A stretch of 64,000 nucleotides of DNA from Alternaria dauci (lineage: Eukaryota; Ascomycota; Dothideomycetes; Pleosporales; Pleosporaceae): the NCBI RefSeq assembly GCF_042100115.1, contig NC_091273.1, positions 434,001 to 498,000 of the forward strand, read 5' to 3'. Numbering within the stretch: position 1 is the stretch's first letter; each line of letters opens with the position of its first letter. Shown here piece after piece: positions 1-64,000 of the stretch. The notes beneath the pieces are model-generated. The model was not told the origin of the DNA. It ran no database searches and worked only from the letters and a program-made list of their open reading frames with translations. Both the position numbers and the translations under genes were made by a program.

Positions 1-837
1 ATTGAACGCCCACAGTAATAGCAGAGCTACACTCGAGATTCTCAGGACCGACCATTTGAAGATGGTGATGACGGAGCCAGCAAGCTAGCATATAAGCATT
101 AGCGTCAGTCGAGTTGGGTGATTGTATGATCCGTACTAACCGTTAGCGAGCTCATCAACTGCTCCAAAGTCTGCATATTATCAATCAGCCAGGCTATGCA
201 TCATGGACAATACATTTCGTACCAGTAGGTCGACCCCACGCTCAACGCGCCAGTCGGCAAGTGCACGAATCGCATTGCCTAGTACGCCAGAAAAGAGTAT
301 GGGCCATAGAGATGGTGCGATTCGTGTAGCTTGCAGTACTTTGATTGACCACGCACTTTCCTCTTGACCTTTTAGGTGTACAACGAATGCGCCAAGCACT
401 ACTCACACGTTAGCGATACCTCGTACATATCGGATGTATGACCTACCAAGGAAGCATAAAGAAACGGCTATCCCAAGAACTTCCCAAGTCAAAGCCCACG
501 GGGTGTTTCCTTTCCAGTATACAGAGTCGCCGACCTTTTCTTGAGAAGGGACACTTCCTGCGCTTGCTTGGGCCAAATGCTTATTCGTAGTCCCGTCGGA
601 CGGCAGAGAATGTGATTGCTCGTCGTCCGAATACACAAAGCTGCCGTTGTTGTGAAATTGGTTTAGAGACGCGCTGGCTCGGTTCCGTTCGTCATTGTGC
701 TGTTCTTGCCCGTCGCTTTCCAGCAATTGATTCGCCGCGCCGTCCTGTCGTCCTGGCTGGATCACTGAACCGAAATCGGAGCGGAGTTGTGTCGACTCGT
801 GCGACACAAACGAGCGCCACTCCGGACTATCCATTTG
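1..837 (-). CDS. Fungal multi-span membrane protein of unknown function, N-terminal part
   Basis: Partial gene running off the left edge. Exons read as 837-447, 398-223, 170-141 and 84-<1; the three introns (48, 52 and 56 bp) have GTAGGT, GTACGA and GTTAGT donors and keep the frame. The first 125 or so residues are polar and probably cytosolic. A hydrophobic segment follows, then a loop containing IAPSLWPILFSGVLG and ADWRVERGV, then the start of another membrane segment after LAGSVITIFKW. This layout (long polar N-terminus, paired TM segments, 'LEQL' motif) matches a large group of uncharacterised fungal membrane proteins. The ATG at 837 was chosen because the frame upstream has no ATG before a stop. 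No function can be assigned. Confidence 0.65.
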
Positions 838-1495
838 ATGACTTGTTATCCCGTGGGCGATGCGAGAAAAATTCTCATGAGCCACTCGGGGGATAAAGAT
901 GGTGTTTGTAAGTCTTCAGCCGGTGCGCCTTGCGAGGCTGAGCATACAATTTTGTGCTTTTGGCCCCCATCGTTGCCTACGCCCTGGGCGCTGCATGAAA
1001 CGCAACCTCATGTAGCATTAGTCAGGGACATTTACCGCTGAAAGGTGATTGGTCGTCTGACGAGCGTGCAGCAGTTGTAGCGCAGTTGGGGGCGAGATAC
1101 AACAGTGATCATCTTGGCCTTAACCAGGAGGTCGAAAGTACACCGCCACGACAATTGGTGCGTCCGTGGCCAGCAGTAGAAATGTGGGGGAGGAAGACCA
1201 AGGGATCCAAGTCGCAGTGGGACGCCAAGCCGCTAACCAGGATGATAGGAACACAACAAAGAATATTAAGCGCCCTTGCCTGTCCATGTTGTACGTTAGT
1301 CTGTGATATAATTGCAATAGCTTTTGGGGGCGAGGAAGTAGAGTAAGCGAATTCAAAACGTTTATTCAGAGTCATGGGTCTAATCATTCATCTATACAAA
1401 AAACACAAACCAAAAAGAAGGGTATCATTTCCAATGCCTGGCCCCCAGTTCCATGACCTTGCACCCATTATTATTTAGTATCCACTACTCATAGC
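838..1495. other. Intergenic, 658 bp
   Basis: Lies between the 5' end of the left-edge membrane protein and the 3' end of the coiled-coil protein. Only short open frames are present and none has codon structure or splice sites I trust. It probably holds a promoter and a 3' UTR. Confidence 0.5.
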
Positions 1496-3655
1496 TCATA
1501 CAGCAATAGGCGGCGACGACCTAAAGCTCGTGTTATCATCATCATCGTCATCAAAGAAAGAAGCGACTTCCTGCGTCGACATGGCAAAGTCTTCGAAACA
1601 CTGGCTCGTCCTCGGCGCCGCGACAGGTGGTTTTGGAGGCGGTGTCGGTATCGGTACGCACTGCTTCTTCGCTGGAGGAGGAGCCGAGTCTCTGGATGGC
1701 GTTGTTGTAGCTCTTCTCTTCGCATAGGGGCCAGTCATGGACTTGGGCAGCTGGGATGCCCTTAGTTTTGCGAGCTGTTCCTGGAGGTTTCCGTAAGCAA
1801 AAGGACCTGGGTTGAGGCACTTCCCAGCTATCTTTTTAGGGGGTCTCGAAGTGGTCAATGCCCTGCTTGAGTTTGCGGGAGCCCGTGGTGTAGATTCCTG
1901 TTGCGTGACAACGGCATCAGATCTTGCAGGGCCGGTCTCCGCTTTTACCACCTTAGATACGAGATTGACCAAAGGTGTTGCCGGCTGAGACGGAAGCGTT
2001 AAAGACGTTGGTCTTTGTCCTGGCCGAATATTCCCTGACTTCGCCTGCAGTGGTAAAGACGCTGTGCTAGGCGCAACATGCGTGACGAGAGCGGCTTTGC
2101 CTTTCTCATCCTCTTTCGATGGCTCTTCGTCGAGATCATCGAGAGAGAAGTCAAAGTCTTGAGTCGAGATAGGAGGAATGCCATCAACTGTCGAAGCCAA
2201 TGCAGTCGTTGCAAACCTCGCCGGCTCTTTGACCATGGGCGTAGCTTCTAGAGCAAGCTCCCGCGAAACCTGAGTACTGCTTTCAAAGAAATCGTCCCAG
2301 CAGTCGGTCGGTGACATTGTTATTGACGAAACATTCTTTGGAACGGACGTGGATTCAGCCGCAGTAAATGAGCTGGACTTTGACGCTGGAACTCCAGGAA
2401 GCTTGAAGCCTGGGTTCTGGTTTGCGGAAGGCTTTGATTTGACAACAGGTGGAGTCGGTTTTCTCGGCAAGCTGGCAGGCGGCATACGGCCGGGTATAGA
2501 AGGGAGTTTGAATCCTGATTGTGATGTGTCGCGTGGCACGCTGGGTGGTGTATAGTCAATGGCTACACGTATGGGAAATTGTGTCCGTTGGAAAGGGTGC
2601 TGGTCCAGATTCTTGTACTTCGCAATGAATGGAACCCGCGTAAGGAGAGTCTTAGTCCCCTGCAGCTGTCCATCCAGGACCAGGCATTCTAGTCGATCAT
2701 TCTCGCATCGCAGGACCCGCAAGTGTTGGCTTTTAGACAGTTGGCTGCTTGTGTTGAGATCTCGGAGCACCGTTACAGTGCAACCAACTTTGATTCGCAG
2801 GCGATGAGGAGGCAGCCCTACTGGGTTCAGCTTATGCAGTAGCCCCGGTGGAGGATCCCAGTCTGGTGATTTCAGCGAAAGATCTTGTGACAGCAGTTCG
2901 ATCAAGGGCTCGGGCAGCTTGTCCAAGGCAGCCTCGATGGCTTTGTTTATAAATCCATGAGTACGTGTGAATTCGCGGTCTTCTTGTGCAGGATTTGGCG
3001 CTGCGAGCGGAGCGAGGGCGACAGGGTGGGCAGGTGCGGGGAGCTGTACGATAGCGGGTGGAGCAGGCGCGATAGGAGTAACGGATGCAGGAAGCTGGAT
3101 AGCCACTTTTGGTTCGTTTGCTGGGTCTGACACGACCATGTCATGTGCTTCGAGGAGTGTGTCGTCGTCCAAGTCATCGTCGGCCCATTGCTCTCCGGAG
3201 GATGCATTCGTCGCTGGCAAATCGACTACCGTGTCCTCGTCGTCGCTGTCATCCCACGGCTCCTTCTCCATCTGTTCCGCAATCTCTTCTAGCTTCCTGG
3301 TGAGCTGCATGTCCTTTTCACGCTTTTCCTGTTCCTTCTTCTTGCTCAGTCCCAGGAATGCTTCCATGCCACTCTTCAACTGCGCCTGCGTATGACTATA
3401 GCCAGCCAGCTGTGTCGCTAGCCCAACACCAATCTGCTGCCTCGCTCTTGCCTCCTTAGCCTCGCGTTCTTCGCGCTTCTTCTTGGCTGCTTTGCGACTC
3501 TCCTCGGCTCTGCGGGCGCGGGCGGCGCGCTGTTCGAGTTCGGCTTCGCGCTCGAGCTGCTTCTGTTGTCGCTCGCTGAGGCGCGGGCCATTTTTTCTGG
3601 CCAGCTTTTTGAGCTCGGTAGAGGTTTGCGCGATTCGATGGGGTGTTGGAGCCAT
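1496..3655 (-). CDS. Acidic, coiled-coil, largely disordered protein with repeated STQ motifs
   Basis: Single open frame of 719 aa from the ATG at 3655; the frame stays open upstream, but MAPTPHR is the first ATG followed by conserved-looking sequence. Residues about 20-75 form a highly charged, Arg/Glu/Ala-rich helix likely to be a coiled coil or nucleic-acid-binding. A more ordered block (about residues 230-390) includes KVGCTVTVLRDLNTSS. The rest is Pro/Ser/Thr-rich. Two short blocks resemble each other, CWDDFFESSTQV (about 450-461) and CFEDFAMSTQEV (about 685-696), with a third STQDFDFSLDD near 496. Repeated acidic 'DDF..STQ' blocks look like short linear interaction or phosphorylation motifs. 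I do not recognise the family; a nuclear role is a guess from composition. Confidence 0.75.
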   Translation of the reverse strand: MAPTPHRIAQTSTELKKLARKNGPRLSERQQKQLEREAELEQRAARARRAEESRKAAKKKREEREAKEARARQQIGVGLATQLAGYSHTQAQLKSGMEAFLGLSKKKEQEKREKDMQLTRKLEEIAEQMEKEPWDDSDDEDTVVDLPATNASSGEQWADDDLDDDTLLEAHDMVVSDPANEPKVAIQLPASVTPIAPAPPAIVQLPAPAHPVALAPLAAPNPAQEDREFTRTHGFINKAIEAALDKLPEPLIELLSQDLSLKSPDWDPPPGLLHKLNPVGLPPHRLRIKVGCTVTVLRDLNTSSQLSKSQHLRVLRCENDRLECLVLDGQLQGTKTLLTRVPFIAKYKNLDQHPFQRTQFPIRVAIDYTPPSVPRDTSQSGFKLPSIPGRMPPASLPRKPTPPVVKSKPSANQNPGFKLPGVPASKSSSFTAAESTSVPKNVSSITMSPTDCWDDFFESSTQVSRELALEATPMVKEPARFATTALASTVDGIPPISTQDFDFSLDDLDEEPSKEDEKGKAALVTHVAPSTASLPLQAKSGNIRPGQRPTSLTLPSQPATPLVNLVSKVVKAETGPARSDAVVTQQESTPRAPANSSRALTTSRPPKKIAGKCLNPGPFAYGNLQEQLAKLRASQLPKSMTGPYAKRRATTTPSRDSAPPPAKKQCVPIPTPPPKPPVAAPRTSQCFEDFAMSTQEVASFFDDDDDDNTSFRSSPPIAV

Positions 3656-4257
3656 GGTAGGACGCGCATGGCGATGAGGGGTACTGTGGGCTGCAGGGTG
3701 AGAAGCGTGGTGGCGAATGTTCCCTGACACCTGGAACCGCGCTAAGACACGCAAACACGTGCACAGATGACGTAGCCCAAAACAAAGTGAATCTCACTGT
3801 TCCCCCCTATTGAAGCTACAACAGCTTTGTATCGGCATATGTTTTTTTCTTGCATAGAGATTACATTCCTCATATCTGACAGTAACCAGTTACCCAGTAT
3901 AGCGTAGTGTTTTCCTATCTAGGTAGCCTAGCCCAAACCCACCCTAAACCCACCCCAACCCCCACCGTAACCTGTCTCCAACCAAACGTAACCCGACTTG
4001 CAAGCCTAAATAGTGATCACCTTAGGCATCCATGCCTCGGTCTCCGCCCGTCCGGGCCGGGATCTAACAGTTATTACCAGGAAACCCATGGCCGACCTTA
4101 AGCTCAACCCCGCCTACAAGCACTTCTCGCAGCATCTTGGGATCTAACATTAGGCTAACAGCAAGGGTGGTGGCAGCAGTGCACATTATCAACATTTCGT
4201 GGATCTGGTATCTAATAACTGAATTCACGTTGCAGAGTATACGCTGAGCAGGGAAAC
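3656..4257. other. Divergent intergenic region with a C-rich tract
   Basis: About 600 bp between the divergently transcribed coiled-coil protein and SDR genes, so it must hold both promoters. Positions about 3930-3972 are strikingly C/A-rich (repeated variants of CCCACCC and CCTAAACCC), with a TAGGTAG element just upstream. No gene seen. Confidence 0.5.
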
Positions 4258-5110
4258 ATGTCTTTCGTACTCAAGGGCGTAGCATACATAACGGGTGCTG
4301 GATCCGGTATGTTTGATCAAGCTAGGCATCTAGCTTATCCTACCGATCAGCTGACATCCTCCAGGTATTGGCCAGTCCATTACATACGCTCTTGCGAAGC
4401 AAGGCGTACGCTCGTTCGCCTTGCTCGATCGCAATCCCATCACCAAGACCGTCAGCGAACTGAAGAAAATATCGTCGGATGTCTCCGTCAAAACATTCGA
4501 AATCGACGTCACCGATGAGAAGGCCGTTGACGATAGTGTAGAAAAGACGGTCAAGGAATTTGGACGACTGGATTACGCGGTCAACAATGCTGGCATCGGC
4601 GGACTCATGAAGACGACGGATGAAATACCTAAGGACGACTTCGCGAAAATCATGGCTGTCAATACCACCGCCGTCTGGCAATGCCAACGTGCCCAGATCC
4701 GCCAGATGCTCAAGCAAGACAAGCTTTCCGACTCCTATCGTTCATACCGGGGCTCTATCGTCAATGTCTCATCAATGTACGGCCTAGTTGCACCACCGCT
4801 CAATATTCCTAGCACAGCATATGCTACGTCCAAGCATGCTGTCATTGGCCTTACAAAGTCAGATGCACTCGCTTTCGCACACAAGGGTATCAGGATCAAC
4901 GCGATATCCCCAGGTTATGTAATGACAGCTCTAGTGAAAGAGCACATGAGTCAGGGCGACATGATAGAAACAGAAGGAAAGAAAATTCCTGTTGGCCGCT
5001 ACTCAGAGGTGGAGGAAATCGGCGACTGTGTTGCGTTTCTACATTCCGAAGCGGCAAGTTACATGATAGGCGCCACTTTAGTCGCAGACGGAGGATACAC
5101 GATCGTCTAG
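4258..5110 (+). CDS. Short-chain dehydrogenase/reductase (SDR)
   Basis: Two exons, 4258-4306 and 4365-5110, joined across a 58-bp intron (GTATGT...CAG), give 264 aa, the usual size of a classical SDR. The intron falls inside the cofactor motif, and only splicing restores TGAGSGIG (residues 12-19), the NAD(P)-binding glycine motif. NNAG is at 90-93. The catalytic residues are visible as Ser153 (IVNVSS), Tyr169 and Lys173 (YATSK). Substrate is not predictable. The neighbour 570 bp downstream on the same strand is a Baeyer-Villiger-type monooxygenase, so the pair could act in one oxidative pathway (alcohol to ketone, then ester), but that is inference from proximity. Confidence 0.93.
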
Positions 5111-5682
5111 AGCATGGTGCTAGCCCAAGACCTCAATCGTTCGATATCAGTTTCACACGTATTTTATAACACATGACTCTGTCGTCAACCTTGTACTTCG
5201 ACGCAATCTTGCTTTGCTTGGTCAGTTGTACCTCGGAAGAGCTTCTCCACCCCAGTGCTCCACACTGATCCCCGCAAACAGGATGACACAACTTCCGTAT
5301 CCGAGAAGGATTAGTACTACTCCAAATGCCTTTTCAATTGGCTAATGTCTGTGCACCCCTCGGAAATGTTTTGCCAGACAAAAGCTCATGAGTAGCCACT
5401 GGCACCGTTAGCCCATATCACGAATCGACACCACCTTTCGGTACCCTAATGATGCATTCACACCATTCGCGCACCCCAGATTTAGGCGTTCACTAGATTG
5501 ACTCGCGACGTGGAGTCATGGAGCTAAGACCTGACTCTTGAATGCTGGGAAGTTGCGGTGCAAGCATGCCCAAACAAAGTTCAAGAGGTTAAGAGGCCTC
5601 GTAGCAGCAGCGGTTCCTGGTTGCTACTCGAAATTCAAAACTGATTTTCTTCATCATTCACGCTAACTGTATACCGATCACG
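5111..5682. other. Intergenic, 572 bp
   Basis: Between the SDR stop and the monooxygenase start. No open frame of interest. It should contain the SDR terminator and the monooxygenase promoter. Confidence 0.5.
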
Positions 5683-7639
5683 ATGGCGGACGGTTTCATT
5701 GTTCCGTCCACGGCTGCGCCAGAGACTGATGCTCAGCATCGGTTACGGGGTCCAATTCACGCGCAACGCCATGTGCGCGTCGTCTGTATCGGCGCAGGTG
5801 CTTCGGGACTGTTGATGGCATACAAGCTGCAAAAGCACTTCTCAAATTACAGTCTTCGAGTTTATGAGAAGAACGCTGAGGTTTCGGGAACTTGGTACGA
5901 GAATAGATATCCGGGGTAAGTGCCGATTTGGGTGTTTGTTGCGGGGAAGCATGCACTCTCCGCCCCACGATTTGCAGAACCGGCTGCAACAAAGTGGCGC
6001 ATCTGGCAAACCCTTGCTAACATTCGCTTCGAGATGCGCATGCGACGTTCCTGCGCATAACTACACTTGGTCATTTGAGCCGAAATTGGATTGGTCTGCT
6101 GTATACGCCAGCTCGAAAGAGATCTTTGCCTACTTTAACGATTTTGCGCGCAAATACGGTCTCCGCAAATACATCAAGACACAACATCAGGTTGTTGGCG
6201 CAACATGGAACAAGCAGAAAGGAGGATACGATGTGCAGGTCAGAGATCTGGAGAACAATCAGACTGTCAACGACCATTGCGACATCTTAGTGAATGCGTC
6301 GGGTATCTTGAACAACTGGCAATGGCCAGCCATACCAGGTCTGGACAAGTACAGGGGCACACTACTACATACCGCAAATTGGGACGACAACGTTGAACTC
6401 AAGGGTCGCCACGTCGGCTTGATTGGAAATGGGTAATTGCCTTATGTGCGGCTCTCTATCTCAGCAACTGACTCCTCCAGTTCCTCCGGCATCCAAGTGC
6501 TCCCCACCATCCAACCACACGTCAAGAAAGTCACAACCTTCATCCGCGAACCAACATGGGTCTCGCCCGTTCAGGGCCTCGAACAACACGTCTTTTCCGA
6601 CAGCGAAAAACTCGAGTTCGCTACCAAGCCCGGCGCATTAGTCGCATACCGCAAGAACATTGAGCGCGGCCTCAACGGCCAGTTCGGCATCTTCCTCAAG
6701 AACACAAACGTCAACTCCGAGACAGAAGCCTACTTCCGGCAGCAAATGACTGACAAGCTAAACAATGAGTACCTGCAAGAGCGCCTGATCCCGAATTGGC
6801 ACGTTGGATGCCGACGGTTAACACCAGGCGTCGGCTATCTCGAAGCCCTAGGAAAACCCAATGTACAAACCGTCTACGGCGAGATAAACTCCATCACTGA
6901 ACGCGGCTGTGTATGCTCCGACGGCAACGAATACCCCATCGACGTACTCATCTGCGCCACAGGCTTCAACACGTCCTTCAAGCCCCGCTTCCCCGTGATA
7001 AACTCCTCAGGCGCCAATCTCCAAGATGTGTGGGCCAAAGAACCACGTTCGTACTTTGGTCTCGCGGCCGCCGATTTTCCAAATTACCTCATCTTCCTAG
7101 GTCCCAATTGTCCCATTGGCAACGGTCCCGTTCTCAGCGCTATCGAGGCGCAGGCAGATTACATGTGCAAGCTCATCGACCGCTTCCAAACACACAACAT
7201 CTCTACTTTTGCGCCCAAAGCAGAAGCCATCGATGACTTTGTGGCTTTCAAAGATGAATACATGAAGCGCACCGTTTGGAATGACGCCTGCCGCTCATGG
7301 TACAAGTCCCTCGGCCCAGACGGTCCCGTTACAGCACTCTGGCCTGGCTCTACACTGCACTATATCGAGGCGCTCATAGAACTCAGAATGGATGACTGGG
7401 ATGTTCAATACACTGGCAACAGATTCTCGTGGCTGGGTAATGGCTATAGTCAGACGGAGGTTGATCCTACGGCGGATTGGGCGTTTTATGTGAGGGATAG
7501 GGATGATGATGAGCCGATTAGTAGGTTGAGGAAGTTGCTGCTTATCAACAAGAGTGGGACGCTGGAGCCGAGTGTGGGTGTGAATTTTACGGGTGGGAGG
7601 GCCGAGGGGGTAGCAAGCATGGCCGAGTCGAAGCTATAG
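5683..7639 (+). CDS. Flavin-containing Baeyer-Villiger-type monooxygenase
   Basis: Three exons, 5683-5915, 6034-6432 and 6481-7639, encode 596 aa. The FAD-binding motif is GAGASG (residues 37-42), and the NADPH-binding motif is GNGSSG (209-214), which the second, 48-bp intron interrupts. The Baeyer-Villiger fingerprint FxGxxxHTxxW appears as [11 protein letters not shown] (184-194), with Tyr for Phe at its first position. A late ATG motif (CATGFN) supports the class. Such enzymes insert oxygen next to a ketone, giving an ester or lactone, with FAD, NADPH and O2; in fungi many belong to secondary metabolism (the StcW-like group). The first intron is 118 bp, long for this locus, with acceptor TTCGAG. 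No core synthase gene lies nearby. Confidence 0.93.
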
Positions 7640-9117
7640 ATACAGGCGTAGGTGAGAGATGGTTACGAATATATGTCCGGTACGAAGAAACGGTCTTGGA
7701 GGCGGTGTGAATTAGAGTTAGGTGTTGCAGGCGTGTTCTGTCCAACCATGGAAGGACGATTGTGTCTCTGGATTCTGGCAACAATATCAGCTTTTTTCTG
7801 TTCAATTCATCACCTACGAGTGTCTCTAATATCATATTGACCCGCGACAGTGTTTTGGAAAACAAGAAGGAATGCCGCCTGAAGAATGCTGGGCTCTGAG
7901 GTTTGCGTTACGACAGTCGCTGGATTTATGCCGGTTCCGGACTTTGTCGCGCAATCGAATTTGGCCTCATTCACGCAAGAATCTCGTCACCTTCACCGCG
8001 CAGTGAAACGCGACAAATGCGAAGAAAGCGACACTGGTCGAACACCTACCTAATAATTCTCACGAACGATGCGTGAACTGGTCAAAAATAGACGAGGCCA
8101 CCGCAACAATCCATGGCGTGCTGACTCAGGAGTCGTGCTAAGAACCTCCGGCTCCCCAACCCGCGGCGCCCGTCGCTTCTCCCGCCCCACCAGCGAAACA
8201 CTCTCACACAGCTCGCGACCAGCACCCAATTACTGCAATTGGGAGCCCTGACCGAGCTTTGGAGATCCGGAGAATATCGACTCGTGTTGTTATCTGCGCG
8301 TAAGCATTATACATTGATCGCCAGCATCGATGAGCACACTGCAGACGCCTTACGCAGGGCCAACAGCTGAAGAAACGAGCGGTTGGGAAACCCGTCGCAG
8401 GAAGCGTGTGACGTCGCAGGTAAACGATAGCTGTGCGCATACAATCCCGTTTCGAACTACGCGACTCGAAGAATGTTTTCAAACTACCCGCAATAGCTAT
8501 TTCCAGCTTTGTCACCGGTTCCCCCAAACGTGCCAGACCCTGAGTTGTTCAAACTTCACTCCAAACTCCACCACTCAACCCTGTAGACCTTCGCTCGGCT
8601 AGCAAGGTGATCGTCCTACCTCACTATACCCCACCCAGCGCGCCAATGCACACGCATTACCTATCCCGTTGGTCGGAAACGGAAACGATGCGTTTCGATA
8701 GCTACTATTCTCGACATTGGGCGAACGGATGATCGTCGGCGTAGGACAAACGCAGGCGTGTGCAGTCGTACCACCGTCTAGAATACTGGGGTAGGTACCG
8801 ATACAGTGAGGCCGCCATGCCGTGTCAGGCGTGCAAGACGTGCATCTTGACTGCGTCTTGACGTTTTGGACACCGGATTAGGGTCATGGAGAGTTTAGAG
8901 TAAGGACCCTGGATGTGCGGATACGCGAGTAAGACTGGTAGGTAAGAAGATGTATATATTCTACTGCTTCCATCGCAAAAGCAAGATCATCATCCAACAG
9001 CTTCTACTTCTCTCATCTACTCTACAACACTCTCATCAACTACTATCTTCATTATCACTGCCGGCCAGTTCCTTTTAATACTACCAACCTTTTTCAACCA
9101 ACAACCAATTCATCAAA
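7640..9117. other. Intergenic, 1.48 kb
   Basis: No convincing gene on either strand; the open frames are short and lack domain-like sequence. The last 170 bp before the next gene look like a strong fungal promoter and 5' UTR, with a TATA element followed by CT- and CAAC-rich sequence. Confidence 0.5.
8951..8960 (+). promoter_or_regulatory. Candidate TATA box for the SRPBCC-like gene
   Basis: TGTATATATT lies about 160 bp before the ATG at 9118 and is followed by a pyrimidine-rich and CAAC-rich leader, the usual context of a strongly expressed fungal gene. Assignment rests on sequence and position only. Confidence 0.4.
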
Positions 9118-9598
9118 ATGCCTACTTCCCAGATCTCCACTCCCCTCAACGGTGTTGATGCCGCCATCGTCATTGCCGCTCTTCACAACCACGACCTCAT
9201 GATCAAGACGCTCTGCCCAGCGCTCGTCAGCTACGACTTCATTTCCGGCGACAAGGCTACTTCGGCTACCTACACCGTCACCGACAAGAAGCCCATCGGC
9301 CAGGTACGACACACCACTCCTTACCTCCCCTTTGCTTTGAAACAAGCATACTAACATATCCCAGACTACCTACAAATTGACTCTCACCAACGTCCCTGAG
9401 GGCGTCGACTCTCTTGTCAACGCTAAGCCCCCCGTCGGTGTCCTCACCATCAGCGGCAAGTGGCGCGTCGCCGACGGCAAGCTCAGCGAGGAGGTTGAGA
9501 TCGATGCCAACTTTATGATGAAGAAGGTCGCTAAGACCAATGTTGAGAAGACTCATCCTGAGCAGCACATGAAGCTCTTGGAGGCTGCTCAGGCTTAA
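9118..9598 (+). CDS. Small SRPBCC-like fungal protein (DUF7053-type)
   Basis: Two exons, 9118-9303 and 9365-9598, with a 61-bp intron (GTACGA...CCCAG) give 139 aa. There is no signal peptide. The chain reads as alternating beta strands ending in a C-terminal helix rich in Lys/Glu, with LTLTNVPEGVDSLV in the middle. This resembles small fungal proteins of the polyketide-cyclase/SRPBCC-like group (helix-grip lipid-binding fold). Codon use is strongly biased to C-ending codons (AAG, ATC, GTC), and with the TATA element this suggests high expression. Ligand and role are unknown. Confidence 0.8.
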
Positions 9599-9855
9599 AC
9601 GAGTGTTATGAATGCATGGGCTAGAGTAATTCCGTTTGCATTTGTATTTCCTTGAGCATTTGGGTCGCGATGGGTAGGATGGGTGTGTACGCATAGCTTG
9701 GTGTTTTATATTAGCAATGAAGAATATGATTCTTTATCTATACTATGATTACTGCTTGAAGGGAAACCTCTCTGAATCTATCAAATCTAGTATCCGTGAC
9801 GAATGCCTTGTAGATAGCCTTACTAAGACCTGTTTCGGGGATCTTCGTGACAATG

Positions 9856-10407
9856 CTACCGAAAATATTTGCCAGGAACGATAGCTTGCTCAATCCATGA
9901 AGCTGACATACCGGTACCGTTGATGCCATTAACCCCTAGATAATGAACTCTGCCCATCTCTTGATTGACGTATGCGCCAGCCATATCTGTGACACCACTT
10001 TTCAGAAGTGTACAGTGACCTCTAGTAAGACCGTTGCCCAGGCTATTATTGGCCGACGGAACGAGCGTGTAGCTGGTGAGTGTAGCCGCGACAGTGCCGT
10101 TTTCCTTGTCTATGCAATCCTTTCGATAAGAAAGCTCGGTAGCAGGCAAAGAGAATGAGATGTTGAGGCCAGGTACCACCAGCTGGCGGCCTTTGATCCT
10201 GGGAGGTTGGGCGATATACGTTAGATTGCCGCTGTATGTGGGCCACAAAGCCGGTAGATTGTGGGACAAGCCATCGAGAAGGGCGTTGTAGTCGACGGCT
10301 TCATCGATATCTGAGTTGACTGGTAGGATGATAGGAGCGCTGGTTGCCAACCGAGGGAGAAACAGCGCCAGGATAATGGAGCTGCTGATGCTTTTGGTCG
10401 ACAGCAT
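9856..10407 (-). CDS. Small secreted protein of unknown function
   Basis: Intronless frame of 183 aa starting at 10407. Residues 1-23 form a clear signal peptide (hydrophobic IILALFLPRLATSA followed by a small-residue cleavage site). The mature part has several NxS/T sequons (NLT, NIS, NGT, NNS, NGT) and two cysteines (CID, HCTLL) that could pair. No domain recognised. It is the size of a fungal secreted effector or cell-wall protein, but nothing shows a host role. It lies about 770 bp downstream, on the same strand, of a secreted intradiol dioxygenase gene. Confidence 0.75.
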   Translation of the reverse strand: MLSTKSISSSIILALFLPRLATSAPIILPVNSDIDEAVDYNALLDGLSHNLPALWPTYSGNLTYIAQPPRIKGRQLVVPGLNISFSLPATELSYRKDCIDKENGTVAATLTSYTLVPSANNSLGNGLTRGHCTLLKSGVTDMAGAYVNQEMGRVHYLGVNGINGTGMSASWIEQAIVPGKYFR

Positions 10408-11180
10408 CTTGAATTATTGAAGGGTTTGGTCGTATATAGCTTCGTTGTGGTGCGTACGCCAGACTGAGGGTTGGTTGTGATTCTAGAAGCTGTCTTGAGA
10501 GCTGGACGTAGATACCGTGTTGGAAAGGAATCTGGTAAGAGGAAGACATATGTCTATATAGTAGAACAAGCCCGGGGTATGTGGAGCCATGCAGTTCGTC
10601 CACGGAATCTGGCGTTGTCGTACCATAGTTACCATTCTCTGGTCTTCTTCTCACCTCTCTAATCAGCATCGTTATTCAAAACCCTGTATATTTCCGTGGT
10701 TCAGTACTAATTTATTCTACGAAGTATCCAATCAGAGTGGCCGCAAAGAAGTGTGGTTGCGGTGGGCCGTCTGGTCCAACCCTGGTTGAGGATAGAAACA
10801 GGGTTTGTGGGTGCCTACCTAGGTACGCTAATAGAAATGCTTATTGCACAACATCGTCGCATAGCTACTTGAATGAAGGAAATACATTACTAGGGTTTTT
10901 CCTCTCCCCACACGAGACATAATTTAGAACGAGGGTTGGATTCAGACAGCGTATATCGAGCTTCCACTCAATCTCAATACGAAGATCATCAATCACCTAG
11001 GCATCGTTGAACCGGCCAGGCATTCGTCACATCCAGGAAGAGCACTCATCGCGTGCAATTTGCCAGTCGAGGATCGCTGCGTAACTGCTAGTCGATCGAA
11101 ACTCGGCTAAAACACGAAGCAGAGTGCGCTGCGCTCGGTCTCGCCAAGTCCGCGAACCGATTCTTCCTCTCCATACCATC
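10408..11180. other. Intergenic, 773 bp
   Basis: Promoter side of the small secreted protein and 3' side of the dioxygenase. It contains an exact TACCTAGGTA palindrome at 10816-10825. No gene seen. Confidence 0.5.
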
Positions 11181-12355
11181 TTACTCCTCAGAAAGGACGT
11201 CCTTTTTCTCCATCGGCGGCCTGAATCCACAATACAAGCAGGTATCGGGATAGCCCGCCCACGGGCTACCCTTAACTGGTACACCGCCGTTTGCGGTCCA
11301 CATGTTGACCGGCTGAGGGTTCTGCCTCGCCCGAGGGTTGACGCCGACATCGATAGTAGCATACAGGCCATCTTCGATGGTCTTACCAATAAGCGAAATC
11401 TTCATCACTGGATCATCGCCGCCCTGCTTAGCCATGTTGAAAAGCGGGTCTGCTGCGTTGGTAGTAATGGCTTGCCTGTTGGTATTGTAGGGAGAGGTTT
11501 TCTCGACCTGGCCTAGGAAGTTCTGCTCGATATAGAATTGGCCAACATGCGAGATGGTACCGCCTTGGATGGTATTATTGGGAAGAAGTTTAGCGCCGTG
11601 GTGGATAATGGCTATGTCTGTTAGCATCGATGCATGCGTATAAGCTGGTAGTGAGGCTCACTGTGGAGATGATTTGTGCGGCCAACATAGTGTCCCGGGA
11701 TCAAGGTGATGAAAGTGGCGGTGCCGTTAGCACCAGTAGGCTGCAGACCCCGAAGGGCGTTGGTAGCGATAGCGGTAGCAGAACCATCGCCGTTACCCTT
11801 TGCCTGAACACCGGTGTAAACACCAGTGGCGTTGCTTCCCCACATCTCGACGTAAGCATCGGTGACAGGCTTGCAGGATGAGGTGTCGATGATGTTGATA
11901 TCCAAGTGAGTGATAGCACCCTTTTCTCCAGTCAAAATGTCCTGCCGGACGAGCTCGCCGGTAACCCCTAGAAGCTGTCAGTAAGCCTGCTTCATTTGAT
12001 GTGCTTCTCTCCACTTACAGTAAGGGCCCTCAGTAGCTTCAGGGTCGAGCGTGCATGCCGCTTCAGCACCGTAGCTTTCTTCGACTTCACCAACGTCGCG
12101 GCGGACAAACTCATGTTCCTTTGCGAAACCAGCCGCGACCCGAAGCTCATGAAGCCTTGCCTCTCGTCTTTGGTGCTGCTCACGAACCCAGCCTGTCTCA
12201 ACGAGGTCGCGTTTGCATGCCTGGACACTTCGACGGTTCGGGTGGTCCAAATGAGCCTGTCGCCTCAATATCTCCCTGTTGGTGTTGCCGCCAGGATGCG
12301 CGACAACACCGGTGGCTAGAAGGACAGCGGTCAGAGCTTGTGTGAGCTGAACCAT
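11181..12355 (-). CDS. Secreted intradiol ring-cleavage dioxygenase
   Basis: Three exons, 12355-12019, 11967-11662 and 11617-11181, encode 359 aa. Residues 1-19 form a signal peptide (LTQALTAVLLATGVVA). The intradiol core shows TEGPYW (about 108-113) and the four expected Fe(III) ligands: Tyr163 (ATGVYTG), Tyr206 (PGHYVG), His212 and His214 (RTNHLH). Both introns cut conserved motifs, and splicing restores them. The family opens catechol-type rings between the two hydroxyl-bearing carbons. Extracellular fungal members of this size act on lignin- or tannin-derived catechols; that substrate is inferred from secretion, not from the active site. Confidence 0.93.
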
Positions 12356-14444
12356 GATTGATGACGATGGTTTATGAATGCGAAGAGTCCCAGGATAATC
12401 TCAGGAAGCCATGCTTTCCACCTTCTTATACGTCTGACTCGCTGCGCGTTGAGGCGGCATTTCTGCAGGTGCCATCAACATGGTTCTGGATCTACACATC
12501 TGCGCAGTCGCTATTCTCGTCACCACACAGTCTATACGGTTTTTCCTGTTGCGTGCTACTCTCCACAGATTGTCCAGGATGATGACCATAATCAACATGG
12601 CTGTGATAGGCAGCGGCAATTGCTCGCTTCAGTACACGCGCCGCAACTATATTGGCGTTCATCTAGTGCCCGATCTTGGCGGCGGGGGACATGTCGTATG
12701 CTAGTCTTGATACGATTCTTCAGAACATCGTGTGGCTAATGTGAGCGAGTCGTATATTAGCCGGAAGCTCCACGCGTGGTGACCGGTAGTTGAATGCGGT
12801 GTAATGTGTATGCGTAGAGATCTAGTTCTAAGAACATGGATTCGGGAATACAGAAGCGATCTTCTTTGTACATCCATAGCTATCTTAGCTACCTTCTGAT
12901 TTGAGGTTGATCCGACGTTGTTGAAAGCTGCGCGTGGAGCCAGGAACAGAAGATCATGGACCTTGCCTAGCCAACCTCGGTTAGGCGAAAGGAGGGCGGT
13001 TGGATTTTACTGGGCCTTGGATGTACTATGGAATGTACAGTCGAGCGGCCAAGACACCATCTAGGTATACTCGTGCATTAATGAAGGCCAGTAAGATCAT
13101 GAGGTGAGGCAAATGACATGATATGTATTGCTCAGCACCAACAACGTCGTCGCACGGATCGGGCTCATGACACCGAGTAAGCGTGTCTCATGTGTCTGGC
13201 ACAATGCAGATCCTTGTAACTGCGATATGTGACATGGTTTGCAGTCGTCACTTTGCCTGAAGGCTGCACTCGCCGATGGCTCAATTGCTTGCCCACGTCT
13301 TGAGCGCGAAAACGATTCCACAAGCCGCGCAAACCAGTTCGAGGCCGGATAAATCGTCCTGAATCAGGTCTCTGTGGCTCATATCAACGGAAACAGCGTC
13401 ATTCTCGATGTTCCTGCTCCGAGTGATTCGTTCTTCGGTTCTGGGGTGTAGACTGCTGTTGCATTGCCCTTCAAACGACGCTTTCGGGGCTCGATAACTC
13501 TTCTTTCGCGTCTAGACATTTGATGCGAATTTCCCGTGCATTTGCACCTGTATTATCATCGTGACCGACAAAGAACGTACCTCGCCTATCCCCACTATGA
13601 GCTGTAAGCGACCCGATGGACTCGACTCTGGGACATGTGCACGAGTCGGCCACCAGCATTGGCAGCAGAACTAGTATCGAAACTACCAAAGTGGCAGACA
13701 ACGCGACTATTCCTGAGAAGAGACAGGACCGATAGGAAAACGTCCACTTAGCTTGATGTCTTCCTACCCGAGATGCCGCTGTCACGCGCCGGCAAGTAGT
13801 GGCGAAGCGTCTACAAAACAGGACGTGGCTTCTCGAGCGACATTGGGAAGCACTAATAATCATAAGTCCCTAGTGCAGAGATGAGAGACAGACCTGCTAC
13901 ATTGAAGTTGGCAGCTATAGGCATGGCGACATAAGTTGAGGTTTGTGTCTTCTTGGTACTTCAGTCTGGAATGTTCTCTCTGAGCTACCAAGTGCACTAG
14001 TCCGCATTGGTCACCATGCAACTGAGCCTTACCCGGCGGCGTCCCATCCGTGCTCCTGGCCGAAACACCAACCCTCTGCAGCTGAAACCCACAACGCCAG
14101 GACATCCCCTACACCAGCGTCTTGTGATGTTTGGTAGCGCTTCCACCATATTGACGGTGACGCGATCAACTCAGCGCCACACTTGCGTAGCGCGTTGAGC
14201 GAATTACAATGCTATAGCAAGTTTGTACGGGGTACGCCCTTGCGGCACCGACGGTAGTGTCAGCGTCTCATGCGCACGAAGTCAACTACAGTGGCGAAAC
14301 ACGTTGGCGTCTGGTGGTGATGAAGAAACGACGAAACATCGCAATGCTTTTGCAAAACCAATTTAGGCGTTCATGCTCGCTTTTGCTAACCTTTCTTTAC
14401 TTCACCGTTGTTACTCCCGCCATTTCACGGAAGCATATATCGAA
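12356..14444. other. Intergenic, 2.1 kb, with one doubtful open frame
   Basis: No gene I would call. A minus-strand frame at 13471-13863 (130 aa, ATG start) contains a hydrophobic stretch LFSGIVALSATLVVSILVLLP that could be a membrane segment. However, it has no flanking exons, no recognisable family and an Arg/Ser-rich remainder typical of chance frames. The rest is short frames only. Confidence 0.4.
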
Positions 14445-15422
14445 ATGGCGACCTTTCTCAATTCTCCGAACACGCCTGCATCCGCACATACCTTTTATCA
14501 TGACGATAACATTTCACGAAGCCATAAGGCAAACCTTTCTGGAGCGACCATGTTGGATCTGTTGAGTGGCCCGGAAGGATCAATTGCCGCAGCCTACGAG
14601 TCTTCAAGTTTGCACCAACTATCTTCGAAATCGAGGCGAGCTTCTCAAGAATCTATCACTAAATCCCAACTGCGCCAGACGAACCGGATGCTGGTCGAAA
14701 TCATCCGTAGCGTCCAGGCCGAGTTAGCAACTCAGAGAGAAGCAATGCTTGATCTGCAGACGCGAATCGTTGAGCTCGAGAGCACTTCGCAAATCAAGAC
14801 TCATGACTTTGCCCCACGCCATACGCTTGCTGGACACCGCAAGCGGTCTCAAATTAAAAGCAAAGAGGGTGCTGCCCGCGAGACACAAAGAAGTTGGGAC
14901 ATAATGCAGAAGGATGTGGATATGCTTGGACCTCCGCTGCTCGCGACCGAGTTCTGGAAGTCACCCAGTCGATTCTCTGGTTTCAACTTCAACTTTGACC
15001 TACTCGAGACGGTACCAAAGTCATCACATCCTCCGCCAGATGTAGATGATGTTCCGGATCTCACTCCGGACGAGCAACCACAAGCGTATACGCCAGGACA
15101 GCGCCGGATCCCTCCTAGAATCACCCGAATCAGGACGGCAGACCCCACCACTATGTATCACGATGCTGTGAGTGACATCAAGGAGCATGTCATTGAGTTC
15201 GACAAGATCAAGATGCCCATGCCACCGAAGCTCCAAACACCGCCACGAAGTGCGCGCAGCAAGTTGGTGTCGGTGTACAGCCGAGATGATGAGATCACGG
15301 CATTACCGCAGATTCTAGTAATGCCAGCAGCGCCCACCCATGGCTCACATCGCAGTATCATGAGCATTAAAAGTTTGCTCTCGTACAAGACTTCGAAAAG
15401 TCAAAAAGCTGGTTATACTTGA
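14445..15422 (+). CDS. Hypothetical protein with central coiled coil
   Basis: Continuous frame; I start it at the ATG at 14445 (MATFLNSPNTPAS, 325 aa) rather than at 14373, because the extra 24 residues look like untranslated sequence. Residues about 75-120 (LRQTNRMLVEIIRSVQAELATQ and on to LQTRIVELES) form a heptad-like coiled coil. The rest is polar with many Pro/Ser and several basic patches (HRKRSQIKSK). No signal peptide or membrane segment. Not recognised; probably a lineage-restricted ascomycete protein. Confidence 0.65.
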   Translation: MATFLNSPNTPASAHTFYHDDNISRSHKANLSGATMLDLLSGPEGSIAAAYESSSLHQLSSKSRRASQESITKSQLRQTNRMLVEIIRSVQAELATQREAMLDLQTRIVELESTSQIKTHDFAPRHTLAGHRKRSQIKSKEGAARETQRSWDIMQKDVDMLGPPLLATEFWKSPSRFSGFNFNFDLLETVPKSSHPPPDVDDVPDLTPDEQPQAYTPGQRRIPPRITRIRTADPTTMYHDAVSDIKEHVIEFDKIKMPMPPKLQTPPRSARSKLVSVYSRDDEITALPQILVMPAAPTHGSHRSIMSIKSLLSYKTSKSQKAGYT

Positions 15423-15751
15423 TCTGATCATCGCCATTCAGGCTCATCTATGCGCTGCTGAGCAGGCTGTAGATACTCTACGCGGTGCTTCTCGTCGCCC
15501 AATCCGAGCGCGTCATTTTGAAACATAGACCAGAACAATCCATATGGAATATCATTTCGAAATTTATCTCTACTCATGGCCGTTGAAGAACATGGAAGTG
15601 TTGCCTGCTTAGACAGACGCACCTCGGACCTAAGGCGGCTTGGCATTTCTGGCGCTTTCCACCAACGAAAACGTCATTATTCGTCCGCATATATCATCGT
15701 TCCGCCTTCGCCGTTCCATCGCCAACAACACTGCAAAGGCACACACACATC
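15423..15751. other. Short intergenic/promoter region
   Basis: 329 bp upstream of the GHITM-like gene. Nothing distinctive seen. Confidence 0.5.
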
Positions 15752-16824
15752 ATGGCGTCCCTCTTACGGAGACCATTCGCCATTACGGCGACACTGCGAC
15801 AAGCATCACCGAAATCACAAACCCTCACGATCCGCGCATTCCACAACACGCCACTCAAGCAGCACCCGCGCCTGTTCCGACCCGCAAAGCCCACGGTATC
15901 GACGTCGCAAAATGTTTCCAGGTTCCAGCAAGCGTTCCGCCGGAGATATCAGCAGGCTGCCTATAATCCGGTGGCGCAGGGCGACTTGCGACAGCGTCTA
16001 CTATACGGTGCTGGCATTTTTGGTGGAACACTCCTAGTTGTCAACTTGATCTTCAACCGCGAGACACGCGAGGACGGCGGCATGCCGCCGTTTGAGCGTG
16101 AGTACCTCAACGACACCTTCATGCACACTGGCCTTGGTATTGGAATGATCGGCATCGCAGCCCGCGCTCTGCACATGAATGGATGGAGCTTTAGGCTTAT
16201 GAGCGCGAACCCGTGGCTTGTGCTTGGTGTTGGTCTCGTTGGCAGCATCGGAACCATGTACGGCACTATGGCCACGTCGCCTTCCAAGTAAGTATAGACA
16301 TTGATATCGGCTTGCCGACTAATGTGCTAACAAATGATAGCTACGTCCAAAAGTACGCTCTCTGGTCTGCCTTCAACGGTACCCAAGCCCTCCTCCTGTC
16401 GCCACTCTTCTTCATGCACCCTGCCATCCTCGCCCGCGCCGGTCTCTACACCGCTGGAATGATGGGCTCCATCGCCTTCGTGGGCGCTACCGCAAAGACA
16501 GACAAGTACCTCTATCTCGGTGGCCCACTTCTCGCTGGTGTCGCAATCGTCGCTCTCTCTGGTCTCGCCCCTCTCGTCGTCCCAGCCACTGCTGCCCGCA
16601 CACTCATGTTTACCGAGAACATCTGGCTATACGGTGGTCTTGCCGTCTTCGGAGGTTTTACGCTGTACGACGTGCAGAAGATGCTCAACCACGCGCGCAT
16701 GGCTGAGCGTGGCTTGATCCCCAAGGATCCCGTAAACGAGTCCATCTCGCTTGAGTTGGACTTTATCAACATTTTCATCCGCATGGTACAGATCCTCGGC
16801 ATGAGCCAGAACAGAAGGAAATAG
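15752..16824 (+). CDS. Mitochondrial Bax-inhibitor-1 family protein (GHITM/TMBIM5-like)
   Basis: Exons 15752-16287 and 16341-16824 (53-bp intron, GTAAGT...GATAG) encode 339 aa. The N-terminus (MASLLRRPFAITATLRQ..., many Arg/Ser/Thr and no acids until far in) is a mitochondrial presequence. After about residue 85, six to seven hydrophobic segments follow, as in the BI-1/TMBIM fold, ending in the typical tail ISLELDFINIFIRMVQILG. The GHITM-type members sit in the inner mitochondrial membrane and affect cristae structure and ion exchange. Length and presequence favour GHITM over the ER BI-1 type. Confidence 0.93.
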
Positions 16825-17268
16825 ATGTGCCTGGATGTGATTGCACAATGAGGACTGGAAGCTGATCCGGGAGGTCTTGCTTGTTATCCAATTTTGTTGG
16901 ATGTGCTATACTTTTGATTACAGCTGTACATTACTCCTCTCTTTGTTCTGCCACAAATTATTAATGAGCAAAAACAATCGAAACATACTTCATCACACAC
17001 CTTCTTTCCAGACTTCGGATATCTGGCCTTTCACTGTGCTGCTCTTTATCGCTTCTTGATCCAGTAAGTTGTGGTTTTTGGATGCCGAACCTTTCAACAG
17101 ATCTCCTCGGTCTCAAACGGCAGAGGACATCCATCAGATCGGTGATCGGTACTATGATGCACTATCATCAAATATATAATTTAATTTCCAAGCTCTATCA
17201 TTTCTCAAGCCCCGCAATAGGGCATATAACCGCAGTTTAATTCCATCTTAGCTATCGACACCAACATC
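16825..17268. other. Convergent intergenic region, 444 bp
   Basis: Tail-to-tail spacer between the GHITM-like and MDR genes. AT-richer than its surroundings, as expected for two 3' UTRs. No gene seen. Confidence 0.5.
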
Positions 17269-18364
17269 CTACTCCTCTCCAATCTTGAACACGTATTTGA
17301 CTGCACTCGCCTTCCCATCTTTCAAATCCCGCAACCCCTTCTGCACACCTTCCAGCCCACCAGGCACAACCTCATACGGATGCGGCGTAAACCATCCCTC
17401 CGCCAATCCCCTCGCCATATACCTAAACATGATAAACGCATAATCGCTATCCTCCCCATGCGCCGTGCCCACCATCGTCTCAGTCCTCTTCACGCTCTCC
17501 GGAATACCCTCGTACTTCTTCCCAAGCAAGACCAAAGTCAGATGGCCCTCAGGTTCCAGCACCTGCACGATATTCGTGTACGAATTGTGTTCCGAGACAG
17601 CATCAAACGCGTAATACAATTTCTGGCCCTTGAGCGCCTCCTTGATACCGTTGACGACCGCTTCGTCGCCTTTCCGGTAATCGATTATCGTATCGCCTTT
17701 TGAGCGATCAATCAGGCCTTCTACAAACTTCTCGCCTTTCCCCGCGACAGCAATGATGGGATGGATGTTCGCTCGCTGCGCGAGTTTAATCGTGAATGCG
17801 CCTACAGCGCCAGCGCCACCGTACACAACGAGCGGAATGGGCGCCGTGGCGGGTGTCCACGGATCGGGCAGATGCATGCGTTGGTGCAGGCCGATTGCTG
17901 CTGTCATGGCGGCGAGGGGCACGGTGGCAGCTTGTTCAAAGGACACGGAGGGCGGGATGTGGAAGGTCGTGTGTGCCCAGCCCACGGCGTACTCGGCAAA
18001 GGAACCACCGGGTGTGAGCATCTCGTGGAAAGAGGCGACGCGGTCGCCGGGCTTGAATTCGTACACGTTGGCGCCGACGCTGTGGATGTAGCCGGCGATG
18101 TCGTCACCGCTGTTGAACTCGTTTCTTACGCCGTAGACGGGGATCTTCCTGGGGGGAGTTTTGTTAGTTTGGGCTTGATGGATGGATGTTTGATTCTACA
18201 TTTTTGGGCAGGTGGGTATGGAAGGTAGAGGATTGGACATACCAGTCTTTGGGATTGCTTCCGGAAACAACGACTTTGATGACGACTTGGTTCGCCTCTG
18301 GCTCAGGGACAGGGACGTCCTTGACGGTAACCTCGAGGTCCTTTGCTACTTGCGCCTCCTTCAT
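17269..18364 (-). CDS. Medium-chain dehydrogenase/reductase (quinone/enoyl reductase-like)
   Basis: Exons 18364-18243 and 18148-17269 with a 94-bp intron encode 333 aa. The N-terminal GroES-like part carries SGSNPKDW (spanning the splice) and DDIAGYIHSVG. The nucleotide-binding motif is YGGAGAVGAFTIKLAQ. Catalytic-zinc cysteines are missing, so it belongs with the zinc-free quinone oxidoreductase/enoyl reductase-like MDRs, which use NADPH to reduce alpha,beta-unsaturated carbonyls. Close fungal relatives are annotated as 'zinc-binding alcohol dehydrogenase domain' or ToxD-like proteins, many of them outside clusters. Substrate unknown. Confidence 0.9.
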
Positions 18365-19276
18365 CTTGTATAGTTCTTTTTAAATATATCGGGACTGTAA
18401 CAAGTTTATGCTGGACAGTTATAACGTATTGTCAAGACTGGAATAGAACAACGTGATGTCGAGTTCGCAGGAATCAAATATATCCCGATGGCAACGAGGC
18501 GCTTACACATCTTTAAATCTACCAACGCAATGGAACCTTCCACGGTCCTTCCTCGGGCATCCAGAACGTGACATTACGGACCAAAAACGACGGAATGTGG
18601 GGTATGTTGCTTTGAGTGGAGTTGATCCAGCACGTTGTCGATGACGCGACTTTTCCGTCCTGGTGTTACAAGGGCCAATAGGCCGAGATGGGCCGACTGG
18701 TCAAGATTTGCGCAGCAAGGAAGTCCGGAGAACATGGACGGTAGATTTCTTGCTCCCGCTGAATCATAAACGATGAATCGGTAACTATGAATCGTCAGTC
18801 ATGAGTCATGGATCATGCTGTGTCAATGGGGGTCTGGCATGTGATAGACTGTGGAGATAACCTGATATGACAACATGTGAGCGAAAGCGACGAAATTCGG
18901 GTAACCATCACCATCAATCAGACCCAAGTACGAGACAATGCTCATAAAAGTTGAAATGATGCCATTGACAAGAAACTCACAGCAGTAATCCAAATATCGA
19001 TACACATACAAGCTGCACCCCAAATGCAATCGCAACCCAACGACTGACGCCCAGGGAACTGCCATGGGCAGGGAGATTAACCCAGAGAACACCGAACCCA
19101 AACCGTCCTTAATGCCTCTAGACAGGGTTTTCAAAGGATGAAGACAGATGCAACAGGACAGACAAACCCAACGCCGGATATCGAACATAATTCCAAAAAG
19201 TCGTCAAAACCCCCATCGATGTCTCCTCCAACCCCCTAAAGCATCCAGATCAGCAAAGTCCCAGAGTACACTACAA
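18365..19276. other. Intergenic, 912 bp
   Basis: Between the MDR promoter and the kinesin 3' end. A short degenerate repeat of ATGAATCG-like words occurs at about 18762-18810. No gene seen. Confidence 0.5.
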
Positions 19277-22200
19277 TCACCGCCAAACACTCTTAGAGTT
19301 CGGCATCAAGCTACCTCTGCCAACAGACGAACCCCCGCTCGTAATTCGAACAGCCCCTCTGGCATGCAAACTCGGTACGGCGATAGTCTCTGCAGTCCTC
19401 GGTCGACCGTCGTCACCAATGCTCGCGACCGTCGTCCGTCTGACCGCACCCTTCATGATGGGTGTAACGCGCGGGGACAAAACGCTGTGTTTCCAGTCAG
19501 CATCGCCGTGGTTGGATTTGACCATTCTGCGCGCCGCACCCGCGGAGAGAAGCGAATTCTCGTTGGGCGGACTACCGACTGCGGTTGCTGCTGTTGGACT
19601 ACGGCGGCGATGTGCGCGGCTTATAGGGACAGAGCCAGCACCGTTGGTCGAGGACCGGCGCTTGATGGCGTGGCCGATTTGACGTGCGTCTGAGGCTGTC
19701 CATTTCTCTCCTTCGGAAGAAGAGTCGCCGCCGCTATTTCCCTCAGCCCCAGGGCCTGAGGAGGCGTTCTCTACGGTGCTTAGAGATGAAGTGCGCGGAT
19801 TGCTGCCGATCTCACGGAGGGGCGATGCGTTGTCGGAATCAGAGGTGTATGAAATGTTGCCTCGGGATGTAGGGGACCCGTCTGAACGCTTGGAGAGTGC
19901 GCCGACTGCGAAACGGGATGAGCCTTTCAAGTCGGCAGAAGCCTTGGGCGGTGTTGGGATAGGCGAAGAGCCACCGCTCCCGCTCCCATCATATCTTGCT
20001 ATGGGGATAGAGGTCGTCGGATATGCTGGTGGCGACCTTCCAATGACAGGGTTTGTTGGTGTGCCTGCTACTGGCTGTGGTGTTGCCTGGAACTCTGCGA
20101 GGGTTCCGTTTTCAGTGTCGTCCCTCCAGCGGACTCCGCGTTTAGTCTTGGAGGGGGACTTTTTTTTCTTCATTGGTGAAAACTGGACGCCCGATTTGAC
20201 TCTTCCCATCAACTTACGACGTGGTGATGACTTCATAGGTGACGAGGTGAGATACGATGAGTCCGCCATAGCTGGCAATGACAGTCTTGGTATTGCTAAT
20301 GGTCGCATGGGAGAGGACTGAGATGGTTCCTGAATGTTTACTGGCTTCCTCCTCTTGGGCGTTCCTCTGTGGCTTGGTTCGAAGAACTCGGTGACTGGCA
20401 GACCACCGTCTGGTCGAATAGCCTGCGCAGTCGCATTTGTACAAGAGTTCATAATCTTTGTCAGTAGCTTTCTCGCAGCCTCAACTGCTTGAGCCTCGTC
20501 CATCTGGGTGATCTGGCTTAGAATTGTAACCGTCTCGATGTGGGCCTGAATCAGCGCCTGCACAATGGCAGCATCACCACCCCGTTCGTGATCCAGCATT
20601 GTCTTGAACAGCTCGCGGTCGGCATTCGATTTGAGCAATTCGTATTCTCTTGTTAGATTTGCGGCATCATGGCCATCAGCATTGCCATCCACTTCCGCCA
20701 GACCTTTCAGTCCAACATGCAGCGCTGTGTCCATCTTACTTGTCCAGACGGTACGCTCCAATCGCCGATGGCAATGTTGCCGTGTCTGCTCAAGCTCTGC
20801 CGATATTCCGACGGCGGTGTCCCTCATGGCTGCAACCTGCGAAGGCATCTCCTCGTTTTCGCGAACGTCCTTAACGTTGTCAAATGCTGCGATCCACGAC
20901 GAGATGAGCGAGATGCGCCTTTCTGCCGTCTTCAGAGTCTTCGACATGTTCAGTCGCTCACGGCGTTCAGGCTCAGAATCCGCGTAAGCCTGGCGCAAGC
21001 GTATGACCGCGTCTCGTACTATGCCATCCTTCTTCTCGTTTTGTTTCTGGTACTTGGCCATGGCACTGCCTTCGAAATCCTTTTGCTTCTTCATCAACTC
21101 TTCAATCAGGTGTCTCTGCTCATCAATCTTGACAAGGTAGTCCTTTACGTGTCGGTTGACATTATATACGTTCTTGGTGACCTTGGTCTGGATGTTCTTT
21201 GCGCGGTTGGCGTATCGAAGGGTATTCTGCGTCTCATCGAAGTGAGCGCTCGACGGGCTAACACAGACTATCATAACGGTTTTACAGTTTCCACCGAGGG
21301 AGAATTTGAGCAATCGTGTAAGTTTCGAGTTGCGGTATGGAATGTGGTTTCGTTTCCGGGGATCGCACAATGCGTTGATGCAGCTGCCCAGAGCAAGCAG
21401 CGACTTGTTGATGTTGGCACCCTCGGTCAGACGCTCTCCGCGGTTCTTGGTAGCGCTCGCTCGCTCACTGCCTGCCAAGTCGATAATGCTGAGGGTGGCC
21501 ATGGTGTGGGGTTCGTTGACCGAGGCGTTGCGGTCCTTGGAGGAGACGTTGATCTGAAGTACGGCGTGGGATCGGGACGAGGTAGCGTTCGCTTCGGTGG
21601 GGGACATGGTCCGGTACTCGTTGCCGCGGACAATGATATCCATGACTTCTTGGACCTGGGGTTGTTAGACGTTTGTAGAGCAGTGATTCCCGTTTACTCA
21701 CGCTTTGTGGCCGATGGCTGGAAAGACCGGCGACGGACACAGCCTGATTCGCATCTTCACGCAGCATCAGGGGTTGCTTGCTTCCACCCTCGACCAGCAA
21801 GTCGCGAATCGTCTCGTTGTAGATCTCCAGGTAAGAGAGCGTGATCTCGGTGACCTTTTCATCCTGTATGTCCTGGATCTTCTCAAACAGCTCTTGCATA
21901 GTCAGGAAGATGATGCCGGGCTGCTGTGATGTTCCGCTGGTGACATGTTAGCCCTCCCCAGAGCAACTAGCGGTGTGCATGAACATACGTGATGGTATGC
22001 GTCTTTCCGCAACCTGTGGCGCCATACGCAAAGACAGTCGCGTTGTATCCGTCCAATACGCTGTCGAGCAGCGGCTTCGTCGTAGCTTCGTATACGTCGC
22101 CCTGAGAGGTCGTGTCGTCGAATACGCGGTCGAATGCAAATGTCTGGTCCTTTGATCGCTTGCCCTGCGGCCCTACCGTTGACCGTCCAAAGCGCTGGAC

Positions 22201-22473
22201 TGCGTTGTCCTCTGGGGGATCGAAAATCCTGGCCTGGTGTTAGCTTCCGCGACTAGGGATGGCACGAAGCCTCTCGTACAAGCACTTCTCGTCCATGACC
22301 TTAATGACCGGCCGGATGCCCTTGTGGATCTTGGGTGCTGGCAGTCCCGCCAGCGATCCATCTCCGAGGAACAGCGTCTGGTCATCGTTCCTCGTGACCT
22401 GTGCTGCTTCCCGGATCGTAAAAGGGCGGACTCGTACGGTGACGGAGATGGAAGACGCGCCCGCGGCCGCCAT
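19277..22473 (-). CDS. kipB: Kinesin-8 motor protein
   Basis: Four exons, 22473-22280, 22228-21989, 21936-21702 and 21655-19277, give 1015 aa. The N-terminal motor domain is complete: P-loop GATGCGKT (about 134-141), switch I NATSSRSH (246-253), switch II DLAGSE (282-287), and the microtubule-binding HIPYRNSKLTRLL. The first intron is short (51 bp) with a CTAAC branch point; an alternative donor would break the LIFDPPEDN junction. Motor and neck match kinesin-8 (Kip3, Klp5/6, KipB, KIF18/19): plus-end-directed motors that promote microtubule disassembly in mitosis and set nuclear position. A coiled-coil region follows (about 360-480), then a long basic, Ser/Pro-rich tail with SPMK-type sites likely to be phosphorylated and microtubule-binding. 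The symbol follows the Aspergillus name and is by homology only. Confidence 0.95.
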
Positions 22474-23067
22474 GGTTGCGCCCAGGGAATGTAGGAAAAC
22501 AAGGCAATCGCACTGCGAAGCCTCCCTGCAGTGCGTATAGAGAAAACAACCTGTGAGCGAGGGGTTAGTGTTGCGGGCTGGAGTCGATAATGACGATGTT
22601 CCTTTCGGAACTTCTGTTATGGGACGCACGGCCGCTGGTAAACAGACAGGGGTCTAAATGCGGCAACCGCGACCCTGGTGCCAAGTTCCTCCTCTTACCC
22701 CCACAATTTCCGACGTGGCTGCAACCCTATCCGCCACATCTCTCCTATCCTGCCAACGAGACCCGCAGTACTACTACCATCGTCCTCATTGCTTGTCCAG
22801 CCTTGTGCGCTCGTGCCTCTGGTCATGGGCTGGGTAAAGGGGCAAGAGTGGGGCATCACAGCAGGTCGACAACAAAATATCCAGTGCGCATCCGATAATA
22901 AGATTTGAATATCATGCAAGCAGCAAACATCCTTCCAACAACTCATCGTCAGCCTCACCCTTTAGCACCTCCTCCACCGGAACTCGTCAACGTCGACCAC
23001 CCACGGGCCGTTCACACTAAGCCAACTGATCCAAGTTCGCGGCCTACAATCAACCGCAATCAGTCAT
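22474..23067. other. Intergenic, 594 bp
   Basis: Kinesin 5' region on the right flank of the motor gene and 3' flank of the DUF4360 gene. Only chance frames. Confidence 0.5.
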
Positions 23068-23809
23068 CTACTGCTTTGGCGGTGTGCACTTCTGCCACTG
23101 GACGTACACAACTTGGGTAAACTTGAGATCGGTCGAGTCGGTAGTCAGGATACCAGTGGCGCTGGTGTTGGTGCTGGTCAGGCGAACCTGCGAGTTAATG
23201 TTGAGCATGCCGTTGGTACCGCATGGCGCCCACACGACCGAGGTGCTGTCAGCTTCGTCGTGCTTGAGGTAGTCGCCGTTGGTAGGGCCGTCGAATTTGT
23301 ATTCCGTGGATGTCTAGTAAGAGGGTTAGAGTCTTTGTCCAACCACTTGGGCTGAGATGGAGCCTACCTGCTCGGTCTGGCCGGAGAAGTAGTATGTCGA
23401 CTTCAGAGTACCAGACACGCCCTTCTGGATGGCAGAGTAGCCACGGTAGTCGGCAGACAAGATGGAGTACTGGAAGCCTCCTGGGTACTGGATGTCAACG
23501 TTGAGCTGGCAGTTCTTGCGCTGCTCCGTGACAGCGATACCGGGGCCGATGGACGCAATGTACGAGTCAAAGATGAGGGTCATGATGGTCCTGTCCGCAT
23601 TGATCTGGGAGCTCATGGTGCCTTGGGGGCAACCGGTTCCTCCATAGCTGACGCCGCGGATCTTGACCTGGGTTGTGTGAGTTGATGGTCTCGTAAGCAT
23701 GTACTGTAAACCCTCATACCTGGCCGGGTGGCGGGGCATCACCAAGCTCGACGGTAGGGAGCGCAGGGGCCGCAGCCGCAAGAGGGAGGAGAGCAAGGAG
23801 CCACTTCAT
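23068..23809 (-). CDS. Secreted DUF4360 family protein
   Basis: Exons 23809-23720, 23667-23368 and 23313-23068 encode 211 aa; the introns are 52 and 54 bp. Residues 1-14 or so form a signal peptide (KWLLALLPLAAAAPA). The mature chain starts with VKIRGVSYGGTGCPQGT, the hallmark opening of DUF4360, and has paired cysteines, an NTS sequon and a beta-rich pattern. DUF4360 proteins are small secreted fungal proteins of unknown biochemical role, sometimes abundant in culture filtrates. Nothing in the neighbourhood narrows its job. Confidence 0.9.
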
Positions 23810-26162
23810 GTTGATGAATTGGAAGGTGATCTTTGAATATGCTGAATATAAAGCTGATGATCTAGTAGATGAGGCCGAGAGTGGAAGCTAGATGATGATC
23901 ATCGAGGGCATATGGACTGGCTTTTATACCATTGTCCCGGCACCAGCTCTTTGTCTCTGAGTGTCCTAACCACTACTGCGGCAACACCATTCTGGATGAT
24001 AGCAGCTACGACCCGACCGCGATAACAGCTGCCAAGAACCGTAGCAATATCGAGTACGACTCGACCGGCGGGCCGCTTGTGCTCATAGGTCCAGAATCAC
24101 AAAAGCTGCTCAGGTGAGTTCGTGTTTGTCAACTAGTCGTAGTGTCAATCCGTGTCTACACATCCTGAGCCAGGCTCTGGGCTGAGTGGCAGTATCTAGG
24201 GTATGTGATAGACTCGTTCCGCTGTGCATATCGCTTCCAGCTGCCATGCTAACCCGAACCAAGACGGTGAAGCATAATCGTTCGAGTTTTCCGGGCGCGG
24301 CAATACTCGACCCTGCATTATGGCGGCTGTTCAGTTGTCCGACGTCTGCAGTGTATGCGTCCTACCCGAGGACTGACTGCCGGCGGTATAGCTATTGACA
24401 CCGAGGCACACTTGTTGCGTGGGCCGATAGAGCCTCTTGATACTGGACACCAATGGCAGACTTGCAACTACTAGGAATACAGTAGCTGTCACATATCAGA
24501 TGATGGCTAGTGTACCAAACTCCTCTCACGCTCGCGAGCCGCTGTTCGCATGAGTCGTTGCTCGCATAGTCGGCGGCCAGAGCAGTGGACGTACATATGA
24601 AGTCGAAATGAACTGATCATATTAGCCTGGGGTACCGAACTCAGAATAGAAACATCGGGTCCGGAAGCTGGGTACATGCAGTCCATGAAGCTGACCGGAC
24701 AGCAAGGCAAGCTCCAAGCTGATATTGACCTTCATCTATGAGTCCTGTATCCCAGTCTTTGTCGGAAGATGTACGGAAGCGAAAACTGAAAACAGTCTGC
24801 CTCTCTGAGACGAGCGGCCTGCCATTACAAGCATATCGTTGTCATGTTCATCTCGTAGATCTGGAGAAGCGCGGAGCTCTTGGCGTGTAGATTAACCTTA
24901 TATTAAAGCTTGTCGTTCCATCGATGCTCGAGACCCTGACATAATCAATGTTAGCGAATACGATCTGCCGCCCTTGCAGATGTCTGCCCTGGAAGTCTAG
25001 AAGAGCGCCTAAAAATAAAAGCGGAAAGGTTAGTCACGATGCATGCATCCAACAGCTGTTCGATGCACGTGGTGACTCGGCGACAGGCCACGACCGAGGA
25101 TGTATCGCGTGAGCCCAGGCCCAACTACTGCCGGTTCAGCAGCGCAGGATCTAACCGGCGTAAAATTGCCAGGTGAAATAGATTGAGGATTGATTGCATG
25201 CTTCGTGTCGAAAGGACTCGCCCAAGACAGTCAGCCGAACCCAGCTTCGACGGCACGACCTTTGAACTGCCAGTCAAGCGCGATAACACCAAATTGCAAG
25301 TATGTGCTTCTATACACAACGCCTGTGATGAGAGTAAGTCAACCCAGACCTCAGGTTACTGCTTGGACCCTGGACGAGAAGAAGAAGGAGAGAAGAAACA
25401 GTTCTGGTCGGTAACACTAACATCAGTATAGCGAATGTCGCGCCATGGCTCTGGCGTTCATACACACAGACGTGCCCTCAACAGGGCCTTCCTGGGCAGT
25501 CGAATATCAGCTCAGTCGAGACGCGCCAAACGTGTCCATAGGCGCTCTTCAGAGTTGCAGGTGACGCTGCAATTGGAAATGGAGCAATGAAGACGAGCGA
25601 TACTCTTCAATCGGAACTCCTGGAAAATCAGCCTACGCATCGACTCAACAGCATTAGGGAAGAATGTCGCGTTTCAAGCATTCCAGGTTGGTTGTGGAGG
25701 AATTCGCTGCGACAGAGTCCGGGTAAAGACGCGTAGCGAGGCGGACAAGACGGAAGGTGCGCGAATTTCACCGGGTACTGCAGAGCTTCGACGCGTCAAA
25801 ACAACAATTGGATGGCCATTTGGAACTGTCCAAAGTGAATAAGAAAAAAGACAGTTGTGTGGCCAAGAAGACACGCAACTGAGAAGTCGCCATCTTCGCG
25901 AAGCAGCTACCCCGCCACCCATGTGGCTCACGCGTGGCGGCGTGGACCCTCCGATTTGTCACACAGAATGATGGCATCATTGCCGCGGTCCATTCCCCAT
26001 CCCAATCTCCAGCGGCGAAACTTTGCCAATCGCATATACATAACAACAACAACCTACTATCATCACAAAAGTACCTCTCCCTTCTCTGTGCAAAACACCC
26101 CAAACCACGCCAAACTGAAGCTCCTCACACTCTTCCTCTTCATCTTCCTCTCCTACCTTTCC
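23810..26162. other. Gene-poor stretch, 2.35 kb
   Basis: No supported gene on either strand. The open frames present are under 90 codons, without signal peptides, motifs or usable splice partners. The right end must hold the MsrA promoter. I see no repeats, transposon remains or RIP-like AT bias by eye. Confidence 0.5.
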
Positions 26163-26811
26163 ATGTCCTTTCTGACCAAGCTCTTCCGCCCCTTCAGCAG
26201 TATGTCGAATGCGCCCGCACAACCCATGAACGTACCGTCTGGTGCGCAGACCGCGACCGTGGCCGCAGGATGTTTCTGGGGCGTCGAGCACATGTACCGG
26301 AGAGAGTACAAGGGCAAGGGCCTTCTCGACGCGCGTGTAGGATACATTGGTGGTGATAGCGAGAACCCAGGCTACAGGGCCGTGTGCAGTGGACGCACAG
26401 GTCGTACGTATACACATGGTATGCCACGAGGTGCCACGGAGGCTAATTACTAGAACAGACGCCGAAGCCTTGCAAGTCGTCTACGACCCCGAGAAAGTTA
26501 CCTACCGCTCCTTGCTCGAGTTCTTTTACAGGATGCACGATCCCACTACCGAGAACCGCCAGGGCCCAGATGTGGGTACACAGTATCGCTCTGCCATCTT
26601 CTACCACGATGCTGAGCAGGAGAAGATTGCGCGCGATGTTACGGATAAGGTGAACAAGCAGTGGTGGAAGGGTGGTGTTACGACGGAGATTCTGCCAGCG
26701 GGGAAATGGTGGGATGCGGAACAGTATCATCAGTTGTATCTGGACAACAACCCAGGGGGCTACGAGTGCCCCAGTCATTTCTTGAGGAGTTTCCCGCCGC
26801 TGCAGGATTAG
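26163..26811 (+). CDS. msrA: Peptide methionine (S)-S-oxide reductase
   Basis: Exons 26163-26403 and 26459-26811 with a 55-bp intron (GTACGT...ACAG, branch GCTAATT) encode 197 aa. The catalytic motif GCFWG places the nucleophile at Cys37. Splicing rebuilds the conserved SGRTGHAEALQV, and PTTENRQGPDVGTQYRS follows. The enzyme reduces S-methionine sulfoxide in proteins and free Met, recycled by thioredoxin. The ATG at 26163 gives an N-terminus (MSFLTKLFRPFSSM) that could be a weak mitochondrial signal. The frame stays open upstream to ATGs near 25968 and would add a hydrophobic stretch, so a longer targeted isoform is possible. Confidence 0.93.
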
Positions 26812-26958
26812 TGCGTTGGAATGGAATATTATAGGATGGTTATATCTGGCAATGTAGAATGACATGTCTCACGGCTACGCTTACTTCGCTTTTGTCAGTG
26901 CCTGCAGAAATACTAGCAAAACCGCTCTTGTTCACATTTTAGACTATCAGACATGTGT

Positions 26959-27537
26959 CTACGACGGGGGCATAACCTCGAAAGTCTGTGCAACCTGCTG
27001 CTCCCAAGGCAATCTACATTTTCCAAAAATCTCCGCACTAGGCTGAAAGTTCTTGATTCCTTCGTCCAGCAATCCTGTCCTCAGCACAATGTCATCGGGG
27101 CCCAGGATTTCCTGGTGGTGGTATACATGTGTGGTGCAGTTCTTGCAGTAGTACTAACCAAACAATTGTATTAGTGAGCGTTCTCGCAACACACGTGACA
27201 GATTGTAGACGGGAGAAGATGAGGATGACATACGCAGTGAACGCTGTTCCCAGAGTCACCCTTGTACGTGTATTTGCCTAGATCATCGCCCTTGGTGATC
27301 TTCAGTGCCTTGAGAGGGATAATCTGGTTGAGGGTGTATGTTGAACCAGACAGTTCTTTGCAGGTGTTGCAATGGCTAGTTGGTCCATTAGCTACTAACG
27401 CTGGGTTGACTTGCTAGCTAGAGCAGGAAAGACGAATGATACAAAGCTCACCAGAGAACGTGAGACTGCTGATCCTTCTCCAGGGTGGCAGTCCACTCTG
27501 TCTGCTTGCAGTGGCAGTGTCCTTTAAAGTCCGTCAT
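26959..27537 (-). CDS. GFA/CENP-V-fold zinc protein
   Basis: Three exons, 27537-27452, 27375-27234 and 27153-26959, encode 140 aa; introns of 76 and 80 bp have GTGAGC and GTATGT donors. The zinc-binding cysteines are all visible: GHCHC near the N-terminus, LCHCNTCKELSGS (formed by the first splice) and YCKNCTTHVYHH. This is the glutathione-dependent formaldehyde-activating (GFA)/CENP-V fold. Many fungal members of about 130-150 aa exist and few have a proven substrate; S-hydroxymethylglutathione formation is the textbook activity but should not be assumed. The stop lies about 150 bp from that of msrA, so the two genes converge. Confidence 0.9.
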
Positions 27538-28350
27538 CCTGATTGGTTCAGTCTCAAAAAAGAATTTCCGTATCGAGTTAGAAAAGATGGATGGATAGTA
27601 ATCGGATGGTGGACATCAAGGTAGTCGGGACATGGTATTTATACAAAGCATGACCGCCGACCCAACATTCTGTCTGCTGCCCCGACTTTATTCCATTTTT
27701 CCCCCTCCATCTGGTTTTAGTCCGGTTCCTGCTCGCAGGATCAAGATACTGCCAGCGTATCAGCGGCGGTTGCTCTACATCCTGACCTCCCGATGCGAGT
27801 ATTTGTCAAGGAAATGCGGGTGCTGGCGCTGGAATGATACATGGGGTCTGCTCATGACGTTCTAGGCTTCATCCTATCATCATGTCGGAACAGACGCGTT
27901 GTCTGCCCTTGCTCCTAGACCCCTGCAATGGCGGCAACTAGGTTGTGGCTACGGCCGCGAACTACCGCACTACGAGTGCCGATGGCTTGACTGTCCGCAA
28001 TGGGAAGAGATGGCATTTGAGAATGGGAGAAGCTTGGGGCTTGTATGAGGGGTAAGCCCAGGCGCGTCCCAGGCGATCAACAGCGCGGCTGGAAGTGACG
28101 TAAGCGGGGCAGGTACTGTCTGTACACCATAGCCGAGCAGCTCGATGCTGCATCTTTGCTGATTCGATATAATCCCACGTCTCGAGACGAGATGGAATAA
28201 GGACGTGACATGACGCGACTGAGGTCGGACTCTAAATTATGCGATCGCGAGGATATGCTTGGAAGTGCTGAACAATCTCTAGCCGAATGTCATCGTATGC
28301 CTAGTCAAAGAACAAATTCAACAAAGATGTATTTTTCATCAACGGCATCC
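27538..28350. other. Intergenic, 813 bp
   Basis: GFA-gene promoter and amidase 3' flank. Nothing coding seen. Confidence 0.5.
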
Positions 28351-30175
28351 TCAATCTACTTCCAGCAGTTGGTATCGTCCGCCATGCTTATCTAGTGCAT
28401 CCTCCACTCTCTCCATGATAGCGAGTACCTTTTCCTCTTCCAGTCTCCGTCCTACGACTTGCACAGCCACGGGCAGACCCGCCATCTTCTGCGCGTCGTA
28501 GTGCTTGTATGCGCCCTTTGCGACGCCATTCAGCTTCTTGAAGTTGAAATCCGATGGCAAGGCGTCTTTGACAGGATCGACATGTGTAACAGGGATAATT
28601 CCAGAGGAATAGTCGAGCTAAATCTTGTCAACACATGGAAAAGAATAGGTAACGTCGAGCACTAAGAAGACTTACCAGGTTGAACATGAAAGTGTATCCA
28701 CAGCTGCTAACAGCATCATGCATACCCCCGTGAGGCACGGCAGGCGTCGCGTTGGGCGGGGTGAGCATGACATCCATGTTGGCCTCCTCAGACCACCACT
28801 TGTAGAAGTTTGCCTTGAACGCCTCGCGCTTGCCAGCGAGCTGCCAGTACTCGTGTGCTGATTTTGGATGCCAGTCGCGTAGTAGGCCAGCCCAGATATC
28901 GTCACCCTTGACGTATTTCACGTACAGGTAGTGTATGTACTTGATGAAGCGAGGGAGACGCATGTAATAAACCAACTGGGCTGCACCAAGGTCGTTCCAT
29001 TCTCCGGTGCGGAAATGGCTCATGAATGTGTTGCCGCCGTCACTGAGGAGGAGTTGGGACGCCAACTGTAATGCCTCATACGGCGAGGGGGGCTCAACAT
29101 CAAAGACTTCGTGGCCTTCCGCCGCGAGTGCTTTGGCCGTTTGGTCTAGAGCGCGCGCGCATGCCGGTGAAGGGTCGGCGACGTGATCGGTCCGCATGAC
29201 GCCTATGCGCAGCTTTTTCTTCTCCCTGAACTCTGTCTCGATGTCTTCTCTCCACTCCAGCGGATGCACAGTGTAGTCGTACTTCCAGGGCTTCATCTGG
29301 ATGAAACTACGCGTAAAGTACGTCAGGTCGTTTAATGTTCGTGCCATGGGGCTGAAGACAGAGGGTATAGCTTCCTGGCCTGCCATACTTGTGTTCATGC
29401 CCACCTTTGGCCATCGTCCCGTCGAACATCGTATCGAGTAGCAACCGGAGAAGTGGGCGGGGGCGCGGACCGAGCCAGCGACGTCTGAACCGATACCAAT
29501 GCGACTGCCACCGAACGCCAACAATGCCGACTCTCCACCCGTCGAGCCACCGGGCGAGTATTTGTCGTTGTGGGGGTTCTTGCACTGGCCCCAGACGTCG
29601 TTTGTGGATTCGAAGGAAAGAAGGGTGGTAGGCAGGTTGGTCTTGACGAACGGCACGGCACCGGCGTCCTTCAATATCTTCACCATGACTCCATCTTCTG
29701 TAGCAGGTTTCCCAGTGTTCCTTGAATAGCCGACGGAGATATCAAAGCCCTTAACTTGTATCGAGTCCTTCAACGAGACAGGAATGCCGGCGAGCGGTCC
29801 TTTCAAATTGACCTCCTTCTCCGCCCATTCTTCTGCTTCGGGAAAGAGTATCTCCGTCACGCAATTCGTCTTCTCCTGCGCCTTTATGGCGACTTTGCCA
29901 TATGTGCGCAGGATATCGACAGGGCTGGTGATTTGCTTGTGCACATCTTGGACGAGCTCCTGGATGGGTTTGCCGAGGATGGAGCGTTCTTGGGGAGACA
30001 GAGGGTACAGGTACGGTGTGGGAAGTGTCGCGATCTTAGAAGCGCGCTCCGACTGCTTGCGCTTGCTGGTGGTGGAGAGTTAGCTTGTCGCGTCGGCGAG
30101 ACTGTGTGGGGTCGGTAGGGAGCTTGGAGCAACTCACCAGTCGGCCTTATGCTGCCAGTATTCCGAAAGACCCAT
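28351..30175 (-). CDS. Amidase (amidase-signature family, acetamidase/FAAH-like)
   Basis: Exons 30175-30138, 30065-28676 and 28617-28351 encode 564 aa. The Ser-cisSer-Lys triad can be placed: Lys112 (PVSLKDS), Ser187 (PGGSTGGESA) and nucleophile Ser211 (SDVAGSVRAP). The usual GGSIR is AGSVR here, a mild change. The N-terminus MGLSEYWQHKAD is typical of fungal general amidases that hydrolyse carboxamides to acid and ammonia. The first exon is only 38 bp, fixed by its GTGAGT donor and frame. No signal peptide, so cytosolic. A stand-alone gene as far as neighbours show. Confidence 0.93.
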
Positions 30176-31488
30176 CTTCCAAGTACAATTATGAAGAAGA
30201 AGTGATTATAGAATTCAGAGTCAAAGGAGGAGCTCAATACGCCCTCGGGAACGATCATTAGTCACATGTCCTCTGAGAGCCGCGATTATGCGTCTTGCTA
30301 TCGGGGAGCTGTGTCGCGTGGACCTGCCGCATCGGAGCTGACCCGAGGTGGACTGAGCGGGGACCTCTTATCACCGACATGTCAATACACGCCCTGCACC
30401 AACACCACGCCTTACAACAAGTTACACCCCCCACTCTCGATCTCTAGACATAGATCCTCGCGACTGTTGACTGAAATAACCTCCATCGACTTGTCACCGA
30501 CAGCACGATGCATCAGGTGGTAGATACAGTGGAAGGGCTGGACTATGACAGCCACCAGGCATCCAGCACAACTCTGCATCATCATCAATGCCTCACTTCC
30601 CACCTTTGACGCGAAAACCCATCTCCATCGTGCACAAAGATAGGCTGACCAATACCTGCGAGATACTACCAACTCCACAGCAAAGCATTGACGCATTTAG
30701 CCTCGCTGTCCTCTCATCACCACACGCGTCTCTTGAGCAACGCCATCACCAAAGCACAGAACCATTCCTCCAAACAATGTTTCAACCTCCCTCGCATCTG
30801 ATTGAGCCTCAACAGATAGCTCCCGCGCGCGAGGTAGGGCGGGAGGCCGATGTGGGACCGCGGAAGTAAAGCAACAGCCGCAACGGAACCTCTCACCCAG
30901 TCGATCTCGACATCAAACTGTGGCTCCACTTCCCTCAGGTACCGCTCTGATTCTGTGTACCTGAATGGCTTCCCCAGACTTGATGCGCCAAAGTGTCAAT
31001 GCGGTAACCGCTGGCGCACTGATGCGCGCCAGCTCGGACATTTTCTAGAGGTGCCGCTTCTCGATGCTGATTGGCCCACGCAGCGACTACTCGAGATGCC
31101 ATGAAACCACGGTGGTCCAGACACACCACGAGCAAGAATAGCAGCGATCGCGACCATACTCTTTTCGACATGTTGTTGAGATGGCATACAACTCTGACTT
31201 GTATAAGATGAGCTGGAGGCAGCGTCGTAGTAACATCATCAAACACATCATCAACCAGCTCATCACAACTCACTTCTCTTTTCGTCTTTTTTCCTCTTGT
31301 TTCCTTATTTCCTTGTTTCCTATCTGGGTCTCATTTATTCAACGGCTTTTCCTACCACGACACATTCTCTTCTGCTGTGCAGACCGCTATCCATTCCTTA
31401 CTGCATCAATCGCTTCGTCTGTCTACTTCAAACTCCATCGGATCCTTAGCCACATCTACCCTACAACATCCAACTTCAGTCCGCCAAC
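30176..31488. other. Divergent intergenic region, 1.3 kb
   Basis: Between the divergent amidase and MARVEL genes. The last 280 bp before 31489 are a long pyrimidine-rich leader (runs of TTTTC and CTTG), typical of a fungal 5' UTR/promoter. No gene. Confidence 0.5.
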
Positions 31489-32189
31489 ATGCCTGTCCCA
31501 AGCTACAACGCCATGCCTTTGAGCAAGATGTTCCTTGGCGCCCGCGTCCTCCAGGCAATCTGCATGATCCTGATCATCGGCATCTGCTCCAACTTTATCC
31601 AGATGATTGTCACAACCGGTGTCGAGCCTCCTAAAGAATTCGTCGGCACACTGAGCGTGGTACGTACACATCCCATTTTCTGGATTCTTCCACATCGCTA
31701 ACATGCTTTCTCCAGACATGCATCGCAGCCCTCTACATCATGGTCAGCGTAGGCTATTACTGGTCCCAAGCCAACCTCGGTCTCCTCGTCATGACAGGCG
31801 TCGACTCCCTCATCCTCATCGCCTTCATCGTGTGCGCTGTTACCCTGGGTAAACCAATGTCCTTCCTCAACTGCTACGTCATCGGCAAGTCTTCGGTAGA
31901 GGTCGATACCATGTACGCCAGCGCTTTTGTCACAGCGACTGTTGAGAACCTGAACAAGAGCACGAGCAGCCTGGGTCACTGGGCGGGTGTCACGAGGAGC
32001 AACTGCTTCCAGGCCAAGACTGTTTGGGGTATGGCTATTGCGCTTTGGTAAGTTTTGAACGTGTTTGTGATGGTTGGCCAAGTATTAACATAGCTCAGTA
32101 TACTCTTCACCGTTTCTTGCGCTCTTCTGCCTACGCTTTGGTACAAGAACAACATGAAGAAGCCTGCCAAGACCGTCGAGGAGGCTTAA
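31489..32189 (+). CDS. MARVEL-domain four-span membrane protein
   Basis: Exons 31489-31659, 31716-32047 and 32099-32189 encode 197 aa. Four hydrophobic segments (about 17-40, 58-76, 82-104 and 165-183) with a polar loop between the third and fourth match the MARVEL topology. The short cytosolic tail ends NNMKKPAKTVEEA. MARVEL proteins sit in ordered membrane domains such as eisosomes or vesicles; the specific role here is unknown. The start is the first ATG after the CT-rich leader. Confidence 0.85.
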
Positions 32190-33237
32190 GCACCAAGTAT
32201 CCTTGGCCTTTGATACAACGACCAGACACGAAGACTTAGCAGTCAAAAAGGAATGTGTCTGACAAGAGCGCTCTCTGCCAGTTCCTCATCCTCCTCCACC
32301 ACTACTATCACAAAAACTCATGCCTTTCTTTTATCTGTCAAAAACGCAAAAATAGTCTGCATTGCGAGGGAGTTTGGAGTCGTCTATCATCATTTCTGTT
32401 TTTCTTCTTCAGACATTGAATGTCGATAATCCTAATGGATAGTTTTGGGCCTAGTTGCTCTATATCAAAAACATTTATATGAGTTTATTGTACTCTCTAT
32501 GTGTGTGCCGCCGTGATCAAATCAGTTTGCCCCAGTCGTTTCATCCATCCTTCCTCGCTCATCCTTCTGTTCTTCGCTGTTGTCGTATGAAGTCTCGTTT
32601 CTTTGTCGAGAGCGCACGGACAGTTGGACGCTTTCCGGCTGCCGTCCCTCGGATCACCTTTCTACAGTGCTTGATCATTACAAATCCGCTGACAGTGTAT
32701 ATATGTCTTTATTTTGCACGTAGTTTGTCGAGGTGATAGTCATCACTTCCCACTCAACAACTCCGATTCATGGCTTCCTGCATCGAGTCATATCACAGTC
32801 AACCGAAGTAAGTGAAACCTCGGAGTCACACAAACAAATGACTGTCTTCCAAGTGTAAAGTCCATAGCATGAGTCGATGTTTTGTTGAGGTATGCAATAC
32901 GTACTCCCTGCCATGTTGTATTGTGAGTAGTCTTTATCCTTGCAAAGGCGTACTAAGCAAGGTTGAGGCTACCACCATGCGCATACGAGCGTGATGCCAG
33001 CAACGCGCCTTCTCATCAACAACTTGTATGTTTCTATCCTTTCCTTACTTTCGATTCATTCATGCGTCATGCTATAAATGATGCTCTCAGATTACCATGT
33101 TTCTACCATTAAAACCACAGTACCTTGAACTTCCAACACCGTCATTTAAAAGCACAACTACCACGACCAATCTGTTAACTAAGATCACAAGCACATCAAG
33201 CGTAGCAACTCCAACTTCTATCCGCCTACTCCCCATC
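32190..33237. other. Intergenic, 1.05 kb
   Basis: AT-richer spacer between two plus-strand genes. Only chance frames. Confidence 0.5.
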
Positions 33238-33585
33238 ATGTGCGAGTACACACAACTGATATGCTCCAAATCCGGCTGCCAAACCCACGTCCCAGATTCT
33301 ACAACCTTCCGCAAAGTCTGTGGCGCAAAGCAGATTGGATACAAACTTCCAAAATCAAGATTGACAGGACCCGAAGCCTTGCAAGCATCAAAGTCATGCG
33401 AGGAAAAGAATCGCACGTTTGTGACTGGAGAGACGAAGGGCTTGCTGTGCGAAGAACACCAAAAGATCAAGGATGATGCAAGTTGGAAGGAGAAAGGTAT
33501 AGGACATAAGGCAGAGCGATTGCCGACGGGTATGAAGAATCTGATACATGGCGCGAATGGGTCGCCGAGACGGCGAAGGGGTTGA
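33238..33585 (+). CDS. Small cysteine-containing protein, unknown
   Basis: Intronless 115-aa frame from the ATG at 33238; the frame is open to 33097, but the added residues are Thr/Ser-rich and look like 5' UTR. The sequence opens MCEYTQLICSKSGC, and further Cys residues occur in KVCGAK, KSCEEKN and GLLCEEHQ. The spaced Cys/His pattern could bind zinc. The tail is basic (SPRRRRG). No signal peptide, so not an obvious effector. It converges on the UstYa-like gene 177 bp away. Confidence 0.55.
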   Translation: MCEYTQLICSKSGCQTHVPDSTTFRKVCGAKQIGYKLPKSRLTGPEALQASKSCEEKNRTFVTGETKGLLCEEHQKIKDDASWKEKGIGHKAERLPTGMKNLIHGANGSPRRRRG

Positions 33586-33762
33586 TTAGGATCAGAGTGG
33601 TGTGTGTTCTGGGTGGACGATCAGACAGACGATATGCGGGCACAAGTCTTCTAGGCAGATTACGATATAGTGAATCCTGAATTGAACGTATAGCTGTTTA
33701 GCACATGGTAAAACGATCCAACCCCGCGGACCCTCCGCCTCCGAAGTCGCTCTCCCAATATC

Positions 33763-34461
33763 TCAAGCCGGAAGGTGACAAACCGAAAAGCCCGGTGAAG
33801 TTTGCGACACAGTAAGATTCATGACTGATCTCGGCTTCTCCAGATAATCAATCATGAGCTGCGAGCAGTGCTTCGTATGCGTCAACGCCCTCACATGCAG
33901 ATCAAGATACTTCTGATCTTCCTGATAGCCGCGATGCAGCCGTCGCCACATGAGCGCGCAGTGCACCATGTGCTCCCGAATCTCTGTAAAGTAGGTATTT
34001 GGCGCGACCACGTCGCCCATTTCGTCTTCGGTAAGCAGGCGCTTGGCTTCGCGTGTTTCGTAGGCTTGCCATTTGGCGAGACGCTTGAAGTCGTCTAGGT
34101 TCTTGTGGTCGATGCATGGGTTTGGTACCCAGATGTTGGAGAGGACGTCGTAGGTGCAATTGTTTGCTCGGGCGGTGGTCGAATTTGTACCGCAGTCGAG
34201 GGTTCTCATGCGTGGTGGTTGTGGAGGGAATGGGCGGATGAGGAAGCCGAGGAGGGTTGTGATTGCTATCGCGAGTAGGAATATGAGAGCATGCAAGGCG
34301 ATGGTCTTTTTCCGGTCTCCGCTCTTGAAAGGCGAGGGTTTCCAGCTGTGTGGTTCTAGCAATAGTCGTTCCTCATGCGAACTGTCCTGCGAGCTCTCTG
34401 TCTCTTTGTCGTCATTGTATGATCGATCTTGAGACATGTTCTTGGATGGAAACCTGTTCAA
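33763..34461 (-). CDS. DUF3328/UstYa-like protein (copy 1)
   Basis: Intronless, 232 aa from the ATG at 34461 (a second ATG at 34437 is possible). One membrane segment at about residues 54-75 follows a cytosolic Ser/Glu-rich N-terminus. The luminal part carries DCGTNSTTARANNCTYD, IWVPNPC, and the two family motifs HMVHC (164-168) and HTKHC (195-199). In characterised fungal RiPP pathways, UstYa proteins are oxidases that cyclise or oxidise the peptide, probably through metal bound by the HxxHC motifs. It is closest to copy 2 at 46614 (shared FRPFPP/IRPFPP, EHM[VI]HCALMWRRLH). It stands about 9 kb from the precursor, with two unrelated genes between. Confidence 0.88.
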   Translation of the reverse strand: MNRFPSKNMSQDRSYNDDKETESSQDSSHEERLLLEPHSWKPSPFKSGDRKKTIALHALIFLLAIAITTLLGFLIRPFPPQPPRMRTLDCGTNSTTARANNCTYDVLSNIWVPNPCIDHKNLDDFKRLAKWQAYETREAKRLLTEDEMGDVVAPNTYFTEIREHMVHCALMWRRLHRGYQEDQKYLDLHVRALTHTKHCSQLMIDYLEKPRSVMNLTVSQTSPGFSVCHLPA

Positions 34462-35771
34462 TCATCAGTCAAACGTCGAAAGCCCAGTCGAGAATGAGGC
34501 GGATTACCGTTAGACTCCTGCAACCTACGAGCAGATTGTTGGATGTTTTGACAGACCGCGAACTCGCGAGCGTGAGCAAGATTGTCCTTTGGCACTAGCA
34601 TGTACTAGAAATGATACAGCTGAGAAAAGGTGTGGACCCCAGAATCATTTCCACAATAGAGTCCAAAGTTTGACGTAGAAACGCGATTGCCTATCTGCTA
34701 CATCAGTTCTTCTCATCAAGATGGAGAGTACAGTCAGCATGAGTAAGCTTTTCGGCTGCGGGCCGATGCGCTTTCTACTAAGATCCTGCTATGACTGTTA
34801 TCTGAGTAGACACTGCATCGTAACGACTAGATACCGATGTCTGTCTGAGAAGTGGCTTCGAGGTGCGCTCGGATCGTTGTCCCAGTGGCTGTTAGCCCAT
34901 CGGTGCAATCCGCAAACATCTCGCCCAACCTACAAGGTTCGTGATCAGGAACCACATTCTACCGTCCAGACACTGCTGAGCTTCATATGTGGTTCTGTAT
35001 AGGAATGATCTGTTGGTAGAAGATGAAGAATGCGATGCCTGTTATTACGGTTTCTGTTTGCAGTACGCGTACAGCTATCACGGCGCGTCATCGACGCGTT
35101 CCCTTCAGGCTGCGCGGGCATGATGCCGCACGTGTCTGAAAGTTGATAGGAGAGCCGTATATCGTATATATTCTACGCTCCATCTCCCTCAGTGATCGCG
35201 TTTGTCGAGAGGCATCCCAAGTCATTGTAAGTGTAGAAATCTGACTTGTGAAACAGTTGGTGGTGAAGAAGTGGCAGGACGACTGGGGCTCGGGCGCTGA
35301 AGTTGCGGGCCACTGCCCAAGCGGCGCCCCGCCCGCCAACCGCATGTCGACCAGCTTCGATCCCTTGACACTCGATCCCCGCTGCACGCGGCCAACAAAG
35401 TTTCTGTGCGAATGCGAAAAGACGATGCTGCGCACAGCACGACATCAGCAATGGAAGAAGCAATGCACAAAAGTTACGAAAGTGTCAACGCTACTACGAT
35501 GGGAACTGAAGCACAAAAGCGATAGAAGTTGCTCGACCAACCCCGGAAACCAGCAGCTCCAAAGGCAACATGCCTATGCTACAAAGACAAATAGCGACTC
35601 GCAGTCTTATCCTATCAGTTGACCTTCTTCTCTTGTGATGATAAACCCGACTCGACATCCCCTATCTTCCTATCGGCGTCTCGTGGCTTAAGCCAGGAGA
35701 ATCTGGCATCCATTTTGTCTTCCAACTATCAAATGCTTGTCAGCATGGCGCGGCGAACCACGCTGGACGGC
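34462..35771. other. Intergenic, 1.3 kb
   Basis: Upstream of UstYa-like copy 1 and downstream of the NACHT gene. Open frames at 35088-35622 overlap on both strands and look like chance. No gene called. Confidence 0.5.
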
Positions 35772-38700
35772 TCAATCACTTACGCCAGGGTATTTTCTGA
35801 AGATGATCCACACAGATATAGTCAGACCGAGCGTACCGAACATAAACACCAGATACCACCACCATGGTGGGTTATTCGCGAGGACGTTGACATACATGCC
35901 GAACAAGCCCTGATAGGAATTAGAGACAACACACAACCAATGATATGTTTCAATGCGGACCACATACCGAGACGAAAGTGAGAGGTAGAAAAATGAACTG
36001 CGGAATCAGCCCTGCATACGAAGAGGAACAATCTTTAGGTAGTTTACCGTAATCCAGCTCAGTCGTTTCATGCTTAGATTGAGCGAGGTAGATTTCTGTG
36101 TTTCTCTGATGGATGTCAGGTTGAATTCCTAACCTTCGTATTAGTTACGTCTAACAACTGTTACCCAGATCGCGACAACTAGGCTGATAGAAAAAAGGGC
36201 TACTTGGTGCTACACTATGCTGTAACGTACCAATTGAATGACTGTAGCTAAGTCCCTCTCTAACTTGTCGTATCTCGATTCGCCAGTACTTGCAAATTCT
36301 TCAATGGTATTAACGATCTCGCTAGCACCATCGTCCCCAAATCGACGAGTATTGTATGTTTTGCAAAGCCCTCGAATGACATTGACCTGTCTCTGGTATC
36401 GGCGGCGAAGATGGACCCACGTAGCTGCCTCCTTCAAGAGACGATCCAGAAGTCCCCGAAACTGTCCATTCGCTCTAAGAACATCTAAATGCTTCGTGAT
36501 TTGGATTGTGTTAGCAGCCACAGTCGTTGTCTTTGGCCAATCTTTGACGGTTCTGACTTACACAATGTAGCAAATGAGTATCGATTTGACCGAAATATGC
36601 TAGCCAACCTGTTGTCAGTTCGTCCAAGAGGTCCTGAAGGAATGCCATCCCACTAGATGGCATTGAGATATTGTTGAGGGTACTCCAGTGGTCCATACTG
36701 ATCCAACGGTCGTTGCCATTGAGATCCTGGTATATGTCCATGTCCCAGCTAATCTTCAGCTCTTTGAGATTGACTCCAAAGGGATCATGATCCTCGGACT
36801 GAGCCAGCAATGGCACACTCACCGAGATTCCATATCGTAGCCTTTGATGATGATCGGAACTAAAGAACATGTCGCCATGTGGATGTTTTGTGCGCCAGAC
36901 TGGATCTTGTTTAACCCAGAAGCTGGAATCAGAATATACCCTATGGTCTGGAATCAGCGAAGTGAAAAACGTGTGAGCAAGGTTCACCGATCTCAATACT
37001 CACAGCAATCTTCGTGATGTTCCCGGTATCGTGTGATTAGCCCACTTGAAATCTTCGGCTGAATACAAGCTCATTTTCTTCCTTTTCAGATCGTCTTCCA
37101 CAAGCTCGATGATGGCGGTTTTGGAGTCACTTCCCTGTTTACCCAAAATACAATCTTCTACGGATACATGTGCTGTATCAGCGGAGTGTTCTAATAGTAG
37201 ATCAATAGCATCGCTAAATTGACCTGCAACGGCTAATTGAATGGCAGAGCGCCCATCCGCATTCAACTGATCGACATCGACACCTGATTCAAGCGAGAGT
37301 CGTGCGATCGCCAGGTCCTTACGAATCACGCCGATATGAATCGGGGTATTTGAATTCCAGTCTCTAATATCTGGGCCAGCAGCCCTAAGCAGAGTACCAG
37401 CGAGCGAAGTCTGCTTCTTATCCAGTAGCAGTGTGAATGTCTTATGATCGTATCGGGCTAGAAGCTTCATAGTCTGGTCTTGGTTCTTCTCGATTGCGCA
37501 CCACAAAGGGGTGCGTCCTTTTGAGTCGATCTTAGCCGGACTAGTTGGTATCTTCTCCTTTCCCAGCAGGTACACTATGACCGATGTCAATCCTAGTTGT
37601 GCTGCAAAATGGAAGCCACTTCCGGGAACATTGAATGACTGGCTGTAACCAGGCTGCGGTGGCTGTACTGCTGATGCTGCCATTGCTTGACTTGCAGAAG
37701 CCACTTTGCCAGCATTCGTGAGGAATGAATCAATGAGAGGCTCTGGTAAGGAATTTTGCAGCGATTTGACGTGATCTGGCCAGTATTGTGTTGCGTATTG
37801 ATAGAAGCGGTATTTATCCAATCTCGACTCGAACTCGCCATCTGTTGTGCAGGGACCTTTGGTGAACTCATCGAAAGAAAGGTATGTCAGGCAGCATCTT
37901 GTGACCATATCTTGAGCGTTTGGGTACCAGGTGTTCAACGTCCGTAGCAGATAGTCTGAGGCTGTACGATGCATGTTTAATTGGTCGTTGATTTCCGCAT
38001 AAGAGACGAAGTGAACATGCTCGCACAGCCATGTGAGAAACTTTGTGGTTAGAAGACCGGCTGAATCCAACTTGTGGGAACCATCCTTGACTGCTAAAGC
38101 ATGTAGTAGCTCAGAGCCCTGTAAGGGTCTCTTTGCGAGCAGTAGCCACGCTAGAGCATCATGAACTAATTCTTGATCGTGTCTCCGAAGCTCTCTGATA
38201 TTTTCCATGTTCTTGGAATAAAGAGGCTCCAGGATGAAATCACTCGATAGCAACTGCTCTTTCAACAACACTGGGCTTCTTGTATCCATAAGTCCGTTCA
38301 TTATTAGCTTCGCAGCGAATACTCTATGAGCTAGTTAGCCAGTGTTCAGAAGTCGAAGAGATCTACTGACAGGCCATTTGAATCTTCCATCACCCGTCTT
38401 TTCACCTCTGCTTGCAATTCTGAATTATCGCGGACGAAATCGGGCAGAGTGCTCAGTCTTTGTGTGACGTAAGTATCCAAGTCTTGTTCAGTATCCCCGT
38501 CACTTATGTGAATCACTTCCACTTTCTGAGGTATCGTAATCGAGCTTGAACCATGAGTAGCTGTAAGACATAGCCAGAGGTTCTCTTGTGTCAAGCTTAC
38601 AAGCCCCGAGAACAAAAACGTGTAGGGTGGACCAGCCAGCTGATCATAGTTGTCGACAACGATATAGACCCGACGAAACGGCTTGACAATCCTGGGAAGC

Positions 38701-39191
38701 ATTTGTGACAGCATTTCTTCGAGTGATGGGGGTTGGGGCCTTTCGCGAAGGAGATCAAGGATGCAACTCTTTTCCCCTGCCATGTGATAATAACTCATAA
38801 GCAAGAGGCTTTGTCGTCCCAGTTGATACAGTATGTCTTGTAGTAGTAAAGGTGCGGTGCGTTCACCTGGGCTGTCTCCAACGTGAATGAAGGCAATAGC
38901 AGCCGACAAACTTACTGTTTGTTCTGCAAGTTTGCCCACGACTAAGGAGGCGGCCGTCGTTTTCCCTGAACCTGGCTTGCCCATGAGGAGAAGAGTACTC
39001 GGATCATCCTCCAGCCAGTCTTGAAACTGAGTAGTTTCGAAAATCCACTCCAACGTCCCGGATGCTCTTTGCGAGGATGCTCGTGCACGTATCGTCATAG
39101 AATCCTCGTCATTTTGTGAGTGAAGCCACTTCAACGTCTCATCCACTTCAGTTTCAGGCGATCGATAGTTTCCGGCCACTTGAAAATCCAT
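35772..39191 (-). CDS. NACHT-ankyrin protein with C-terminal CorA-like membrane domain
   Basis: Seven exons read as 39191-38371, 38323-37004, 36940-36562, 36491-36231, 36128-36048, 35997-35968 and 35909-35772, giving 1009 aa. Walker A is GKPGSGKTT (71-79) and Walker B YIVVDNYD (176-183), as in NACHT/STAND NTPases. Ankyrin-type repeats lie at about 470-650 (GRTPLWCAIEKNQ, NTPIHIGVIRKD, GRSAIQLAVAGQ). The C-terminus matches the CorA end: NLSMKRLSWITFIFLPLTFVS, then GLFGMYVN, then a second TM beginning at PPWWWYLVF. The CorA GMN motif is GMY here, so ion transport is uncertain. STAND proteins act as ligand-triggered switches in fungal non-self recognition. The exon-1 donor (GTCAGT) and exon-4 acceptor (GAAG) are the least certain joins. 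Confidence 0.8.
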
Positions 39192-39973
39192 GCTGGCGAT
39201 CTAGCGCACCAATAGTTAGCCGCACCGTCTATACTGCCTAGATATCGGTGCCAGAACGACTGAACACAGATCCTAAGCTTGCGTGGGAAACGTACCACGT
39301 CACAAGCTTACCTAGGCACGCCCGCAAGGCTGAAATGGACAGGTGCGTGATGTTGGGTAAGGCGAACACCGGTTGACAAAGACCAAGTGGAAGGCAAGCC
39401 CGCCTTGAAGAAAACACAACAATTCGCGCGCATAGATTCTGTAAGATAGGGGGCTAAGAAGGGGGTCAGGATGTTTATATCGTTCAGCCGTCTAGTGAGT
39501 GAGCTGAGGTGCAAGTCAGCTCCCTTGGCAGCTCCATCCACTCATCTGCAGGTGGCGCCCAACCACAGCGCAGCAACCGGCCTTCCACCGCGTAAGAAGC
39601 TTCCGATTGCATGTCTTATCTTCCGACCGAAGTAGTGCCCGTAATGTCGAATTGAGAACTTAAAGATCCCGCCAAGGCCGCACCTGAAGCGTGGCAAGAG
39701 GTTTCTATTTTCCTCATACATACAGCGCTCCTGTCGCAAGCACTCAAGTGGTGACAATCTGTTACACCAGTATATTTAGCATTCTTGGTACAAATCATGC
39801 GGCCCTCCCACGTACCCACTTCCTTGCCAGAGGCACAGCAAAACACCACCCAACGCCTTGCCATGCTACACTTACTGAGCAAAGAAGATGCAAATATCAA
39901 GTTAGATCAGAGGAAAAACACGACGACGAAATCTCAGAGGCGAGGCTGTGCAAGTGATCCATACACCCCACAC
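39192..39973. other. Intergenic, 782 bp
   Basis: Between the NACHT gene 5' end and the MFS gene 3' end. CTTACCTAGGCA at about 39308 resembles the intergenic palindrome seen elsewhere in the window. No gene. Confidence 0.5.
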
Positions 39974-41830
39974 TCACGGTCTCCTCCCTCTATCCTCCTC
40001 CCCAGGGCTCGCTGTTCCATTTCCGTTCATCGACCCATACCCATTGATTCCCTGGCTCCCACTAGCATTCGGCATAAGCGTCTCCCTAGCCTCTTCTGCC
40101 TCCTCTTCAATGTTCTCCCTTTGGATCTTGTGACTCTTGCGCCACACGAACGCCACGAGCGCGAGCCCAACAAGTAACGCCAAGCTAAGCAAGATGACAT
40201 TGACAGGCATAGGGTCATTGTGAAAGGTCTTGTGTGTAGCGGCATCGAGGGCAGATTGCGAGAAGTTGAGGATACCGGCGAGGCAGATGATGAGGCCGTA
40301 AACTTTGCCAAAGGTGGCGAAACCGAAGACTTTGGCGGAGTAGTCACTGGAAGAGATGTAAGTATAGAGTTTGAATGTGGCGGAGGGATGACTTACGAGA
40401 CTGCGGTGTAGTATAAAGGCCGGTACAGCACGAAGAGGACGATGTTGGCATACGCTGCCCATGTTTCTGGAATGATACCTAGCACTCCGATAGTTGTCGC
40501 GACGGTGACGAGTAAGGATAGCGTAAAGGTAGTGCTTGTGTTGTCGAGGAGCAGACCAATGAATGGAACTGACAAGACACCGCCGACCGGGAGTGCGACA
40601 TCGAAGAAATTGTTGATCTCGACCGCCTTGTCATAGTCGTGGAAAAGGTATGTGTACTGCGTCCGAATTGTGGCGACAAAGTAGTTGATACGCGTCATCT
40701 GGAGGACAGTGAACAGTGTAATGAGAATGAACCAAGGAGTGCGGATCTGCTGGCTAGCGGTGCGACCGTGTAATGCTCCCCATACACCCGAGATATTCTT
40801 CTTCTTGTCTTCCTCTTCGGCCTGCTTCTTGCCGTCTTTGGTGCCAAGCAAAGATGTAATTTCGCTGACGATGCTGTCGCGGTGTGCTCGTCGCGCATCT
40901 TGTATGCTTCGGACCGTCGCGGCATCTTCGATCTCGTCGTCTGAGTCGTGGATGACTTGCTCCTCCTCTGCGCTAGTAACGAGTTCACCAACTGTCTTGT
41001 AAGACACCGATGGCATAAACAGGGTTTGTACCGCGAGGATAAAGGCTGGAACGATAAGGTAGATGAGGAAGAACTTCTTGATCGAGAAGTTGCCGTCGGT
41101 GCCTTGGTAGATAAGTCGGTATACCAGAAAGATCGCGCTCGAAGTATCGAAAGCTCCGGTCAAAAGTGCCAAGATGAGTCCAGAGTATTGCGGGAACGTG
41201 TTGCTGAGCTGGAACGACGAGATGAAGATGAACGGTCCGCCCAACGCCATGAACAGATAACCGGGAATGAAACCATCAATTGGCAATTCCTTGGCGAACG
41301 CGAAAAGCAGTGCGCCAATTGTTATAGATATCGCACCAGTGATGCCGCACACGCGTGGTCCGAAGCGATCAAGGATTGTACCAACAGGAAGCGCGACGAC
41401 GTTCGTGGACACGGCGGCAATCGTAAACATGAGGTTGAGCCGGAGCTCCTGCTCATAGCAGACGTGTACATTTTGGTCCAGTTCCTCCTTTGTGCAGTAG
41501 TCTCTGTACACGTCCTCCTCGAGCAGTACGGGTTTTATCGCGGCGTAACCGAAGACGACACCGGCAGCGAATAGGCAGTAGATAACGGCGAAGAAGACCT
41601 GGACTGCGTGAGATTAGCTTCTGTGCGCCCATACCATGCACCATGTGATACATACGCAGTCTCTTCCACCTGGGTACTTCGAACGCGCCTATCGTCGGCT
41701 CTTCGCCAGTCTGCTCCGTCCATGTGCCGACAGGATTGAAGCTCATCTTCCGGTGCCTGGAGTCTGGGCTTGCCTCTCTGCTCCACGGCTCATGCTCCTC
41801 CATCGACGTCACTCGTTGGGAGAGCGACAT
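39974..41830 (-). CDS. Major facilitator transporter, Fmp42/SLC43-like
   Basis: Exons 41830-41656, 41603-40397 and 40346-39974 encode 584 aa. The first exon is a cytosolic tail. The second starts in TM1 (LQVFFAVIYCLFAAGVVFGY) and carries the inter-TM2/3 motif GTILDRFGPRVCG. A long acidic central loop (SAEEEQVIHDSDDEIED) separates the two six-TM halves. Yeast Fmp42 and animal SLC43 are the closest named groups. SLC43 members move large neutral amino acids; the fungal substrate is not established. Minus strand like the precursor gene, whose stop is 1.3 kb beyond this gene's start; whether it belongs to the cluster is unclear. Confidence 0.9.
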
Positions 41831-43170
41831 GGTGGCCTGAATTCCTCCTCTTCTACAATACAATATATCGGTATATCGCCCTCAGATCACAACAGGAGTT
41901 TGATCCGGAAGCTCTTCAGCTGGTGTCCAAACTTTATCCGGGTATGACGTCGCAATCTTTCTTTTCAGGGACCTTGGCGCGCAATTGGCCAACCAAACCA
42001 CTTCGACAAAAGCACGACGGAATCAGAGTCCGCAATGGAATATCCTGTGGCGCGCAAAAATATGGGAAGCAGGGTCCTATATAGCACAAGCACAGCATCG
42101 AATGGCGCAAAGCGGGGACTTGCTGGCCTGCAGCCCGGGTGCATGAAGGCGCTGACAATCCGACGCGCTGGTTCGCGCGTGATCACAAATGCTAGGCTGC
42201 GAGGATTTCCATTACGCAGTTTGATACCACGTGTGATATACGGGAGCGATGCGCTCATCATGACGAGTTGTATTCAATCGCTCGCGGCTCTTCGCACTCT
42301 AAAGCTTGCCTTTGTTGCGAAGATGGGATGCTTCGAAGCTTGCTGCTGGCTGCAGCCAATAGACGCGCGAGTCAGCCGCGGACAGGAGCTTTGGTAACCG
42401 TGCAGATGAGATGCCATCAAGCATCAAATTTTCTTCCTTTCACCTCCACATGTTCGCTGAACGCCGATGCACGATGAACACCTGCCGCGGGCGCTTTCCG
42501 ACGCAGAAACGGGCAGCTTTGCAAGAACGAGTGCGACTGCAGAGTTTTCTATTGGCTTGCAAGGGGTGGAAGTGTACATTTCCGCCGAAAAGGCCCAGAC
42601 TCTCATGGTAAACACTTGGCTATCGTCCCTACTATGTACATCGCTTGAATCTTCCAGGATCTGGCCTTGGAGTTTTGCTAGGGCTGACGTTCTGACTTCT
42701 GAAGCTGGTACATCCCAGATTACGATTGCCGGCCCCGCCGGACACTTCAAGCCGCGGACAAAGATGCACTTTGTACAAACCGATGATATCCATCCAGGTA
42801 TGCCATCGTCCAATGCGGTCGTAGATGCAACCTCGCTGGAAGATATGATTCCTGTTGATCTCGGTTAGATAACATAGTCTCTGCTTTTCGTTTCTCTTTT
42901 CAGTTCAAGAAAAGAGGTAAATGCATAACTCTTAGGCACGACCGCAATCAAGCAAAACAAGGTCAATTCCTTAAAGCACGACCAAACGAGTGGACTAGGT
43001 TACAAGAGACCTCGCATGCACCGCAACACCATGTCCAATCCTTTCTGTCCACCATCACCACCCTTCGTCCGAGTCTTCATCATTCATTCCAAGTCGTGAT
43101 CCCAAGCGATCCGGTATGCTGGGCATGAGTGTTCGCAGAGTCGACAATCTGTGAACTTGAGAGTATCGCT
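41831..43170. other. Intergenic, 1.34 kb, with a weak open frame
   Basis: Holds the MFS promoter and the precursor 3' region. A plus-strand frame at 42467-42868 (133 aa, ATG start, VEVYISAEKAQTLMVNTW) has fairly even composition, but a minus-strand frame overlaps it and I recognise nothing, so I do not call it a gene. Confidence 0.4.
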
Positions 43171-43613
43171 TTACTCAACGTCAACAGCATTGATCTTCTT
43201 CTGAGGTTCGCGCTTCTCAACGTCAACGGCGTTGATCTTCTTCTGACGCTTCTCGACGTCAACAGCATTGATCTTCTTCTGAGGCTCACGCTTCTCAACG
43301 TCGACGGCGTTGATCTTCTTCTGACGCTTCTCGACGTCAACAGCATTGATCTTCTTCTGAGGCTCACGCTTCTCAACGTCGACGGCGTTGATCTTCTTCT
43401 GACGCTTCTCGACGTCAACAGCATTGATCTTCTTCTGAGGCTCACGCTTCTCAACGTCGAAGGCGTTGATCTTCTTCTGACGCTTCTCGACGTCAACAGC
43501 ATTGATCTTCTTCTGAGGTTCGCGCTTCTCGACATCGACGGCATTAATCTTCTTTTGAGGTTCGCGCTTCTCGACATCGACGGCATTAATCTTCTTTTGA
43601 GGCATTCGCTTGG
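43171..43613 (-). repeat. In-frame tandem repeat array (36/42-bp units, eleven copies)
   Basis: DNA-level array within the precursor. From unit 3 on, 42-bp and 36-bp units alternate, making a 78-bp higher-order period repeated about four times with only a few base changes (for example GTCGACGGC versus GTCGAAGGC, the latter giving Phe). The first two units differ at more silent sites (GACATCGACGGCATTAAT spelling), so the 78-bp blocks look like recent duplications or gene conversion. All lengths are multiples of three, so copy number can change without a frameshift. Confidence 0.95.
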
Positions 43614-43783
43614 CGAGCCCAACTGAAGTGACAAGCTTGATTAGAAAACTTCCAACACTGTTGAATTTCTGTGATGTGCTTACTGGGTTCAACAAGGCCA
43701 AGGCCATTGGTGTCTGCAACAGGTAGTGCGGAGACGAGTGTGGTCATGCCCATCATGACGGAGAGGATGGTAGTCGACTTCAT
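43171..43783 (-). CDS. Kex2-processed repeat precursor, candidate RiPP precursor peptide
   Basis: Exons 43783-43684 and 43622-43171, with a 61-bp intron (GTAAGC...TTCAG), encode 183 aa. Residues 1-19 are a signal peptide (LSVMMGMTTLVSA). A short propeptide ends at IGLAKR (34-39). Then come eleven repeats: units 1-3, 5, 7 and 9 are 14 residues ([ME]PQKKINAVDVEKR), units 4, 6, 8 and 10 are 12 residues (QKKINAVDVEKR, with Phe for Val in unit 4), and unit 11 ends EPQKKINAVDVE at the stop. KR dipeptides are Kex2 sites, and the internal KK may be a second dibasic site. This is the form of fungal KEPs and of dikaritin-type RiPP precursors. An alternative is a mating-pheromone-like or structural secreted repeat peptide. 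The four UstYa-like genes nearby favour RiPP. Confidence 0.9.
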
Positions 43784-44797
43784 AATGAATGATGAGAGGG
43801 AGAATAAGCGATGCTGGATCGATCGTGTTGTAATGTGGAAAGATGCTTGGTTGCGTTGTGATGAGGTCTAGCTGGTGGTAAAATGTTCTTCTTAAGTATG
43901 GCGATGCTGTTCAGCCAGTCTGTACCATAATGGACCCAGATGTCCATTCGGCGGTGTTCACACCAACTTCTCCGAGCGTTACTCACTGCTGCTCTCATTG
44001 AGCCTTACTCACTGTATAGTTGGCTTACCCCTACTCAACCCGACATTCGCAGAACATGTTGACACTTCCGACTGACATCCACATGCTACGAGTCAGGGTA
44101 AGCGATTACATTACGAATTCTTCGTTCTCTCCATGACACAGGACGTGACGGATTGCTTGCGGGTATGGGTGATGACTGTTCACAAACAGCTAATCAACAA
44201 ATCTTACTCAGCACGGACCAATCACTTGTACACTACTACTACAGCCCTGTGAGGCATGCGTAAGCATCGACACTAGTCATCATTCACAACGAATTACGAT
44301 GCCTCTCGCTGCTCTAGAGTAGACTTCTGTCCACAAGACTATCACAGATGGGCCTCCGAGTTGGCGGCGAATGGATTGGACGTCAAGAATACGGGCACGA
44401 GCACATTCTCCTCTCGAGGCTACAATCATGCAGCCATATAGTATTGGGAGGTGCATATTTTAGTATCCTACAATCGGATCCAGTGCATAGCCAAAGTATT
44501 GTGCACGTGAACCATGAGGAATTGGTTCCAGATTCCTTGAGCGTGCAAAGAGATTGGTGTACCTTCTGTGGTTCAAATCGCGCGATTGTTCTCAAGGACG
44601 CAGCAATGGTTTTGGATAGCTAAGCTCATAGAAATACACAGTTGGCCTAACTGCGTTGACACTCATCCTCTGGGAACTACGGGAATGATGTCTTTGTTGG
44701 ACTAATGTGCAGGTGCAGTCGTGGTTCATTAGAAGCTACTTCGGGATGGAAATCTTGGTGAGACTTTCCCTACTTGGTCATTGAGTATAAAATCCTA
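43784..44797. other. Precursor promoter region, 1.0 kb
   Basis: Between the precursor ATG and the b561 stop. It contains three same-strand copies of TTACTCA (43979-43985, 44005-44011, 44204-44210), two of them extended to TTACTCACTG and spaced 26 bp. A short plus-strand frame at 44348-44623 (91 aa) is not convincing. Confidence 0.5.
43979..44014. promoter_or_regulatory. Direct repeat TTACTCACTG x2 upstream of the precursor
   Basis: Two exact 10-bp copies at 43979-43988 and 44005-44014, about 200-230 bp upstream of the precursor ATG, with a third 7-bp core at 44204. They could be regulator sites; no binding protein is shown. Confidence 0.35.
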
Positions 44798-46240
44798 CTA
44801 GGCGGCACTAGACTTTCTCGATTCCTCGTCGAATGAATCAGGATCTCTCAACTTCTCTTCTTCGTCTCCAATCACGAACGGGTCAAATCCTTCACCTTCC
44901 ACCTGCCCATAGCCTTTCTTGATGCTGGCCCGCTTCCCAAACATCATCATGCCTACCGCCAGCATCTCGATGAAAACTACCGCTGCCCAGAGCCATCGCA
45001 AGGTATTGCTCTTTCTTCCATGCAAGAGTCCAAGGAAGACATTGAGATTCAAAGCGAGGAAGAGTGCGCGGCCGAGATAGATGTGTACGAAGGAAGATCT
45101 AGTCCGCTCTCCGTACTTTATGTAGTTGATGTGGTGTTTGTAGCCGAATGTGATCTGGATCGGCACTGCGACGGCGATCGCAAGACCAATCAGCTTGTGT
45201 ATCGAAGTGAAAGTCCCAATCTTCAAAGTGTTAGCGAGACATAAATACTGTCAACGTCACTGAATACATACCTGGAATACATGCGTGCTTTTGGCAACCC
45301 CAATGAGACAGCCAACCAGTAGACCAGTGGCAGAGAGTGCTTGCACGATCCAATGACCACGAAAAGCCCACGTCAGTCCGCTGCGGATCAAGAGGATTCC
45401 AAGACAGTTGAGAACGACTGCAGAAGATAGTATCGCGCCATGCGCGTCCCACGTGTTAATATGCGAGCGGGTCGCTGGTGTATCAAGGCTTGAAGAGCCT
45501 ATTGCATGAGTTGATGAGCGATCTGCAGTGACTATAGGATACTCTTCGGCCTGGTTCGTGAATATCGCTTGCGCCATGTTGAGGAACGTAAGACCTTGGT
45601 CACAGTCAGAAAGCTCTTTTTTTGGGATGTGAGAGTTATAGCTTACCATAATCTGTATGCATATCCATCCGCAGGTTTGGGTTGTTGGTTCTGGTCTGCT
45701 GTGCGGAGCTGCTTGCGAATAACCACGATTGTTGTTCGCTGGTAGCATTCAGTGGACCGAGACCGACCATCTCGCACGAGTGGCAAGTAGCCTGTAGAAT
45801 ATGATATCCGTTCCGGTCAATCTCCGTACTGTGAACGTGAACTTGTCTCTGGTTCATGAGTGGGTGTGGTGCGTCATGTCCAATTGTTGAGCGCAACGAC
45901 AAGACAGTGTCTTTGCATTCTTAGTATGTTTTTTCATGGGTATTGGAGAATTAGATAACTCACCACCTTCTTGTTCTCCTGGCCATAACACAAACATCAA
46001 AGCTCGATCCATAACTTCTCCAATTCCGAAGGCTGCCCAGCCGCTACGTTGGTGGAAGTTGACGGAAAACGTCATAAGCAAATCATGTCCTCTTTCATGC
46101 TGTGACTTGAGAGTCTTTACTGCCATGCATGCATCTGAATGCAGCGCTGGGTTGATGTGGCATATCTGTACCGGCTCTGATCCTCGGCAGACGTTGGTCA
46201 CAGCCAGAAGGGATGTGAGGAAAAGGTTGAGTCGCTTCAT
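44798..46240 (-). CDS. DOMON-cytochrome b561 transmembrane redox protein
   Basis: Four exons, 46240-45964, 45919-45647, 45594-45272 and 45220-44798, encode 431 aa. Residues 1-19 are a signal peptide. Residues about 20-175 resemble the extracellular haem-binding DOMON/cellobiose-dehydrogenase cytochrome domain (WAAFGIGEVMDRALMFVLWP, then HVHSTEIDRNGY). Five to six membrane segments follow, with the four b561-type histidines: His235 (DAHG), His264 (GHWIVQ), His299 (IHKLIG) and His337 (VHIYLGR). Such proteins pass electrons across a membrane to an outside or luminal haem domain. Sitting 374 bp from a divergent UstYa-like gene and next to the precursor, it may supply electrons to peptide oxidation; that is inference. 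Confidence 0.9.
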
Positions 46241-46613
46241 AGTTGCTTGAAATTTTGGCGTCTGGCGAGAGTTCCAATCTGACGTTTCTCTTTTGGATCG
46301 AATGCGGAGCGAAAGATAGTGGAATACAGAACTGAATCATGGAAGCTAACCCGAAACGGTCAACTGTGGGGCTGTAGTCAGCGTCTCACGAAACCACCAC
46401 AGCTGACTATACCAGGACCCCTGCGCAAGCACTCGATGACGACCGAGTATTAGATTTCGGATGGAAGCGATACGAAGCTGTTCTTGGGAAACGAGCCACT
46501 GGACACTTACATACACCCGCTCGACTTCTCAGTTTTCCGATCTCTTTCCGCCACGGCTTCTTCTTCTTTTGTCTGGATTTATCCCATCCTCAACGCGCCA
46601 GAGCGCAAACGGA
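46241..46613. promoter_or_regulatory. Bidirectional promoter of b561 and UstYa-like copy 2
   Basis: 373 bp separate two divergent start codons, so the two genes share a control region. That is a common sign of co-regulation in fungal clusters. No site was identified with confidence. Confidence 0.5.
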
Positions 46614-47351
46614 ATGTCTTCAGTATACTCAAGATTCGTCGAAAGCCGTATCGGCGTGGTGAAAACCACTATTCACTCTATTCTAAAACGCCCGGCGACG
46701 TACCCGAATTCCACATCATCCTCTATCTCGGACCAAAGCGAAGACACACCGAACCGACCCGACAAACACCAACTAGATGCAGGGTCCAGTGAAATACCAT
46801 CGACAAATGCGATATGGCCCTACGTTATCAACATTTTGTTGGCAGTAGGACTGACCGTTCTTGTTGGATTTGTCTTCCGTCCTTTCCCACCGCATGGTCC
46901 TAAGATGAAAACATTGAGCTGCGGAGCTACCTCAACCGAGGCACGCAAAAACGGCTGCACGTACGACGTGCTAGGGAATATCTGGGTGCCTACTCCCTGT
47001 CTTGATACGGAAAATCTTGCGGACTTCAAGCGCATGGCTCCCTGGCAAGCATATGACTCTGCCAACGCTACTCGTCAGCTTACAGAAGAGGAGATGTCGG
47101 AGTATCTCATACCAGATGGTTACTGGACACCGGTCCGAGAACACATGATCCATTGTGCTCTGATGTGGAGAAGATTGCACGACGGGTTTGAGAAGAACGG
47201 AAGATTGTTGGATAAGCATGTTATCCAAATGCACCATACAGAGCATTGCAGCCAGACTTTGATGGAACACCTTGACATGCCTACCTCCTTCCTCGATGAG
47301 ATACGCACTCGAACAGAGGCCGGGTATTCTACTTGTCAGGTTCCTGCTTAA
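46614..47351 (+). CDS. DUF3328/UstYa-like protein (copy 2)
   Basis: Intronless, 245 aa from the ATG at 46614; the open frame reaches 46461, but the upstream residues look non-coding. TM at about 69-87 after a polar N-terminus. Luminal features: SCGATSTEARKNGCTYD, IWVPTPC, HMIHC (177-181) and HTEHC (208-212), and a C-terminal Cys (STCQVPA). Clear paralogue of copy 1, with near-identical spacing between motifs. Expected to be an ER/Golgi type II membrane oxidase working on the secreted precursor. Divergent from the b561 gene. Confidence 0.9.
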   Translation: MSSVYSRFVESRIGVVKTTIHSILKRPATYPNSTSSSISDQSEDTPNRPDKHQLDAGSSEIPSTNAIWPYVINILLAVGLTVLVGFVFRPFPPHGPKMKTLSCGATSTEARKNGCTYDVLGNIWVPTPCLDTENLADFKRMAPWQAYDSANATRQLTEEEMSEYLIPDGYWTPVREHMIHCALMWRRLHDGFEKNGRLLDKHVIQMHHTEHCSQTLMEHLDMPTSFLDEIRTRTEAGYSTCQVPA

Positions 47352-48245
47352 CTTGTTCAATGGAGTTGTATTCCTAGACAGCGGAGGCATTTGGGAACGT
47401 AGCCAGCGATTTGCGTAAATGAAAAGCGAACCTTATGAAGAATTGATATGAAAAAAAAACTAGGAAACTTTGAGCAACAGCCGTGTGACCTGTGCGTGGA
47501 TTTGCGCAGAGTGTGAGTTCGTTGTTTCTGACAATAAGGCGCGGCCTCGGTACCCTGCGCAACGTGTCAAGCCGAGGTCGGCGATACCACTAAAGTAAAT
47601 GGCGAAGAAGACGCGCAGGAGATTTCGATATGTGTCGAGTTGTGGAGGAGTCAGGGGCGGTCGAAGTTTAGTTGGTGTGTCGCAGATGGGATGGTAGGTG
47701 CGGGGCTTGGGAGTGGGCTCTATTTTCTCCGGTGCGTCCCTCGGAGCCGCTGGTCAAGGCGACGTCGCGCTCAACGCCTGCCGGCCCGCCGGTTTTGCCA
47801 TCACCCAACCATGAATTTATCTCGGTCGAAGTCGGTAATTCGAGTCTGACAGCATGTACTGATGGTTTGCGCAACGTTAAAAAGTAGTAAGCAATGCTGC
47901 GCCCTTTGCTTTGTAGAATGCCAGGTCCGCGCCACCGCAGGTTGGAAGCAGCTCCCTAGGCGGACACGCCCATGCTATCCACTGCTGGTGATGACACTAC
48001 TGTCAGCGAAGGGAACAAAGACACCAGATGCCATGAGAACAGGTAACGTTCGTGTCTTACGCGTGTGATTACTACACCCTTGTAGTAAGCTCCTTCATCG
48101 CCCGAGCTCCGTCACTGGCTGCGATGGGTGGAGACCGTGGAGTCAGTTCACATCGAGTACTGGCATGCTCGTTCCCGTATTGCGGCTCGAACTATCTCAT
48201 CTGAGAACTAAGACTTCACTCGACAAATTTTGAACGTTGGCACAC
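47352..48245. other. Intergenic, 894 bp
   Basis: Between UstYa-like copy 2 and the MFS gene. Overlapping short frames on both strands at 47640-47887 look like chance. No gene. Confidence 0.5.
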
Positions 48246-49914
48246 ATGGAGAAGCTGCGGATAGCTGAGGATTCGGCCTCACAATCATCGAATCAGGAAG
48301 GAAGTTTGATTCTACCTTTCATGGCTTCTGAGGGTGGCTTTACACCCTCGAGCGCCTTTATGACGGATGCCGGAACCCTCGCAGATTCATCAAAGCGAGG
48401 ATCTCGAAAGCTACCCACCACATCACTCGTAGCCATGGCATGCGGATTCGGAGGGTATGTCACACATCAAAATGCGAACGATATTCTTACAGCTAATCTG
48501 AGCCTGCAGCTTACAGATTCTTTGGTCCACGATCTTCTCCTATGGCTCATCCTACCTGTTTTCTCTCGGTATATCCACAACCCAGTCATCACTCATCTGG
48601 GCAGTTGCACCACTGTGTGGCTCAATCATTCAACCTATCCTGGGTGTCATCAGCGATCGATCACGTATTTCATGGGGCCGACGAAGACCGTTTATACTTG
48701 GCGGGGTGGTGTCTACAATCTTTGCTGCCACAACATTAGCCTGGGCTGAGCCAATTTCAGTCGCGGTTTGCACACTTTTCGGCATAAGCAACGCCAACGG
48801 ATGGTGGGGAACTACTACGCGGACTGTGACTATTCTGGCCATTGTCATTCTCAACATTTCGATCCAGCCCCTCCAATTGGCCCTGCGCTCGCTGAATGTC
48901 GACATTTGTCCGCGAGAACAACAATCCATGACAAGCGCATGGGCAAGTCGCTTTACTGGATTGGGAAACATCATTGGCTATGTTCTGGGCTCTTTGCCGC
49001 TGCCTTGGATCTCTAGCGATTACGAAGCCATGCGTTTTCGGTATATGGTTTACTGGACTACCTTCGCACTCATCGCCACATCATTCATCACTTGCTACTA
49101 TACCGAGGAGGAGGATCCGTCACTGTCGGCGTACGAGTCAGGTTCCGAGCGCCCGGTCTATCGAATCTTCCAAAACCTCATTGATGGCTTCTCAAAAACT
49201 TCCAACAGGATAAGACACGTCTATCTCGTCCAATTCTTTTCTTGGCTGGGATGGTTTGGATTCCTGTTCTATAGTACAAGCTTCATCGGACAGCTCTACG
49301 TCGACGAGCAAGCAGGAGACAACGCCAAGATGAGCTCGTCAGTCAAAGATTACGGGATGAGGCTAGGCGCTAGAGCGAATTTGCTTTTCGCCATCGTGGC
49401 TCTAGCAACGAATATCATTTTGCCAAGACTCTCAGGCGTATTGAAAACGATGCTTTCGGGGGCGAGAACCGACGGTGGAAGGACGCAAGGCTCTTCTTCT
49501 ACACTGGGTATTATCTGGAGTTTCGGTCAGGTGCTCTATGCCGTGAGCGCTCTGTCCACGACAGTGGTGTCTTCAAGTACGACAGGGACGTTTATAATCG
49601 CCATCGTAGGTATCTCATGGGGTGTGACTCAGTGGGTACCATTCGTCATCATTGGGGAGGAGACAGCAAGACACTCCACTGACGAAGAGACTCCTAAAAG
49701 AGAGGATGACGATACATGGAGTGTGGTACAAGGTGGAAGAATCATCGGTTTGCACAACACTGCCATATCTTTACCGCAGATCGTCGCGGCTCTTGTTAGT
49801 AGTGCAATCTTCTGGGTTGCGCAAAACCTAGGTAAAAGTCGTGCCATAGTATGGGTGATAGGCTGGACCACGGTTCCTGGAGCAATAGCTGCTTGGCTTG
49901 CGTTCTTGATGTAA
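48246..49914 (+). CDS. Major facilitator transporter (SUT/glycoside-permease-like)
   Basis: Exons 48246-48454 and 48510-49914 with a 55-bp intron (GTATGT...TGCAG) encode 537 aa. The start is the first ATG; the frame upstream has none. About twelve membrane segments, the motif WGRRRPFILGG after TM2-TM3, and the pair ISWGVTQWVPFVIIGEE resemble the fungal/plant sucrose-transporter-like MFS branch. In this place it could export the peptide product or take up a sugar or other solute; sequence cannot decide. It runs tail-to-tail with the bANK gene, the stops being 86 bp apart. Confidence 0.88.
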
Positions 49915-50000
49915 GCAAGTCGCCAATTCGAAATCGACGTCGACATAGGTGATTCATCACGTAGCACATTCGCAATCTCAATACTTGGTATCAATTTTCG

Positions 50001-50985
50001 TTACGACTTGAATTCCATGTCTGCTCCAGCTCTTATTAACATGTCTACGATCTCAACGTGGTCATGCTCTATTGCTACATGCAATGGCGTCTCTCCTGCT
50101 ACATTGATGGCATTGACATTGACGCAATGCGATAATGCGAACGAGATCAGGGACGGGTGGCCGGACTGCGCAGCGAGATGCAGGATGTTGTTTCCATAAT
50201 CATCTACAATGTAGACATCTGCCCCATTCTCAACCAGAAGCTCTGCAATACTATCACGGCCTCTTAGTACTGCTTTCTGCAAGGCATTGAGGCTTGGAGG
50301 TAAGGTAGAATTTGAGGAGGAAGTAGACGCCGATGACGGGACCGTGGAGCGACCCTAGTCAAGATTGTATTAGCAACCCTGTATGAATGGACAAGAAGCA
50401 AAGGAGGCCGTAGCAGACATACAAACAAGATAATATCGTTCTCTAGATCCGTAAGGGGCGTGGTTAGATCGAATAGGTTGGCTCTTTCGTTCTTTGTTCG
50501 TGAGGCTATGTTGCTGTTTTCTTGATTGGACATGGACGAACTGCTTCCCACTTCTCCTGTATTGCCGAATATGAAATTTTGGGCTGAAGATTCGTCCGGC
50601 GATGCTACTGCTGGAACATTGATCGTTTCCAAACTAGGTAAAAGTGCATCTGGAGCTGCAGGGTTGATCGAATCTCGACGTGTTTGCTTGGATTGTGTCG
50701 AGTCTTTTGGCGGCGTTCGACAAGGCTGTCGCCTTTCCTTGGGTGTTGTGGGTGGGCTACCTGATATGCTCCGGTTGAACACCTCTAGTTGCTCCAATCG
50801 GCGCTTGATATTGCGGCCTGTGAAGTTAGTTATATATCGAATGTCTTTAGAGTAAACGACCTACGATAGTTGCGCTGCGCTATCCTATTCTGTACTCTTC
50901 TTCGCTCATTTGCATCGGTCAATGTTCTCCAATCCTCGTCTTCTTCTTGTCGTGACATGATTCCTCGGTCTTCTTTTGGTGACAT
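50001..50985 (-). CDS. bANK transcription factor (bZIP-type basic region plus ankyrin repeats), TOXE-like
   Basis: Exons 50985-50865, 50817-50423 and 50354-50001 encode 289 aa. The first intron (47 bp) lies inside the basic region; splicing gives NERRRVQNRIAQRNYRRNIK (26-45), the NxxAQxxxR DNA-binding signature. Only one or two leucine heptads follow (RLEQLEVF), so there is no full zipper. The middle is Ser/Pro-rich. The C-terminus has three ankyrin repeats (about 197-289: NNILHLAAQSGH, ETPLHVAIEHDH). This combination defines bANK proteins such as TOXE, pathway regulator of HC-toxin genes in Cochliobolus. The likely role is local activator of this cluster. The second start at MSRQEEDED (50958) cannot be excluded. 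Confidence 0.88.
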
Positions 50986-51663
50986 TGGGTTCCGTGATGT
51001 TTGCGGCTGATACCAGTGAGACGGCAGCCAGTTCAACCGGGGCGCTTATTATTCCAACGTCAGTTGTATGGCTTGGATTCAGTAGGTATGCCTGCCATGA
51101 GCACGGCCGGATGCTCTTTGGGCGATCCGATTTGCGTCGCCGTTCGATCTGCATCATGCAGGTGTTCATGGTGTTAGAGTCAAAATGATCTTACTAAACA
51201 TGTAATTGAGAATTCGTGCTAGCCTTCATGGAGAGTCTTTTGGTTTCGCTTAACTCAAGGTGGGGGCTTTCCAGGTATACGCAGCAGTCGAAGCGCGGCG
51301 TAACTTCTCGGACCGATGCATGGCGAACCCGTACCCGGACCTCTAACAATGCATTCAACATGCCTGGACCATGTCATTCCGCCTTGCATGCACCGCCGGG
51401 TTACATCGCGGATGGACTCGGATTCATCGGACAACGTATTAGCAGATCAGCTTGCGAAGCAAGCAGAGTCGCTGAGTAAGATGCGTCAGCGTCAGTGTTT
51501 CCCCGCAACATCACTGCCAATCTTGGAAGGCAAATTTTGACAGGCAATGGAGACAAATCTCCCTATCATAAATAACAAGTACCTGGCAGAGGGAACCTTA
51601 ATCGAAGTTCTAGTCCAATCCGTCAACACTACTAAAAATTCCGCATGCATATATGATATTGCG
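50986..51663. other. Divergent promoter region, bANK and UstYa-like copy 3
   Basis: 678 bp between two divergent start codons. It contains TGAGTAA at 51473-51479, the reverse complement of the TTACTCA words upstream of the precursor. An upstream ATG at 51547 is in frame with copy 3 and would lengthen it by 39 residues. Confidence 0.5.
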
Positions 51664-52371
51664 ATGCCAGCCTTCTCACTTTCACCGAAACCTAGCGAAA
51701 ACAACTACCCACCAAGATCACTTTCACACGGCTTGGAAGAGCAAGACACACTACTACAAAACGCCTGTTCGGAAAAACCTTGGCCAAAGACTCGCCGAGG
51801 CATTGCGTACGCCAACCTAGTGGCTGTGGCCCTCTTCCTCTTCACAGTCGTTGTTGGATCGCTCGCATGGCTAGCTGTATCTGCAACACAGCAAACCGAC
51901 GAAGCACCGACACCGTCGAAGCCATACACCGACTGTGGTAGCAACTACTCAACAGCAATTGCAGCCGGGTGTATATACGATATTGTTGGTCCCCAATGGA
52001 CGCCGCCAGAATGCTATAACGCCGACCTCTCTAAAGAATACGCCGCGAAGATTCCAAGGCCGATGTTCTTTCGTTGGGAGAATCTCACGGAGCCGATACC
52101 AGAAGATCCTGTGGAGATCTCAAAACATGACACAGTCTGGACATTCGACAAGTATCATACGGTACACTGTGTTTATATCCTGGAGCTTGCAGCACTAGCG
52201 GCATCGATGGCTTTTTCCGGCAAACAAGGTGTTTCTTTGAATCATATTGCGGCCAACTCCGCACATACAAGGCATTGCACCGAATTGCTGTCAGGTAATA
52301 TGACCTTCCCGGGTGAGACGGAGATTCATCGTCCCGGCTCCGCACTTCGCTGCAAGGGACTAAAGTCCTGA
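51664..52371 (+). CDS. DUF3328/UstYa-like protein (copy 3)
   Basis: Intronless, 235 aa from the ATG at 51664. TM at about 50-72 (ANLVAVALFLFTVVVGSLAW). Luminal features: DCGSNYSTAIAAGCIYDI, QWTPPEC, HTVHC (165-169), HTRHC (201-205), and NYS/NLT/NMT sequons. More diverged than copies 1 and 2, with different residues around both motifs, which suggests a separate step or subfamily. Expected role as for copy 1: oxidation of the precursor-derived peptide in the secretory pathway. Confidence 0.9.
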   Translation: MPAFSLSPKPSENNYPPRSLSHGLEEQDTLLQNACSEKPWPKTRRGIAYANLVAVALFLFTVVVGSLAWLAVSATQQTDEAPTPSKPYTDCGSNYSTAIAAGCIYDIVGPQWTPPECYNADLSKEYAAKIPRPMFFRWENLTEPIPEDPVEISKHDTVWTFDKYHTVHCVYILELAALAASMAFSGKQGVSLNHIAANSAHTRHCTELLSGNMTFPGETEIHRPGSALRCKGLKS

Positions 52372-53808
52372 GATAACGGTCAACCTGTACCTAATAAAAC
52401 TTACTCATTCATAAGATCTAGATCATTTCGTACGATTTGGTGAAACACTAATGTACCGTAAATCCATCCGACGTGAGTTTGATGGAAGCTTGTGGAGGAT
52501 TCTAAGGCTTGTCTGCGCCTAGACTTCCGTTCAACGTGATACATACCTAGGCTCTCACGACATTGCCGACAACTTGGCTGCCGCGGCAAGTTTCAAGTCA
52601 TGGGTGCCTGTGAGAAGTAAGCATGCACAACATACGTCTGCGCAGGAAAGTACCATGCTATCTCAACGGGAATTTGAGAGTCACTCTACACAAAACACGC
52701 ATGCAGGCAGGTGACCATTCCTGCAGCGTCGTCCCCGCATGTCATCAATCGTCGCAGTTGCTTTCAAGGGTATCAGCATCGAGATCTTGCAGGAGCTCGT
52801 GTTCCCCATGTGACGACGATACCGAAGATGACCCGTGATAGATGAGCCACTCGCAATTCCCGCAATGCAATCTACAATACGCAAGGACAAGGCTGTGGGC
52901 CGAGAGCCATATCAACCACACCTACATGCAGGTGAGTAAAACCACGCTGGTCGGACCGATACTCGGAAACACCGACGGGTTTCCCTATGCAAGACTTCCA
53001 AGGTTTGCTAAGACGGCGCCGGTGAAGATAAGCCCACTAGGCAGGCTTGATTTACGCCCACATATTTCCACCATTGCTGAAATGTGGAGTACTGTATGAA
53101 CATCTCGTCGTCTATCAGTGCTAAGATTACCGAAGCGTCTCAGGGCCACGTAACTCTCCACAACCCCGCCCCCAGATTACTGATGCTGGTTCCACAAGCT
53201 GACGATCTGATGGGCTCCAAACAGTCGATCCCTGGCAGCTGCATAGAAAACGACGTACACATTTCCAGATAGAAAAAGGCAAGAGGCCGAATCGAGACGC
53301 CAGAAATGGAAACAAGGAAATCTTAAACAAGGACCGAACCATGCACACCACTACCTAAGTATACAGTGAGACGCTGAATTCTTGCAGCTACGGATCTGCG
53401 CTTCGGGCCGAAGCGCGACGCACTTGCCCGTTGCTGCAATCCATGCTGCACTTGCCGTACGATGTGTGATCAAAACTTAATCTAGCCGCATCTTACGCCA
53501 CACCGCCTACTTCCATCTAAATCTCTACTCAGCAACGGCTTACTACATGATAGTCATTAGAGCATTTCCATCGCCTCAACGTTCCGCTCCCGTAGTAGGT
53601 GTTGCGTGTCGCGACGTGATCATGTGAGCGGCTTCTGGTTTTGCTCGGGCTTGTAACATGCGAGACGAGCGTTCAAGTCCATCGTCGAACGTTCCAAGAC
53701 CACGGTGTCTGTTTCAATCCACCAAAACAGCTCTTCCATCAGCTTACACGATCGGCGAAAATCAGAGGACGATTATCAGGATTCGATTGGATCAATAAGG
53801 CAATCGAG
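52372..53808. other. Intergenic, 1.4 kb
   Basis: Between UstYa-like copies 3 and 4, both plus strand. No coding signal seen. The open frame of copy 4 extends back to 53641 but the extra residues do not look coding. Confidence 0.5.
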
Positions 53809-54513
53809 ATGATGGGAGCTTTTCTGACGAAGCCTCTACGGCACCCCAGTGGAAAAGAATATGTTCCCATACCCAACCCTGAATCCGGCACCCAAGAGAA
53901 CCATCACAGCAAAGAGAGACGCAAGCGCCTACCGAAAGGCGTCGTCATGGTCTGTCTTGCCGCTATCCTGGTACTGCTTATTCCAGTCTCCTACTTCCTC
54001 TTTGCCGCAAGTACACGGAATGGCGCATTCAACCACGCCGGCCTGCCCATCCAGCATGACGATAAAGGCATATTCATAGCCTGTCCGGAAGATCCTTCAT
54101 CGGCACGGAAATCGGGTTGTTCTTTCGACCTTCTCGCCAACGGCTGGATCCCCGACCCTTGCTTCGACGCAACTATGCACCACGATTTTGTCGATGGCAA
54201 GGATTATGGCTTCTTCGAGGACCGGAATGGCAAGCACCGAGTACATCAAAATACGGTCATGGAGGGAGATAATAGCAGATATCCAGACGGGCTCTGGGTG
54301 ACGTTTGAAGAACACCACACGCATTGTCGTTACTTGGTTAATGGATCCATCAGAGCCGTCTCGCGACCCCATGCACCTTTCCTCGATGTTTACCTGGATA
54401 GGGACCATATGATGCATTGTTATGGTGTACTTGGAGAACATCAGGACTCTGATCATATTGAGACATATGTCAAGGCTTTCTTCGAATCGCGCAAGTGTTA
54501 CATTCGTGATTGA
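53809..54513 (+). CDS. DUF3328/UstYa-like protein (copy 4)
   Basis: Intronless, 234 aa from the ATG at 53809 (a second ATG follows directly). TM at about 44-66 after a basic stretch (KERRKRLPKG). Luminal features: ACPEDPSSARKSGCSFDL, GWIPDPC, HHTHC (169-173) and HMMHC (200-204). The most diverged of the four: its Cys-rich block starts with ACP rather than [DS]CG, and a longer, charged insert (GKDYGFFEDRNGKHRVHQ) precedes the first HxxHC. The family motifs and spacing nonetheless hold. Likely the far-right oxidase of the cluster. Confidence 0.87.
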   Translation: MMGAFLTKPLRHPSGKEYVPIPNPESGTQENHHSKERRKRLPKGVVMVCLAAILVLLIPVSYFLFAASTRNGAFNHAGLPIQHDDKGIFIACPEDPSSARKSGCSFDLLANGWIPDPCFDATMHHDFVDGKDYGFFEDRNGKHRVHQNTVMEGDNSRYPDGLWVTFEEHHTHCRYLVNGSIRAVSRPHAPFLDVYLDRDHMMHCYGVLGEHQDSDHIETYVKAFFESRKCYIRD

Positions 54514-55301
54514 GCCGGATCGGACTCGTGGACTGTCTGTTGTTGGCGGGTTAGCAATCTTTAGCTTAGGAACAATCGCAAGCCACTGTGTTTGAACTCC
54601 GCAACAATTGGTGCTTGATCTTCGTAGCCGGTGTACTGGCCATATTCTGTCGCTATGACATCCAACAGCCTGATAAAATGGGTCGAGAGTGTTGATGGGA
54701 TGATGCTGCCCGGTGTGCCGATAGGCGGGCGAAGGAGGCGGGGCTGTTGAAGCGGGCGTCGGGCAACTTCAGCGCCGGAACGTCAAAACGCCGAAATACC
54801 ATGCAGGGCATTTCTCCCCTATCACTTCACCAATGATACCAACTCTACCTAGGTACAGATGCTCTACGCGACGTCCACATTTTCGCATCTCCCAAGTGGA
54901 TGGTGCAGTATGTTCGCGCAGCCCGACAGGAATCCGCCTATAGCGGGCCGTGATGGTCCCATGCTCACCGATGAAGAAACACATAACACCGCCTACGAAG
55001 ATCAATGGTGCGTATCATCGCCTATGAGTCACATCTGCACTCCAATCCCAGAACGTGTTTGTCTAGAGAAAATGTTGGGGGTGAACCATACTTTTGCGAA
55101 TGGCAGATATGTCGAAAGCTGATACGTTGCATCCAGCCACCTTTTGATGACTGGCCCGCATGGCTTCAGCTGAACGCGTCCATCTTCAAAACAAGAATGG
55201 TTGATCGCAGAAGGCTGTCGCGTGACTCCTCTATATGAACAAGATGACCCTGGCTCACAGGCGACATTCTTTCCATACATAACAACATCTTTTCCGAAAC
55301 G
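54514..55301. other. Intergenic, 788 bp
   Basis: Carries a second exact TACCTAGGTA palindrome at 54846-54855. A plus-strand frame at 54859-55122 (87 aa) could be an upstream exon of the next gene, but no splice join was convincing. Confidence 0.4.
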
Positions 55302-56465
55302 ATGCCCTTCGCTTCCCAGGTATTCATTGACCACCAGCTTAACCAGAGACCCTTGTCTGTTTACAACATTTTCCAAGGAGTAGGCTGGCGATGGATATTT
55401 TTCGCGCGCATATATGTACAGTTGAATCTTTGGACGCTGCAGCTGATCTATTCATATACGTTTCTTTACGTTGGCTATATATATCTCCTTGTATGGTTCC
55501 TAGCGTACGGAAAAGCTGGAAAGATTCCTACGATGAATGATGACATACTGGTATGGAAGCCGAGACATGACCACAAGGCACTGAAACCAAAAAAATCTGA
55601 CAGTAGACAGAGTATATTTTTGGACAAAGTCTCATCCTCGGCCAACCCTCGATGGGGGTTGTTTTGGGTGTTGTACTATCTGTTTACGCAGGACCAACTC
55701 GGTTTTATTGCCAACTATACGATGGCCTGGAGTTTGGAGGCAAACATTGATTCGGAATTGGTCATCTTTGTGAACAATGGCCGTCCCTTTATAGTCCCTT
55801 GCTCGAGAACAGCAGAGGACAAGGACCTTTTGGAGCAGATTCGCATCTTCTACGACTTGCAGCGTATAAGATATGGCATGTTCGAATTGATTGGCGCAAA
55901 GTCGATCCAAAGAATCGATGTCGCCAAGGTCAGTGTCTGATCCCGAGTTTACCACGTTATGTTGCTCATCTGACCATTTCGCCTACTTTAGTTGCATAGC
56001 AGGGAGATTGTGGGCAAGCGGCTTAAAGAATCGCTTGATCTAGGACTGCTTGGATCTTATGGTCGTCAGGCTCATTACTTCGAGAAACCATCTGAACTGA
56101 CAGGAGACCATATACAGAAAAGACTCATTCGACAGCAGGTCCTGACAACGTTAGGCCAACAGAAGAATGCACTCAATATCATTCGTAGTTGGGATCCGCA
56201 GATCACTACTACGGTGATTCTCTTCCCAATTGTGCTAAGTCTAATCATATCGATTGTCTGGTCTGTTGTGGCGTCGGCCAAATTCAAAGCGGATGTTCAG
56301 ACTAGCACGCAGACTGGCTTCACAATCGGTAGCTACGTCGTAACCGCGGGTATCTCTCCAAGACACTCTTCTGGACCACTGGACGAATGGCTAATCTTGG
56401 CAGGTGCTCTGTTAGTCGCCTTGGTCGCATTCCTTGATGGCAAGGTCAACGGTATGGAGCATTGA
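55302..56465 (+). CDS. Membrane protein of unknown function
   Basis: Exons 55302-55928 and 55992-56465 (63-bp intron, GTCAGT...TTTAG) encode 366 aa. One or two membrane segments lie at about 29-68 (ARIYVQLNLWTLQLIYSYTF, then GYIYLLVWFLAYG) and two near the C-terminus (ITTTVILFPIVLSLIISIVW and LILAGALLVALVAFLDG). The central part is charged and soluble. It looks like one of the large fungal family of uncharacterised proteins with a membrane-anchored C-terminus. The N-terminus may be incomplete. It sits at the right edge of the UstYa-like group, same strand as copies 3 and 4; membership in the cluster is open. Confidence 0.65.
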
Positions 56466-58364
56466 TCTTGGTGGCGGAGTATTCGGCTGCATTGATAATG
56501 CACATGTCTAGAGAGATGTGAATACTGAAGTTGGACTTTTGAGCGATTTTGCGTTGTTGTCGTGTCAAGAAGCGCAAGCGAGCTGCAGCAGTATGCGACG
56601 TTGGGGCGTAGCAGACGCTAGTCGTTTCGACCTAGAGCTCAGACAGGCGTGCATGGTTCGTTGCGATGATAAAAAGAAAGACGAAGTAGTTGTTCGTAGG
56701 GGATGCCTGTGTTGTATGTACACTACTGGGTAGTTGGCGTTTCAGATAGATGACGGGATGCGATATCTCGACCAAAGCTTACTTTGACTTCATGTGTTTG
56801 GCACAGCGTAATATGAAGCACTGTTATTTCTTAGCTCTTAGTGGCGGTAAAGCTGGAACTGCCGGCTGGACCATGTTGTGCGAGTTGCTTGCCATGATCA
56901 GGGATGCTTGAGATTGATTATAACACATTGCCAGCCTGTTGCCAATTAGTTCAGTTGTCGACGAATTAGAAGCGTGAACCACAAATGACGCTTCGCGACT
57001 TCCAAAGTCGTGGATAGTCGTTGTTGTTGCTGCAATGATGCTTATCGCAGCTAAACCCAGTTTGGAATATAGGCAGCATAAAAACAACAACGTGAGGACT
57101 GTCGGGATAGTCGTTCGTTGGACGGCCAGCGTTGGAAAGTGGGCCAAAGCCAAAGGCCGCATCTCAACAGTGTGATGGACTTGTACGCGCAGTCGGCACA
57201 CGAGAATGGCATGAGACACGTTCACCGGGTAAAACTCAATGATGATGTCAGCAGAAGTTATGGCAAGAAAGTTGCATTGTCGTTGGGTGCAGGTGTTGGC
57301 ATTGTGTTTGCAGTGATTTGCAGGGGATGAAACCTGGACGGGATCGACGTGACGCTAAATTTAGTCTGCCGGCTGCGCCACTGCCCTAAGGCAAGGACAT
57401 TGAGTTATACAGCCGATGCGCTCAACAAAAGACGGGCGGCGGCCTGCCTGACGAAGGTGATTTGCAGCGATTGCTACGAGGAGTTTGTCGCGATGCAATG
57501 CTGGACATGGTGCATCCTAATATCGCAATCAAGATGAGAGCAATCCGTCCAATAGCGCTAGGGGCGCGGCAGGTGTGGCACTGTCCGTATTCCGCAGTTG
57601 TTAAAAGTGTATCTGCGGGCCAATCACAGGCGCGCTTGCTCCTTCGGCATCACGATTAAGCGTGAGAGGTTGCCCTGCTCTCCTTTACACACCAGTCGTC
57701 GTGGCATGACGATGACGTTGCGGATATGCCTGCGATAGCAGGCATGCTAATGCAATGGGTGTCGCCCTGCTCGCCCATGGGCAGCATCGTCAGCGTCGCG
57801 GCCGCGTCGACGAAAACTGGCCTTCCCGCACCTTCTCTGTGGCCAACCGTCGAGTCGAAACGGAAGGAGCGTGCAGTGCACCGGTATACGAAGCTAGCGC
57901 CTTGTCGCGCTTTCTGTGGCCTGTCTTTCCTCTTCCGCTGCACTCCACCGTAAACATTCATTCGCCTCAGGAGTTTGACTACCAGCGCTGCGGGTCACTC
58001 TCCAGCGTTGCAACTACACCCGCCTTCGATTCCTACACTCGCTATACCAGGCCTTTTTTTAATTCCCCTCTTGTCCATGCACCGCCGCTGCTGATCACCC
58101 GGGCCCGTCGCCCCTGCCAACTCAGCGTCGTAGCTTCCTCTGACACCTGTTTCACTCGCTGCAGGCTTATCCTCGCTCGCTGTAGTCGTACTCCTCAGCT
58201 GTGCCCCGACGAATCCCACACCAGCGCAATCCCACCAACACCCGCCCACCACACTTCCGAGCCGCACACGACCCCCTTCACGCCCACCCACGACATCTCA
58301 CCCATCCACGACGACCGCGTTGAGAGGCAGACGGGACGGTGAACATGAAGAGGAGGACGTCATA
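56466..58364. other. Intergenic, 1.9 kb
   Basis: The last 450 bp or so before 58365 are a C/T- and CCACC-rich leader, fitting a long 5' UTR of the channel gene. A minus-strand frame at 56824-57225 (133 aa) has a hydrophobic segment (VLTLLFLCCLYSKLGLAAISII) and mixed composition, so it may be real, but with no family match I leave it uncalled. Confidence 0.4.
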
Positions 58365-61300
58365 ATGGCCGTTACCACCTCGCGCGATGACGCGCTACGG
58401 CTACCTGGCAATACGCAGCCCGACATGCCCTGCCTACAACCCACACAGGCGCCCCCACGATCGAGACGGAAACAATCCACGCTGCCGACATCAAGCGCAT
58501 TTGTGTCCCTTTTCCTCGTCCTGGCCATTGCCTCCTTCCTCCCGCTCGCGAGCGCCGTATTCGTAAACTTCCAAGACTGCCTGACCCAGGTCTACCTGGC
58601 CGATGGAAAGCAGACACCCTTCCTACGCTTCACCCCCGAATACGTCTGGGCTGACTTCAGTCCCGACCACTTGTTGAATGTCACCGTCTACGGCAATGTC
58701 TCCGGCCAAGCCCAGAATGGCGCCTACCCACCGCTGGACGATGACAACTGGAAGGACCCGAACAAGACTTTTGGCAAGATTGTGAACCTTGCGCCCAACC
58801 ACAGGCACTACACGACTTTGTTCTGGAGCAACAGGGTTCTGTCGTACTCGGCATACACGGCTCCCCCCACCGCCTTCTGTGACTCCGTCCTCAACACAAG
58901 CTGCCCGGTCGCCCCCGCCTTTGGTGGCAACTTGAGCGAGTTCTGGACCATGCCTGCCGTCAGTGTTGCACACCAGTTTGACAGCTCGTACGCCTTCTCA
59001 ACATGGGCCTCGACACTGCGCATCGTCTCCGGTGACGACAACGCCCAGGCTCTCGGCTGCGTATCTGCGAACATCACCCCTGATCTCGGCAAGACACTCA
59101 CGGATGCCTTGTGCTACTTCCCGGCTGCAATACTCGCGCTCGTGGCTATTGCAACCGTCTTTGCCGCCACGTGCAGCCCCTGGGGAACCTCGAACATATT
59201 CCGCTGGACCAGCAACTACGGTCGCGACGAGGACCTGCTGCGCTTGGTCACGCCGGGGTTCGGAGATTGTCTCCAGTACATTCAGTTCGTCGTCCTGGCT
59301 GGCAGTCTCAGTTTGAATTACCCTGGCTACTTTCAGCCCGCCATTAGCCAGGCCAGCTGGTCAATCCTGTTGTGGAACCAAAGCTTCGTTAGTGGAGAAA
59401 GCGGATCTCAGAGTCTGGTTGACGGCATCTACTTCGCCAACGGCACCTACGGTCTGACTCGGCTTGGGCAGTATGTCGGTATGGCCAAGGACCGTGACAT
59501 ATGGGCATGCATGGCCATCTTCCTGCTAGTCCTCATCGCCTGTGTTATAGTGCTTACCCAGCTCGGTTTCTTCATACGTTGGCTCTATCGCTGGCTTACT
59601 CAAAAACAGGACGGTGACTTGACTGGAAAGAACTTTGCCTTCACTGCTGGCAACATCATCCGTGTTGTATTCAACTATTTTCTGCTTCCCATCATAGCAC
59701 TATCCTTGTTCCAGCTCGTGGTTGGCCCACGCTCGCCGGCTACCGTCCTCTCTACAGCAGTCGTTATGCTGCTCGTTGTTGCTGGAGTAGCCACCTGGAT
59801 CTTTTGGTTCATCTTCACCACCCGCCCTCGCGCCCACTTGTTCGACGATCTTCCCACCGTCCTGACCTACGGACCCCTCTACAACACGTATTCTGATGAT
59901 GCGGCGCCGTTTTCTTTCATCCCCGTCTTGCTCACCATCATCCGTGGTATTGCCATCGGTGCTATCCAGCCGTCTGGTATTGCCCAAATCATCATACTTG
60001 CTATCTGCGAAGTAATCCTAATTCTCACTTTACACGCCTTCCGCCCTTTCCAGTCCAACACTTCGATGAACGCCTACCATACTTTCTTCTCGACCGTGCG
60101 ACTCATTTGCGTCCTTCTCTCGGTGGCGTTTGTGCCATCTCTCGATGTTGAAGAAGCAGCAAAAGGGTGGATTGGGTACATCATCTTATTACTCCACGCC
60201 ATCGTCTTGATTTTTGGCTTTTTTCTAAATGCTCTTCAGACAATCATCGAGGTCTCGGCTCGGCTCACGGGTGCGGGTGCTGACACGCGAGGTGGTCTTA
60301 CCAAGGTCTTTGGAAAGCGACAATTATCGAAACGTAACGGCCGTCGAACGACTCGAGGCAGCCTCAACTCCAATGCCGCTATGCTATCACACGATGAGAA
60401 CAAGAACATACAACTCATGAACAGTCGGTCGCGGAGTCTGTCTGCCAGTTCAGCTGTCCTTCTGAACGGACCATATGATCGGGATAGTCAACGCGCGAGT
60501 GTTGGATTTGACGGCTTCAGCCAGGGCGACTACGGAAATGTCAGCCCGACTCCAGGATCAGGCGCAGTACCTTTCACATTCTTGGGTGGATCATCGGGCC
60601 AGAGCTCTCGTCGACCAACTATGGGCACTATGGACGCTGCGGATCCTTATTATCGACCCCCACGCCCTCGTAAACATACTATGGACTCCATAACCGCTGC
60701 TGCTCCCGGCAAGGAGCCTCCTGGCAGTGCAGACATTGTGGATGCACCATACTCTGACAATTTGGACATGGAAGCTCTCAAGGCTGCTGAAGGCCCGTCT
60801 CGTAGCTCTGGAACACCTGCCCCAGCCTATCTGCGGCTGAACCGCGACGATTCTGATTCCAATCTTGACAGACGGAACAATAACACTACTGATTATTCTG
60901 TACGTGAGTCGGACTTTTACTACGGACTCCGCGGCCCTGCCCTGTCTTCGCAACCCACGCGAAAGTTGAAGACTGGACCGGCAGATCCCATGAGTCCTGT
61001 ATCGTCGGCCACTGGCTGGTTCAAGAGCTTGAACTTGCTGGGTGGGCGCAAGAAGGAAAAGAGCAAGGGTTTCGAGGTTGTCAGGAGTACGCGCATGCCA
61101 CCACAGATGATGGCGGTTGAAGAAGACGTCGAATCACCGGAGGTCGTGCAGGAGCCATATCGTGACAGTCCAGAGTCGCCCTCGCGAGCTCGAAACGTAT
61201 CTCGAGGATCTGCTGTGGCGACAGCGGCCGGCTTGACGGGCGAAAGACGAGACTCTAGCAGCGATAGTGACTCGGATACGAGCGAGGACGAACAAGATTA

Positions 61301-61886
61301 CGAGCCCGTGGACCGTGTCTCACCCATTGCACCGGCCCTGGAGCCTATCGAGAGCTTTGGCGGAATCGAGCTGCCCAGTAGGATTGGGTCGCGTGCCTCA
61401 CGCGTTACACAAGCAACGGGACCCCCGAGTCGTGTACCGTCAATACCACGAAAAAACTCGCGACGTACAAAGTCGACGGAGGCAGCTTATCTTCCAGACA
61501 GGTTATCTACAGTCATGGACGTAGCAACGTCGGAAAGCCCAATGAGCCAAAGACAAAGTCGGCACCTGCAACCCGGCGGACCTGGAGGACTGCCTATCCG
61601 GCTACCTTTTGGATCTAGCGAGCCTTCACCGGAGCGCTCGCCGGGGCATTCGGCAGCGTCGAGTACTTACCGCAATGACGGCACGAGTGAATTCCATGTG
61701 CCAACACCGGTTGGCGGAACATCGGAGCGACCTCTGAGCACTGGATTTGTGCAACATCATGTGACAAAGGACAGTGTGGAGCGGAACGTGTACGACGCGG
61801 GAAGCCATCTCGAGGCCTCGGCAGAGATTGTGGACCGGAGCCGCAGTGGCAGCACACAACACAGCGGACGCAGCTACAAGAGGTGA
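58365..61886 (+). CDS. TRP-like channel / flavin carrier (FLC) family protein
   Basis: Intronless frame of 1173 aa from the ATG at 58365. A hydrophobic segment at about 45-65 (FVSLFLVLAIASFLPLASA) acts as signal or anchor; no nearer ATG removes the 44 residues in front. An extracellular ML-like domain with NxS/T sequons and cysteines follows (about 66-250: NFQDCL, FCDSVLNTSC). The TRP-like domain then has eight or nine membrane segments (about 255-640), including LLTIIRGIAIGAIQ. The last 530 residues are a cytosolic Ser/Pro/Arg-rich tail. Yeast Flc1-3 and fission yeast Pkd2/Trp663-type proteins are the named relatives, linked to calcium, cell-wall stress and FAD transport into the ER. Which of these roles applies is not shown. 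Confidence 0.93.
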   Translation: MAVTTSRDDALRLPGNTQPDMPCLQPTQAPPRSRRKQSTLPTSSAFVSLFLVLAIASFLPLASAVFVNFQDCLTQVYLADGKQTPFLRFTPEYVWADFSPDHLLNVTVYGNVSGQAQNGAYPPLDDDNWKDPNKTFGKIVNLAPNHRHYTTLFWSNRVLSYSAYTAPPTAFCDSVLNTSCPVAPAFGGNLSEFWTMPAVSVAHQFDSSYAFSTWASTLRIVSGDDNAQALGCVSANITPDLGKTLTDALCYFPAAILALVAIATVFAATCSPWGTSNIFRWTSNYGRDEDLLRLVTPGFGDCLQYIQFVVLAGSLSLNYPGYFQPAISQASWSILLWNQSFVSGESGSQSLVDGIYFANGTYGLTRLGQYVGMAKDRDIWACMAIFLLVLIACVIVLTQLGFFIRWLYRWLTQKQDGDLTGKNFAFTAGNIIRVVFNYFLLPIIALSLFQLVVGPRSPATVLSTAVVMLLVVAGVATWIFWFIFTTRPRAHLFDDLPTVLTYGPLYNTYSDDAAPFSFIPVLLTIIRGIAIGAIQPSGIAQIIILAICEVILILTLHAFRPFQSNTSMNAYHTFFSTVRLICVLLSVAFVPSLDVEEAAKGWIGYIILLLHAIVLIFGFFLNALQTIIEVSARLTGAGADTRGGLTKVFGKRQLSKRNGRRTTRGSLNSNAAMLSHDENKNIQLMNSRSRSLSASSAVLLNGPYDRDSQRASVGFDGFSQGDYGNVSPTPGSGAVPFTFLGGSSGQSSRRPTMGTMDAADPYYRPPRPRKHTMDSITAAAPGKEPPGSADIVDAPYSDNLDMEALKAAEGPSRSSGTPAPAYLRLNRDDSDSNLDRRNNNTTDYSVRESDFYYGLRGPALSSQPTRKLKTGPADPMSPVSSATGWFKSLNLLGGRKKEKSKGFEVVRSTRMPPQMMAVEEDVESPEVVQEPYRDSPESPSRARNVSRGSAVATAAGLTGERRDSSSDSDSDTSEDEQDYEPVDRVSPIAPALEPIESFGGIELPSRIGSRASRVTQATGPPSRVPSIPRKNSRRTKSTEAAYLPDRLSTVMDVATSESPMSQRQSRHLQPGGPGGLPIRLPFGSSEPSPERSPGHSAASSTYRNDGTSEFHVPTPVGGTSERPLSTGFVQHHVTKDSVERNVYDAGSHLEASAEIVDRSRSGSTQHSGRSYKR

Positions 61887-62816
61887 AGTCATTTCATTTG
61901 AATGCTTCTGGCACATTATTTTGAGACGAATATGTCGCATTTGTAATCTCGATTTTGGCGCGCGACGCGCATTTACGAGTCTCATTACTGTAGAGTTGTT
62001 CAAAAGCGATTTTGAAGGCGTTTCTCTGAACATGTGAGCGATTGGCTCTATAGGGCGTAGAAATGGGCACTATATACTTTACTGGGTTTTTACATACAAG
62101 TGAGGAGGAAGGATGCTGGGAATAGCAGCACGTACAATAGTAATTGCAGTCGATTTGAGACTAGGTGTGCAAGTGTACGCATTGCTTTTGGACACGTGAA
62201 GAGGGTCGGCGATTCGTTGTTCCAGGACGAGGCTAGGACAGGCGTGGCGGCGCAGTTGGTCGCGTGAAGGGGCTAAGATAACGGCGATATAACGCCTCAG
62301 GCATACTCGCACAACGAAGCTCAACCAAGGCCCCGAAGCTAGCCATTTGTTTTGTTTAGGGTGTGCGACGTCTCGCGTGACCTGTTCTCTCTGGTCAGGC
62401 TCTGTTTCTCGACAACAGCCTGGACCTTGTCTACTTAATCACGAGCGGCGCAGCGAGTGGTTGCCGTTCCCCTCGCCGAGCCGACGCGCGCAGGACCCAC
62501 CCACCTCCGGCCTCTACACCGCAACCCAAAGGCGCGCTCCCGGTAGGTGAGTGAAGGATATTTGGGCGTGTGGCCACGTGCTGATTGGAAGAAGCAGCAC
62601 GGCTCAGAGAGTATTACTAAAATCGGAACGAGCGTTGTTAGCAGGACCAAGTGGCGGCATGTTGCCGTGAGCCGGCCGACCTTCTCTACGAAGACCACCC
62701 CTCCCGTTCACGTTGCCTAAGCAGAGGGTCACTTGCCTCTGAAACTGGCCCAGCCGACACAGGTCCAACCGTCCACCGCCTTTGGTCGCGTCGATCCGCC
62801 CTATAAAACGTCCCAG
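61887..62816. other. Intergenic, 930 bp
   Basis: 3' flank of the channel gene and promoter of the FYVE gene. No gene seen. Confidence 0.5.
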
Positions 62817-64000
62817 ATGCCTCCAAACGCCCACCAACGCCCGAGCGGTCCTTTCACCCACAACTCGCACGCATACGGCGGTCAGTATGACGGCGCGAGC
62901 AGCAGTGTAGACGGACCCCGCGAGGCTGTCATAGGAAGCAACTCTAGACACCATTCACAGGGCGTCGTTGCGTCTCATTTCCTGGCCCAGGACCGTGAAA
63001 CGTGGATCGACTTCCTGAGAGACGGTACCGAGGCCACTGTCAACCCACAACAACCACGCTCTGCAAATACCTCCCCCGCTGCCGCCTCCGAAGCCCGCTC
63101 AAACCCTTCTTCCTCACGATACACTCTCCCAAATCGCTCCTCACAGCGTACCGAGTCGTCGTCGTCCCGCAGCTCCGACCGCAAGCGGCGCCTCACAGCC
63201 GCTGACTCGCCTCTGAGACGCCCATCGAGCATACGCATGCACTCTGAGAACGCTGGGGACTCGAATTCCGATCCGATCGTCTTGGACTCGTCGCCTGCTT
63301 CGAACAGACCACTTCCGCCCACTCCAACCATGGGTGTTGCATCACAAGCGTTTATGGGCACGATAAGGAGGCAGAGCGATATCGCACTGCCTCCTTGGCA
63401 GCCGGACAGCGAAGTCTCGCAGTGTCCGGTGTGCAACAGACCCTTTACATTCATACTGCGGAGGCATCACTGCAGGTACGTATCAAGAAGAAGTTTCCAT
63501 GTCCTCGGTGACGTCGGGCATAAGATGCTTCCGTCCCAAGTGCTTCGGCTTCATCCGAGAATACGGCTACGTCGCCACGCAAACCGCCTGCTAACTACCA
63601 AAACAGGAAATGTGGAAGAGTAGTATGCGCTGCCTGCTCGCCGCACCGCATCACCATCCCCCGCCAGTTTATCGTGCACCCGCCGTCTGAAAGCACGCCA
63701 AATTTCGTCGACCTGACGGGAGATGACGAGAACGCAATGTCGCCATTCGGCCCGTTCCGCAACCCAGCGCTAGGCGGAGGCGAAGAAGTCCGCGTTTGCA
63801 ACCCATGTGTCCCTGACCCAAACTTTGGTCCACCGCCCCGATACGATTCACTCGGTCACGGCTCGCGCCCTTTCCCGCCTCGACCGACACAGGTGCCGTC
63901 TGCGCCGCCGCCGCATCCTCGTGCACATAGGAGTAACTCGAGTGCACATGATGCGAGTCGCTTTACGAGTCAGGGACAGATGCATGGGGCACGTGATTCC
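62817..64000 (+). CDS. FYVE-type zinc finger protein, N-terminal part
   Basis: Partial gene off the right edge. Exon 1 is 62817-63475, intron 63476-63606 (131 bp, branch CTAACTACC), then exon 2 runs past 64000. The first 200 residues are disordered and Ser/Arg/Pro-rich. The finger starts at CPVCNRPF (about 204), continues RRHHCRKCGRVVCAACSPHR across the splice, and ends with VCNPC. The RRHHCR core is the PI3P-binding signature of FYVE domains, so the protein should sit on endosomes or vacuoles. Related fungal proteins carry a RING finger further on, but that part is outside the window. Confidence 0.88.

Follow-up and report, generated by a model that had tools for sequence, protein, structure and literature searches.

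Kex2-repeat peptide locus of Alternaria dauci

A locus within the stretch of Alternaria dauci contig NC_091273.1 analysed here (64,000 nucleotides, termed the window) probably makes an unknown modified peptide. On balance, we favour a RiPP pathway in which four HxxHC-pair membrane proteins, termed U1 to U4, would oxidise aliphatic C-H bonds, with a DOMON-cytochrome b561 (CYBDOM) protein as donor, an MFS protein in export or supply and a bANK protein in regulation. The preliminary description had proposed a dikaritin-like RiPP locus with a cyclic product. A RiPP locus with oxidases is still the best reading in view of clustering here and linkage elsewhere, while membership of the dikaritins is made doubtful by the PF11807 scores and by a core without Tyr or Trp, and the cyclic product, purely inferential, is unsupported. 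The genes of the interval are as follows (window positions).

33763-34437, minus strand: U1, membrane protein with an HxxHC pair; 224 aa, sharing 52% identity with U2 across 176 residues
about 37000-39200, minus strand: NPHP3/NACHT-like ankyrin gene (domain-bearing frames); PF24883 71.3 bits, Ank_2 52 bits
39974-41613 (exons and start approximate), minus strand: MFS transporter 1; PF07690 37.1 bits
43171-43783, minus strand: Kex2-repeat precursor gene; ATG 43783, stop 43171, 183 aa
44798-46240, minus strand: DOMON (CDH-cyt)-cytochrome b561 protein (CYBDOM); 428 aa, three predicted introns
46614-47351, plus strand: U2, membrane protein with an HxxHC pair; 245 aa, in divergent orientation to the DOMON gene
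48246-49914, plus strand: MFS transporter 2, sugar-type; one predicted intron; PF07690 40.9 bits, PF13347 36.8 bits
50001-50958, minus strand: bANK-type regulator with basic region and ankyrin repeats; 280 aa, two predicted introns
51547-52371, plus strand: U3, HxxHC-pair membrane protein; nearest of the four to Pfam UstYa
53809-54513, plus strand: U4, HxxHC-pair membrane protein
55248-56465, plus strand: multi-segment membrane protein, located at the right-hand edge; scores above cut-off for no Pfam family

The Kex2-repeat precursor

The secreted Kex2-repeat precursor claimed previously is borne out. The gene contains one predicted intron (43683-43623, gtaagc...cttcag, with a ctaat branch-like site), and residues 5-23 at the N-terminus of its product form a hydrophobic segment, a putative signal peptide that is followed by a leader. 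The repeat comprises 11 near-identical units of [MP/EP]QKKINA(V/F)DVE with KR between units, which gives, with 11 KR sites and the hydrophobic N-terminus, the features by which KEPs are recognised. Tandem Repeats Finder describes the repeat as a 78-bp higher-order unit present in 5.4 copies with 92% matches. Eight nucleotide positions vary in the 27-nt core, seven of them synonymous (third positions) and one non-synonymous (binomial P about 7e-5 for the synonymous excess), and pairwise pS among the units is 0.59 vs a pN of 0.008. Since seven of the eight variable sites are synonymous, the repeat is not a DNA-only feature, and this substitution pattern indicates that it is under selection as a peptide.

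Two other reading frames across the repeat are also open, as might be expected of a decayed or chance repeat lying in an ordinary cluster of membrane genes. This explanation, which we consider highly improbable, is largely refuted by the synonymous pattern and by two diverged homologues, P0002 and P0003, which conserve the signal peptide and the unit; 24 of 24 units across the three precursors fit [XP]QKKI(N/D)A(V/F/I)DVE. The only contigs on which these two homologues occurred were short ones with no known context, and the homology search with the precursor returned no named Pleosporales protein as a precursor.

HxxHC-pair membrane proteins U1 to U4

Each of the four U proteins contains two HxxHC motifs located 31-36 residues apart and preceded by one strong hydrophobic segment, U3 having a second, weaker segment over its first motif. 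The paired motifs had been correctly described, but the DUF3328 label given to these proteins is not upheld: none of the four reaches the Pfam cut-off of PF11807 (DUF3328), the best being U3 with 23.6 vs 25 bits. Judged by sequence, U1 to U4 are a sister class to UstYa, with a likeness that rests on the paired HxxHC motifs. The profile link of U1 and U2 to UstYa was weak and was lost once the motifs were masked, in a comparison whose canonical side consisted of four open frames, some partial, with P0039 (frame-shifted end) left out. After the membrane helix, the class displays an N-terminal signature of its own, C..A..CxxD..W.P..C, which sets it apart from CctR and the DUF3328 (PF11807) enzymes, with which it shares type-II topology, HxxHC(x)nHxxHC on paired helices and further Cys in the same domain. 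In two (P0006 and P0022, whose names derive from JGI only) of 38 aligned U1/U2-type sequences, the first motif has Tyr in place of its second His; both are among the homologues omitted from the 27-row alignment, which holds the four window proteins and 23 of 36 homologues chosen by us.

UstYa/DUF3328-type function involves two Cu per monomer, dependence on O2 and electrons, and a dimer. In the AF2 model of U1 (pLDDT 80.8), a membrane helix extends over residues 42-67 and the HxxHC motifs lie on helices 153-172 and 185-199, and the U3 model, though of lower confidence (65.7), shows its elements in the same order. The predicted placement, in the U1 model, of the paired motifs on neighbouring helices that follow a single membrane helix is that of UstYa-type copper enzymes and matches the arrangement described for the copper enzyme CctR (PMC12435403). 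U1 to U4 are probable, though putative, copper enzymes.

Comparison with dikaritins

Dikaritins are marked by a class-defining DUF3328 (PF11807) enzyme, a core Tyr for the ether ring and a cyclic, side-chain-linked product. The present cluster resembles them (ustiloxin, phomopsin, asperipin-2a and victorin) in its signal peptide with Kex2-flanked repeats, its several two-HxxHC membrane proteins and its MFS transporter, and differs in the presence of CYBDOM and bANK genes, in oxidases under the PF11807 cut-off and in a core with no Tyr or Trp and with Phe in one of 11 units. No tyrosinase or methyltransferase was detected among the window's 30 open frames and two spliced proteins submitted to Pfam (160 frames of at least 100 aa were listed); genes for both belong to the original five-gene definition as given in PMC12048977. 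That U1 to U4 are divergent UstYa proteins of a true dikaritin pathway, performing side-chain ether cyclisation as in ustiloxin and phomopsin, would suit the paired motifs and membrane segment found in all four, the repeat precursor and the transporter, but it is made improbable by the core composition, by the PF11807 scores and by the finding of no tyrosinase or methyltransferase in the scanned frames. In particular, a core of this composition renders dikaritin-type aromatic ether cyclisation unlikely.

An aromatic-free core is nevertheless not disqualifying for a modified peptide, because gene inactivations reported in PMC10880069 point strongly to DUF3328 enzymes as the source of the dehydro-Ile and dehydro-Asp of phomopsin. 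In a KEP survey, Tyr is present in 65.6% of the repeats that have a DUF3328 neighbour vs 38.2% of those that have none (PMC7329392), and by these figures the Tyr-free core resembles more the KEP repeats that have no such neighbour.

Clustering and conservation of the locus

Four of the eight U-type class genes found in the 34.9-Mb genome sit here, at most 21 kb apart, with the precursor and DOMON genes positioned between U1 and U2; the grouping of the precursor with the oxidase candidates, transporters and regulator goes beyond chance. A KR-repeat precursor, as defined by our pattern, occurred only in the window when this was scanned with 20 other stretches, comprising 19 around the 13 canonical UstYa regions and the other class-2 loci and one around an AltA1 gene; 34 small loci (L001-L034) were left out of this rescan. 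In a tree built without P0039, the U1 clade and the U2 clade each hold Alternaria, Corynespora and Plenodomus, a grouping by which U1 and U2 are judged to be old paralogues. The U1 and U2 locus tags are close, on same-sized contigs, in Corynespora and Plenodomus (BS50DRAFT_576041/576044 and NX059_006011/006013, respectively), while the U1-like and DOMON sequences of Periconia both derive from contigs of size 193056. By these tags and sizes, linkage of U1, U2 and the DOMON gene appears to extend to other Pleosporales.

This arrangement bears on a different reading, possible rather than likely, in which a linear secreted peptide is released from the precursor unmodified and acts as a signal or at the surface, and U1 to U4 and the CYBDOM protein are mere neighbours that modify another small molecule. 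According to the survey (PMC7329392), a DUF3328 neighbour is lacking for about 78% of 7878 KEPs, and the core peptide is hydrophilic as well as nearly devoid of aromatic residues. Class-2 proteins elsewhere in the same genome are located in a PKS/NRPS region (C6) and may therefore act on other scaffolds, but the 30 window frames submitted to Pfam included no core gene of the PKS, NRPS or terpene kind, and the precursor and DOMON genes are enclosed by a U1-U2 pair whose locus tags stay close in other genera.

The DOMON-cytochrome b561 protein

The DOMON-b561 protein of the preliminary description is upheld, with CDH-cyt scoring 55.6 bits (cut-off 27) and b561 22.1 bits, just under its cut-off of 23. 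The splice model is supported because Alternaria orthologues have 429 aa, and PF03188 and PF16010 are precomputed on three of them. Four His, by our reading candidate b561 haem ligands, are invariant in seven of seven DOMON-b561 sequences. The predicted combination of DOMON, b561 and four candidate haem His is that of CYBDOM metalloreductases such as Arabidopsis HYP1; the cluster protein differs in sitting in a peptide gene cluster, in a DOMON of the fungal CDH-cyt type and in being known from sequence alone. A plant CYBDOM is reported to reduce Cu(II) and to draw on cytosolic ascorbate (PMC10784544).

The CctR paper (2025; PMC12435403) shows a need for O2 and Cu(I), puts forward the hypothesis of an accessory donor of electrons or Cu(I), and leaves the question of how fungal binuclear copper peptide oxidases are supplied with electrons in an oxidising lumen. 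The CYBDOM protein possibly supplies electrons to the copper enzymes of this locus. A general donor role is unsupported, since no UstYa match lies within 100 kb of seven of the eight CDH-cyt loci found in the genome. With a transmembrane electron-carrier gene beside putative oxidases and a peptide precursor, the question of electron supply becomes testable by one gene deletion.

Proposed pathway

In the favoured RiPP pathway, every processing and enzymatic step of which we infer, the precursor would enter the secretory pathway, Kex2 would cleave after each KR, and KR would be removed by a carboxypeptidase. The X-Pro dipeptide (MP, EP or SP) would be taken off by a Ste13-type dipeptidyl aminopeptidase, so that both unit types would converge on one decapeptide, QKKI(N/D)AVDVE. 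At least one of the type-II membrane proteins U1 to U4, whose HxxHC(x)nHxxHC would form a binuclear copper site, would act on the decapeptide in the same compartment by aliphatic C-H oxidation, which could be dehydrogenation, hydroxylation or a C-N or C-O cross-link, for example from Lys to Ile, Val or Asp. The CYBDOM protein would move electrons across the same membrane such that copper stays reduced, while an MFS protein would serve export or supply and the bANK protein regulation. Computed linear masses are QKKINAVDVE [M+H]+ 1143.637, EPQKKINAVDVE 1369.732 and INAVDVE 759.388, and the -2H and -4H forms were also computed.

Since the HxxHC class scores under the PF11807 cut-off, RiPP mining that relies on PF11807 is likely to miss such loci. 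That a Pleosporales-wide RiPP pathway lies outside PF11807, with an aromatic-free Lys/Ile/Val/Asp/Glu core oxidised at aliphatic carbons by a distinct class of HxxHC copper proteins and with a CYBDOM protein of the same cluster dedicated to electron donation, is a tentative and rather doubtful extension; if it were true, PF11807-keyed surveys would be blind to the pathway and CYBDOM would be the missing donor that DUF3328 biochemistry calls for.

Regulator, transporters and other genes

Two MFS transporters are present where one had been claimed. The ankyrin repeats of the bANK protein are clear and over cut-off, as claimed, whereas its basic region is sub-threshold (15.7 vs 27.6 bits, the bZIP_1 match spanning only profile positions 6-32 of 64). 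Regulators of the bANK type are defined by ankyrin repeats together with a bZIP-type basic region that lacks the zipper. The protein has the predicted architecture, basic region plus ankyrin repeats, of ToxE of HC-toxin and Apf2 of apicidin F, from which it differs in having no NRPS nearby in the scanned frames and no enrichment of the tox-box or Api-box in the window. Of the TOXE-type regulation suggested previously, only this architecture stands: the tox-box ATCTCNCGNA has 38 matches with at most one mismatch vs 58.7 expected, and the Api-box one vs 2.75. A shared promoter motif was looked for among the cluster genes and none was found. The exact tox-box matches number three, at 19809 (outside the cluster), 52082 (inside U3) and 41605-41614 (minus strand), the last, at the 5' edge of the MFS transporter 1 frame, being the sole one that could be in a promoter. 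The interval also includes the NPHP3/NACHT-like ankyrin gene, which was absent from the preliminary description.

The cluster and its HxxHC proteins

The gene set of the preliminary description (a Kex2-repeat precursor, four proteins with paired HxxHC motifs, a DOMON-b561 protein and a bANK protein) was located as a cluster, and the locus is a real cluster, conserved in part. That it encodes a RiPP pathway, as had been proposed, is the likelier reading, though short of proof. What is new is a separate HxxHC class, an aromatic-free core and a CYBDOM gene embedded in the cluster.

Repeat precursor and HxxHC proteins U1-U4
43783 to 43171, minus strand: precursor, with one inferred intron (43683-43623)
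33763-34437, minus strand: U1, strong hydrophobic segment, then two HxxHC
46614-47351, plus strand: U2, strong hydrophobic segment, then two HxxHC
51547-52371, plus strand: U3, strong hydrophobic segment, then two HxxHC
53809-54513, plus strand: U4, strong hydrophobic segment, then two HxxHC

The cut-off of PF11807, the Pfam UstYa family, was reached by none of U1-U4, and over-cut-off matches occur in 13 other regions of the genome (34.9 Mb, 10 contigs, window at G000:C2:434001-498000). In profile comparisons the U1/U2 family (37 rows) matched U3, U4 and three paralogues with a probability of 99.7; masking HxxHC lowered it to 98.7. When the reference was a set of four canonical UstYa frames from this genome, the U1/U2 family scored 1.1 and the U3/U4 set scored 71.6, and with masked motifs neither reached 1 (control: reversed canonical sequences against U1/U2, 0.1). 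Judged by these scores, U1-U4 are one family, with the metal motif as the basis of their relation to UstYa, and their DUF3328 label is not upheld. A hand-chosen 27-sequence alignment (the four window proteins and 23 of 36 homologues) displays invariant C, A, C, D, W, P and C columns plus both HxxHC; in the wider set, Tyr replaces one motif His in 2 of 38 sequences (P0006 and P0022). In the AlphaFold2 model of U1 (38 sequences, mean pLDDT 80.8) a membrane helix (42-67) is followed by helices 153-172 and 185-199, which carry the motifs, and the U3 model (pLDDT 65.7) presents its elements in the same order. The layout predicted for U1 resembles the text description of CctR, a DUF3328 binuclear copper enzyme in which residues of such motifs bind two coppers (PMC12435403).

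Precursor and repeat units

After splicing, the precursor is 183 aa long. Its N-terminus is hydrophobic (residues 5-23) and is followed by a short leader and then by 11 units with KR between them: EPQKKINAVDVE six times, MPQKKINAVDVE once, QKKINAVDVE three times and QKKINAFDVE once. The 11 core copies vary at eight nucleotide positions, seven being synonymous third positions and one a Val to Phe change; the synonymous excess is clear by sites (P ~ 7e-5 against a 19.5% expectation), despite the non-independence of repeat copies. The repeat also holds open two other long frames, 43083-43640 (186 aa, minus) and 43129-43623 (165 aa, plus); third-position variation singles out the precursor frame. 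The gene is single-copy in the genome: of the four matches, two are its exons and the other two are weak hits to alternative reading frames of its repeat. The homologues P0002 (221 aa, 9 units) and P0003 (106 aa, 4 units) both retain the sequence of the signal peptide and also the unit, in which Asp stands for Asn.

Units differ at the N/D and V/F/I positions and otherwise only in the preceding X-Pro dipeptide (MP, EP or SP). On the model of alpha-factor processing, a Ste13-type dipeptidyl aminopeptidase would cut off this dipeptide, which would leave QKKI(N/D)A(V/F/I)DVE as the shared product of every unit.

Core chemistry and electron supply

Because the core offers Ile, Val, Asp and Lys without Tyr, an aryl ether is a less likely modification than dehydrogenation, hydroxylation or cross-linking through Lys. 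DUF3328 family members perform hydroxylation, halogenation and cyclisation (PMC12435403), and gene inactivations in the phomopsin pathway strongly suggest that DUF3328 enzymes form dehydro-Ile, dehydro-Asp and dehydro-Pro (PMC10880069). A survey of Kex2-processed repeat proteins gives Tyr in 65.6% of repeats near DUF3328 vs 38.2% of others, DUF3328 being called by hmmscan at 1E-5 (PMC7329392). U3, the best PF11807 match of the locus, has an E of 5.4e-5, so by the criterion as worded there the locus would probably have been scored as lacking DUF3328. Neither the dikaritin type, given the PF11807 result and the Tyr-free core, nor the cyclic product of the preliminary description finds support.

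The DOMON-b561 model (428 aa) matches two Alternaria orthologues of 429 aa over its full length, and its histidines 232, 261, 296 and 334, invariant in all seven sequences, are read as putative b561 haem ligands. CctR depends on O2 and Cu(I), and the paper describing it hypothesises that an accessory protein donates electrons or Cu(I) (PMC12435403); an Arabidopsis CYBDOM is described as transferring electrons across the membrane from cytosolic ascorbate, with Cu(II) reduced (PMC10784544). By analogy, we propose that the window CYBDOM would serve U1-U4. Of the eight CDH-cyt loci detected in this genome, seven lie further than 100 kb from any UstYa-type gene, the window's own being the exception; this counts against the proposal, and a general role of CYBDOM for the UstYa enzymes here is not supported.

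Distribution and conservation

At least eight class genes were found in the genome (E 0.001 or better). The window has four of them, all within 21 kb; two more are at C6:2664-2666k, and C4:338k and C7:309k have one each. The C4 and C7 copies adjoin canonical UstYa matches, and the two C6 genes have a PKS ORF on one side and an NRPS-condensation ORF on the other; the class is therefore associated with biosynthetic loci. A pattern for KR-repeat precursors (single-frame reading, at least three alike units) was run on the window and on 20 further stretches, and it matched in the window only. Of these 20 stretches, 19 cover the surroundings of the 13 canonical regions and of the other class loci, and one covers those of an AltA1 gene, a family with two matches in the genome.

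At G000:C4:332001-350000 (L037, L038) the canonical UstYa and class genes are accompanied by a P450, an acyltransferase and a subtilase, and the pattern scan gave no KR-repeat precursor there. At G000:C7:300001-318000 (L035, L036) the two genes are <2 kb apart, with an S28 peptidase nearby. The pair at G000:C6:2655001-2673000 (L040, L041) has PKS and ABC-transporter ORFs on one flank and the NRPS condensation ORF on the other, and ~17 kb away there is a canonical UstYa match.

U1 is 92% identical to its Alternaria burnsii counterpart and 85% to those of A. atra and Curvularia clavata; together with the AltA1-family matches, this marks the source as a member of the Pleosporales, probably an Alternaria. 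In the 37-row tree, U1 (19 rows, support 99/98) and U2 (17 rows, 90/79, not strong) form clades that each include Alternaria, Corynespora and Plenodomus, with the homologue P0038 on a long branch outside both. The locus tags of U1 and U2 differ by 3 in Corynespora and by 2 in Plenodomus, on contigs equal in size within each. Both Alternaria and Periconia have DOMON relatives, and the one of Periconia lies on a contig equal in size to that of a U1-like protein (193056); we infer that equal-sized records are one and the same contig. Together, the shared genera, close tags and contig match point to an old, inherited core and not to a toxin island peculiar to one strain.

Regulator and boundaries

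As to the suggested TOXE-type regulation, the bANK protein (280 aa) is consistent with membership of the ToxE and Apf2 class (PMC4109984), but neither of the known target motifs, tox-box and Api-box, is enriched in the window, and no other shared word stood out among the cluster promoters. One exact tox-box lies at 41605-41614, at the 5' edge of the MFS1 frame.

Left of the cluster (17269-30079) are ordinary genes for a zinc dehydrogenase, a kinesin, a peptide methionine sulfoxide reductase and an amidase. Directly to its right, a TRP-like channel gene (58134-61886; PF06011, 116 bits) is a probable boundary. An NPHP3/NACHT-like ankyrin gene (37000-39200) lies inside, with U1 on one side and MFS1 on the other. 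Among 2-kb steps, 36001-38000 (GC 0.466) is one of the two poorest, the lowest being 32001-34000 (0.465).
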